Shown: positions 1-64,000 of the stretch, in pieces | How the letters are laid out: each line of letters begins with the position of its first letter | Position numbering within the stretch: position 1 is the first letter of the stretch | NCBI GenBank assembly: GCA_949361645.1 | Contig: OX442417.1 | Location: forward strand, 12,895,150-12,959,149 | DNA length: 64,000 bases | Source: Spongilla lacustris | Lineage: Eukaryota; Porifera; Demospongiae; Spongillida; Spongillidae | Direction: 5' to 3' | The notes under the pieces: generated by a model | The model's input: the letters and a program-made list of their open reading frames with translations, nothing else | The model's database searches: none | Told to the model about the DNA's origin: nothing | Translations under genes and position numbers: made by a program

Positions 1-496
1 TGCATGTTTTGCCAATCGTGTCGATTTCGTTTTGATATGGGTTTGGTCCTCACACGGCGGCGCTGGTAGCAGTGGCCCTATGTTCATCTAAGTTACGTAA
101 TGTTCATGTAAGTTACGCAGCAAATTGTAATAGCTTGTGTGGGTATCATGCTTCTGCGCGTGTATAGCAAAAAAAAAAAACACCCCAACACATCCACTTC
201 TTGCGCATCAGCATGCAGCGTGCATGGCTGATACTGTAAGCTATAGTCACAAATACTTCAAATAACATATATGAGCCGGTTTAAAAAAATAAATAAATAT
301 AAGTACGGCTTGCATGCGTTTCTAGGTCGGTTACTTTATGGTGCCTGCAGCGTGTGTATACAGTTTTCGTTCTGTCATTCGTAAAAAAAAACCCAAACAA
401 TCCTTTGTTGTAACACCGCGCGTGGTCGAATGGGGTGGAGTCCAGCGGGTACACCTGCCCTATAGCTTCTCGGCATGCACATGATTCCGATTAAAT
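1..496. other. No gene seen
   Basis: AT-rich sequence with short A runs. I see no convincing exon, RNA gene or repeat before the hairpin at about 497. Confidence 0.5.
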
Positions 497-533
497 ATTC
501 ACGATGCAAGTTCGACATTTCAGCATCGTGAAT
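497..533. repeat. Small hairpin
   Basis: ATTCACGATGC at 497-507 is followed by its exact reverse complement at 523-533, giving an 11-bp stem with a 15-base loop. It lies just outside the left arm of the palindrome. No function is implied. Confidence 0.6.
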
Positions 534-550
534 GTGATTAGCAAGCATTC

Positions 551-895
551 ATGGGTAGTAATATCAGCAGGCCGCTAATTCTGTCACAACTTGAACCCAG
601 TAGAATCTCTCGTTTCGATGGTAAAAGGCCAGATAGTGCTACCTTGGTGGAAGTGAGGGAATCGTTTTGTATTGGATACAACATGTGTGCACCTTCTTAT
701 AGCAGAGTTGCATCACAAGAGGCAGGGGCATTGACTGACCAAGCTGAGAGATGAAATCAGAAAAATACTCAAATATGGACTCCAATATGTATCTGTTTGC
801 TCCAGTTGTCATAGAAACCTCGGGTGTGTTTGGAAAACAAACTCCATTATTCCTAAAGGACCTTGCTTGTTGTGTTTGTAAGGTGTCAGGGTAAG
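551..895 (+). pseudogene. Reverse-transcriptase polyprotein C-terminus (left palindrome arm)
   Basis: The reading frame contains GKRPDSATL, then CAPSYSRVASQEA and DQAER, and after a TGA stop continues in another register with EKYSNM and PVVIET. This resembles the C-terminal part of long RT proteins common in aquatic invertebrates, where a 'KRPD...WDATCVD' block looks like the PD-(D/E)XK active site of restriction-like endonucleases of early non-LTR elements. In this copy the WDATCVD part has become CIGYNMC, so the putative endonuclease site is lost. The stop at about 753 also shows that the copy is dead. Assignment to a named clade would need a search. Confidence 0.5.
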
Positions 896-1207
896 TGCAG
901 TTCTTTTCATATCTAATTCAACGCCTCATGGTACATGTAGCTGTACATCGAGGTAATGCTGTCTTAGTCCTGGGCACCTTTGCTAGCAAAGATTGCCTTG
1001 TTTATGAGGACAGTGGCACATATTATGTTATGTTGTTATTATATTACATGTATTATATATTTTGTACTTTTAGTGTTAATATTATTGTTATTTTTATTTT
1101 TATAATTATACTTACAATAAAACTAATATGTACGTCCTCAAAAACAAGGCAATCTTCACTAGCAAAAGTGCCCAGGACTGAGACAGTGTTACCTCGCTGT
1201 TGTACGG

Positions 1208-1570
1208 CTACAGTGAGGTGTTGAAGTAGTACAGAAAGGACTTCACTTCCCCTGGCACCTTACGAACACAACAAGCAAGATCCTTTAGGAATGAAAGAGT
1301 CTGTTTTCCAAACACACCCAATGTTTCTATGACAACTGGAATAAACAGATACATCTTGGAGTCCATATTTGAGTATTTTTCGGAATTTCTTCTCTCAGCT
1401 TGGTCTGCCACTGCCCTTGCCTCCTGTGATGCAACTCTGCTATATGAAGGTGCATAGGCGTCCACACATGTTGCATCCCATGCAAGAAGTTTTCCACATT
1501 TCCATGGAACCAAGGTAGCACCATCTGGCCTTTTACCACGATTATCGAATGATGTCAGCCAATCATCCAC
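1208..1570 (-). pseudogene. Reverse-transcriptase polyprotein C-terminus (right palindrome arm)
   Basis: This 120-residue open frame on the minus strand reads NRGKRPDGATLVPW, then LLAWDATCVDAYAPSYSR, then DQAERRNSEKYS and IPVVIETLGVFG. It is the better preserved of the two arms. The RPD(x)n-WDATCVD spacing matches a PD-(D/E)XK-type nuclease site, as in restriction-like endonucleases of R2/CRE-type retrotransposons (family knowledge; the fold is inferred). The frame is open to its end, but the upstream RT part is absent, so it is a fragment. The RT fragment at 10.85-11.36 kb appears to belong to the same kind of element. Confidence 0.55.
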
Positions 1571-1733
1571 AATCTAATGGACTGTATGGAAGAATGAATC
1601 AAACAATAATAAGGTACCTCATATACACATATAATATTCAAATCATAATTGGACAGTGAAAATTGCTCTTTTTTAATAATATATGAAGCACACTGAATGG
1701 AAACTGTTCCAATAATATAATTATTTCATTTAG

Positions 1734-2107
1734 GAAAGAGGTATTCGCGAATATGATCTGCCGTGTAACATTCCAAGCCACTGGTTTCTTGATCCACTTC
1801 CAATCGTTCAAGTATGTGGCTGATATACTGTATATGCCTTCCATTTAAGTTGTTGGTGTCTCTTCAAAATGTATGCTGATATATGATTTGTATTTTGAAT
1901 CAATTCAAGGCAAAACATTACAAATATACTTTCTGAAATGAGTACTATGCAAGGACTGGGAAATGGAATTTTGTGGACCATTTCACTTTATAATGTATGT
2001 CAGAGTGCACGGGGTGAATGCTGTATCACGTTAATGCCATATTATACATGTAGGCATCAGAACTAAAGCAAAAGAACCATTCAGACTGCGGCATCTTTGT
2101 TTGCAAG
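1734..2107 (+). pseudogene. Ulp1-like cysteine protease exons, partial
   Basis: Two phase-0 exon-like pieces lie between AG acceptors and GT donors. Piece 1 is 1734-1811 (26 codons) and contains NIPSHWFL, which looks like the catalytic His-Trp of Ulp1/SENP (C48) proteases. Piece 2 is 2054-2107 (18 codons) and reads KQKNHSDCGIFVCK, the usual Gln/Asn...Asp-Cys-Gly block holding the catalytic Cys. The expected Asp segment between them was not found with confidence. Ulp1 proteases cleave SUMO-like tags in hosts and also occur in many transposons. No full-length gene can be assembled, so I treat this as a transposon-derived or decayed fragment. Confidence 0.4.
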
Positions 2108-2266
2108 GTTGTATTATACCACATAATGTCCAAGAATGTCATGTTGAAATTTTCTTACATGATCAGTGAGTGTGTAGCAGAGAATTTGCCTTTGAGATTT
2201 ACTGTGTGTTTTACTTCACCAGCTTAATGTTATGATTCTAAACTCACAATATATTTAATTTTACAG

Positions 2267-2841
2267 GCAGACAGTTCTGAGCTTTGGTCCTGGCTAGCAA
2301 AATGGCTTCTTCAAAGGTAAGCTATAAAGCACACAAGTGCTAACGCACATTTCAACCCCAACAGCCCACATGTCACATATAAGGCTGTTCAAGATATGAT
2401 GCTTAGCCATGCATGCTTTCAACTTCAGATTTCACTACAGCTCTTCAGAAGGTAAATATATAGCACACAAATGATTAAACTGTTGGTTTTGAAACATTGA
2501 CGTACATGCAGGTTTTGAATCAGCAACTTGTCTCCATGTGTGAAGGAGTGCAAAGTGACTTGCATGCCTTATCCTACAAAGTGTGAGGAAGTAGTACACA
2601 GTAAGCAAAACAATGTATAAAACATGCCAGTAGTTATTATCACTTTTCATTTCTTATTACTTTTATATAATTGTTTTTGGGTTCTCCAAAGCTATATACA
2701 TATAAAGATTTAGTACCCAGTTTTAGACAACCAATTCCAGAAGTGAAGCCAGTGGAACCCCTGCCAGAGAGGTGCTTCTATGAAAATCATACCAAAAAAG
2801 TGGAAAGCAAGGGAAATTCCACCCTACATGTATATCAACAA
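2267..2841 (+). other. Possible exons of unknown gene
   Basis: Segment 2267-2316 lies between TTTTACAG and GTAAGC. Segment 2692-2841 (50 codons, phase 0 at both ends) lies between CCAAAG and GTAAGCC and encodes a Pro/Glu-rich stretch containing YTYKDLVPSF and EVKPVEPLPER. The first segment is 50 nt long and does not keep frame with the Ulp1-like exon upstream, so I could not join them. No family recognised. Confidence 0.2.
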
Positions 2842-3102
2842 GTAAGCCAATATTGTGTGGATACTAACATTTTTGTCAATTTTGATTTAGTGACATGAAA
2901 ATTACATTGAAGTATATTGTTCAAATATGCTCTGAAAAAGAGGGTTTTTTCCTACAAAGAATGCATACAACAAATGATTCCATATGAACTTTTTATTATC
3001 CTGAAGGAATTTTTAAGAACAATCTGTCAGTAGACAATGGGTCAAAAATTATTCTTTAGAACACTCTTCATGCCGAGAACAGAAGAAAGGAGCACAGTCG
3101 CC

Positions 3103-3475
3103 TACAATTAAACATCTGTTGTCATGAAAGAACTTCTGTCTTGTTTTTAAATTGTTTTCATTACATAACTTCTGTCTTCTTGTGTTTAAATTGCTTTAAT
3201 TAAACATCTGTTGTCATGAAAGAACTTCTGTCTTGTTTTTAAATTGTTTTCATTAAATAACTTCTGTCTTCTTGTGTTTAAATTGCTTTCATTATATAAA
3301 TTCTGTCTTGTGTTTAAATTATAAATCAGCTATTCATTATAATATATACATTAAACATCTGATGCCGTGAAAGAACTTCTGTCTTGGTTTTAAATTGCTT
3401 TCATTATATAACTTCCAAATTATCAATTAGAACTTCTGTTCTGTGGCGGTTAAAATTGTTTTCATTATAAATTTG
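3103..3475. repeat. AT-rich tandem repeat, about 46/92 bp
   Basis: The phrase AACATCTGTTGTCATGAAAG recurs at 3,111 and 3,203, a period of 92 bp. Each period contains two ~46-bp half units built on 'ACTTCTGTCTT...TTTAAATTG...TTTTCATTA'. About seven half units are visible, the last ones more diverged. Confidence 0.7.
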
Positions 3476-3649
3476 TCTGCCTTAACGGCTGCAATTTCGG
3501 TGAGAATCGTTTTCTCTTCTTAATTATGATTACCAGTGGTTGTTTAAACGCTAACGGTTGCGATTTCTGTGAGGATCGACTTCAATCTCTTTTTAATTAT
3601 ACACGCTATATATAGATTACCAGTGGCTGTCAAAATCAAATCTCCTTTC

Positions 3650-3815
3650 TGTCAGGGAATTGAGTCCGCCTCCTCCCCCGGACTGTATTCCCTGGATGTA
3701 CAATATTTTACACGGACCGTATTCCCTAGGGAGTTGGGTCCGGGGGGGACCGTATTCCCTAAGGGAATACAGTCCGCCGGACCGAAAATTGGGCCGGACC
3801 GTATACCCTATGACA
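3650..3815. mobile_element. Short TGTCA...TGACA element, possible Ginger-type MITE or remnant
   Basis: The segment starts TGTCAGGGAAT and ends ATACCCTATGACA, so its ends are inverted copies over about 12 bases with mismatches. The interior is GC-rich with repeated 'GGACCGTATTCCCT' phrases, which resembles the sub-terminal structure of the Ginger-like element next door. It abuts the CCGG target site of that element. Its own flanks (TTTC left, CCGG right) do not match, so no target duplication is shown. Confidence 0.4.
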
Positions 3816-3819
3816 CCGG

Positions 3820-3887
3820 TGTCACAGGAGTACGCGTCCCCCGGAGTACGCGTCCGGCCGGACTCATGGTCCTAGGATTCTGCGTCC
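3820..3887 (+). repeat. Left terminal inverted repeat of Ginger1-like element
   Basis: It starts TGTCACAGGAGTACGCG and includes CCGGCCGGACTCATGG. The match to the right end is about 92% with one 1-base gap. Just inside, 3906-4003 holds two ~50-bp direct sub-terminal repeats based on 'CTGTCCCCCCGGACAG(T/C)GTATCC'. The preceding CCGG (3816-3819) is the target duplication. Confidence 0.85.
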
Positions 3888-4425
3888 GCCGGACATCCAG
3901 TCCTAGGAGCCACTGTCCCCCCGGACAGTGTATCCTAGGATAGTATGTCCCCCCTTAGGAGTAACTGTCCCCCCGGACAGCGTATCCTAGGATAGTATGT
4001 CCCCTCATAATACTATCAGTCTTATTTTCACCTATCACCAAGTCTATACTGGTGTCGTAAGATTATACCAGGAACTGTCCCCATGGGATATTATTTCCTA
4101 ATTATAAATATCCCTCCTTTGAAAGCGTATTTGGTATTTTTTAAAAAAAACTGACTCATTAGCGGAATTAGATGCTGTGGCACATTTTGTGCAAAGGATA
4201 CCTGTGCAAGATTTCATGTCTCCCACAAACCCTACATGCGATTTTCCCCATGGTAAATTGCACACTTGGAGTCGAGTGAGGATAACATGCATGGATGCCG
4301 CTATGGCATGCAGTCATGTTTTCAGCAGGTTAAATGATATCATACAACACTAGCACTTGTGATCAATGGCAAACACGAAACAGAGTACAGATTAAATACA
4401 TGATATATAAATTAATGTTTTGGGC

Positions 4426-4617
4426 TCAGTGGATAGGCTGACAGTTTTTGCAATGCCATTTGTATTTTTTATCATTCCAGGCTTTTTTTGGAATTGAGAT
4501 GTCACATTTGTCGTGGAACCATTCTTTGCAGGAATCGCATTGAATCATCAATCCAGTGTCCGGCATTCGGCAATAACACCTCACGTTTATGCTCTTTTTG
4601 CGATAACATGGCTGCAT
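4426..4617 (-). pseudogene. PHD finger, C-terminal part of Ginger1-like protein
   Basis: The frame shows the PHD zinc-finger pattern: CYCRMPDTG, then IQCDSCKEWFHDKC, then WHCKNC near the end, which supplies the C4-H-C3 ligands. PHD fingers bind histone H3 tails and, in Ginger1 elements, occur next to the protease or integrase (family knowledge). The frame is the same as that of the Ulp1-like frame ending at 4642. One TAG codon separates them, inside a small duplication of GACCAAGCATGCAGCCA at about 4,610-4,645. Originally the two domains were probably one protein. Confidence 0.75.
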
Positions 4618-4641
4618 GCTTGGTCTGGCTGCATGCTTGGT

Positions 4642-5840
4642 CTATCTGCATGAACCAGGAAATGCAGTTAATCTTCCACTTTCTAAACATTTTGACAGAT
4701 GTTGACGCATCAGTACTGCATCATATTTCCTATAACACACATCTTCATCACGGCATAAATCAATGGCATAAGCTATGGCATACAGGCCGCAGTTCGTATG
4801 ATTAGTCTGTTTATCAACATCCATGAAATGGAGATGCACTGCATTGTTAGGAGTATAAAGAATGGAACAAATTTGTTCAATACCATGATCAGTACAAGTG
4901 TTATAGAGACTATCATAGATGTGCACATGGCCTGACGGCAATCCAAGGGTTGAAATTGTAAACCAATGATCCTCTCCATTGTGCAGAATTTGAATAAAAC
5001 CTTTTCTCATTACATCATATGTTAAATGATATCCCAATGTTGTTGCTTGAAATCCAGGCATACCATATTGGCTATGGAGAAGGTATTGGTATTAATTATA
5101 GCATCATCCAGCCACTTCTTGTCAATGTCAAGAATGCATCTGTGTTCTTCATACAGTGTAACTTTTCCCACCTCCAACCAGTGGTGACGTAGATTTGATG
5201 AACCTTGTGCTTTAACCTTTCTGCTTTTCTTTATCCGTTTCACCTCTTCATCACCAGCTACCCCACTGCTTTTCTTTATCTGTTTCACCTCTTCATCACC
5301 AGCTACCCCACTGCTTTTCTTTATCTGTATCACCTCACCATTGCAAGCAGTCACGCTCTTTTTTGCATCATTCACTGTACAATTATTAGGTTGAAAGATG
5401 CCAATAATTAGTGAATCAGAGGCACAGACACTCAAATCTGGCTTACTGGCTAAATGGAGGCTGTCGAGAGTCACACCATCTTCATTACACATCTTTCTTG
5501 TGTCCAAAATCTACTGAAAGAATGTATCAATATTCGCTGCAGACATTAGTAAGTATCTTTTGTCATATTTACAAACTGTCTTAATACTAATGCCACTGGA
5601 TTTGAACCAATACTCCAGAAGTTGAATAGCTTCTACTGGATAGAAACATGCATCAATGGCATGTTTTCTGAAGTAGTCAAAGTCTTCAGAAAGTTTGTCA
5701 TTCATTATGACAAACTGCCCTCCCCAGAAATCTCTCAAAGGTGCTTCTTCATTATAAGTACGATAAGACAGCCAGTGTTCTACAATAAGATCCTTGTTTA
5801 GAGCATATTCACCAGCTTCACAATCTAATCAAAAAAAAGG
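4642..5840 (-). pseudogene. Ulp1-like (C48) cysteine protease of Ginger1-like element, interrupted
   Basis: The catalytic half (4642-5061) contains GEDHWFTIS (His-Trp), HIYDSLYN (Asp) and QTNHTNCGLYAIAY (Gln and nucleophile Cys), the full Ulp1 set. Upstream (5022-5507) are WLDD.IIN, typical of the domain start, and a linker with 15-residue repeats ending in GVAGDEEVK. Further upstream, 5511-5738 and its extension to about 5,840 contain HWLSYRTYNEEAPLRDFWGG. Frame 5511-5738 joins 5022-5507 in frame through one TAG. A 1-base shift at about 5,090 separates IIN from the LLHSQYG segment. The role in Ginger1 is unknown; related host enzymes remove SUMO. Confidence 0.7.
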
Positions 5841-5929
5841 TAAGTAAGCTTGTTATATTTCAGAATATATAAATGGTTGCAACATTAAAGTACCTGTATA
5901 AGGTTGAATAACTTACATCAAAGTCTTCA

Positions 5930-7932
5930 TCTTCTGCTGGGTTCATCTGCACCTGTATGCCATAATCAAAACAAATGTGGAGAAAACAATTGCTCATTAA
6001 GTATCCATGAGTAGACATTTCATTCCCATTACAGATTTTTTCATTGTGAGAATCAGTCACACCCGGTCTCTCTTTGGTTGCTCTTTCTTCATTGTGCGAA
6101 TTGGCACAATCCAGTTCAATTTTGCTTGCAATTCCCTCATGACTAGCAGCTGCATGACCTAGCCTTTCTTCGTATTTTTTAAGCTGGATACCATTATACT
6201 TCTTTTTAATAACCTTGCCATGTGCATTCTTTAATGAATATAACCCCTTGCCACACACTTCAGCAATAGTATAAGGGCCTGTCCACTCATTATCCAATTT
6301 CCCTCCTTTTCGAGACAGTTTTCTCATATTTCTTCTGAGTACTTCATTTCCTAGTTGAAATTCTGCTTTTGTATGTTTGCTGTCAGAGTACAGCTTTTGT
6401 TTAGTTTGAGCATTCTCAATTTTAGATGCAACTTTCGTAAAAGTCTCAGTGCGTATTGTATCTAGCTGTGTAGCATATTTCTGAGCTTCAGTCACTTTCA
6501 ATGTCAGTGATTGCAACTAATGTATGACCATTATCCACATTACCAGTCTGCAGCTGGATGGGTAATACTGCTTCCCTACCATACATCAGAAAAAATGGTG
6601 TGTATTTAGTAGTAGCATGAACACTTGTGCGATATGAGAAAAGAACTGATTCCAAGTGTTTGTCCCAATCATTTTGATCAGCATTAATATATTTAAGAAG
6701 CGACTTTGTCACAGTTTGATTCATCCTTTCATCTAGGCCGTTGGTTTGAGGGTGGTATGCACTTGCAATACGATGCTCAGTTCCCATCAGTAAAAAAAGC
6801 TTCTCATTTAGTGAATTCACAAACTCACGACCCTGATCTGAAATACATACTCTAAAACAGCCCAACCTAGCAATCAGGGAATAAATGAAATTTGCTATCC
6901 CTTCAGCACATTTCGATGGAAGAGCTTGTGCTTCAGGCCATTTTGAAAAATAGTCTGTGCATGTTACTAGAAACCTTACAGAAGATCACAAAATGGCAAT
7001 GTAAGGATAAAGAGAAAAGCAAAACAATTATTTCATATCAGTACACTGCACAATACTTACATGCATGTTGTTTATAGCAAATGTACTTCACGCAATTTTT
7101 CATGTGATAAAAAGATTATAACCATTTGTTTTTATAGTAAGCTTTTTTATAATTATACAAGCAAGGTACAAAGAGAACAAAACAACACCAAGTATGTGTG
7201 AATTAATTAATTAATTAATATAAAATAAAAAAATGTAACTGTAGTCAATGTGCAGGGAGTGCTGCTCCATCATCAAACTCTAAACCACATTGTCATTTCA
7301 CTCTGAAACCACGCAAACACAGGCTAGCAGATCTTAAGATTGTAAAAGTTAGCCTCATTCTAACAAAACTGTTTCTGAGTAAGACTTCTCCCATTCTGTT
7401 GCATGATTACTTGTTTTTATACACTTCAGTGTAAATGACATGATTGATTACATGTAACCCCACACAAAAACGGTACCTGTTATTATTACGCGTCAGTGTC
7501 AACGGTCCAACGAGATCAATCCCAACTTGATGCCAAACTTCAGATCTCACTGGAATTGGATGGAGCTTGCTTAACTTCCTATTTGTTCGCTGACATGTAT
7601 CACAAGTTCTGACATGCTCTTTAATGTCGTTGATCATGTCATGCCAGTAGAAACGAGAGCATGCCTTCTGCAATGTTTTATCCCTGCCAAAATGGCCTCC
7701 GCCTGGTCATGGAATATAATATGTGCCAATGTGTTTACATACAGGATGAGCGATTACCAAGTTTATCGTCGTGGCAAGCTTCCGTCACTCTTTTTTGGTC
7801 TTCTTCATCAAACACCCAACGTCTGCAACTTCTCCTTTGGTATATAACTGACCATCCTTGACTACGAAATCTCCCGCTTTCCTCCGTATCGTCCTCTTCC
7901 AGTCTCCTCCACTCTGTACGTCCTTTCCACAA
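5930..7932 (-). pseudogene. Ginger1-like integrase/transposase (H2C2 finger, DD35E core, GPY/F)
   Basis: Reading right to left: an N-terminal frame to 7758 ends ACHDDKLG. A 55-bp intron (7703-7757) leads to GGHFGRDKT and FYWHDM...CDTCQR, completing an H2C2 finger. GIDLVGPL carries the first catalytic Asp. A second intron (6975-7476) joins NNNR to FLVTCTDYFSKWPEA. SDQGREF has the second Asp, and 35 residues later comes Glu in GLDERMNQ, a DD35E core. A frame break at about 6,500 precedes the C-terminal frame with NEWTGPYTI, a GPY/F module. The enzyme would cut and join transposon ends. The intron calls rest on restored frame and GT-AG ends. The frame break makes this copy non-functional as read. 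Confidence 0.75.
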
Positions 7933-8213
7933 TATACTTAATCACGTCTTGATAAAGCAACTTCTCTTGGGCCTTCTTTTCGCTCATTTCAAAAACCTAA
8001 ATAGCACGTGCATGTAACACTTGCGTCATTCTTTTATTAAGAGCTTATATACTAGGTACCCTATCGCTGTAGTACTGATTTGCAAAGCTCCAGTCCGCTA
8101 GACCTATGGCCAAAGGTTTATCGACCTCTAAAGGATATTCTTTAAAAGCAAATAATAACTTTATTTGGCTTAACCACCTTAAGTCAACGAGGGGCAATGG
8201 CTATCCTAACGGA

Positions 8214-8282
8214 GGACATCGTATCCTAGGACCATGAGTCCGGCCGGACGCGTAATCCGGGGGGACGCGTACTCCTGTGACA
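8214..8282 (-). repeat. Right terminal inverted repeat of Ginger1-like element
   Basis: Read on the minus strand from 8282 it starts TGTCACAGGAGTACGCG, the same as the left end. The following CCGG (8283-8286) repeats the left flank. Confidence 0.85.
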
Positions 8283-8480
8283 CCGGTGGTTTTGGCGTGT
8301 GCGGTGTGGGGGCTTTTATGATTCGGCGCGAGGGTTGTAGCCCATGTGGACAATGAGGCAGCTGTTGCGGTGCTGAATCCGGGCTACAGCAAGGAGGGAG
8401 AAATCATGCATCTGATAAGGAGCCTATTCTTTATTGTGGCTTCCTACCAGATTTCGCTACAGATGCGGGGAAATTTTGGG
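8283..8480 (+). pseudogene. DIRS-like RNase H fragment split by the Ginger1-like insertion
   Basis: From the CCGG target site the frame reads PVVLACAVWG, a stop, then VVAHVDNEAAVAVLNPG and EIMHLIRSLFFIVASY. This resembles the RNase H domain of DIRS-type tyrosine-recombinase retrotransposons ('DN.AVV.VLNSG...MHLLR.LFF'). Only about 65 codons are present, and a TGA stands where Trp is usual. The matching upstream part is not seen on the other side of the Ginger element, so that flank has been lost or rearranged. Confidence 0.5.
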
Positions 8481-8589
8481 GAATATAAAATATTAATAAT
8501 TCCCTCCTATGAGTTTTTTTCTAAGCAAAACATTTTATATAATACTCCAATCACTACTAATGAAGTGAGAAATATAAAAAATCTGCAGG

Positions 8590-8928
8590 CATAGACGCTT
8601 GTCGTACTGTAACGTGTCGAAGCCAGCTCATTATCGTTTTAACGAGTGGCCACAGTATTCAAGGTGCTCTTTTTTTGTACTTGGTTTCATTGCTTTTTGA
8701 ATGTTTCATTAGTATAGCAAGTAGATGTAAAGCTTATATAAGAGAAAAGAACAAATAACCAGTTTCCATTCAGGAGACACTGCATCTTTTAGTTCCCCCG
8801 ATCGTCGGCAATGAATTTGCGTAACTTATTAACGGCAATAGTAAAACATTTTTTTCACTTGCAATTTGGGATGCGCTATGCCGCCTGCATGGATGCTCTG
8901 AACAAAAGGGCAAACATAGAAGTGGAGC
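8590..8928. other. No clear gene
   Basis: AT-rich spacer. Its last ~100 bases contain out-of-frame Cys/Lys-rich codons that may be the decayed start of the next gene, by comparison with the related copy at 56.9 kb. Confidence 0.4.
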
Positions 8929-10723
8929 TTGCAGAACATGTATAAGTCCGGAGTTTGCCATGATTGCTGCAGCTGTCGACGAAAAACCCGCGGACGTCCC
9001 TCCCAAAATGATGTATGGCCGAGACAAGTAGCGTATCCAACCAATCATGCTGCTAGACATCGTCGTCGTAGCGCTCCAGCTGTTCATGTCAGCACATTTA
9101 TTGAACCTGCTATTGTTCGCACTGATGTTTCTGCTAGCGCTACTGCTCCCACTGATGTTCCTGCTAGCGCTACTATTCCCACTGATGTTTTTGCTAGCGC
9201 CACTGTACTTTTTTTTTTCCTGCTAGCGCTATTGTTCCCGCTAGCTAGTACAACAGTTCCTGCTGGCACTAGTATTTTTCCTGCAGCAATAACTGCTGAT
9301 GTTCCAGCTACTGTTCCCGCTGCTATCTCTGGTGATGCAACAACTGCTAATGTTCCTAGTACTGATTCTGGTGCTGCCACTGCAGATGTTCCTGGTACTG
9401 CTATCCCACACAAAGGCACATCACACCACAATTATGGCAGTCGGGATTTCATTTGCCATGTTCTGAGTCTGTTGGGTACTGAAGCCGGTTCTGACATAAG
9501 CCATATTCCAAGTGTTGACCATCGAAAAGCTGCTAGAGTTAAGGAAGATTTGATTGCTGATGGTTTCCAAAGGATTCAATCCATATTCTGGAAGGGTTGG
9601 GTCAAGTTGCTCCTCTCTGCTTTGAACCTACCTGACGACAAGGTATTAAAGAAAATATTTTTAATACCAGGCACCCATGTTCAAAATGAGGCAGATGCCA
9701 ATGCTGGAGGTGAAACTACTGTAGGATCAAGTTCCCATTCCATTGTTGCAACACACATCATTGAAGCCATTAAGCATGAGAAATCTTACCATACTTTGGG
9801 AGCGAGGCACCTTCTGGCTCCTTTTGGTACTTTGCCGACCAAATTCTGGCTTGAGCATTTCAATATGTAAACATTGGTTGCTGAGCTTAAGTTTCAGGCC
9901 CAAGTAGATGCTGAGTACCAACGCCATGGTCGACTGTGTTGCTCTTAAAGCCAGATTTCAAGGCTCCATTTCACACATCAACTCTTCAGGGATTGCTGGC
10001 TTTTATGCCTCTGAATACATTACCACTGGTGGCATTGCGCAGCAGGTCACAACACTGAATTTATTAGGAACATGGGACAGTACATTCCTTCTAAAACTGT
10101 GACTCTACCTGTAATCCAGCCAGCATCAATGGATGTGAACCCCTTTCAACAAGCAGGGGTTAATTTTACTGGTGTGAATGTTCTCATGAGCAGTGACTTG
10201 CGTAGCGACATGGCTGTATTAAGTATAAAGCTCAACATCGGTATAAGAAGAGGAAGAGGAATAGGAGTGCAAGTGAACAGAAGTGAGAGAAGAGGAAGAG
10301 GCTGCTATGAAGCTAGGTGAGGTGAAGAAAATATATCCCCAGTGTAACACATGCAAGTACCATTTCAAATCGGAAGTGTTCCTAAAGAAGCATGCATGTT
10401 GTGGTGCCTGCCAATCCAAAGATGCTCTAAGTGTAGCCATGCGCTATGCAGGTACAATCCTTGCCACAAGGGATTTCTCTTTGTCAGGTTGTATTGCTAA
10501 TATGTCAACCTTATTCTCTACTCCGGATTCTTCACCACCTGCTACATTTGAATGTAATTTTCGAGTTGGGTGGGCCCAGGTACGTAAGGCCATGCATCCT
10601 ATTTTCAGCATCAGGGTACAGCAATTTATTGCTCGCTGTTGGCAGGAGGGAATTATAGCCAGACGTGCCAAGGTTTCTGCAGAGGCAGCCGTTGTTGTAC
10701 TTCTTCTTCAGGGATTGAAGTAA
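8929..10723 (+). pseudogene. Broken copy of the TTAA-transposon protein (unknown family)
   Basis: Three open frames, with shifts between them, align in order with the minus-strand gene at 54.4-56.9 kb. Frame 1 (8929-9870) has a Cys cluster (SGVCHDCCSC, then RGRP), 10-residue repeats of the type TDVPASATIP, and LGARHLLAPFGTLP. Frame 2 (10072-10320) has MGQYIPSKTV and AGVNFTGVNV, matching LGQSVPSYIT and PGVNFSGCRV in the other copy. Frame 3 (10283-10723) has YPQCNTCKYHF, FLKKHACC, ILATRDFS and AEAAV. A T-run and hydrophobic stretch around 9,210 look like an insertion. I saw no terminal repeats around this copy. Function unknown; not translatable as one protein. Confidence 0.6.
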
Positions 10724-10852
10724 GTTGTGGTCTAGGTGAGTCTCAGTTACCTTTGACATGATCATGTCAGTAAGGGAAGCAGTTAGTTTTACTGATGCAA
10801 GTAGGGCAGGAGCGGACGTTTCAGTGGGATTGGCTATGCCCAGTCCCCCAAG

Positions 10853-11362
10853 TCAGACTGGTAGAGCATAATAGCTGCATTCCAGACTAGAGCTTGAAGG
10901 ACGGCCTGTTAAGGCTGGTAAGAGACATTCGTGAATTGCGTGCTCAAAAGGAACTAATAGGTTTTGTATGTCCGATATTGTCCTTGAGACAAAAGTCCAC
11001 TGACTGGATAGACTGTGGGTGAATGCACTGTACGCTGAATGTGGGTGTGTGGCAGCAATGCATGCCAGACTCTTAACTTCCTCAACCCAGGTGCATACTT
11101 TGTTTCTGACATACTCTTCAGTAAAGGATTTAGAGCCAATGGCCGCCCCAAGACAACGCTTTCCAGCACAAATGGAAACATTGGTACCAGCAAATAGCTG
11201 TTTGGCCTTCTCAGCATGCTCAGGTTTGGTGACTAAAAATGTTTTTGAGGGATTGGGATGGTATCCAAAATTAGGACCAGCAGAACACAAAGCATCCCAC
11301 CACACTCGCAGATCAGCACACGACCCTGCACCGGATGCATCATCTGCATACCACACCTGGTG
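10853..11362 (-). pseudogene. Reverse transcriptase fragment (YADD motif)
   Basis: The frame begins QVWYADDASGAGS, the RT catalytic YxDD box, followed by GPNFGYHPNPSKT, ATHPHSAYSAFTHSLSSQW and LVPFEHAIHECLLPAL. This is a family of long RT proteins I recognise from cnidarian-like genomes but cannot place in a clade. The palm upstream of YADD is missing. The 'KRPD/WDATCVD' tail expected downstream is absent here but occurs in the 0.5-1.6 kb palindrome. Truncated retroelement fragment. Confidence 0.65.
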
Positions 11363-12782
11363 AACTTGAGGGCATGTTGCTGCGTTTAATACTTAGAATG
11401 TTTATTACATGTCCAATGGTTACTCAGTTTAGGGACTTCTTAGTAGTGTAACAAGATTTTTATCTCTTAAATTGAATTAAGCAGTCTCATATAAAAAACA
11501 AACGGAAATTCAAGGCCTTAGAGTTGAAACATTCCTTATATAAAGCTACTATAATGAGCTATCTGTTTGAGCTCTTATAAATTGTATTTTTAGTTAAAAG
11601 CCATGAAACATGCATGTAATCTTATGATATCTTAATGTTTTGAACCTCACATAGGAATTCTGATATTTTTAGTGATCCAAAATCAAAAGATGCGATCAAA
11701 GATGTTACTAATGATGCTATTTTTAGATCCCGGTGTATAGTACTATTGGATGTATCGGTCCAATGATGTTCAATAACTGGCGCATCGTAGAAGGTACCCG
11801 GCACTTCGTTAAATCTTTTTGAAACTTAATAGAAAGATATCAGTTAGAAGGATTTATTATCAAGAGGAGTCATTTCTTACCCTTGATGCGACTCAGCGGT
11901 TAATCAATACGAAGCTGTTCTAAAAAACTAGTCTAACCTATTTTTGAAGTATTCGGAAGTAGTTCTGAGTGCATAGTAAGCCATGGTGAAGTACAATGAA
12001 GCTACATGCAGGAATCCGGATCGTTTCTACCAAACGGTGTCAATAAACAATTTAAAAATTGCAAATATAGATTTTTTTTTTTCTTCTGACGTCTAGGATT
12101 TTAATCACGGATTCCGAAGTGCCTATTTATGGTGAAGAGGCTGATACGGTGTCTTTTTGATGTCAATGAACTTCTCCCATGGGGCTGGGTGTCTTTGTGT
12201 AGGTTTTGTCGAAAAATGTATATATCTCGTAGGGATAGCGTCTCCAGTATCGTAATTTTGCATTTCTTTGTAATACACTCACTGTCTTTGTGCCTTCTGG
12301 CTTGTCTTTGTGTGCCTTTGCGTGCCTTTGATCAAAGGAATTATTGGTCATGTAACACTAATTTCGTGTAAGAAGCAATTGCAACGTTCCAATAAATGAT
12401 GTCGGGTTGTGTCTGCTTGCAAGGCATCCTTTATGCATGACGTGCGTGTTTATTTATCGCGGCGAACCAAGCTGAAGGTTCATGCCCATCAGTGCTACTA
12501 GCAAGTAGAGCAAAACATTCAGCCTGCGCTTTTTTTTTACTCTGGGCCAATCCCATTCAGCCTCAATTTTGAATATTCATATATTATACATGTGTATTAT
12601 ATATATACATGTACATGCATGCATGTACTGTAACAGATCCAGATCCCCCCCCCCCCCCCCCCCATGTGATACCTCTGTCAATGAAACAAGGATATCAAGT
12701 TACTACCGCACGCGAGTCAGATTAGTATTATATAATGGGCAGAGCCTAATACATGCATTCTTGACATCGGACGAACAGAGAA
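11363..12782. other. No gene seen
   Basis: AT-rich DNA without a convincing exon. A C run of 19 lies at 12,645-12,663, next to an ATGTACATG-rich stretch. Confidence 0.5.
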
Positions 12783-12834
12783 ATGCAGGTGGCCGCTACA
12801 ACAGTTCTTCTGGTGGCATCCGCCCTCGCTGCGA
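12783..12834 (+). CDS. Possible signal-peptide first exon
   Basis: ATG at 12783 starts MQVAATTVLLVASALAAS, a classical short signal peptide with an AAS-type cleavage site. It is followed by a consensus donor (GCGA|GTGAGT) in phase 1. Phase 1 matches the entry phase of the LDLa exons downstream, so it could be an alternative first exon of that gene or the start of another secreted protein. No second exon can be tied to it. Confidence 0.35.
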
Positions 12835-13373
12835 GTGAGTTTAACCATAGATGTTGGAATTGCAATATATATACGGTTTTTAAGTTTGGTGTGTGTCTGG
12901 TAGTGTGTGAATGCATTGCTATGGTGTTTGATCCACCTTTGCTGTAAAAACATGACGAATACGAATTTTTATTACAATCGAGGCGTATTCGTATTAAGCC
13001 CCGACCCTACGCCTGCAACTGCATACATGCATGTAGGTGAAATTTGTGCAGGCATACTAACCCGTAATTAAAAGGTACTCCGTCTCAAATCCGATAATAG
13101 TTAACGAACTCCCAAATTACGATTTTATTCGGCATGGTTTCATACCGATCGAGCATGGGCCTCCCTGGGGGGTTAATAAAAGTTAACCACTCGCTGAATT
13201 GCATGATAGCAGACAGCACCCTCACTCACACCACTGATTGAATTGGCCGAAAGCGGACAACGTATTCGCGGCGGTAAAATGGAGCACCCTTGCCATATCC
13301 TGCCCCCCCCCCCCCCCCCCCCCCTTCCAGAAAAGCTGGGGGCGCCCATGCCGAGACCCAAATGACGTAGGCA
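12835..13373. other. No gene seen; one C run
   Basis: Noncoding sequence with a run of 22 C at 13,303-13,324. Confidence 0.5.
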
Positions 13374-13565
13374 TATCCAGTGCGTGCATATATACGTAGA
13401 TAGTCTCTATAAACTATCTATGATGTATACAACGTACACTTGGGAAGACTGTTTATATACCATATCCAGTAGGCGCTTGCGTGCATGCATATATATATAC
13501 ATGTATAATTATATGCGTAGATAGCCTCTATAAACTATCTATTTGGCAAGACTATTTATGACATA
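13374..13565. repeat. Two-copy direct repeat of about 95 bp
   Basis: The phrase GTAGATAG(T/C)CTCTATAAACTATCTAT, followed by 'GG(G/C)AAGACT(G/A)TTTAT', occurs at about 13,395 and 13,518. The second copy is expanded by ATGTATA-rich sequence. Confidence 0.65.
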
Positions 13566-14165
13566 TAATGCACGGCGACTGACATGCAAGGTCTCAACAA
13601 TAGGCGCAAAGTGCTTCAGTGCAATCCGTTCCACTTGACTAAAAGTAAAACTCGCCCATGGCCACTCTTCCATGATCGTGGAATATTCTGTGACCTCCGA
13701 TTTAGCTGTGTCCCTTACATGTACATGAAAATAGCACGATATTGACTTATATACGCTGAGTTATGAATTCGTTATACGAGACAACCATGCATGCACAAAG
13801 GCTTTACTCACAAATAAGACCATCTGGATTACTAGATATTGTGGTAAAACGCGCTAATACAACCGTTTCAGTCCTATTGGCGAGTTTCCCGCCTTTCGAA
13901 ATGTGCTTTGATTAGACTCCCAATACCTTTGATATACGCGTAACAAACTGACTGCATATTAGCGTTTTGCGCAGTTTCTGAAGGATTTTTATGTGCATGC
14001 GCTACAACATCACAAAGAAGCGGATGAATGTCATGATCGCTAATACTAGTACAGTTAGCTTATACGTTCACTATTGATTGTTTGCATACACTTCATTTGA
14101 TTCTTTTATTACCAGGTATAACGCCGAAATATACACGGTATACACCTCTTCCCCCACCCCCAGAA

Positions 14166-17100
14166 ATGGCAAAAATGTATGCACTGCTGGTCTTATTAAT
14201 AGTCGGTGGTCGGATTGGGGAAGTGTGTAGTAGTAAATGTGGTATTAAATTACATTTGATATCCCTCTGATGTGTGTGGCATGCAGGTCTCAGACCAATA
14301 CGCCCCCTCGCTCGCTGATGCGTTGCACATGCTAGCGCGTTTGTCATGTTTGCCATAGTAGAAGTATTATTATTCGATGCAGGGTTATTGGCTGGCTTGA
14401 GATATAAAATCAAAGTGCAGTCATGTATACGCATAAACCGATGACAACAACCCAGTCCACTTCTACAATTGGTGCGCGACCCTCTGAGACACGGGTTGTG
14501 TGCTCAGAGTCCAATCGATCGCGATCCACTTTATTCCTCCATGGTTCGTTCTCGTGTGACGCGTCAGCTTGTATTGATTGTCTTCTACACATGATCTGAC
14601 GTCTTTTCACATGCAAGCTCTCTTGCTATTTCGACCTGCAAAAAGATAATACCAAGGATTATTAACTATAATACAAACGAAAATGCGTCGCCAAATATAA
14701 TTAATATATTTTGTTTGTTTTTTGAAACAATTATTACAAGGATTCACGAGGTCATTAAAAAGAGCGAACAGTTGGTCAGTAGTTTAATAGCAGCATTGCG
14801 TTGAACGGGTAGAATACAGTATCTTTGTGCGACAAAATGGTTTGTGAATCGTGTTGCGGTGAAGAAACATATAGTATAGTATGCGCATGCGCACTGGGCC
14901 GCGTACATCATTCATGTTAGCTAGCTAATGCGGTTACTTGGTTATACGTTGTAGTGCCGTGTCGTGTCAAAGTGCATTGTTCAGAAGTTACTATTAAAAC
15001 TCAAGTAACAAATTGGTGTCAGAAGTGCTTCACATAAAAATATATTGCCCGGTCTATACAATGTAAACCGCCTGCTTAAAAGAGGACTACCGTCCTGTGC
15101 CATACTAGTGCCCCTCTACAACAAAGGAATGGGGGAAGGGATCGCTGTATCGATGAATCCCACTTTAAATTGTGCATACTGTTTCGAATTTTCGTGCAGT
15201 TCAAAAACGAGGGTGCTAACGTTGGGCAAGTGCCTGTGCACCATGGTGTTTATTTGCATTAGAAGGGAGGGGTTTCCGTCCCTCCCCTCTCCCTCTTTCA
15301 CTTCATTTCGTTCTAAAGCGGCAACAGCATGACATAGGTCCGAAATTTAAAGACAGGGAGGGTGAGGGAGGGCTAATGTAAAGAGCTCCAATTAAGCGAA
15401 ATCATCACACATGCACTGGTGCTTAACCCAACCTGCATGTCGTGTCTAGAGTTGTATATCCTTTTTTAAAAATATTATGCCGTGTGTATGATAATGTAAA
15501 AGAGTCTGTCTCACATGCCTGTTACTTTGAGAAGGTTCTATTGCAGCCCCATAGTCTACCGCTAATACAGTGTATAATGAGAAATGTAATTTAGTACATT
15601 GGATATGCCCAGGGAATAGTTGAAGGAGTTTGGCATATAGGGCACATCACATTTGGGAATTGAACGTATAATGGTAACTGTTATAAGTAGTTGTAAATTC
15701 TTACTACTTTGCAACTCCTGGTCCTGGTTCTAGGTAGTAACTCCTGCTACTGTTCCTGATTTTAGCCATGCATATATTCACGTACCCTGAACTACATGCA
15801 TTTGTACATAATTATATAGATTGCATAATGAAAATGACACTCAGCTCTTATCGAGACATCAGATTAGGTCTAGATCCTTTAGTTAGAATGTGCATCTATC
15901 TTCAATTGATATGGGGAGGGGAAGTTGGATTGGTAATGTAATGTTTAACACTTTTTTTCAATCCACCAGATGGATGCCGCACAGGCAAATTTCAGTGCTC
16001 AAATGGAAATTGCATTCCAATTTTTTATTGGTGTGATTCCTACAATGACTGTAGAGACAACAGTGATGAGGTTGGATGCTGTAAGTCACAGCAATAATAA
16101 TGCAGCGGCTCTTATGAACAAACTCAGTCTTAATAACTGAGTATGAATTCCTGGATAGTTGTTTATGGAGCTAACTGCTTGTACATGTGAATGATATATT
16201 AACATACTTAAATGGGCTTTAGGGGGAAAAAACAGTTATGTTACAATTTAGGTACACAATAGATATGACTCTCATACTCAGTCCTGATTTTATAAACGAA
16301 AGAAATTGCAACATATTTGAATTTGAGCTAATGTAAATATGCAGTACTTGTACATTATTTAGCTTCCATTACAGGCATTACTTCATTGCCACTTTCAGCC
16401 TTCCATGAATATTGTATGTGTATGTATTGTTATCCATATCTCTATCTGTTTGTGTACGTGTTGCATGAACTTTACTTGTTTAGATATACATGTGTAAAAT
16501 GGAACACACTCATTTCAATCATCCTTGTATCCATTTACGTATTGTATGTTGTGTTATACTTTTTATTATCTGAACTATACTTGTTTGAATATCTGGAGGT
16601 ATATGTGGAATGCACTCATTTTGATCATTCCTGTATCCTTCTGTCTTAGCTCCTTGCAGTGCTAATATGTTCAGATGCTACACTGATAACTACTGCATCA
16701 ACTCTACTCTGGCCTGCAATTCAGTTTCAAACTGTCCATCTGATAATTCTGATGAATATCAATGTTCATTACGTATGTTGCAGTGGGGTATACATATCTG
16801 AAATGTGCTATATGTATAGCAAACTATTTCAGAAGGTGAAAAATATACAACAAAAAATCATAGACATGCATCTTGGCTATTAATGTACAATGCATGCAGG
16901 TCAAGCATTATTACATGCAAGCACTTCCGAATCAAAACATAATGTATGGGTGGCTGGAGGATAAGGGCTTTATATCAAATTCAAAGAAGGCAGGATGCAT
17001 GCATCACTACATGTACCTGCAAGTGGCTTATCCCATTAATGTGCAGTACTGCCAAGCATAATTAATTCCAGCACAAAATGGAGATATCTAAAAACATTGT

Positions 17101-17327
17101 TTGTATCAGAGAATATTGCCTTCCAAGATTAGTAACTCAATACCAAGGAATGTAATGTTCAAATCAACTGTGCAATGCGGCTCAACTTCAACTGACAGTA
17201 AATGCTTTCTATCCCCACACAGCAACCTGCTCAAACATTCGCTGTGCAAACAGAGAATGTGTCTTGAATTCAGCCAGGTGCGATGGGGTGAATAACTGTG
17301 GAGATGGAAGCGATGAGAAAGGCTGTG
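14166..17327 (+). CDS. Secreted/membrane protein with LDL-receptor class A repeats, partial
   Basis: Proposed exons: 14166-14232 (signal peptide [15 protein letters not shown], donor GTAAAT), 15970-16080, 16650-16772 and 17223-17327. All junctions are phase 1 and GT-AG. Exons 2-4 each encode one LDLa module with six Cys and the acidic calcium site: [23 protein letters not shown] and [11 protein letters not shown]. LDLa modules bind calcium and protein ligands outside the cell, in lipoprotein receptors, matrix proteins and proteases. No stop, transmembrane segment or further domain is visible, and a 21-kb transposon begins 0.5 kb downstream, so the gene is incomplete here. The LDLa exons are firm; the first exon rests on matching phase and signal-peptide character. 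Confidence 0.7.
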
Positions 17328-17842
17328 GTAAGATTTTGCACACAGATGTGCATACACTTGGGTGTGACTGATCATGTGCATGTCCAATGTCTAGGCATGA
17401 ATAAGAGTATACATCCAAGTGTGTGTATGCATAAAGCACCATACATGCACCTTCTCAACAGTTTCTGTAGTACCAGCTAACTCTCTAACATTGACCTCCC
17501 AGGCTAAACATAATTCAAATGCGATGTACATATGTACACCTCCAGTATGCACATACCAATACGAACTAATCCTTGTATCATATAGTTTTGGATCTGGTTT
17601 ATTACATATTCACTAAATGCAACTAAGAACTTAAATGTAGCTTGCATATGTGTGTGCATGCGTGTATGTATGCAATGCATGTTGTTATATGACATTATGT
17701 TGTAATCATACGGCATCAATTAAAATTGATAAGCATAATTTAAAAACACTTTTAATGACAGTTTATACACACGTGAACAAGTATACATGTACATATATAT
17801 ATATATAATTATAATTATATATATATAATTATATATATATAA
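17328..17842. other. No exon seen; AT-rich flank of transposon
   Basis: Probably intron of the LDLa gene. The last 60 bases are (TA)n/ATTATA sequence at the apparent left boundary of the 21-kb element. Confidence 0.4.
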
Positions 17843-18368
17843 TTGGAACGTTCTATGAGATTTTGATGCTTGTGAATTTTATATATATAGCATCCAATTC
17901 AAAGCGCTATATCTTCAAAAGGGTTTGCACTATTGACTTCCTATTTTCAGCACTTCATACTACACCGTTTCTCTATGCTAAAATATATTTTGGGGTCTTG
18001 CACTTACTCCGTGCCAGGATTGCAACGTCCGATACCACACCGGGTTCAAACCCGACATAACTTTAGGTAGGAGTAATCAAATCGCTTCAAATTCGGTTTG
18101 TAGGTAGAGAGGTCCTATACCTATTGATTTGTTCTGTTCGTTAATTTTCATACAAACCGTTACGGAGAAACAGCTGTGCAAAGTAAGTACACGTTTCCCG
18201 CTCGAATCGCGCCTTTATATGTACACGGAACAGTTTCCATTCTCCGGAGCGCATGAATATTCAAACTATTCCTATAGGGCGTGATAACCACACCTATAAG
18301 GTCACCAAACAAACGGGCGGCTGAATTGTAGTGCTTGTTACGGTTGTTTTTTGGTGTAGATAAACGAT
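17843..18368 (+). repeat. Left terminal unit of element 1
   Basis: It shares with the other terminal units, in order, GACTTCCTATTTTCA, GGGTCTTGCACTTACTCCG, GGTTCAAACCCG, TTCAAATTCGGTTTGTAGG, GATTTGTTCTGTTCG and TTTCCCGCTCGAATCGCGCC. It then reaches GTGTAGATAAACGATATGG, the acceptor and start-codon context of the transposon gene. The outer tip (TTGGAACGTTC...) is only weakly like the canonical TGGGACAGTTTCC. Confidence 0.65.
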
Positions 18369-18560
18369 ATGGTGACGTATAACACGAGTGAAGGCGAGCT
18401 CGTCGAGTCACTGAATCAGTCGGCGGATGAGTTCGAACTGTACGAATACGACGATCGATATTCAAGCTCGATACATTGGACGAGGATGGAGAGATTGAGA
18501 AAAGTAGCGATGGCGGTCGTACCACTGACGTTGGTGGTTGTATTAGTGATAGGGAGTGAG
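18369..18560 (+). pseudogene. Decayed N-terminus of the DUF7869-like protein at left end of element 1
   Basis: The frame starts MVTYNTSEGELVESLNQSADEF. It parallels the intact N-terminus MAKSDDELVVYHSADEFEW at 38.3 kb and sits after the same acceptor (GTGTAG|ATAAACGAT). It soon runs into unrelated hydrophobic codons and then repeats. Either the terminal repeat reaches into the coding region or a second, inverted gene was replaced by satellites. Confidence 0.55.
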
Positions 18561-18569
18561 CAGCCCATG

Positions 18570-21500
18570 AATTACCAAAAGAGCCACCAGCCCCACCCCC
18601 ACATAGCCAGGGGCTAATGGGGCTAGGCCCTTCACTACAAGTTCGCTCAGCAGCCCTGGGGCCAAAGAGGCCATCCCCACACAGCAGAACCACAAGCCCC
18701 CTCACTGCAAGTGCACACTATATACCTTTGGAACCATTATGCCTCATGCTGCAATTTAAATTAATGGCCTCACATTCCAAATAGTGGAGCCATCAAGTGG
18801 AATTAACAGGCCCCATAATTCCAGCAAGGGAGCCACCAGCTAACCTGGCCAATGGAGCTAACATCCACAATGCCAGTGGAGACACCAGCCCTCTCGCAGA
18901 TAGATCATCAGACACCCACACTGCCAGCAGGGATGTGGCCCCCACAATAATGCCAGTGGAGATGCCAGCCCTCAGGCTGCAAATGGAATCAGCATCCCCA
19001 ACAATTTCAGGGGAGCAATGAACTACATGTACCAACAACACGTGATGACCTCACTACCAGATCAATCATTAACCCTCACTCCGCAAGTGGTCTTAACAGG
19101 CTCCACACATTGGGACCAACCCCCCCCCCCCCCCCCCCCCCACTATCTTTCTTTCAATACAAGTTGAGTCAACTGGGATCCCCCACACAGTAGAACCACC
19201 AGCCCCCTCACCGCAAGCTCATGAACAACACCAGTGGAACCTGTAAAGTCTACACTGCAACTGAACTTAATAAATAAAGCCTCACACTGCAGCCAGCAGC
19301 CCATGGAACCATTCTTACAGAACACCCTCAGCTACCCAGGGCCAATGGGGTAGCCTCCACAAAGTCAGTGAAGATGCCACCCCAAGTTGAGTCAGCAGCC
19401 CCCACACAAACCAGGGCCAATAGGGCCAGCCCCACACAGTACAACCACCAGCCCCTCTCTGCTCACTTCAAATAGAGCCACTAGACCCTCTACCAGTACA
19501 CACTGCAAGTCCAGACGGCAGGCCACATGAGTGGAGCCCTCTCACCGATGGAGCCCAGCAAGGAAGTACCAGCTGCCACACAACCAGTGGTTAATCGAGC
19601 CCCCAGAATAATGCCAGTGGAGAAACCAGCCCTCGCACTGCAAGTGGATTCAGCAACCCCAAAAATTTCAGGGGTACATGTAAATGTACTTGAGGGGGAA
19701 AAGAAAACCACACATGCCCTTTTCAAACACTACAACAGAACAAGTGGAACTTTAAGCCCTCATAGTTAATATGTAGCAGTCCCCACAGCCCCCCCCCCCC
19801 CCCCCCCCCCCCCCGCTACTACCTGTCCTACATGTACAATGAAAGAGGGGCCAATCAGCCAATGGGACAGTACAACCACCAACCCTCTTCATTAGTCAGG
19901 GAACATGTACCAAGAACACATGCCGTCACTACAAGTTGAACCTCAATGCAAGTGGACTTAACAGGCCCACCACACACTGGTGCCAGCCCTCCCCCCCCCT
20001 CAGCCCCCCTCTGCTCACTACGTGTCCTTCACTGCAAGTTGCATCAGCTGTCCATGAGCCAATGGGGGCCACTCCGCCTCACTGCAATCACACACTACCT
20101 TTGGAACCAACCATTAACCCCCATACTGCAAGTGAACTCAATACTGCAAAACCTGACCCCCACACTGCCAGCAAGGGAGCACCAGCTGTCACACAACCAG
20201 AGTGTCTATGTGGCCCCCACTTAATGCCAGTGGAGAAGGCAGCCCTCACACTGGAAATGGAGTCAGTAGCCCCAACAATTTCAGGGGACATGTGCATGTA
20301 CGCACATGTACCAATGGAATAACACATGTCCCACCAATGGAACCATGCAGTGGAACTTTTAGCCCTCACAATAAGTGGACTTATTACTTAGCAGCCCCCA
20401 CAACCTGTCTTTCACTGAAAGAGGGGGCTAATGGGACCATCACCACACAGTACAACTACCAGCCTTCCTCATTGCAAGCCAATGGAACCTCTGCTCAAAC
20501 ATTGGAGCTACCAGTCTTCCCACAAATAGAGCTATCATGCCCCCACACAGCTAGCAGAAATGTGGCCCGCACAATAATGCCAATGGAGATGCCAGCCCTC
20601 AGGCTGCAAATGGAATCAGCATCCCCAACAATTTCAGGGGAGCAATGAACTACATGTACCAACAACACGTGATGACCTCACTACCAGATCAATCATTAAC
20701 CCTCACTCCACAAGTGGCCTTAACAGGCTCCACACATTGGGACCAACCCCCCCCCCCCCCCCCCCCCCCCACTATCTTTCTTTCAATACAAGTTGAGTCA
20801 ACTGGGATCCCCCACACAGTAGAACCACCAGCCCCCTCACCGCAAGCTCATGAACAATACCAGTGGAACCTGTAAAGTCTACACTGCAACTGAACTTAAT
20901 AAATAAAGCCTCACACTGCAGCCAGCAGCCCATGGAACCATTCTTACAGAACACCCTCAGCTACCCAGGGCCAATGGGGTAGCCTCCACAAAGTCAGTGA
21001 AGATGCCACCCCAAGTTGAGTCAGCAGCCCCCACACAAACAAGGGCCAATAGGGCCAGCCCCACACAGTACAATCACCAGCCCCTCTCTGCTCACTTCAA
21101 ATAGAGCCACTAGACCCTCTACCAGTACACACTGCAAGTCCAGACGGCAGGCCACATGAGTGGAGCCCTCTCACCGATGGAGCCCAGCAAGGAAGTACCA
21201 GCTGCCACACAACCAGTGGTTAATCGAGCCCCCAGAATAATGCCAGTGGAGAAACCAGCCCTCGCACTGCAAGTGGATTCAGCAACCCCAAAAATTTCAG
21301 GGGTACATGTAAATGTACTTGAGGGGGAAAAGAAAACCACACATGCCCTCTTCAAACACTACAACAGAACAAGTGGAACTTTAAGCCCTCATAGTTAATA
21401 TGTAGCAGTCCCCACAGCCCTCCCCCCTACTAACAATGAAAGAGGGGCCAATCAGCCAATGGGACAGTACAACCACCAACCCTCTTCATTAGTCAGGGGA

Positions 21501-22904
21501 CATATACCATGAACACATGCCGTCACAACCAGTTGAACCTCAATGCAAGTGGACTTAACAGACCCACCACACACTGGTGCCAGCCCTCCCCCCCCCTCAG
21601 CCCCCCTCTGCTCACTACGTGTCCTTCACTGCAAGTTGCGTCAGCTGTCCATGAGCCAATGGGGGCCATAGAACTACCACTCCGCCTCACTGTAATCACA
21701 CACTACCTTTGGAACCAACCATTAACCCCCATACTGCAAGTGAACTCAATACTGCAAAACCTGACCCCCACACGGCCAGCAAGGGAGCACCAGCTGTCAC
21801 ACAACCAGAGTGTCAATGTGGCCCCCACTTAATGCCAGTGGAGAAGGCAGCCCTCACACTGTAAATGGAGTCAGTAGCCCCATGCAACAATTTCAGTGGA
21901 CATGTGCATGTACCAATGGAATCACACATGCCTCCTTCAAACACTACCAGTGGAATGTTTAGCCCTCACAGCAAGTGGACTTATTCCTTAGCAGCCTCCA
22001 CAGCGCCCACCCCCCCCCCCCCCCCCCCACTACCTGTCCTTTACTGAAAGAGGGGGTTAATGGGACCATCCCCACACAGTACAACTACCAGCCTTCCTCA
22101 TTGCAAGCCAATGGAACCTCTGCTCAAACATTGGAGCTACCAGCCTTCTCACAAATAGAGTTATCATACCCCCACACTGCTAGCAGAAATGTTAGCCCCC
22201 ACAATAATGCCAGTGGAGATGCCAGCCATCACACAGCAAATGGAGTCGGCATCCCCACCAATTTTAGGGGAGCCACTAACTACATGTATCGATAACACAT
22301 GCCCTCACTACCAGATGAGCCATTAATCCTCACTCCACAAGTGGACCTAGCAGGTACCACGCACTGAGGCCAGCCCACGCCCCCGCTACCTTTCTATTGC
22401 TGCATATAAGTTGAGTCAGCATTTGAGGGGCCACCACCAGCCCCCTCACCTCAAGCTCGTGAACAATACCAGTGGAACCTGTAAAGTGTTCCCTACAACT
22501 GAACTTAATAGCCTCACATGTCCATGCCCATGCACAACTTATGGAACCATTCCAGAGCCGATGGGGTAGCCTCCACAAAGCCAGTACCCAAGTTGAGTCA
22601 GCAGCCTCCACACAAACAGGAGCCTGTAGGGCCAGCTCCGCACAGTACAACCACCAGCCCCTCTCTGCTCACTTCAAATGGAGCCACTAGGCACACTGCG
22701 AGTCCAGTCAGCCATCAGCTGCCACATAACCAGGCGTCACCCCACAATAATGCCAGCCCTCTGAACTACATGTACCAATGGACCCACACATTCCCTGCTC
22801 CTAACACAACACATGGAACCAGTGGAACCATTAGCCCTCACTGCAATTGGACTTATATTAGCACTGGGGCCAGCTCCTGTCCTTTACAATCAACGGTCCA
22901 GAGC

Positions 22905-22935
<31 letters not shown>

Positions 22936-22990
22936 ACTGCATATGGACTTGGCACCACCGACAGTTTTAGACAAGCCATCATCTACCAGT
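18570..22990. repeat. Degenerate short repeats with a 1,629-bp direct duplication
   Basis: The sequence is built from variants of 'CCAGCCCTCACACTGCAAGTGGA' and 'GGAGCCACCAGC'. On top of this, a long block is duplicated with an offset of exactly 1,629 bp: 18,969 matches 20,598, 19,143 matches 20,772 and 19,490 matches 21,119, nearly identically. C runs of 22-30 occur at 19,120, 19,789, 20,747 and 22,904, with a shorter one at 22,010. The open frames here (60-150 codons) are products of the repeats and are not called genes. Confidence 0.75.
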
Positions 22991-23087
22991 GGAGCTACTA
23001 GCCCCCACACTATGTGTAAAATTACCAGTCCCTATTGGAGCCACTGTATACCTGTTTTCTGTGCACACAATTTTATCTGAGGTGAAG

Positions 23088-23287
23088 NNNNNNNNNNNNN
23101 NNNNNNNNNNNNNNNNNNNNNNNNNNNNNNNNNNNNNNNNNNNNNNNNNNNNNNNNNNNNNNNNNNNNNNNNNNNNNNNNNNNNNNNNNNNNNNNNNNNN
23201 NNNNNNNNNNNNNNNNNNNNNNNNNNNNNNNNNNNNNNNNNNNNNNNNNNNNNNNNNNNNNNNNNNNNNNNNNNNNNNNNNNNNNNN
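23088..23287. other. Assembly gap (200 N)
   Basis: A run of exactly 200 N. Just after it, 23,288-23,330 is a diverged copy of the 58-bp satellite unit (GTGCACAGTGTGAACAGTAACACTGG), so the gap may hide satellite DNA. Confidence 0.95.
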
Positions 23288-23534
23288 ACTTAGTGCACAG
23301 TGTGAACAGTAACACTGGTATATGTCACTCCAGTCCTCCCTCTTGTCCACTCCACTCCTCTGTCAGTGTATTACATGTATTATTATCTGCTGGTTAAAGT
23401 TGTTCTTCATTTGTACTTGTACATGTGTATTCATCTGCAAATGAACTTAAAAGGTTCTTTTAAGAACTTCCACATGTGTGTGGAATTTACATGTACTATT
23501 ACAAATGATGTCACCTTTGTTCTGCACTACCTTG

Positions 23535-24095
23535 GTTCAGTTGGTTGACGACAATTGATTTGTCCATGCTACATGTACATATATGTCTCATAATGGTGCA
23601 GAGGTATAAGGTTTTGTTTTCTATCCTCCCATGTGTTTAACATGGCCTAAGAGTAATAAGGATTCCTTGGTTCACATTTGTTTACTTTGATAAGCTAATT
23701 AAGCACTGCATATCTTGATGAGCTACACCCAGTCACTTACCCTGTGGTTGTATTGCACCAGCATCAAAGGAGTTTACATTTTCCTTAGGTTGTTTTTGTT
23801 GCATGAAATTCATTTTTACTACTCATGGCTAGACTATTGTTGAACGCATATTTAAAGAGGGATAGTACAATGTACATGTGTGTAGATAGAATGTATCTGA
23901 TGCTCAATGTAATGATCTAAGGTAGTAGGTAAGGCTGCAATGACTTTAGCTAATGTAACTTAGTGTTTTTGTGATTTTTTTGTATTACATGTACAGTCAT
24001 TTCAAGAGTACTGTCTTCACTATGCATCCATCTTCACTGTATATATGTATATCTGAAGATCATTACTTTAAATCTGAATGGTTTATTATAATAAT
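23535..24095. other. No gene seen
   Basis: AT-rich sequence inside the left inverted repeat, downstream of the 104-codon gene. It holds scattered TACATGTA motifs only. Confidence 0.4.
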
Positions 24096-24671
24096 TCACT
24101 TTGGTGCCATAATCCGTTCACATTCCTGTGTGTCAGGGAAACTTATGTCCCAAATGCGAGGGTCACTGTCTGGTGGTAGATGAAGATGTTTATGCCTGCA
24201 CGTGCTTCTTATATGTTCCCTTGTATCCTTATGGATACCACCAACTCCACATGCAAACCACTGCATGGAATAAGTGTATACAATGTACATGTAACTCAAG
24301 AAATGCACCTTACTTTGTAGTCATGTGTACCACCTTTCGGTTTTCATCTTTTAATATGACCTCGTCTTCCAGATCCATCTCCTCCACTTTGGTCACCTCT
24401 GGGTCACATTCGTCATCACTGTCTGTGACGAGCTCTTCTGGCGATCTGGCCTGCGTGGGACACTCACTATAGGAATACTGTACATAATGGTACAAAACTA
24501 TATCAGTGACCTTTGGATGTACATGTACATGTAAAGGTGTTGATTCCAGTACAGTTGTCTTAGTGACCAACATGCAGGATATCATGTGTATGCCAATTAA
24601 ATGCTGTTTTTGTTACTTACCGACAAAACAGCTGTTGCTTCCTTAGGCTTTGCACCGTGTATTGTTTCCAT
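24096..24671 (-). CDS. Putative 104-residue acidic protein, three exons
   Basis: Exons on the minus strand: 24621-24671 (starts METIHGAKPKEATAVLS), 24314-24477 and 24096-24195. Donors are GTAAGT and GTAAGG, acceptors TACAG and TGCAG. Phases (0, then 2) agree and the sum is 315 nt with a terminal TGA. The middle exon is strongly acidic (VTDSDDECDPE, EEMDLEDEV) and the last contains SDPRIWDISFPDTQEC. No domain recognised; it could be a short nuclear or adaptor-like protein. It is divergent from the gene at 25.2 kb, with about 540 bp between start codons, suggesting a shared promoter. It lies inside element 1. The support is splice consistency only. Confidence 0.5.
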
Positions 24672-25213
24672 GTTTTGCCTATGCAAGAAACAAAATCCTA
24701 TACATTTATTAAATATTAGTAAACTAAACTGAGCAATAATTGGGCTATTTTATCCTCCAGCTCTCCGTTTCTGCTCTTCTCTTTGAGTAGATCTTTCTTG
24801 AGGGCTAACGTTCCGATTGATGATCCAAGAATACATGGGCATACACAATGTAAATCAACTTACTCTCGTTTTCATGTTCTGCCTGCTCAATTGCTATCAA
24901 AGGTGCAGTTTAACTTCATTTAGTGTAGCGAACACACACATAACGGACACAGCTAGCTAGCGCGCTTTAGAAATTAGTTCTTACGTCGGCGATAATTTCC
25001 GGATGCTCATAGGCCTATATAAATTCAGATTGCTGTCACTCTCTGCATGTAACTACCGTACATGTAATTGCCAGCCGGTAATACTTCAAATGGGAGCTTC
25101 GAATTCATCGTAAGACGTGCATGCAGTTTGTCTAAATTCAATTCGTATTAAACATGTACCTTTTATGTACATGTACATTTAGGAGTCAAACTCCTACCCC
25201 CTCTTCAAATGCA

Positions 25214-26536
25214 ATGGAACGATCGAATCAGAGCGATGCGACCGATCAAAGGTAATTTTGAAAAGTGTTTGATTTCCACACGCGTACGCTATTGCGATAG
25301 TAGAGCCAGGCATAGTTTTGCCCAGGCGTTGCGCTGTCATGCAGTTACAATAATGCCGGTATTCAGTTGCGATGCTGCAAAGAGTATATGTGCATCTTTT
25401 ACTACTAGTCGGTCTCGAGCGCGACAACGGCGTGGATGGGGAAGCCGCCGACGTCAAAGAGTAAGCGCACTTTCAATACCACGTACGCAATATAGAATGC
25501 ATTGTTAATTTCGTGTTATTATCGACAGAGATTTAGGCGAAATCGGCGAACCGAGCACCCCTCCCAAGTTGAGCATGCAAACCAATAGCTTCATTATAAT
25601 ATAGGCTCTTTTCCTACTATGATAACAGCATGTACAATGTACATGTACTTCCTCCCATGGCCCAGCCAGCGGTCCAAGCTCCTCTCTACCAGCGGTCCAA
25701 GCTACTCCCCAGCCTGTGGTCCAAGCTATATGTACATGTACTACCCAGCCTGCAGTCCAAGCTACATGTACATGTACTACCCAGCCTGTAGTCCAAGCTA
25801 CTACCCAGCCTGCAGTCCAAGCTACATGTACATGTACTACCCAGCCTGCAGTCCAAGCTACATGTACATGTACTACCCAGCCTGCAGTCCAAGCTACATG
25901 TACATGTACTACCCAGCCTGCAGTCCAAGCTACATGTACATGTACTACCCAGCCTGTGGTCCAAGCTACTCCCTTGCCACTGGTCCAGGCTCCTCCCCTG
26001 CCGTCAAGCCTACCTCCTCCCCTGCCGTCAAGCCTACCTCCTCCCCTGCCGTCAGGCCTACCTCCTCCCCTGCCGTCAGGCCTACCTCCTCCCCTGCCGT
26101 CAAGCCTACCTCCTCCCCTGCCGTCAAGCCTACCTCCTCCCCTGCCGTCAAGCCTACCTCCTCCCCTGCTTGCAGGCCTACCTCTTCCCCTGCCGTCAGG
26201 CCTACCTCCTCCCCTGCCGTCAGGCCTACATGTACCTTCTTTCCTACCACAAAGTAATACATGTACACAACATCCTCAATTTATGTTTCTAACGTGAATT
26301 TGTTGCCAGCAGGTAACTATCAGCCACCACCATGGTGGACATATCCACCATGGTGGCTCTGTCAGCCCCAGAGTGCTCAGTCATGGAGATGCCAGACTGA
26401 ATGGGAACAACCATGGAGTGAGCCTTTGACTCAGCCACAAAGGGGTGAGCAGCCAAGGAGAGGTTGGCGAAGGAGGAGGGGACCCAGAAGGTTGGATCAG
26501 CTCCAGAACATTGAAGACACACCCTTAAATACATAG
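25214..26536 (+). CDS. Putative 325-residue Arg/Pro/Gln-rich protein, five exons
   Basis: Exons 25214-25251, 25409-25460, 25529-25567, 25629-26253 and 26313-26536 have GT-AG borders, agreeing phases (2, 0, 0, 1) and total 978 nt ending in TAG. The protein starts MERSNQSDATDQ, then a basic block (SRSRARQRRGWGSRRRQR, RFRRNRR). The middle has 12-residue repeats of the TQPAVQATCTCT type and PPLPSGL/PPLPSSL repeats. The end is Trp/Gln/Pro-rich (NYQPPPWWTYPPWW) and basic (GWRRRRGPRRLDQL). The arginine blocks suggest nucleic-acid binding (inference). The third donor (GTTGAG) is weak; without it the frame stops at a TAG at about 25,587. A possibly analogous Ser/Pro-rich frame lies at 48.4-49.0 kb in element 2. 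Confidence 0.42.
25728..26235. repeat. Coding-type tandem repeats, 36 bp then 24 bp
   Basis: 25,728-25,963 has about six units of 36 bp, each containing CCAGCCTGCAGTCCAAGCTA plus ACATGTACATGT; one unit lacks the ACATGTACATGT insert. 25,985-26,230 has about ten units of 24 bp (CTCCCCTGCCGTCAAGCCTAC with TCC). Both periods are multiples of three, so any frame through them stays open, which weakens open-frame evidence here. Confidence 0.8.
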
Positions 26537-27068
26537 CAGTGACAAAAACATCTGCACATCTACATGTACTATTGATCCAGCCATTTCATATCTTATTGCT
26601 ATAATATCACCCAGCAATAGCAATTTTGACAATTCTTTTCCATGGAGGATAAGTACATGTACACATAAGCTGGGAAAATTCATCAGAGTCACTTTTAAAC
26701 ATCCAACAATGTATGTACATGGTCCAATATTATAGTATTCATAGAACTTAGGTTTCTCTACATCTATCCACAACAACCTCCCCCTATTGTTATCATCCAA
26801 AATTCATACCATCTCATGCATTTAAAAAAAACAACAATGCATGTCCTACATGTAGGTAATCCTAAGCATCCTATACACTTTTATACAGTGGTCTACAAAC
26901 ACATTACCCAAATCCATTTACATGTATACATTCTGTTCATTTGTAGTGCAGAATAAAGGTGACATCATTTGTAATTGTAAAATGCCACACAACTATGTGG
27001 CGAGTTCTTAGAAGAACCTTTTTTACAGAATCAACATGTACATGTATACCATAAAACAAAAACACCAG

Positions 27069-30000
27069 ACTCTGTGCACGGTGTAAATAGTGACACTGGT
27101 ACACTGGGTACATGTCACCACAACAGACTCTATGCACGGTGTAAATAGTGACACTGGTACACTGGGTACATGTCACCACAACAGACTCTGTGCACGGTGT
27201 AAATAGTGACACTGGTACACTGGGTACATGTCACCACAACAGACTCTATGCACGGTGTAAATAGTGACACTGGTACACTGGGTACATGTCACCACAACAG
27301 ACTCTGTGCACGGTGTAAATAGTGACACTGGTACACTGGGTACATGTCACCACAACAGACTCTGTGCACGGTGTAAATAGTGACACTGGTACACTGGGTA
27401 CATGTCACCACAACAGACTCTGTGCACGGTGTAAATAGTGACACTGGTACACTGGGTACATGTCACCACAACAGACTCTGTGCACGGTGTAAATAGTGAC
27501 ACTGGTACACTGGGTACATGTCACCACAACAGACTCTGTGCACGGTGTAAATAGTGACACTGGTACACTGGGTACATGTCACCACAACAGACTCTGTGCA
27601 CGGTGTAAATAGTGACACTGGTACACTGGGTACATGTCACCACAACAGACTCTGTGCACGGTGTAAATAGTGACACTGGTACGCTGGGTACATGTCACCA
27701 CAACAGACTCTGTGCACGGTGTAAATAGTGACACTGGTACACTGGGTACATGTCACCACAACAGACTCTGTGCACGGTGTAAATAGTGACACTGGTACGC
27801 TGGGTACATGTCACCACAACAGACTCTGTGCACGGTGTAAATAGTGACACTGGTACACTGGGTACATGTCACCACAACAGACTCTGTGCACGGTGTAAAT
27901 AGTGACACTGGTACACTACATGGGTACATGTCACCACAACAGACTCTGTGCACGGTGTAAATAGTGAAACTGGTACACTGGGTACATGTCACCACAACAG
28001 ACTGTGCACGGTGTAAATAGTGACACTGGTACACTGGGTACATGTCACCACAACAGACTCTGTGCACGGTGTAAATAGTGACACTGGTACACTGGGTACA
28101 TGTCACCACAACAGACTCTGTGCATGGTGTAAATAGTGACACTGGTACACTGGGTACATGTCACCACAACAGACTCTGTGCACGGTGTAAATAGTGACAC
28201 TGGTACACTGGGTACATGTCACCACAACAGACTCTGTGCATGGTGTAAATAGTGACACTGGTACACTGGGTACATGTCACCACAACAGACTCTGTGCACG
28301 GTGTAAATAGTGACACTGGTACACTGGGTATATGTCACCACAACAGACTCTGTGCACGGTGTAAATAGTGACACTGGTACACTGGTACACTGAGTACATG
28401 TCACCACAACAGACTGTGTGCACGGTGTAAACAGTGACACTGGTACACTGGGTACATGTCACCACAACAGACTCTGTGCACGGTGTAAATAGTGACACTG
28501 GTACACTGGGTACATGTCACCACAACAGACTCTGTGCACGGTGTAAATAGTGACACTTGTACACTGGGTATATATCACCACAACAGACTCTGTGCACGGT
28601 GTAAATAGTGACACTAGTACACTGGGTACATGAACATGTCACCACAACAGACTCTGTGCACAGTGTAAATAGTGACACTGGTACACTGGGTACATGTCAC
28701 CACAACAGACTCTGTGCACGGTGTAAATAGTGACACTGGTACACTGGGTACATGTACATGTACATGTCACCACAACAGACCCTGTGCACAGTGTAAATAG
28801 TGACACTGGTACACTGGGTACATGTCACCACAACAGACTCTGTGCACGGTGTAAATAGTGACACTGGTACACTGGGTATATGTCACCACAACAGACTCTG
28901 TGCACGGTGTAAATAGTGAAACTGGTACACTGGTACACTGGGTACATGTCACCACAACAGACTGTGTGCACGGTGTAAATAGTGACACTGGTACACTGGG
29001 TACATGTCACCACAACAGACTCTGTGCACAGTGTAAATAGTGACACAGGTGCACTGGGTACATGTCACCACAACAGACTCTGTGCACGGTGTAAATAGTG
29101 ACACAGGTACACTGGGTACATGTCACCACAACAGACTCTGTGCACGGTGTAAATAGTGACACTGGTACACTGGGTACATGTCACCACAACAGACTCTATG
29201 CACGGTGTAAATAGTGACACTGGTACACTGGGTACATGTCACCACAACAGACTCTGTGCACGGTGTAAATAGTGACACTGGTACACTGGGTACATGTCAC
29301 CACAACAGACTCTGTGCACGGTGTAAATAGTGACACTGGTACACTGGGTACATGTCACCACAACAGACTCTGTGCACGGTGTAAATAGTGACACTGGTAC
29401 ACTGGGTACATGTCACCACAACAGACTCTGTGCACGGTGTAAATAGTGACACTGGTACACTGGGTACATGTCACCACAACAGACTCTGTGCACGGTGTAA
29501 ATAGTGACACTGGTACACTGGGTACATGTCACCACAACAGACTCTGTGCACGGTGTAAATAGTGACACTGGTACACTGGGTACATGTCACCACAACAGAC
29601 TCTGTGCACGGTGTAAATAGTGACACTGGTACGCTGGGTACATGTCACCACAACAGACTCTGTGCACGGTGTAAATAGTGACACTGGTACACTGGGTACA
29701 TGTCACCACAACAGACTCTGTGCACGGTGTAAATAGTGACACTGGTACGCTGGGTACATGTCACCACAACAGACTCTGTGCACGGTGTAAATAGTGACAC
29801 TGGTACACTGGGTACATGTCACCACAACAGACTCTGTGCACGGTGTAAATAGTGACACTGGTACACTACATGGGTACATGTCACCACAACAGACTCTGTG
29901 CACGGTGTAAATAGTGAAACTGGTACACTGGGTACATGTCACCACAACAGACTGTGCACGGTGTAAATAGTGACACTGGTACACTGGGTACATGTCACCA

Positions 30001-33000
30001 CAACAGACTCTGTGCACGGTGTAAATAGTGACACTGGTACACTGGGTACATGTCACCACAACAGACTCTGTGCATGGTGTAAATAGTGACACTGGTACAC
30101 TGGGTACATGTCACCACAACAGACTCTGTGCACGGTGTAAATAGTGACACTGGTACACTGGGTACATGTCACCACAACAGACTCTGTGCATGGTGTAAAT
30201 AGTGACACTGGTACACTGGGTACATGTCACCACAACAGACTCTGTGCACGGTGTAAATAGTGACACTGGTACACTGGGTATATGTCACCACAACAGACTC
30301 TGTGCACGGTGTAAATAGTGACACTGGTACACTGGTACACTGAGTACATGTCACCACAACAGACTGTGTGCACGGTGTAAACAGTGACACTGGTACACTG
30401 GGTACATGTCACCACAACAGACTCTGTGCACGGTGTAAATAGTGACACTGGTACACTGGGTACATGTCACCACAACAGACTCTGTGCACGGTGTAAATAG
30501 TGACACTTGTACACTGGGTATATATCACCACAACAGACTCTGTGCACGGTGTAAATAGTGACACTAGTACACTGGGTACATGAACATGTCACCACAACAG
30601 ACTCTGTGCACAGTGTAAATAGTGACACTGGTACACTGGGTACATGTCACCACAACAGACTCTGTGCACGGTGTAAATAGTGACACTGGTACACTGGGTA
30701 CATGTACATGTACATGTCACCACAACAGACCCTGTGCACAGTGTAAATAGTGACACTGGTACACTGGGTACATGTCACCACAACAGACTCTGTGCACGGT
30801 GTAAATAGTGACACTGGTACACTGGGTATATGTCACCACAACAGACTCTGTGCACGGTGTAAATAGTGAAACTGGTACACTGGTACACTGGGTACATGTC
30901 ACCACAACAGACTGTGTGCACGGTGTAAATAGTGACACTGGTACACTGGGTACATGTCACCACAACAGACTCTGTGCACAGTGTAAATAGTGACACAGGT
31001 GCACTGGGTACATGTCACCACAACAGACTCTGTGCACGGTGTAAATAGTGACACAGGTACACTGGGTACATGTCACCACAACAGACTCTGTGCACGGTGT
31101 AAATAGTGACACTGGTACACTGGGTACATGTCAGCACAACAGACTCTGTGCACGGTGTAAATAGTGACACTTGTACACTGGGTATATATCACCACAACAG
31201 ACTCTGTGCACGGTGTAAATAGTGACACTAGTACACTGGGTACATGAACATGTCACCACAACAGACTCTGTGCACAGTGTAAATAGTGACACTGGTACAC
31301 TGGGTACATGTCACCACAACAGACTCTGTGCACGGTGTAAATAGTGACACTGGTACACTGGGTACATGTACATGTACATGTCACCACAACAGACTCTGTG
31401 CACGGTGTAAATAGTGACACTGGTACACTGGGTACATGTCACCACAACAGACTCTGTGCACGATGTAAATAGTGACACTGGTACACTGGGTACATGTCAC
31501 CACAACAGACTCTGTGCACGGTGTAAATAGTGACACTGGTACACTGGGTACATGTCACCACAACAGACTCTATGCACGGTGTAAATAGTGACACTGGTAC
31601 ACTGGGTACATGTCACCACAACAGAATCTGTGACCAGTGTAAATAGTGACACTGGTACACTGGGTACATGTCACCACAACAGACTGTGCACGGTGTAAAT
31701 AGTGACACTGGTACACTGGGTACATGTCACCACAACAGACTCTGTGCACGGTGTAAATAGTGACACTGGTACACTGGGTACATGTCACCACAACAGACTC
31801 TATGCACGGTGTAAATAGTGACACTGGTACACTGGGTACATGTCACCACAACAGACTCTGTGACCAGTGTAAATAGTGACACTGGTACACTGGGTACATG
31901 TCACCACAACAGACTGTGCACGGTGTAAATAGTGACACTGGTACACTGGGTACATGTCACCACAACAGACTCTGTGCACGGTGTAAATAGTGACACTGGT
32001 ACGCTGGGTACATGTCACCACAACAGACTCTGTGCACGGTGTAAATAGTGACACTGGTACACTGGGTACATGTCACCACAACAGACTCTGTGCACGGTGT
32101 AAATAGTGACACTGGTACACTACATGGGTACATGTCACCACAACAGACTCTGTGCACGGTGTAAATAGTGAAACTGGTACACTGGGTACATGTCACCACA
32201 ACAGACTGTGCACGGTGTAAATAGTGACACTGGTACACTGGGTACATGTCACCACAACAGACTCTGTGCACGGTGTAAATAGTGACACTGGTACACTGGG
32301 TACATGTCACCACAACAGACTCTGTGCATGGTGTAAATAGTGACACTGGTACACTGGGTACATGTCACCACAACAGACTCTGTGCACGGTGTAAATAGTG
32401 ACACTGGTACACTGGGTACATGTCACCACAACAGACTCTGTGCATGGTGTAAATAGTGACACTGGTACACTGGGTACATGTCACCACAACAGACTCTGTG
32501 CACGGTGTAAATAGTGACACTGGTACACTGGGTATATGTCACCACAACAGACTCTGTGCACGGTGTAAATAGTGACACTGGTACACTGGTACACTGAGTA
32601 CATGTCACCACAACAGACTGTGTGCACGGTGTAAACAGTGACACTGGTACACTGGGTACATGTCACCACAACAGACTCTGTGCACGGTGTAAATAGTGAC
32701 ACTGGTACACTGGGTACATGTCACCACAACAGACTCTGTGCACGGTGTAAATAGTGACACTTGTACACTGGGTATATATCACCACAACAGACTCTGTGCA
32801 CGGTGTAAATAGTGACACTAGTACACTGGGTACATGAACATGTCACCACAACAGACTCTGTGCACAGTGTAAATAGTGACACTGGTACACTGGGTACATG
32901 TCACCACAACAGACTCTGTGCACGGTGTAAATAGTGACACTGGTACACTGGGTACATGTACATGTACATGTCACCACAACAGACCCTGTGCACAGTGTAA

Positions 33001-35535
33001 ATAGTGACACTGGTACACTGGGTACATGTCACCACAACAGACTCTGTGCACGGTGTAAATAGTGACACTGGTACACTGGGTATATGTCACCACAACAGAC
33101 TCTGTGCACGGTGTAAATAGTGAAACTGGTACACTGGTACACTGGGTACATGTCACCACAACAGACTGTGTGCACGGTGTAAATAGTGACACTGGTACAC
33201 TGGGTACATGTCACCACAACAGACTCTGTGCACAGTGTAAATAGTGACACAGGTGCACTGGGTACATGTCACCACAACAGACTCTGTGCACGGTGTAAAT
33301 AGTGACACAGGTACACTGGGTACATGTCACCACAACAGACTCTGTGCACGGTGTAAATAGTGACACTGGTACACTGGGTACATGTCAGCACAACAGACTC
33401 TGTGCACGGTGTAAATAGTGACACTTGTACACTGGGTATATATCACCACAACAGACTCTGTGCACGGTGTAAATAGTGACACTAGTACACTGGGTACATG
33501 AACATGTCACCACAACAGACTCTGTGCACAGTGTAAATAGTGACACTGGTACACTGGGTACATGTCACCACAACAGACTCTGTGCACGGTGTAAATAGTG
33601 ACACTGGTACACTGGGTACATGTACATGTACATGTCACCACAACAGACTCTGTGCACGGTGTAAATAGTGACACTGGTACACTGGGTACATGTCACCACA
33701 ACAGACTCTGTGCACGATGTAAATAGTGACACTGGTACACTGGGTACATGTCACCACAACAGACTCTGTGCACGGTGTAAATAGTGACACTGGTACACTG
33801 GGTACATGTCACCACAACAGACTCTATGCACGGTGTAAATAGTGACACTGGTACACTGGGTACATGTCACCACAACAGAATCTGTGACCAGTGTAAATAG
33901 TGACACTGGTACACTGGGTACATGTCACCACAACAGACTGTGCACGGTGTAAATAGTGACACTGGTACACTGGGTACATGTCACCACAACAGACTCTGTG
34001 CACGGTGTAAATAGTGACACTGGTACACTGGGTACATGTCACCACAACAGACTCTATGCACGGTGTAAATAGTGACACTGGTACACTGGGTACATGTCAC
34101 CACAACAGACTCTGTGACCAGTGTAAATAGTGACACTGGTACACTGGGTACATGTCACCACAACAGACTGTGCACGGTGTAAATAGTGACACTGGTACAC
34201 TGGGTACATGTCACCACAACAGACTCTGTGCATGGTGTAAATAGTGACACTGGTACACTGGGTACATGTCACCACAACAGACTCTGTGCACGGTGTAAAT
34301 AGTGACACTGGTACACTGGTACACTGGGTACATGTCACCACAACAGACTCTGTGCACAGTGTAAATAGTGACACTGGTACACTGGTACACTGGGTACATG
34401 TCACCACAACAGACTCTATGCACGGTGTAAATAGTGACACTGGTACACTGGTACACTAGGTACATGTCACCACAACAGACTCTGTGCACGGTGTAAATAG
34501 TGACACTGGTACACTGGGTACATGTCACCACAACAGACTCTGTGCACGATGTAAATAGTGACACTGGTACACTGGTACACTCGGTACATGTCACCACAAC
34601 AGACTCTGTGCACAGTGTAAATAGTGACACTGGTACACTGGTACACTAGGTACATGTCACCACAACAGACTCTGTGCACGGTGTAAATAGTGACACTGGT
34701 ACACTGGGTACATGTACATGTACATGTCACCACAACAGACTCTGTGCATGGTGTAAATAGTGACACTGGTACACTGGGTACATGTCACCACAACAGACTC
34801 TGTGCACGGTGTAAATAGTGACACTGGTACACTGGGTACATGTCACCACAACAGACTGTGTGCAGGGTGTAAATAGTGACACTGGTACACTTTTACACTG
34901 GGTACATGTCACCACAACAGACTCTGTGCACGGTGTAAATAGTGACACTGGTACACTGGGTACATGTCACCACAACAGACTCTATGCACGGTGTAAATAG
35001 TGACACTGGTACACTGGGTACATGTCACCACAACAGATTCTGTGCACGGTGTAAATAGTGACACTGGTACACTGGGTACATGTCACCACAACAGACTGTG
35101 TGCAGGATGTAAATAGTGACACTGGTACACTTTTACACTGGGTACATGTCACCACAACAGACTCTGTGCACGGTGTAAATAGTGACACTGGTACACTGGG
35201 TACATGTCACCACAACAGACTCTGTGCACGGTGTAAATAGTGACACTGGTACACTGCAGCGTACATGTCACCACAACAGACTCTGTGCACAGTGTAAATA
35301 GTGACACTGGTACACTGGGTACATGTCACCACAACAGACTCTGTGCACGGTGTAAATAGTGACACTGGTACACTGCAGCGTACATGTCACCACAACAGAC
35401 TCTATGCACGGTGTAAATAGTGACACTGGTACACTGGGTACATGTCACCACAACAGACTCTGTGCACAGTGTAAATAGTGACACTGGTACACTGGGACTC
35501 TGTGCACGGTGTAAATAGTGACACTGGTACACTGG
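27069..35535. repeat. 58-bp satellite array with higher-order structure
   Basis: The unit is 58 bp: it starts ACTCTGTGCACGGTGTAAAT and ends CATGTCACCACAACAG, with GTGACA and TGTCAC as a short inverted pair inside. About 145 units run head to tail. Variants (ACTCTATG, GGTGCACTGG, TACATGTACATGTACATG, GTGACCAGTG) recur in blocks. Sequence around 27.2-29.1 kb reappears 1,950 bp later, and 29.7-31.9 kb reappears 2,254 bp later, almost without change. This indicates recent segmental amplification. The 60-140 codon frames arise because 58 is not a multiple of three and are not genes. Confidence 0.95.
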
Positions 35536-35661
35536 TGTACATGTGTGTGGTGACACCAATTTTTGAACATGGTGATGATGTAACAGATATAGAAACACAG
35601 AGCACCTCACCATGTGTGATGAACATGGATCCAGGAGGAGGAGGTCCCTTTAGATTGCTAG
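35536..35661. other. Junction between satellite and gene 3' end
   Basis: Short unique sequence after the last 58-bp unit. It may hold the 3' untranslated region of the minus-strand gene; no AATAAA signal was seen. Confidence 0.4.
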
Positions 35662-38337
35662 TCATGTACCATTGTGGGTGTGCTTAATGTGAGTATGCAA
35701 TGCAGTTTGAGTGCCATATTTCAAGGGACACTGGGAACAGGAAAACTTTCTATCAATTTCAGATTTTTTCCTACGCCTGCGCTTGCAGGGTGGACCCTGG
35801 CTTCCTTCGTCAACACTGGCATTGTCCGCCTTAGTGACATCACGGTGTTCATCACCTGGAACAGCAGGCTGCTTGTGAGCTGTGTTCTTTTTGTGCAGGG
35901 ACAGGGCTGAGCTACTGGCATACTTATTGCCACATACAGTGCACTGGAAGGCAAGGATTAGTTCAGACCTGGATCTGCGTTTCCTCCTGCCAGAAACACA
36001 GCTATTGCCTTCGTCTTGCATATCACTGTGAGTGTCATCTGCAGACTCCTGGCCCTCAACAGTAGGTGGGTCAGGAATGGCATTAGAAGGACCTGGTTGG
36101 TCACTGTCTGGAACTCCAGGTGTTTCGGAAGAGTTGATAGCAGTGCCTGGTGTAGGCTTTGGACATACCCTGTCCCTCTTCTTTGGGTCACGAATGTATT
36201 CCCTCACCTTCTCATACAGGTACAGTGACCGCATCAGGGACAATCCATTGGGGCTAATAACAGGTGGCATCACTTGGTTCTGATAAGCCTCCTGTATGTC
36301 CTTTATGGCCACTCCAGCCCTCAGCATGGTTACCTCGGTGGGGTTTGTGTCCGATGGCAAGGTCTTCATTTTCATGACACCAGGGTGTTCTCGGTCAAAC
36401 TCAAATGTATGGTAGCGGCCAAAGCCAACCAGAGGCCCAAACCACTGGCCCAAGAAGGCATTCCAGTCATGGTACTGCCAGTCCTGGTACAGTTGTGGCA
36501 CACAAGTGACGTTCTGGCCACACTGCCGGACACAGTCAGCTAGGTCATCCATATCATCTACATGGTCCTGTCTTCGGTAGTACTTCTTGAACAGGCCAAA
36601 GTAGGAATCGGGTCGAAACTTTGTGTGCCCAGGTAGCATGAAGTTCAGCTGGATGGTGTCATGTTGTCCAGTGATCACCCGCCAGGCCAGGTACCACATC
36701 ATGGTGGTGTTCTTGTTCTGGCCCACACAGTTGTCGGCCTGAAGTGTTACACGCCTCTCTCCCAGTCCATGTAGGTGGAAGAATGCATGCACCAGGCTGA
36801 CCACCACCACAGCACCCTTGCCGGCCTGCTCAGCCTCATCAATTAGGAAGAACACCTGGCGGCACAGCGGCTCACAACACACACCAAACACCTGGACCTT
36901 GCGAGGTGTCCTGAAATAAAAAGTGCCCCTTTGTTGTGAGCTGTAGGGCAGTGACACCTGCTGGCAGTAGTCAAAGGAGTACTGCATCTGCATGTCCAGG
37001 TGCAGGGCTTGTGAGGTGAAGGGAACCATCAGGGCCCTGGATTCCAAGTGACCCAGGATCTGGTCACGCTCCTTCTGTCTCTTCCTTCCCCATTCCTTCT
37101 CAGCCTCCTCAATGTTTGCATTGTAGGCGTCACGAAATGCCTTGGCCTTAATGAGGTGCTGGTTGTAATTGACATTTATTGTTTTGCGCTGCTCATCAGA
37201 AAGGCTGTGCCTCAAAGTGACCAACATCTGATCACACTTGTCGCACAGATCGCTGCGTGCAGGTTGGATCTTGATGTTAGAACAGTATCTTCGCCACAGT
37301 CTAATAAATGACACGTACTTCACCACACGTGCAGCAGGGGGTGTTGGAGGAGCCGGAGGAACGTTGAGCAAGGTGTACTGCCGCTTCAGCTGACTGGTAA
37401 GTCGGTAAGGGCAAAGTTGCTGTGGTGCTGGTGTGCTCCTGGACAGGGACTCCATGGCCTTGCAATACTCGGCATACACAGACTTTAGTGTTTTGCCACT
37501 CTCCAGAACATAGTCTCTGATCGTCCCTTGCAAACGACCAGGGTCAGGGAGGGCATTTATGCCAGCATAGTTCTCTATAAATCTGACCACCATTGTCTTG
37601 TCCAAACGAGAGAGGGCATGGCGAGGAGCCCTGCCACAGTTACCATGGGGATGGGGCTCAACATCAGAGTCAGAGCACACCTGCTGCTGCCAGCGCTTCA
37701 ATGTACGGTAACTTGTGCCAATGACGGCACAGAAAGCATCCCTGCAGACAGGACTAGACCAGTCAAGGCGATACTGGAATGTATTTCGAGAACCAGATTT
37801 GTTCCGAATCATAGCTAGCATTCCATAAATAACAGCCTTTCTGGTTTTCTTGTCCAATCTGGATAATGTAAGTGCTCGTCTTTTGGGCAAGTCACCGTAC
37901 TTCAATACACAGCTGTCTTTGCAGCACCCTCCTTTAGTGAGGTAGGCATTCAGCATGCGACAGGGGTGACACTGTCCCCGTGCTATTCTAGCTGGTACAC
38001 CACCTGGGCCCTCGCTGACATCATCACCATCACCATCACCATCACAGTCGCTTCCGCTATCACCATCACACTCGCTCCTGCTATCATCATCACTGCCCTT
38101 ATCGCTATCACCTCCACCATCATCACTTTCACCATCACCGTCATCTCCGTCGCTTTCACCATCGTTGATTCCACCTTCACAGACATCGCTATAAATGCCG
38201 TCGAAATCATCACTTCCATATTCACCGTCGCCATTGTCACCACCGTTCTCAATCTCCTCATCCACGTCCAAATTATCGTACCATTCGAACTCGTCCGCTG
38301 AATGATACACGACGAGCTCGTCGTCAGACTTCGCCAT
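35662..38337 (-). CDS. DUF7869-like protein with two C2H2 fingers, element 1 copy (891 aa)
   Basis: Single open frame, no internal stop. Residues 1-110 are very acidic (Asp/Gly/Ser). A Cys cluster follows (C123, C126, C138, C139, C143), an HTH-like stretch around 205-220 (TSYRTLKRWQQQV) and a CDKC knuckle at 365-368. The core has LHLDMQ (D448), LQADNCVGQNKN (D535) and GHTKFRPDSYFGLFK (D577), the signature of DUF7869 proteins. I suggest an RNase H-like fold with D448/D535 as metal ligands (inference). C-terminal C2H2 fingers: C799/C802/H815/H821 and C867/C870/H883/H888. Basic blocks GRRKRRSR and CKRRRRKK look nuclear. Probable role: transposase of the surrounding element, unproven. A leader intron ends TTCTGTGTAG, 10 bases before the ATG. 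Confidence 0.8.
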   Translation of the reverse strand: MAKSDDELVVYHSADEFEWYDNLDVDEEIENGGDNGDGEYGSDDFDGIYSDVCEGGINDGESDGDDGDGESDDGGGDSDKGSDDDSRSECDGDSGSDCDGDGDGDDVSEGPGGVPARIARGQCHPCRMLNAYLTKGGCCKDSCVLKYGDLPKRRALTLSRLDKKTRKAVIYGMLAMIRNKSGSRNTFQYRLDWSSPVCRDAFCAVIGTSYRTLKRWQQQVCSDSDVEPHPHGNCGRAPRHALSRLDKTMVVRFIENYAGINALPDPGRLQGTIRDYVLESGKTLKSVYAEYCKAMESLSRSTPAPQQLCPYRLTSQLKRQYTLLNVPPAPPTPPAARVVKYVSFIRLWRRYCSNIKIQPARSDLCDKCDQMLVTLRHSLSDEQRKTINVNYNQHLIKAKAFRDAYNANIEEAEKEWGRKRQKERDQILGHLESRALMVPFTSQALHLDMQMQYSFDYCQQVSLPYSSQQRGTFYFRTPRKVQVFGVCCEPLCRQVFFLIDEAEQAGKGAVVVVSLVHAFFHLHGLGERRVTLQADNCVGQNKNTTMMWYLAWRVITGQHDTIQLNFMLPGHTKFRPDSYFGLFKKYYRRQDHVDDMDDLADCVRQCGQNVTCVPQLYQDWQYHDWNAFLGQWFGPLVGFGRYHTFEFDREHPGVMKMKTLPSDTNPTEVTMLRAGVAIKDIQEAYQNQVMPPVISPNGLSLMRSLYLYEKVREYIRDPKKRDRVCPKPTPGTAINSSETPGVPDSDQPGPSNAIPDPPTVEGQESADDTHSDMQDEGNSCVSGRRKRRSRSELILAFQCTVCGNKYASSSALSLHKKNTAHKQPAVPGDEHRDVTKADNASVDEGSQGPPCKRRRRKKSEIDRKFSCSQCPLKYGTQTALHTHIKHTHNGT

Positions 38338-38933
38338 ATCGTTTATCTACACAGAAGATAACGAATAACAACTGTCTATCATAGGCAACATTGTATTAAA
38401 AACATTCTGATTTCAATACTCACCGTCTTTTGTCGATAAATAAATCGTATCCTGCTTTGTAGGTGTGGCTAGGTTAATAAAGTCCCAACCCACAGGAAAT
38501 AGTTGAATATTCATGTACTTCGGTGAATGGAAGCGGTTCATGCACATGCAACGGCGCGATTCGAGCGGGAAACTTGTACCAACTTTGCGCCGCTGTATCT
38601 CCATAACGGATGACATAAAAATTAACGAACAGAACAAATCGATAGGTATAGGACCTCTGTACCTACAAACCGAATTTGAGGCGAATTGATTACTCCTACC
38701 TAAAGTTATGGCGGATTTGAGCCCGATGGGGTATCGAACGTTGCAATACTGGCACGGAGCAAGTGCAAGACTCCAAAATGTATTATACCATAGGGAAATG
38801 GTGTAGTATGAAGTGTTGAAAATAGGAAGTTGATAGCATTAACCGTTAGGAAGATATAGCAATTCAAAAGAGAAGCATTTTTATAACATTTTATATATAT
38901 ATACGAAGGGCCATTTTGTCGGAAACTGTCCCA
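38338..38933 (-). repeat. Right terminal unit and promoter/leader of element 1
   Basis: Contains, reading toward the gene, the terminal TGGGACAGTTTCC, the shared ~400-bp block, then a leader with a probable intron: donor GACG|GTGAGT at about 38,430 and acceptor TTCTGTGTAG at about 38,348. No TATA box can be singled out among the TATATA runs. The same arrangement is found at 52,474-53,045. Confidence 0.7.
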
Positions 38934-38953
38934 TATAATTATAATTATATATA

Positions 38954-39778
38954 TGGGAAAGTTTACGAGAAAAGGGACCTAGCGTGTATTATAAAAAAGT
39001 ATAATAAAAATGCATTACGTTTGATTTGCTATAACTTCCGAACAGTTAACGCTATCAACTTCCTATTTTCAACACTTCATACTGCACCATTTCTCTATGG
39101 TAAAATACATTTTGGAGTCTTGCACTTACTCCGTGTCAGTATTACAACGTTCGATACCCCACTGGGTTCAAACCCGCCATAACTTTCGGTAGGAGTAATC
39201 AATTCGCTTCAAATTCGGTTTGTAGGTAGAGAGGTCCTATACCTACCGATTTGTTCTGTTCGTTGATTTTTATGCCATCCATTACGGAGATACAGTTGAA
39301 CAAACTACGTGCCCATTTTCGCGCTCGATTCGCGCCAATGATTTGGGCAAATTGTGTTCCGCTCAATGTATGGGGAGGCGGGGATTATAACATTGGCGCG
39401 AATCAAGCGGGAAAACGTGCACGTAGTTTGTTCAACTGTATCTCCGTAACGGATGGCATAAAAATTAACGAACAGAACAAATCGATAGGTATAGGACCTC
39501 TCTACCTACAAACCGAATTTGAAGCGAATTGATTACTCCTACCGAAAGTTATGGCGGGTTTGAACCCAGTGGGGTATCGAACGTTGCAATACCGACACGG
39601 AGCAAGTGCAAGACTCCAAAATGTATTTTGCCATAGAGAAATGGTGCAGTATGAAGTGTTGAAAATAGGAAGTTGATAGCGCTAACTGTTCGGAAGTTAT
39701 AGCAAATCAAACGTAATGCATTTTTATAATACTTTTTTTATAATACACGCTAGGTCCCTTTTCTCGTAAACTTTCCCA
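38954..39778. mobile_element. Foldback MITE 1 (TGGGAAAG ends, 825 bp)
   Basis: Almost perfect inverted halves of about 365-385 bp run from TGGGAAAGTTTACGAG to CTCGTAAACTTTCCCA around a ~60-bp spacer (GATTTGGGCAAATTG...GGGAGGCGGGGATT). Inner parts of the arms match the terminal units of elements 1 and 2. It has no coding capacity and is flanked by TATATA on both sides. Confidence 0.85.
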
Positions 39779-39788
39779 TATATATATA

Positions 39789-40610
39789 TGGGACAGTTTC
39801 CACGAAAATGGCCCTTCGTTTATAAGTATAAAATATTATAAAATTGCTATGTATTTGAATCGTAATAACTTCCGAACGGTTAAAGCTATCAACTTTCTAT
39901 TGTCAACACTTCATACCACACCATTTCTCTACGGTAAAATACATTTTGGGGTCTTGCACTTGCTCCGTGCCAGAATTGCAACGTCCGATACCCCACCGGG
40001 TTCAAACCCAACATAACTTTCTGTAGGAGTTATGAAATCGCTTCAAATTCGGTTTGTAGGTGGAGAGGTCCTATACCTATCGATTTGTTCTGTTCGTTGA
40101 TTTTTATGCCATCCATTACGGAGATACAGTTGAACAAACTACGTACCCATTTTCGCGCTCGATTCGCGCCAATGATTTGGGCAAATTACGTTCCGCTCAA
40201 TGTATGGGGAGGCGGGGATTATAACATTGGCGCGAATCAAGCGGGAAAACGTGCACGTAGTTTGTTCAACTGTATCTCAGTAACGGATGGCATAAAAATT
40301 AACGAACAGAACAAATCGATAGGTATAGGACCTCTACACCTACAAATCAAATTTGAAGCGATTTCATAACTCCTACAGAAAGTTATGTTGAGTTTGAACC
40401 CGGTGGGGTATCTGACGTTGCAATTTTGGCACGGAGCAAGTGCAAGACCCCAAAATGTATTCTACCGTAGAGAAACGGTGTGGTATGAAGTGTTGAAAAT
40501 AGGAAGTTGATAGCCTTAATCATTCGGAAGTTATTACGATTCAAATGCAAAGCAATTTTATATGATTTTATACTTATAAACGAAGGGCCATTTTCGTGGA
40601 AACTGTCCCA
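39789..40610. mobile_element. Foldback MITE 2 (TGGGACAG ends, 822 bp)
   Basis: Inverted halves start TGGGACAGTTTCCACG, the same tip as element 2, with CGAAAATGGCCCTTCG following. The spacer is nearly the same as in MITE 1. It is likely a non-autonomous derivative mobilised by the enzyme of the large elements (inference from shared ends). Confidence 0.85.
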
Positions 40611-40628
40611 TATATATATATAATTATA

Positions 40629-41203
40629 TGGGACAGTTTCCACGAAAATGGCCCTTCGTTTATATATATAAAATGTTATAAAAATGCTTCTCTTTTGAAT
40701 CGCTATATCTTCCGAACGGTTGAAGCTATTAACTTCTTATTTTTAACACTTTATACTACACCATTTCTCTATGGTAAAATACATTTTGGGGTCTTGTACT
40801 TCCTCCGTGCCAGTATTGCAACGTCCGATACCCCTGTGGGTTCAAACCTGCCATAACTTTCTGTAGGAGTAATCAAATCGCTTCAAATTCGGTTTGTAGG
40901 TAGAGAGGTCGTATACCTATCGATTTGTTCTGTTCGTTAATTTTTATGTCATCCGTTACGGAGATACAGCGGCGCAAAGTTGCTACAAGTTTCCCGCTCG
41001 AATCGCGCCGTTGTACGTGCGTGGACCCGCTTCCATGCACCAAATACATGAATATGCAACTACTTCCTGTGGGCTGACACTTGGATAACTTAGAGCCACA
41101 CCTACTCTGCGCTGGATACGTGAATCCATCTCCCGGTCGGACTCACATGCAGTTGTTATACTATTCGATCCCTATTTCGTTATCTTCTGCGTACATAAAC
41201 TTT
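40629..41203 (+). repeat. Left terminal unit of element 2
   Basis: Inverted counterpart of 52,474-53,045. It contains all shared phrases of the terminal block plus GTTACGGAGATACAGCGGCG and TTTCCCGCTCGAATCGCGCC. It ends TTCTGCGTAC|ATAAACTTTATGG, where the acceptor AG of the gene leader has mutated to AC. Confidence 0.8.
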
Positions 41204-41287
41204 ATGGCGCCGTCAACTGAAGACAAGGTCATAAGAGTTTCAATCGGCGGACGTGAAGTTCGAGCGGTGCGAATACGACGATCGTGA
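41204..41287 (+). pseudogene. Decayed gene start at left end of element 2
   Basis: The ATG at 41,204 starts MAPSTEDKV. By nucleotide alignment, CGAATACGACGATCG and the preceding CGGCGGA match the remnant at the left end of element 1. The frame has shifted relative to SADEFE and stops within 28 codons, just before the 48-bp array. Confidence 0.5.
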
Positions 41288-41325
41288 GAAAGGTTACTAG
41301 ATTTATGCTAGTACAGTGACGACGG

Positions 41326-44300
41326 TGGTCCCATTTACACCCTGCACTTGTGTCTGTTGTGGGATCAAATCCATGGTCCATTTACATCCTCTGTTGTGGG
41401 ATCAAATCCATGATCCATTTACATCGTATCCTGGGTTGTGGGATCAAATCTATGGTCCATTTACATCCTCTGTTGTGGGATCAAATCCATGGTCCATTTA
41501 TATGTACAACCTGTACTTGGGGTCAAATCCATGGTCCCATTTACACCCTGTACTTGTGTCTGTTTAGTGTCAAATGCATGGTCCCATTTACACACTGTAG
41601 GTGTATCTATTGTGGGGTCAAATCCATGGTCCTGTACTTGTGTCTGTTGTGGGGTCAAATGCATGATCACATTTACACACTGTACTTGAGTCTGTTTAGG
41701 CTCAAATCTATGGTCCCATTTACACCCTGTACTTGTGTCAATTGTGGGGTCAAATCCATGCTCCCATTTACACCCTGTACTTGAGTATGCTGTGGGGTCA
41801 AATCCATGGTTCCTTTTACACCCTGTACTTGTGTCTGTTGTGGGGTCAAATCCATAGTCCCATTTACACCCTGTACTTGAGTCTGTTTTAGGGTCAAATC
41901 TATGGTTCCATTTACACCCTGTACTTGAGTCTGTTTAGCGTCAATTCATTGGTCCCATTTACACCCAGTACTTTTGTCTGTTGCGGAGTCAAATCCATGG
42001 TCCCATTTAGACCCTGTACCTGTGATCAAATCCATGGTCACATTTACACCCTGTACTTGTGTCTGTTGTGGGTTCAAATCCGTGGTCCGATTTACACCCT
42101 GTACTTGTGATCAAATCCATTGTCCGATTTACACCCTGTACTTGTGATCAAATCCATGGTCCGATTTACACCCTGTACGTGTGATCAAATCCTTGGTCCA
42201 TTTACACACTGTACTTGTGTCTGTTGTGAGATCTAATCCATGGTCCCATTTAACCCTGTACTTCTGTCTGTTGTGGGGTCAAATGCATGGTCCCATTTAC
42301 ACCCTGTACTTGTGTCTATTGTGGGGTCAAATCCATGGTCCCATTTACACCCTGTACTTGAGTATGCTGTGGGGTCAAATCCATGGTTCCTTTTACACCC
42401 TGTACTTGTGTCTGTTGTGGGGTCAAACTCATACTCCCATTTAGACCTGTACTTTTGTCTGTTGTGGGGTCAAATCCATGGTCTGATTTACACCCTGTAC
42501 TTGTGATGAAATCCATGGTCCCATTTACACCCTGTACTTGTTGTGTCTATTGTGGGATATACATGTTGTATGTGTCTGTTGCGGAGTCAAATCCATGGTC
42601 CCATTTACACCCTGTACCTGTGATCAAATCCATGGTCACATTTACACCCTGTACTGGTGTCTTTTGTGGGTTCAAATCTGTGGTCCGATTTACACCCTGT
42701 ACTTGTGATCAAATCCATGGTCCGATTTACACCCTGTACTTGTGATCAAATCCATGGTCCGATTTACACCCTGTACGTGTGATCAAATCCTTGGTCCCAT
42801 TTACACACTGTACTTGTGTCTGTTGTGAGATCTAATCCATGCTCCCATTTAACCCTGTACTTCTGTCTGTTGTGGGGTCAAATGCATGGTCCCATTTACA
42901 CCCTGTACTTGTGTCTATTATGGGGTCAAACTCATACTCCCATTTAGACCTGTACTTTTGTCTGTTGTGGGGTCAAATCCATTGTCAGATTTACACCCTG
43001 TACTTGTGATGAAATCCATGGTCCCATTTACACCCTGTACTTGTGTCTGTTGTGGGGTCAAATCCATGGTCCCATTTACACCCTGTACTTGTTGTGTCTA
43101 TTGTGGGATATACATGTTGTATGTGTCTGTTGTGGGATCAAATCCATGGTCCCATTTACACCCTGTACTTGTGTCTGTTGTGGGGTCAAATCCATGGTCC
43201 CATTAACACCCTGTACTTGAGTCTGTTTATGGTCAAATCTATGGTCCCATTTATACCTGTACTTGTGTCTGTTGTGGGGTAAATCCATGATCCCATTTAC
43301 ACCCTGTACTTGAGTATGCTGTGGGGTCAAATCCATGGTCTCATTTACACCCTGTACTTGTGATGAAATCCATGGTCCCATTTACACCCTTTACTTTGTC
43401 TGTTGTGGGTCAAGCTCATGCTCCCATTTACACCCTGTACTTGAGTCTGTTTTAGGGTCAAACCTATGGTCCCATTTACACCCTGTACTTGAGTCTGTTT
43501 TAGGGTCAAACCTATGGTCCCATTTACACCCTGTACTTGAGTTTATTTAGGGTCAATTCATTGGTTCCATTTACACCCTGTACTTTTGATCAAATCCATG
43601 GTCCCATTTGCACTCTGTATTTGTGTCTGTTGTGGGGTAAATTCATTGGTCCCATTTACACCCTGTACTTGTGTCTGTTGTGGGTCAAACTCATGCTCCC
43701 ATTTAAACCCTGTACTTGAGTCTGTTTTAAGATCAAATCCATGGTCCCATTTACACCCTGTACTTGTGTATGCTGTGGGGTCAAATCCATGGTTCCATTT
43801 ACACCCTGTACTTAAATATGTTTTAGGGTCAAAACTATGGTCCCATTTACACCCTTTACGTGTGTCTGTTGTGGGGTCAAATTCATGGTCCCTTTTACAC
43901 CTTGTTCTTGTGTCTGTTGTGGGGTCAGAACCATGGTTCCATTTACATCCTGTACTTGTGATCAAATCCATGGTCTCATTTACACACTGTACTTGTGATC
44001 AAATTCATGGTCCGATTTACACCTTGTACTTGTGATCAAATCCATGGTCCCATTTATACCCAGTCTGTACTTATGATCAAATCCATGGTCCCATTTACAC
44101 CCTGTATTTGTGTATGTTGTGGGGTCAAATGCTTGGTCCCATTTACACCCTTGTACTTTTGTCTGTTGTGGGGTCAAACTCATGCTCGCATTTACACCTG
44201 TACTTTTGTCTGTTGTGGGGTTAATCCATGGTCTGATTTACACCTTGTACTTGTGATCAAATCCATGGTCCCATCCTGTACTTGAGTACTCGTGTCTGTT

Positions 44301-44690
44301 GTGGGGTCAAACTCATGCTCCATTTACACCTTGTACTTTTGTCTGTTCTGGGGTCAAATCCATGGTCTAATTTACACCCTGTACTTGTAATCAAATATAT
44401 GGTCCCATTTACACCCTGTACTTGTGTCTGTTGTGGGTCAAATCCATGGTCTGATTTACACCCCTTTTACTTGTGATCAAATCCATGGTCCCATTTACAC
44501 CCTGTACTTTTGTCTGTTGTGGGGTCAAATCCTTGGTGCGATTTACACCCTGTACTTGTGTTCAAATCCATGATCCCATTTACACCCTGTGCTTGTGTCT
44601 GTTGTGGGGCCAAATGAATGATCCCCGCATTTACACTCTGTATGTGTGTCTGTTGTGTGGTCAATGCATTGGTCCCATTTACACCCTGTA
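41326..44690. repeat. 48-bp satellite array
   Basis: The unit is about 48 bp: GGGGTCAAATCCATGGTCCC, then ATTTACACCCTGTACTTG and TGTCTGTTGT. A 37-bp variant lacks TGTCTGTTGTGG (GATCAAATCC...). A block of about 600 bp is repeated (for example GAGATCTAATCCATG at about 42,228 and 42,826). Divergence between units is higher than in the 58-bp array. The open frames here are not genes. Confidence 0.9.
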
Positions 44691-44897
44691 TTGGCCGAGG
44701 GTCGAATCAGGTCAGCTCCCTCACTTCATGCGGACAGAACCATTAATGCAAGTTAACTTAATAGCCCCACACTACATGTCCAGTTAGCACCAGTAGACTG
44801 CCAGCAAGGGAGCAACCAGGTACTAAAAAATCCTACAGGGTCATTGGGGGCTCCCACATTAATGCAGCTCTCACACTGGGCATGCCGCATTCGCCAC

Positions 44898-46745
44898 CAT
44901 GTCCCTATCTCCCACTACCTATCCTCCTCTACTGCAAGTTGTATCCGAGGCCCAGGCCATTCCTTACTCTATAGCACTCTCAGTCTCCACACAACCAGCC
45001 CTCCCACCCACCCACCCACCCACCCACCCATAAACACCCCTCTTACATATGGTGTAATCAGACTGCCAACAGGCCGGAGTGCTGCCAGCTGCCACATTAC
45101 CAGGATTGAATGGGGTCATCACAAAAGTAGACCCCAGCATGTGGAGTGGAACATTGAACTGGAGCCGGCCCCAAACACTGGGGCCAGCCACAATGGCCCC
45201 CCTATCCTAGCCTCACACAGTACTAACACCAGCTCCTCACTGCAAATGCAAATGAAGCTACTACCTGTGAAACCATTAACCCCCACACTACAAGAGGACT
45301 TAATGGTAGGGGAACCATCAACTACAAGTGGAGCTACCAGCTTGCAATGGACAAATGGAACCACCATGGACTGAAGCAGCCTCCATTTGTAGAGTGTACA
45401 TACATGCCTACGTTTGTCTTTTCTCACATTTTGTGTTGTAGATCTGAACTACTGTAGACATGTACTTGTACATGTACAGAGTAAATTTTATCTGGTGTGG
45501 ATGCATTTAGTGGTGAATATAGTTACCTGCCCTATCGGTACTGATTGCGGTGGGTCTGCACCCGTGGTTGGTTTATATGGACAACAGAGGGCGTTTTGCC
45601 CTACTGGGAACTACTGTACTGTACGAGTACGTAAGTGCCGTTTTGAATGTCACATAAATTGCATGCACAGTCACAGCTACAATGTGGCACGATGAAGACA
45701 TCAGAATTCACTACCACACAAGTGGAGTTAGCCATCAACTACGTACTTGCGTATACCTATATATAGCTAGCCCTAGGCTGTTGTATATCTGCTAAAATGT
45801 ATGTGCTAGTGTATATAGCGGCCGTGGGGCACAGGTGAAACTGGGTTACACTGGTAATGTCTAGATCTGTTGACATCTCTGACAGTGTAGGGTCTGCTAA
45901 CTTCACTTGTGTGGTCATGAATTCTGATGTCTTCATCGTGCCACATTGTAGCTGTGACTGTGCGTGCAATTTATGTGACATTCAAAACGGCACTTAGATC
46001 TACGTGTTTTGCTACTTGCGTGCAGTAGTTCCCAGTAGGGCAAAACGCCCTCTGTTGTCTATATAAACCAACCACGGGTGCAGACCCACCGCAATCAGTA
46101 CCGATATCGATAGGGCAGGTAACCATATTCACCACTAACAGCATCCACACTGATAAAATTTTACTCTGTACAAGTACATGTCTACAGTACATGTAGTTCA
46201 GATCTACAACACAAAATGTGTGAAGAGACAAACGTAGGCACGTATGTACACTCTACAAATGGAGGCTGCTTCAGTGGTGGTATTCCATTTGTCCAATGCG
46301 AGCTGGTAGCTCCACTTGTAGTTGATGGTTCCCCTACCATTAAGTCCTCTTGTAGTGTGCGGGTTAATGGTTTCACAGGTAGTGGCTTCATATGCATTTG
46401 CAGTGAGGAGCTGGTGTTAGTACTGTGTGGGGCTCGGATACGGGGCCATTGTGGCTGGCCCCAGTGTTTGGGGCCGGCTCCAGTTCAATGTTCCACTCCA
46501 CATGCTGGGGTCTACTTTTGTGATGACCCCATTCAATCCTGGTAATGTGGCAGCTGGCAGCTCTCCGGCCTGTTGGCAGTCTGATTACACCATATGTACG
46601 AGGGGTGTTTAGGGGTGGGTGGGTGGGAGGGCTGGTTGTGTGGAGACTGAGAGTGCTATTGAGTAGGGGATGGCCTGGGCCTCAGATACAACTTGCAGTA
46701 AAGAATACAAATTGCAGTAAAGGAGGATAGGTAGTGGGAAATAGG
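44898..46745. repeat. Large palindrome, ~840-bp arms
   Basis: Left arm 44,898-45,735 and right arm about 45,893-46,745 are inverted copies with a spacer of about 155 bp. Examples: CACTACCTATCCTCCTC at 44,920 against GAGGATAGGTAGTG at 46,723, and GGGCGTTTTGCCCTACTGGGAAC at 45,588 against its inverse at 46,029. Identity is high with small indels. The outer arms contain the same short-repeat style (CCAGCAAGGGAGC) as 18.6-22.9 kb in element 1. Confidence 0.85.
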
Positions 46746-46755
46746 GCCATGGGGG

Positions 46756-48350
46756 CTTAACGACACATACATAAGGTGTAAGGAGATGACTCTTAACCAC
46801 ACAGACGTAAGGTGTACAGGTGACCCCTTAACGACACATACATAAGGTGTACAGAGATGACTCTTAACCACACAGACGTACGGTGTACAGGTGACCCCTT
46901 AACGACACATACATAAGGTATACAGAGATGACTCTTAACCACACAGATGTAAGGTGCACAGGTGACTCTTTAACGACACATACAGAGATGAATCTTAACC
47001 ACACAAACGTAAGGTGTACAGGTGACCCCTTAACGACACATACATAAGGTATACCAAGATGACACAGATGTAAGGTGTACAGGTGACCCCTTAACGACAC
47101 ATACATAAGGTGTACAGAGATGTCTCTTAACGACAGAGACGTACGGTGTACAGGTGACCCCTTAACGACACATACATAAGGTATACAGAGATGACTCTTA
47201 ACGACAGAGACGTACAGTGTACAGGTGACCCCTTAACGACACATACATAAGGTATACAGAGATGACTCTTAACCACACAGATGTAAGGTGTACAGGTGAC
47301 CCCTTAACGACATATACATAAGGTGTACAGAGATGACTCTTAACCACACAGATGTAAGGTGCACAGGTGACTCTTTAACGACACATACAGAGATGAATCT
47401 TAACCACACAGACGTACGGTGTACAGGTGACCCCTTAACGACACATACATAAGGTGTACAGAGATGACTCTTAACCACACAGACGTACGGTGTACAGGTG
47501 ACCCCTTAATGACACATACATAAGGCGTACAGAGATGACTCTTAACCACACAGACATAAGGTGTACAGGTGACCCCCTAACGACACATACATAAGGTATA
47601 TAGAGATGACTCTTAACCACACAGATGTAAGGTGTACAGGTGACCCCTTAACGACACATACATAAGGTGTACAGAGATGACTCTTAACCACACAGATGTA
47701 AGGTGCACAGGTGACTCTTTAACGACACATACAGAGATGAATCTTAACCACACAGACGTACGGTGTACAGGTGACCCCTTAACGACACATACATAAGGTG
47801 TACAGAGATGACTCTTAACCACACAGACGTACGGTGTACAGGTGACCCCTTAATGACACATACATAAGGCGTACAGAGATGACTCTTAACCACACAGACG
47901 TAAGGTGTACAGGTGACCCCCTAACGACACATACATAAGGTATATAGAGATGACTCTTAACCACACAGATGTAAGGTGTACAGTTGACCCCTTAACGACA
48001 CATACATAAGGTGTACAGAGATGTCTCTTAATGACAGAGACGTACGGTGTACAGGCGACCCCCCTAACGACACATACATAACGTATACAGAGATGACTCT
48101 TAACGACAGAGACGTACGATGTACAGGTGACCCCTTAACAGCACATACATAAGGTATACCGAGATGACTCTTAACCACACAGATGTAAGGTGTACAGGTG
48201 ACCCCTTAACGACACATACATAAGGTGTACAGAGATGACTCTTAACCACACAGACGTAAGGTGTACAGGTGACCCCTTAACGACACATACATAAGGTGTA
48301 CAGAGATGACCCTTAATGACACAGAAGTATGATATATACTGCAGAGGTGA
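46756..48350. repeat. 72-bp (2 x 36) satellite array
   Basis: Each 72-bp unit is two related 36-mers: CTTAACGACACATACATAAG + GTGTACAGAGATGACT, and CTTAACCACACAGACGTAAG + GTGTACAGGTGACCCC. A 344-bp higher-order period is visible (47,269-47,478 repeats at 47,613-47,822 nearly unchanged). The open frames here are not genes. Confidence 0.9.
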
Positions 48351-48389
48351 CCTTAAATTACATAAAAAAGCATGAATTTCACAATATGG

Positions 48390-48445
48390 TTCATTTGTCA
48401 TGAGCCATGGTCTCACTTGTTGTGAGTATACAGTGCGGATCCTTA
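48390..48445 (-). pseudogene. Duplicated 3' tip of the DUF7869-like gene
   Basis: ATTTGTCATGAGCCATGGTCTC and GTGAGTATACAGTGCGGAT match the last codons and stop region at 49,795-49,845. A short piece of the gene end therefore sits about 1.4 kb away in the same orientation, on the other side of the Ser/Pro-rich frame. Confidence 0.6.
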
Positions 48446-48973
48446 GATACAAGTACATCTACAAGTAGTACATGCAGATCTCGGTCACCATCACAATCAT
48501 CCAGTTCACCACATACCTCACATCATTCAACACGTGTGCATTCCTCTTCACTCAATCGCTCAAATCATACAACACGTTCCTATTCACCTGGATCACCCCG
48601 CCACTCAACTCATCCAATACGTTCTTCACCATGTCACTCTACTTAGCAAACACGTTCAAGTCATTCAACACATCCATCTTCATGTTTTTCCTCACCATGC
48701 TCATCCCATTCCTCATACTCATACTTGCATCATTCCTATCAGCCAGAGCCACTGCCTGTAATGGTGAGGCCACCAGTAGCTGCAATAGTCCAGTTTCCAC
48801 CAAGGATTCAGCTCCAGTCACCATCACAGTCATGGTCCCAGGCACCATTACCATGGACAGCTGGACCTATGCCAGACACACTTGGGCAGGACAAGGACCA
48901 TTCTGTTACCATTAATATGCGTACTAGAACTCTTTCAAAACATTTACATGTTCATGTGCTTGTACCCATGTGA
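48407..48973 (+). pseudogene. Ser/Pro-rich frame with one stop, element 2 cargo
   Basis: One reading frame runs from 48,407 to 48,973 with a single TAG at 48,644. The first part is SR/SH-rich (CRSRSPSQSSSSPHTSHH and similar repeats of TCATTCAACACG), the second Pro/Gln/Trp-rich (QPEPLPVMVRPPVAA, QSWSQAPLPW). By position, strand and composition it resembles the end of the Arg/Pro/Gln-rich gene of element 1, also followed by a GAGTTCTTAAAAGAACT hairpin. Residue-level homology is not demonstrated. Confidence 0.3.
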
Positions 48974-49109
48974 TCACTTCTTTGTTATGATAATCAAGCT
49001 TCGCTAAGGTGTAACTTCTTGTGTAAATGTAACGTTTGTCAGAATGTTACCTCAATAGATTGTGAGGACAAGCTGACAAACGAGTTCTTAAAAGAACTTT
49101 TGATTCAAC

Positions 49110-49440
49110 ATGATACACAGTTGCACTGTACATAGATTATCTGAGCAACAACCGACTTTTCTTCACGAGTGCACCAGAGCTACATGTACATGTATATCTG
49201 AGCAACAATCGACTTTTAACTTCACGGGTGCACCAGAGTTATCAAGCAACAAACGACTTTTCTTCACGAGTGCACCAGAGCTACATGTACATGTATATCT
49301 GAGCAACAATCGACTTTTAACTTCACGGGTGCACCAGAGTTATCACTTTGCAACAACCAACGTTTCTTCACGAGTGCACCAGAGCTACATGTACATGTAC
49401 ATGTATATCTGAGCAACAATCGACTTCTTCATGGGTGCAC
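49110..49440. repeat. About 103-bp tandem repeat, three copies
   Basis: TCTTCACGAGTGCACCAGAG followed by CTACATGTACATG recurs at about 49,159, 49,261 and 49,365. Each period has two halves (CTGAGCAACAA(C/T)CGACTTTT and AACTTCACGGGTGCACCAG). Confidence 0.8.
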
Positions 49441-49800
49441 CAAACATCTCTCTAGTAATCTGAGCAATAACTAACTTATATTTGCAGAGGTGCATGCATC
49501 ATGTTCTGTGTCTATTCAGGCAACTAAATTGCTAAGGTAACTCACAACCTGAGAGCTTCTCTAGCTTTAAGTGCTCTTAATGCTGGTATTAGACCTCCAT
49601 TGATGTCAAGGAGTATGAACGTCCAGTTGCTGTTGTTGAACATCAGTTGGATCTATCTCCAAGATGTCTGGGTTCCTTGGGTAATTGTAGGACTTGCCAG
49701 GTACATGTAGCTTTGGGTGAAGGAAAATGGCCTCACTTCTACAGATGAAATTGAAATGGTAATAATACCATGAAATGCATCTCACAATATGGATCATTTG
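49441..49800. other. No gene seen
   Basis: Spacer between the ~103-bp repeats and the gene 3' end; nothing recognisable beyond AT-rich sequence. Confidence 0.4.
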
Positions 49801-52473
49801 TCATGAGCCATGGTCTCTCTTCTTGTGAGTATACAGTGCGGATGAGCTGCCGTACTTATTGCCACACACAAAACAGGAAAATGGCCTGTCAATTTCAGAT
49901 TTTTTCCTACGCCTGCGCTTGGATGGATCCTGGCTTCCTACGTCAACACTGGCACTGTCCACCTTAGTGGCACCACTGTGTTCATCACCTGGAACAGCAG
50001 GCTGCTTGTGAGTCATCTTTTTGTGCAGGGACAGGGCCGAGCCACTGCCATACTTATTGCCACATACAGTGCACTGGTAGGCAAGGATCAGTTCAGACCT
50101 GGGTCTGCGTTTCCTCCTGCCAGAAACACAGCTATTGGCTTCGTCTTGCACTTCACTGTATGTGTCTTCTGCAGACTCATGACCCTCAACAGTACATGTA
50201 GGTGAGTGAGGAAAGGCAGTTGAAGGTCCAGGTTGGTCGTTTTCTGGTAGGGATGAAGCGTTGCCACATGGATAGGAAGAGGTGGCCTCTGAGTTTGGTG
50301 GAGGTTTTGGACATACTTTGTCCCTTTTTTGGGGGTCACGAACATATTCCCTCACCCTTTCGTACAGGTACAGTGACCGCATCAGGGACAAACCACTGGG
50401 GTTAATAACAGGTGGCATCGATTGGCTCTGATAAGCCTCCTGTATGTCCTTTATGGCCACTCCAGCCCTCAGCATGCTCATCTCGGTGGGGTTTGTGTCC
50501 GATGGTAACATTTTCATTTTCATGACACCAGGGTGTTCTCGGTCAAACTCAAATGTGTGGTAGCGGCCTAGGCCAGCCAAAGGAGTAAACCACTGGCCCA
50601 AGAAGGTGTAGTACTGCCAGTTCTGGTACAGCTGTGGCACACAAGTGACATTCTGGCCACAGTGTCGGACACAGTCAGCTAGGTCATCCATGTCATCTAC
50701 ATGGTCCTGCCGTCGGTAGTACTTCTTGAACAGGCCAAAGTAGGAATCGGGTCTGAACTTTGTGTGCCCAGGTAGCATGAAGTTCAGCTGTATGGCGTTA
50801 TGTTGCCCAGTGATCACCCGCCAGGCCAGGTACCACATCATGGTGGTGTTCTTGTTCTGGCCCACACAGTTGTCGGCCTGAAGTGTTACACGCCTCTCTC
50901 CCAGTCCATGTAGGTGGAAGAATGCGTGCACTAGGCTGACCACCACCACAGCACCCTTGCCGGCCTGCTCAGCCTCGTCAATTAAGAAGAACACCTGGCG
51001 GCACAGCGGCTCACAACACACACCAAACACCTGGACCTTGCGAGGTGTCCTGAAATAAAAAGTGCCCCTTTGTTGTGAGCTGTAGGGCAGTGACACCTGC
51101 TGGCAGTAGTCAAAGGAGTACTGCATCTGCATGTCCAGGTGGGCGTGTGAGGTGAAGGGAGCCATCAGAGCCCTGGATTCCAAGTGACCCAGGATCTGGT
51201 CACGTTCCTTCTGTCCCTTACTTCCCCATTCCTTCTCAGCCTCCTCAATGTTTGCATTGTAGGCGTCACGGAATGCCTTGGCCTTAATGAGGTGTTGGTT
51301 GTATTTGTCATTTATTGTTTTGCGCTGCTCATCAGAAAGGCTGTGCCTCAAAGTGACCAACATCTGGTCACACTTGTCACACAGATCACTGCGTGCAGGT
51401 TGGATCTTGATGTTGAAGCAGTACCTGCGCCAGAGTCTAATAAATGACACATACATCACCACACGTGCAGCTGGAGGTGTAGGAGGAGCCGGAGGAACGT
51501 TGAGCAAGGTGTACTGCCGCTTCAGCCGAGTGGTCAATTTGTAAGGGCAAGGTTGCTGTGGTGCTGGTGTGGTCTTTGATAGGGATTCCATGGCCTTGCA
51601 ATACTTGGCGTACACAGACTTTAGTGTTTTGCCACTCTCCAGAACGTAGTCTCTGATCGTCCCTTGCAATCGACCAGGGTCAGGGAGGGCATTTGTGGCA
51701 GCATAATTCTCAATAAATCTGACCACCATCCTTTTGTCCTCGCGAGAGAGGGCATTGTGAGGAGCCCTGCCACAGTTGCCATGGGGATGGGGCTCAACAT
51801 CAGAGTCAGAGCACACCTGCTGCTGCCAACGCTTCAATGTACGGTAACTTGTGCCAATGACGGCACAGAAAGCATCCCTGCAGACAGGACTGGACCAGTC
51901 AAGGCGATATTGGAATGTACATGTATTTCGAGAACCAGATTTGTTCCGAGTCACAGCAAGCATTCCATAAACAACTGCCTTTCTGGTTTTCTTGTCCAAT
52001 CTGGATAATGTGAGTGCTCGTCTTTTGGGCAAGTCACCGTACTTCAATAAGCAGCCGTCTTTGCAGCACCCTCCTTTAGTGAGGTAGGCATTCAGCATGC
52101 GACGTGGACGACACTGTCCCCGTGCTATTCTAGCTGGTACACCACCTGGGCCCTTGCTGACATCATCACCATCGCCATCACAGTCGCTTCCGCTATCACC
52201 ATCACAGTCGCTTCCATCACAGTCCTTATCGCTATCACTTCCACCATCATCACTTCCACCATCATCACTTTCACCATCACCGTCATCTCCGTCACTTTCA
52301 CCATCATCGTTGATTCCATCTTCACAGACATCGCTATAAATGCCGTCGGAATCACCACTTCTATATTCACCGTCGCCATTGGCACCACCCTCCTCATCTA
52401 CGTCCAAATTATCGTACCATTCGAACTCGTCCGCTGAATGATACACGACGAGCTCGTCGTCAGTTGTCGCCAT
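49801..52473 (-). CDS. DUF7869-like protein with two C2H2 fingers, element 2 copy (890 aa)
   Basis: Very similar along its length to the 891-residue copy. The open frame extends 12 codons upstream to 52,509, but those codons lie in the intron acceptor (TTCTGTGTAG), so I start at MATTDDELVV (52,473). It keeps LDMQMQYSFDYCQQV, LQADNCVGQNKN, GHTKFRPDSYFGLFK, the CDKC knuckle and both fingers (CTVCGNKYGSGSALSLH and CFVCGNKYGSSSALYTH). Differences are a rearranged acidic repeat, a few small indels (AHLDM for ALHLDM, loss of HDWNA near the tryptophan segment) and a divergent linker before the fingers. Two long intact frames in degenerate surroundings suggest selection or recent activity. Probable transposase, by position between inverted ends (inference). 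Confidence 0.8.
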   Translation of the reverse strand: MATTDDELVVYHSADEFEWYDNLDVDEEGGANGDGEYRSGDSDGIYSDVCEDGINDDGESDGDDGDGESDDGGSDDGGSDSDKDCDGSDCDGDSGSDCDGDGDDVSKGPGGVPARIARGQCRPRRMLNAYLTKGGCCKDGCLLKYGDLPKRRALTLSRLDKKTRKAVVYGMLAVTRNKSGSRNTCTFQYRLDWSSPVCRDAFCAVIGTSYRTLKRWQQQVCSDSDVEPHPHGNCGRAPHNALSREDKRMVVRFIENYAATNALPDPGRLQGTIRDYVLESGKTLKSVYAKYCKAMESLSKTTPAPQQPCPYKLTTRLKRQYTLLNVPPAPPTPPAARVVMYVSFIRLWRRYCFNIKIQPARSDLCDKCDQMLVTLRHSLSDEQRKTINDKYNQHLIKAKAFRDAYNANIEEAEKEWGSKGQKERDQILGHLESRALMAPFTSHAHLDMQMQYSFDYCQQVSLPYSSQQRGTFYFRTPRKVQVFGVCCEPLCRQVFFLIDEAEQAGKGAVVVVSLVHAFFHLHGLGERRVTLQADNCVGQNKNTTMMWYLAWRVITGQHNAIQLNFMLPGHTKFRPDSYFGLFKKYYRRQDHVDDMDDLADCVRHCGQNVTCVPQLYQNWQYYTFLGQWFTPLAGLGRYHTFEFDREHPGVMKMKMLPSDTNPTEMSMLRAGVAIKDIQEAYQSQSMPPVINPSGLSLMRSLYLYERVREYVRDPQKRDKVCPKPPPNSEATSSYPCGNASSLPENDQPGPSTAFPHSPTCTVEGHESAEDTYSEVQDEANSCVSGRRKRRPRSELILAYQCTVCGNKYGSGSALSLHKKMTHKQPAVPGDEHSGATKVDSASVDVGSQDPSKRRRRKKSEIDRPFSCFVCGNKYGSSSALYTHKKRDHGS

Positions 52474-53045
52474 ATCGTTTAAATCTACACAGAAGATAAC
52501 GAATAACAACTGTAAATACTACTTATACATTATCTCTGCTAATAGGCAAGACCTCACCGATAAATGCTTTGTAGGTGTGGCTAGGTTAACAAAGTCCCAA
52601 CCCACAGGAAATAGTTGAATATTCATGTACTTCGGTGAATGGAAACGGTTCGCGCACATACAACGGTGCGATTCGAGCGGGAAACTTGTACCAACTTTGC
52701 GCCGCTGTATCTCAGTAACGGATGACATAAAAATTAACGAACAGAACAAATCAATAGGTATAGGACCCCTCTACCTACAAACGGAATTTGAAGCGATTTT
52801 ATTACTCCTACAGAAAGTTATGGCGGGTTTGAACCCGGTGGGGTATCGAACGTTGCAGTACTGATACGGAGCAAGTGCAAGACTCCAAAATGTATTTTAC
52901 GATAGACAAATGCTATAGTATGAAGTGTTGAAAATAAGAAGTTGATACCTTTAACCGTTCGGAAGATATAGCGATTCAAACGAGAAGCATTTTTATAACA
53001 TTTTATATATATAAACGAAGGGCCATTTTCGTGGAAACTGTCCCA
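52474..53045 (-). repeat. Right terminal unit and promoter/leader of element 2
   Basis: Reading toward the gene: TGGGACAGTTTCCACG, the shared block, ATTTATCG|GTGAGG donor at about 52,556, acceptor TTCTGTGTAG at about 52,487, then ATTTAAACGATATGG. The inverted counterpart is 40,629-41,203. Confidence 0.75.
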
Positions 53046-53059
53046 TATATATATATATA

Positions 53060-53883
53060 TGGGAAAGTTTACGAGAAAAGGGACCTAGCGTGTATTATAA
53101 AAAAGTATTATAAAAATGCATTACGTTTGATTTGCTATAACTTCCGAACAGTTAGCGCTATCAACTTCCTATTTTCAACACTTCATACTGCACCATTTCT
53201 CTATGGCAAAATACATTTTGGAGTCTTGCACTTGCTCCGTGTTGGTATTGCAACGTTCGATACCCCACTGGGTTCAAACCCGCCATAACTTTCGGTAGGA
53301 GTAATCAATTCGCTTCAAATTCGGTTTGTAGGTAGAGAGGTCCTATATCTATCGATTTGTTCTGTTCGTTAATTTTTATGCTATCCGTTACGGAGATACA
53401 GTTGAACAAACTACGTGCACGTTTTCCCGCTTGATTCGCGCCAATGTTATAATCCCCGCCTCCCCATACATTGAGCGGAACACAATTTGCCCAAATCATT
53501 GGCGCGAATCGAGCGCGAAAATGGGCACGTAGTTTGTTCAACTGTATCTCCGTAATGGATGGCATAAAAATCAACGAACAGAACAAATCGGTAGGTATAG
53601 GACCTCTCTACCTACAAACCGAATTTGAAGCGAATTGATTACTCCTACCGAAAGTTATGGCGGGTTTGAACCCAGTGGGGTATCGAACGTTGTAATACTG
53701 ACACGGAGTAAGTGCAAGACTCCAAAATGTATTTTACCATAGAGAAATGGTGCAGTATGAAGTGTTGAAAATAGGAAGTTGATAGCGTTAACTGTTCGGA
53801 AGTTATAGCAAATCAAACGTAATGCATTTTTATTATACTTTTTTATAATACACGCTAGGTCCCTTTTCTCGTAAACTTTCCCA
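53060..53883. mobile_element. Foldback MITE 3 (TGGGAAAG ends, 824 bp)
   Basis: Same family as MITE 1 (TGGGAAAGTTTACGAGAAAAG ends) and at the same position relative to a DUF7869-like gene. Its central spacer is in the opposite orientation (AATCCCCGCCTCCCC... instead of ...GGGGAGGCGGGGATT). Confidence 0.85.
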
Positions 53884-53909
53884 TATATATATATGTATAC
53901 TATCATTAA

Positions 53910-56900
53910 CACCCGTTCCATGAGAAACGGGTGCTTTTTAAGCGGTTTTTTTGGAATCACCTTAAGGTGAAAATGTGTCGGTGATAAAGCGCATGACTTT
54001 TTAATATAATTGTCACATTTTGCAATGATTTTGAACTATCTGTGCATTTTTCTTTTCTTTTTTAGGCTCTTGGATCGCCGTCTGCAGTCTTCCAAAGTTA
54101 ATCGGTCTTGCGGAGTGGACAAAAAAGTGCACTTTTTTTCTGAGTGTACTCGATGTGAATTAAAGCATATCATTTCATTCTGGTGTGTCATATATCACTT
54201 TGGTGTAGTCTTTTACTCATTATAATACTTCTAGCTATGGTTTTTAACGTCTGGGGTCGTATCGCACTTACCGATCCCCGTGAATACCAACTATTACGCA
54301 TGCATGCGCGTGTGCCTAAGATACATACATGTACTGATACATATTACATCTACGCGTTGCTCATAAACCAAGACAGTTAACTACAAACAATTATATTTAG
54401 TGTCCAAGTATTTGGAAGTCTTTTATCCTCTTAATCAAGTCCTTCTTATTGCCAGATGTCTTCAAATGGTGCTCTTTCAAGTAATACCAAAGCTGTGTAA
54501 GCTTGAGATGACTAAGATCCTCTGCAGCCCAGACAATCTCATCCATTTGTAAAGTAACCTTTGACCGCTTTGTGCGAAGGCTCCCATTTCTAATGATTCT
54601 ACTCCGCTTCCTCGATTCATGCTCTGGATGCTTGCGTTGTCCAATTTTTTGGTACACTGCTCGAATTTGACTTACCACAGGGACTTCAGAAAGCAACAGC
54701 AGTCCATCTGTATATTGTGAAGCAAGTTTGGCTTGCACAGCCTCAGCAGATACTTTAAGGCGACTTTTCACAGCCGACCCTTCAACTATGCTTTCTTCAC
54801 AAGTGCGCCAGCACTGTGCAATGAAGTCCTGTACTCTTGTGCTGAGCTCAGGGTGTTGGTTCTTCTGACAGTGTGCCCAACCAGCAATGAAATTTACCTC
54901 AAACGATGCATATGTTGAAGTTCCAGGATTTGTAATTGAGGTTATCATTGCTCTTTAATTGCCTGCCCATCTACTGTGAAGTCTCGAGTGCTTAGTACTT
55001 CATTAGCATAGTGAACAGCCATAGAAACACCACTGCATTGCATGGGGGGACCTTTACATTTGTGCCTCTCTCTGCCAAGAGCAGTCTTAAAGTGGCATTG
55101 GCAAAGTGTGCATTGTGGGTAAATACTGCATACATCCTTCATACATGTAGCTTCTGCCTTAATGGATTCTGACTTCTCCTTGGCTTGTTGCCGTTTACAG
55201 GCTCTTCTTCGCTGGTCTAGCAATATATCGACGGCGAGCCTTAGAGACATCAACCTCTGAATCCATATATTGTCAAATTGTACTCTACAACCACTAAAGT
55301 TTACTCCTGGATTTCCAAATGAGTCTTGGTCATAGGAATCAAATGGAGCAGGAATCAGCTTTGTTATGTATGATGGTACAGACTGTCCAAGGTTGTGAAA
55401 AAATGAAACTTGAGGGGTTGCAGAGTGGTGGTCATAATGAGCAGCCAAATAGGTTGAAATGCCTTTGATTGGGGGAAGTTTTACTGCCATGAATGGACAA
55501 TCATGCTTTGGTTTCACTAGAAGGACAGTTGTATTCTTAACACATTTTGTGCTTAGAGCAACAGCAAGTTGCTTTGGAGTTGACACTTTTCTTCCCCACT
55601 CTCCTTCCACAATATAGGCTTCAACTCTCAACTGTAAACACTGTTGATCTCTGCAGATTCAGCTGTTCCCTCGCTGTTTGGTCAGCATCAGAGGCTGGTG
55701 CAACAATGTCAATGACTTTGTCCACCAATTGGTAATTATCAGTGTGATAATTGACTTTTATATAGTCGACTCCAGCTCTAATTTGTTTTTTCATACTTCC
55801 CCCTGTAATTAAATTTGTGATAGTGTAAAACAGGGACTTCTTCATAGCTGGTGTATTTGGAAATTGAGCACTGTGTTTTATGACATACTCTTGGTAGATT
55901 TCGGACACATCTCATTTTAACACGAGAGATTTCATGATTGCAACATTATCTATGCTCATTTTCCTCAACAATGACAAAGATCGTTTCTTCTGTGGTAGCC
56001 ATGCAAGCCTTGAGATGTTGTTGTAGGAATAAATGGTATATATATATCAACAGCAAGTTTCACCACTTCACTGCTTAACTTATGTCAAGTAATAACAGGT
56101 GGTACTAGTTCAAGGCCACGATGAAGATATGCAGCATCCACTTTGGCTTGAAATATTAAGGACCTCAAGTGACCATCAGAATGTGTTGTCCCATCATCAG
56201 ACATCAACTGCTGCACATAAGAAAATGGTAATGTACTCGGGTGTGCAAGGAGACGACGAGCTGCAACTGATGTACTTGGTGCACAGTGCTTTGCTGACAA
56301 GACAATGCTGTTTGCAACTGCATGTAACTTCTCTAATGGGTTTTCAATTGGAATGGATGGAAACTCTTTCTCACTCTTACTCGCATCAGGTTCTTCTACA
56401 ATTTTGAACAGTTGTTTTATGGTGGCTATTTCAGGTAACTTCCACGATGGAAGCAGCAGCTTCATTATACCAACTACGCCTTTCTTGAATACTCTTTCGA
56501 TAGTTCTAAATGCTTTCTCATCAATTGCATCCTTTTCACTCAGAGCCTTACGAACTTTCAACGATGGTAGGTTATCTATGTCACCATATGCGTCCTCCAT
56601 ACCCATGCGTTTATAGATTACACCTGGACGCAACTTCAAAGGTTTCAGATACAACTGGCTCTTGTTCTAGGAATTCAGATGGAGGTTCAACAAAAGATTT
56701 AGGTCGAACAGCTCTACTCGTATTGCGGCGCAGTTGAACCACTTCCTGAGTGGTTCTCTTCTTTGGACGACCTTTAGGCTTGAAACACTTGCAGCTGCAT
56801 ATTCCTGAGTTGCAACGCAAACACGCTGCATGCTTTTTTATGCGCGCAGCTCGGTGAAACAGTGGCCATTATCCTCGTGTACTATAGGACACGATCCACC

Positions 56901-57308
56901 CCTTTGCTACAGAAACCGCAAGTTCCGCATCTAATTAGTAATGAATAAGCAAAAGCATTTTTGTAACGTATAAAACTACCTTTTGGCAACTTGTTGGGTA
57001 ACATTTAGCGATGTATAACTAAATCATTACACTACAAGACAATACTGCAATAATAATTTTGCAGAAAGTTCGCATGAGAAAAAAGTGTACTTTAAGCCCG
57101 AAACGATCGCAGATTTTAGAAATCGAATGTAGTTCCGACGATGTAGGATTATTAACGTAAGTGTGCAAGGACATCCAATTTCAAATTCCAGTCAACCGAT
57201 GGTTAAAGTATTGAACTATAAAGTTAATTCCCATCGTTGACTGTTGCCGATTATTTTTCATTTTAGCCTTTTCCAACAAATGCGTACTCGTTTCTCATGG
57301 AACGGGTG
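53910..57308 (-). mobile_element. TTAA-targeting DNA transposon, 3.4 kb
   Basis: It starts CACCCGTTCCATGAGAAACG and ends with the inverse CGTTTCTCATGGAACGGGTG (one mismatch region just inside). TTAA stands directly outside both ends (53906-53909, 57309-57312). TTAA duplications are typical of piggyBac and Kolobok superfamilies (established knowledge), but the encoded protein matches neither that I can recognise. The left tip can also fold on itself (CACCCGTT...AACGGGTG). Confidence 0.75.
54397..56940 (-). pseudogene. Protein of the TTAA transposon: Cys-rich start, CxxC-H knuckle, SAP-like end
   Basis: Minus-strand frames in order: a Cys/His cluster at about 56,760-56,940 (NGHCFHRAARIKKHAACLRC, SGICSCKC, KGRPKKR); 56085-56654 (VFKKGVVGIMKLLLPSW, ARRLLAHPSTLPFSYVQQL); 55621-55908; 54945-55631 (GISTYLAAHYDHHSATPQV, PGVNFSGCRVQFDNIWIQRL, YPQCTLCQCHFKTALGRERH); 54397-54948 (LKVSAEAVQAKLASQY). 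The end, LSHLKLTQLWYYLKEHHLK then KKDLIKRIKDF, fits a SAP DNA-binding motif. Changes of frame at about 56.65, 55.62 and 54.95 kb may be introns or damage; the last is uninterrupted in the 10.3-10.7 kb copy, so it is probably damage. Likely the transposase or DNA-binding protein of this element. Family not recognised. Confidence 0.55.
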
Positions 57309-57312
57309 TTAA

Positions 57313-57738
57313 AAATACTAATCGCAAACTGCATAATTACCTGTAATGTACATCAAATAAGCGAGCAAATAAGTTGTAAAATTTGTAAGGTCCACCCACT
57401 CCAGTCCCCAGACCTAATTCATATCTTACTACATGTCGTGATCTTGAGTTACACAGGTAAAAAATATTCATTTTGTGTAACCATAGATTACTCTTCATTC
57501 AAGCTGGTTCCAGTACCAGGATTGAACAATGTTCCCTGCTAAGCTATAAACCATCTTCTGTTAGACATTAGACACCAGCCATGTGACAACAAACCAATGA
57601 CAACAATCATTGCAATAGGAGCACAAGAACGAAACCACATTGCCTATAGTAAAACAATGTCTCTCTTCCAGTAATACTGAACACTACACACATACTGTGG
57701 TGCCTCTCCCTAAGATAAATGTGGGACAAAGGTTCACA
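57313..57738. other. 3' flank of UBE2D gene
   Basis: No other gene seen. It probably holds the 3' untranslated region of UBE2D; I could not single out a polyadenylation signal. Confidence 0.4.
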
Positions 57739-61989
<4,251 letters not shown>

Positions 61990-62390
61990 TTGTAAATATG
62001 AATATATTAGTGTGACGCTTCTGACAGAGAACTACAGGCCAGGTGGCCGGTAAGCTTTCTAGATACAAAAAATCTTACTGGCTACCAGCTTAGTATACAA
62101 CTAATAATACGGTTATTAATAGTAGCTTTTCCCAAGATTTTAATTTCCTGTCAAATTCCCCACACGCGTACATATACATATATGGAGCAAAGATTTGAGT
62201 CATTGAATGAATGCCCACCTATGCGTAGTGGGAAGGGCGTTGATAGGTGCATACGTACTGAGATATTTGAACACTAACTTACCGGCAGCTATGTTCTATT
62301 AATAGATCGCTCCGTGTATTCATAATTACATATAGCCCTATACAGATCGGCCTCTTTTAAAAACCTGCTGGGGCTATACCTCTGACAATG
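61990..62390 (-). promoter_or_regulatory. Upstream region of UBE2D, promoter position only
   Basis: This is the 400 bp ahead of the UBE2D start codon. I see no clear TATA box or GC box, and the region is named only by position. Confidence 0.3.
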
Positions 62391-62655
62391 CGACAACACA
62401 CATCACGTGATGTATAGAACACCACATGATCAGTGTGCCATATCACGTGATTTATAGAACATCACATGATCAGTGCATCACATCGCTGGATTTGCAGAAC
62501 ATCACATGATTAGTGCACCACATCACATGATCGGTGGATCATATTCCATTAGTATATCATATGAGTAGAACACACCACATAGTACTCACTATGATCAGTC
62601 ATGAATACATCATGACATCACCCCATGATCAGTACATCACATGATTAGTGTAGCA
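62391..62655. repeat. About 40-bp repeat built on palindromic ATCACGTGAT / ATCACATGATCAGTG
   Basis: Units such as ATCACGTGATTTATAGAACA + TCACATGATCAGTGCATCAC recur about four times and then decay. CACGTG occurs twice and CATGATCAG several times. Confidence 0.7.
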
Positions 62656-64000
62656 GTCTGCAAGGTCAGCTATTTCTGAGCCAAAGTATTCTTTATCAGC
62701 ACATCTCCCAGTAATATATGGTGTGAGATTTAAAAGCAGATTTTTTGTCTTGTTGCAAGAATAGCTAGTGCGCGGACTTCGATTCTATTAGATGTGCGGA
62801 TGCGCATATGCATCACCTAACCCGATAATTATCCATCTCTATTGTTGTGGTTTGTTAAGAAAAAAAGTACGTAGTTATAGCAAAGTTATGTAGTGTGAAC
62901 ATCTCGCATTGCATGCGTGCCAAGTGCATACGATAATAGGCTAAATATAGGACTATTTCATTTTCCACCCTGCTTTTTACATTACATATCACCAATGTTC
63001 TGATAGAGATCTACAGCTAGAATATTTATCTACTTGTTTCATTGCTTTTTATTCAACAGTCATGTTTGTTTGCACAGACACAAAATTGTACCTAAGTTGG
63101 TCCAGAAAGGTGGGGGTGGGGATGGGGGTGGAGGGTGGTAGTGGTGGAGGTAGAGTAGGGGTTTTGATATAATTATTTAACTGCTTAGGATAATACTAAT
63201 TGAATTCAGTGTTAGTATTTGCCTAAGTACTGTAACGTATGTCAGTTCAATTAAATGGTAAATAAATTAACTTTAATCCTGAGTTATAGTGATTTAAAAG
63301 TGTTGCATTTATTAATTTGTGGACACCCAAGCACCCACACTGCAAGCTGACTAGGTTTTATGTGCGTTTTTACCAAAGTTACATGCATATGTTTACCATA
63401 TAGTCAGCTTTCAGTGCCATTATAATGACTGTAGACAATGCACCATTTGATTAGGTATATTGAGCTAAGCTTCCATGCAGGGTGGGGCACATCCTACACC
63501 CTCACCCACCCCCCTTTGATTATCAAAATATTCAAAACCCTCAATTATTATAATTATTCTAGATTAAGGTTAGAGTTAATTGATTTTAATAACCGTTAAT
63601 AAGTACCGAATATGCAGTGGAACAGCATTGATTTCAAGTTACTGATGTAGTGAGTTATTAAAACCAAAGTTATAAAGGTTGAAGCTGCAGCTGCTAAGGT
63701 GTAACTAATTAGTCAATTATTTAATGAAGTAAGTTATTTGGTTTTGAATTATGCTACAGTTTAGTAACGAGTTATTAAAACTCAAAGTTCATTAAAATAG
63801 TAGTGAACTTTTAGCGGCATTTTCAAGTTTGATTATATTAACTAGTAAAACTCCAAATAAATTTCATGCTTTTTCAAATAAATTTTATCTTATAAATCAC
63901 GCAATTAATAAAAAAAAAGTTGTCGTACATTGTTAATTGTTTATATTTTGAATTATTAAAAGGTAATCGAATTTAATGATGCGCTTCGTATTTGCCTACC
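62656..64000. other. No gene seen
   Basis: AT-rich noncoding DNA. 63,108-63,165 is a G-rich stretch (GGTGGGGGTGGGGATGGGGG and on), which has the pattern of a possible G-quadruplex. Confidence 0.5.

Follow-up and report, generated by a model that had tools for sequence, protein, structure and literature searches.

The Mutator-like elements (MULEs) MuTAnT of Medicago and SaTar of guayule and rice are described, in the available excerpts of two reports, as targeting TA or other microsatellites, and SaTars as forming un-nested end-to-end arrays and having related non-autonomous elements (PMC4486113, PMC5907723). Excerpts on MULEs in general give a target-site duplication (TSD) of 8-11 bp (PMC5907723, PMC3942029) and a C/D(2)H motif 11-19 amino acids past the second acid (PMC3942029). 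For other groups, the available portion of PMC12730594 places C(2)C and H(3-4)H between the second and last acids of CMCT (CMC/Transib/Plavaka) transposases, and that of PMC10045372 gives PHIS (PIF/Harbinger-ISL2EU) elements a TSD of 0-4 bp and counts IS481EU, ISL2EU and IS3EU as eukaryotic superfamilies with bacterial insertion sequence (IS) counterparts. The protein considered here carries DUF7869 (PF25273), to which Pfam assigns no function. No paper came up in a literature search by DUF7869 names and motifs, and the elements are not described among the literature matches listed; they may stand in Repbase, Dfam or ISfinder under another name.

The window is the whole 64,000-nucleotide stretch of Spongilla lacustris DNA that was analysed. 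In it, 40,629-53,045 (element 1) is a real transposon. An earlier note on this DNA had reported an inverted terminal unit with exact tips here, and we recovered it at 90% identity with identical tips. The terminal inverted repeats (TIRs) begin TGGGACAGTTTCC, and the tip TGGGACAGTTTCCACGAAAATGGCCCTTCG is present at each end. The parts of element 1 are listed below, with the strand where one applies.

40,627-40,628: left TA target-site duplication, in a TA-rich run where other even lengths fit too
40,629-53,045: the whole of element 1, a family-A transposon of 12.4 kb without N gap
40,629-41,105, plus: left TIR, 90.2% identical to 53,045-52,571 over 478 columns, tips identical
41,203-41,284, plus: relic of the 5′ end of the putative transposase gene in the left arm, reads MAPSTEDKV...
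41,353-44,690: satellite arrays (cargo), periods about 37, 48, 85 and 95 bp
44,893-46,756: internal inverted repeat, 44,893-45,732 against 46,756-45,896, 88%
46,756-48,329: satellite array (cargo), period 71 bp
49,137-49,426: short satellite array (cargo), period 101 bp
49,801-52,473, minus: putative DUF7869/C2H2 transposase gene, 890 amino acids from ATG
52,571-53,045, minus: right TIR, inverted copy of 40,629-41,105
53,046-53,047: TA target-site duplication right of element 1, within a TA run

The two minus-strand genes of about 890 codons described in the earlier note, at 49,801-52,509 in element 1 and at 35,662-38,337, are indeed there and both intact; the former runs for 902 codons from a TTG, with its first ATG at 52,473. 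At the left-arm relic, 41,173-41,272 aligns with 52,505-52,412 of this gene at 73.5%. Along with the 2-bp duplications, the targeting of TA microsatellites and the compact bacterial relatives with TIRs presented below, the relic is new beyond that note.

Across the genome, the left terminal unit (40,629-41,203) has 42 full-length copies of 97-100% identity, the window's own included, as counted from the best 40 of 3220 candidate regions. The element 1 gene occurs in 30 places at 98-100%, and 17 of these are open from the same start, with 886-893 amino acids. A matching left end lies convergent within 30 kb in 25 of the 30 gene places (element 1 included; 0.08 expected). Since the left unit has 42 copies and the partner is correctly positioned and oriented at 25 of 30 genes, the pairing is above chance, and the convergent ends around the gene that the earlier note had proposed to look for are found. 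The gene-side tip is within 1.5 kb of the gene at 28 of the 30 loci, mostly at about 0.5 kb, and the family-A elements span 11.7-26.8 kb in whole length. All 25 elements with both tips read have a 2-bp target duplication (19 TA, 4 AT, 1 AA and 1 TT), the score being 24 of 25 as scripted and 25 of 25 using the correct tip, against 15.7 expected. Nothing longer than 2 bp fits at seven of the insertion sites, and an 8-bp duplication fits only 6 of the 25, all with TA-run flanks. Also, one host repeat is present in one empty and three filled copies with the insertion at the same TA run, which makes one site set. The empty sites in other haplotypes proposed earlier are thus represented by one empty site, which is a paralogous copy of the host repeat within the same assembly and not another haplotype. 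It is scarcely credible that the paired ends arose not by transposition but through segmental duplication, or through ectopic recombination among dispersed repeats. Recombination between long TIRs is plausible, and 5 of the 30 family-A genes have no correctly placed partner end; yet the host repeat with one empty and three filled copies contradicts this explanation, and the 2-bp duplications and the identical family-B ends given next also speak against it.

The second claimed element, 21.1 kb long at 17,843-38,933 with a diverged tip, is rejected as a single element. It consists of two families joined over a scaffold gap, family C matching the left side and family B the right, with the following parts.

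17,844-23,087, plus: family-C element, left half, tip TGGAACGTTCTATG, 98.2% identical to L085+L086 positions 16-5245
23,088-23,287: 200-N scaffold gap that splits the claimed element
23,288-27,061: further family-B interior; another B copy matches up to the gap, 99.8% over 25,555-23,288
27,062-35,535: 58-bp satellite array, family B, 8.4 kb in the window and 4.2 kb in copy C1:23219028
35,662-38,337, minus: putative family-B transposase gene, 891 amino acids, DNA 89% identical to the element 1 gene
38,453-38,933, minus: right TIR, family B, end of the gene side

Family C is a palindromic foldback of about 10.1 kb, to which the window half is 98.2% identical over 5.27 kb. The copy in L085+L086 is gap-free, with 4.3-kb inverted arms that are 96.6% identical. 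No DUF7869 match was found in family C, and its ends pair with one another elsewhere in the genome. The family-B gene has at least 20 genomic places with the same score, and its gene-side end (query 38,400-38,932, 533 bp) is 100% identical in 38 scattered places, the window's included in both counts. Apart from array length, copy C1:23219028 agrees with the window between 38,933 and 23,288, and it then continues into an inverted satellite copy followed by a 200-N gap of its own. The stretch past that gap has itself as its sole full-length match and is therefore not the shared left end of family B. The satellite cargo claimed earlier is borne out by the arrays in the window and by the differing length of the 58-bp array between B copies.

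Foldback elements sharing the tips had also been claimed, and three with related tips are present.

38,954-39,778: foldback FB1, 825 bp, tip TGGGAAAGTTTACGAG
39,789-40,610: foldback FB2, 822 bp, family-A tips, equal to L001 661-1482
53,060-53,883: FB1 copy, 824 bp, equal to L009 4757-5580

The FB1 copy is 100% complementary to 38,946-39,738 (793 bp). Eight complete foldback elements, from the sampled loci and the window, all lie within TA runs. Because such sites let shuffled pairings fit equally well, they are uninformative for the TSD apart from its even length.

Both window proteins match PF25273, with E values of 7e-17 (62.1 bits) and 1e-15 (58.0 bits) against a curated cut-off of 26 bits, and their C-terminal C2H2 matches fall below cut-offs. 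All 20 members of alignment A2 match PF25273, the match covering 481-659 of P0002, that is strands 2-5 and the third-acid helix, with D456 outside it. Four hits of a protein search carry an NCBI name, all from Ephydatia muelleri. In the protein model an RNase H-like core holds D456, D535 and D577, which are invariant in 54 of 54 sequences, so the predicted fold agrees with the RNase H comparison proposed earlier. Of the catalytic pair D448/D535 put forward in the earlier note, D535 is one of these three; D448 is D in only 22 of the 54, the invariant acid being D456. A CxxC upstream of the first acid is likewise invariant. Beyond DUF7869 and C2H2, the Pfam and NCBIfam scans gave only weak matches below cut-offs, among them P0034 (one of the 20 A2 members) to DDE_Tnp_ISAZ013 over the second and third acids (E 0.14) and one of 20 members to an ISNCY transposase model (E 0.039). 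VIA-align places retroviral integrases and Mos1 as tied best matches of the model, Mos1 with the longest alignments. Foldseek gave nothing at E ≤ 0.001 against the PDB, for the whole protein or the core, or against BFVD. Its best row for the core is a weak match to a type V-K CRISPR-associated transposon chain (E 0.005), and other weak rows are NurA, MutS, Argonaute and Hermes, with CTCF for the whole protein. No PDB sequence relative was found at E ≤ 10.

Two assignments to described groups may be weighed here. The DUF7869 enzymes could be a very divergent branch of ITm (IS630-Tc1-mariner/Zator-ISAzo13) with mariner-like cut-and-paste and a 2-bp TSD, not a superfamily of their own, which we consider unlikely. 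The 2-bp, mostly TA duplications, the place of Mos1 among the best structural matches, the weak P0034 match and the D-N at the second acid, which the mariner pattern resembles, agree with such a branch; but 6 of the 25 duplications read AT, AA or TT, retroviral integrases equal Mos1 in the structural match, and neither Pfam nor NCBIfam scans of the proteins gave a Tc1/mariner model. It is highly improbable that the elements are Mutator/foldback transposons of the MuTAnT or SaTar kind. The same TA targeting and end-to-end arrays, going by the excerpts of PMC4486113 and PMC5907723, as well as long TIRs and foldback forms, fit this assignment, whereas the TSD of 2 bp instead of 8-11 bp contradicts it; also, the C/D(2)H motif after D535 is absent in the five DUF7869 sequences examined, and no MULE model is among the Pfam matches of the scanned proteins. 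With D577 taken as the last acid, the same five sequences have no CxxC between D535 and D577, which speaks against CMCT membership.

Bacterial DUF7869 relatives without zinc fingers exist, for example in the isolate Desulfocicer vacuolatum, whose element has 43-bp TIRs. Of nine bacterial loci in which the gene is complete or almost so, seven have flanking TIRs of 36-61 bp with TGG tips, and these seven elements measure 2.0-2.7 kb, the DUF7869 gene filling most of the space between the TIRs. Taking TGG as the TIR start, a 2-bp TSD is present at three of the seven (L088 AT, L090 AA and L098 TT) and absent at L087, L089, L093 and L095. The left TIR of L089 interrupts an IS3-type rve ORF; its continuation was not found on the right, hence no bacterial empty site is claimed. 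No relative was confirmed in viral contigs, and none was found in plasmids with query P0160. Prevalence counts are biased upward, since a known positive genome lay at the centre of each search. At least five of the seven positives in one count (G001, G002, G005 and those of L091 and L095) had been known beforehand, as had both positives in another. The bacterial elements bear on whether the DUF7869 protein is a mere passenger while a separate transposase acts in trans. Large elements are able to carry passenger genes, and transposition itself is something we infer, but this is quite improbable with a DUF7869 gene occupying most of each compact bacterial element, an RNase H-like fold whose acidic triad is invariant, and a gene-side tip so close to the gene at 28 of 30 family-A loci.

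We therefore hold, as the earlier note had proposed, that the DUF7869 protein very probably serves as transposase to a family of cut-and-paste DNA transposons (DDE-type, RNase H-fold), its activity being deduced from the end pairing, the TSDs, one empty site, the predicted fold, the conserved triad and the bacterial genes between TIRs. The preferred reading of DUF7869 makes it the core of a group of DDE-type transposases that extends over bacteria and sponges. We think it rather likely, with less confidence, that DUF7869 represents a previously unrecognised DDE transposase superfamily, one that unites giant transposons of animals with compact insertion sequences of bacteria (about 2.0-2.7 kb, TGG tips). 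In sponges it would have gained zinc fingers, come to insert into TA microsatellites and become able to move at least 10 kb of satellite DNA. With the DUF7869 protein as transposase, the long TIRs would be bound by the predicted N-terminal helices of helix-turn-helix appearance together with the C-terminal C2H2 fingers. Cleavage at TGGGAC...GTCCCA would fall to the D456/D535/D577 core, which would then insert the element into an AT-rich site using a 2-bp stagger, in most cases inside TA-rich runs. All DNA between the tips would travel along, so that the A and B satellite elements, the gene-less C element of about 10 kb and the 0.8-kb foldbacks could all move via related tips. Elements A, B, C and the foldbacks pile up next to one another within shared TA runs. 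In the bacterial relatives the core enzyme stands alone between short TIRs; the sponge versions have in addition zinc fingers and an acidic N-terminus in the protein, and long arms and satellites in the element.

If this is true, a domain of unknown function found in bacteria and animals has a function, and a further bacterial-animal link between insertion sequences and eukaryotic transposon superfamilies is gained. The family could, on the superfamily reading, serve as the mobile origin of satellite arrays and large palindromes and as the agent that distributes them. The identity of the copies, with 38 family-B ends at 100% over 533 bp, suggests very recent activity, which would offer a possible living system for the growth and spread of satellites and palindromes and for the choice of TA microsatellites by a transposase. 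The putative DUF7869 transposase is, in addition, a candidate enzyme for insertions with long cargo.

Among known systems, ITm (with Zator/ISAzo13) resembles the DUF7869 elements in the predicted RNase H-fold DDE/D enzyme and the 2-bp, mostly TA TSD, with Mos1 among the top structural matches and the one weak ISAzo13 match, but differs in that no profile match is significant, the TSDs of DUF7869 elements are not TA alone, and the DUF7869 enzyme has the invariant CxxC before the first acid and a C2H2 tail. Mariner enzymes are also much smaller. The 2-bp TSD falls within the 0-4 bp of PHIS, of which no profile is among the Pfam matches of the scanned proteins. The target duplications of Galileo are longer than 2 bp. 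Foldback, Galileo and Tetris resemble the sponge elements in long TIRs, foldback forms and a link to satellite DNA (excerpt of PMC4079207), though Galileo belongs to the P superfamily and the sponge elements have a different putative transposase. MuTAnT and SaTar are alike in TA targeting, end-to-end arrays and related non-autonomous elements, as excerpted from PMC4486113 and PMC5907723; they have a mudrA-type transposase or MULE TIRs and an 8-11-bp TSD outside microsatellites, whereas the sponge elements have DUF7869 and 2 bp. IS481EU, ISL2EU and IS3EU, in the portion of the source available, differ in transposase family and TSD length, and represent the same kind of link between bacterial and eukaryotic transposases.

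The earlier note had paired a gene of about 890 codons for a DUF7869/C2H2 protein with a terminal unit that recurs inverted 12.4 kb away, and this pairing is borne out by element 1 (40,629-53,045), which is gap-free (no N), holds a single intact gene, has the same tip at both ends (TGGGACAGTTTCCACGAAAATGGCCCTTCG) and carries TIRs of about 478 bp with 90% identity between left and right. The window corresponds to C3:12895150-12959149 of the genome searched (248.6 Mb, 51 contigs), in which the gene is present at 98-100% identity in at least 30 places (best 50 of 1373 candidates scored); in 17 of these the frame stays open over 886-893 aa, beginning at the same start, and the remainder are truncated or broken. 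The left terminal unit (40,629-41,203) has at least 42 full-length matches (best 40 of 3220 candidates scored). A convergent left unit lies within 30 kb and on the correct side for 25 of the 30 genes, the window's counted, against a chance expectation of 0.08; two of the other five have a left unit close by but misoriented, and three have none. These elements, which we call family A, span 11.7-26.8 kb if the gene-side arm is taken as 540 bp, scaffold gaps having been checked in few interiors. At two further places left units stand at both ends (left-left elements), 10.1 and 10.9 kb apart, and a gene match is absent between them.

It was also proposed that the second gene and a terminal unit inverted 21.1 kb away bound one element (17,843-38,933). 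We rejected this as a single transposon, since a 200-N gap at 23,088-23,287 joins different families, namely family B on the right, which carries the gene, and half of a family C element on the left, a family with related tips and without the gene:

17,844-23,087: family C half, left of the 200-N gap

A gap-free family C copy (C2:7906529-7916628) forms a palindrome of 10.1 kb whose 4.3-kb arms are 96.6% identical and whose tip is TGGAACGTTCTATG, and the ends of this family form 11 convergent pairs 8.4-15.2 kb apart (22 of 43 full-length ends, among the matches listed). At 38 places, counting the window's, the gene-side end of family B is present with 100% identity. The B copy at C1:23219028 matches the right part of the window's, its 58-bp array covering 4.2 kb versus 8.4 kb in the window; in both, the left end falls in unresolved satellite. 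The family B interior of the window also holds two minisatellites (36 and 24 bp) at 25703-26229, in a low-complexity 212-aa plus-strand ORF. Two back-to-back B pairs (8 bp apart within the pair) are found at C3:837351-838424 and C3:883725-884798, 46 kb from each other, so that the inner elements make a convergent pair 46 kb apart; the layout may reflect a duplicated segment or one very large composite. In the TA run adjoining a B copy in one retrieved locus (L084, about 4990-5240) there is a small unrelated inverted-repeat stretch with the tip TGGGAAAGTTCATGAC; no second copy was found, the query holding it having itself as the sole full-length match.

When the two flanks of the A element at C4:8692461 are joined, they match C19:4277500-4277768 over the full length at 97%, which gives an empty site. 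Three other copies of this host repeat are split at one and the same TA run, that is, one empty against three filled copies in one set of paralogous sites within one assembly, not in another haplotype:

C4:8691925-8708055: A element
C4:967251-977337: left-left element
C15:5470311-5471130: insert of about 0.82 kb, foldback-sized, judged by size alone

Target-site duplications (TSDs) were scored from both tips of 25 elements (23 gene-bearing, 2 left-left), leaving out the gene-bearing C6:4661788, whose gene-side tip was not found by the script, and two single left ends. As scripted, 24 of the 25 have flanks identical over 2 bp, and with the proper tip all 25 do, the script having taken a neighbour's tip in one, while shuffled pairings gave 15.7 ± 1.3 and 0 of 500 reached 24. 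Lengths of 1 and 3 fit less often than chance. Flanks agree over 4 bp in 18 of 25, exceeding all 500 shuffles (mean 14.5), and lengths 6, 8 and 10 fit 10, 6 and 7 of the 25 elements, because most flanks are TA runs, in which any even length fits. The TSD is taken as 2 bp because seven sites fit no longer length: AA (C9:10010910), TT (C9:6463394), four AT and one TA (C4:4892631).

Within the TA runs of the window, A, B and foldback elements (non-autonomous, about 0.8 kb) abut end to end, and an A and a C element lie 14 bp apart at C2:7906514/7906529. The left arms of A and C each retain a diverged remnant of the 5′ end of the gene, so both seem to derive from its upstream end. Elsewhere in the window, a minus-strand ORF at 5860-6516 has a weak, sub-cut-off match to a Tf2-1-like SH3 (E 0.0017) and is perhaps a retroelement fragment.

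Among 36 hits of one similarity search, all four named at NCBI come from the freshwater sponge Ephydatia muelleri (53-81% across the matching stretch), and eight further hits are EukProt rows with 'Em' gene ids, which we take to be the same species. We describe the genome as freshwater-sponge-like. With P0034, a 626-aa DUF7869 relative, as query, 464 proteins were found at E <= 0.01; most of the 120 that were listed have about 630 aa and lie on contigs of 2-5 kb and, sponge rows aside, their precomputed Pfam annotation is DUF7869 alone. A tree built from 46 proteins has a 100/100 branch that separates the eight sponge-type rows from the bacterial and metagenome rows, which are intermixed; as the root was drawn for display only, no direction of transfer is read from it.

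Scanning bacterial and archaeal genomes gave 13 DUF7869 loci, including the isolate Desulfocicer vacuolatum DSM 3385 (148-kb contig). Neighbouring genes in L089, L092 and L093 (among them sigma-54 activator, rve, GAF, TIR-domain, histidine kinase and CheR) place these three in bacterial DNA; some of the others are short contigs from metagenome bins. Inverted repeats of 36-61 bp, 2.0-2.7 kb apart, surround the gene in seven of the nine loci where it is whole or nearly whole, and none flank it in the other two (L092, L094):

L087, L088, L089 (43/43), L090, L093, L095, L098 (36/36, TGGGACTGGCGC; gene split over two frames): TIR-bearing
L091, L096, L097, L099: partial gene (4 of 13)

In D. vacuolatum (L089), an IS3-type integrase ORF (2208-2738) is terminated by the left-hand TIR of the transposon; its continuation right of the element was looked for and not found, so sequence next to the element may have been deleted. 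The partial gene of L097 lies in a sponge-symbiont bin (Cycloclasticus symbiont of a poecilosclerid sponge), a possible point of contact between bacterial and sponge elements, unless the gene is a contaminant. More distant DUF7869 proteins occur in two genomes of Desulfocicer's class, at L108 280-2256 (659-codon frame, GHTHF variant) and L106 181-2373 (731-codon frame), with no TIR-like pair around either in the short stretches retrieved. The family is rare in these groups: with already-known positives included, it was found in 7 of 389 genomes of Desulfocicer's class, 2 of 42 of Thiomargarita's order and 2 of 369 (one above cut-off) of the class of a Legionellales MAG, and in 0 of 14 controls for each.

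DUF7869 very probably belongs to a transposase's catalytic domain, because the gene lies between TIRs in compact bacterial elements, the predicted core is RNase H-like with an invariant triad (D456/D535/D577), and in the sponge the ends of the elements pair, target duplications measure 2 bp and one empty site was found. The earlier note had read the elements as cut-and-paste transposons that use a new transposase and carry satellite as cargo. No paper was found under the names and motifs of the domain, and none of those listed in wider literature searches describes it; Repbase, Dfam and ISfinder lay outside these searches. DUF7869 may be a transposase superfamily of its own or a distant arm of the IS630-Tc1-mariner group: the lack of profile matches and the occurrence of duplications other than TA speak for the first, TSD length and the similarity of the core to Mos1 for the second. 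The elements lack those defining features of Mutator-like elements (MULEs) and of the CMC/Transib/Plavaka group that were tested. Plant SaTar MULEs (PMC5907723) likewise lie end to end in arrays, and share this arrangement with the sponge elements but have another transposase.
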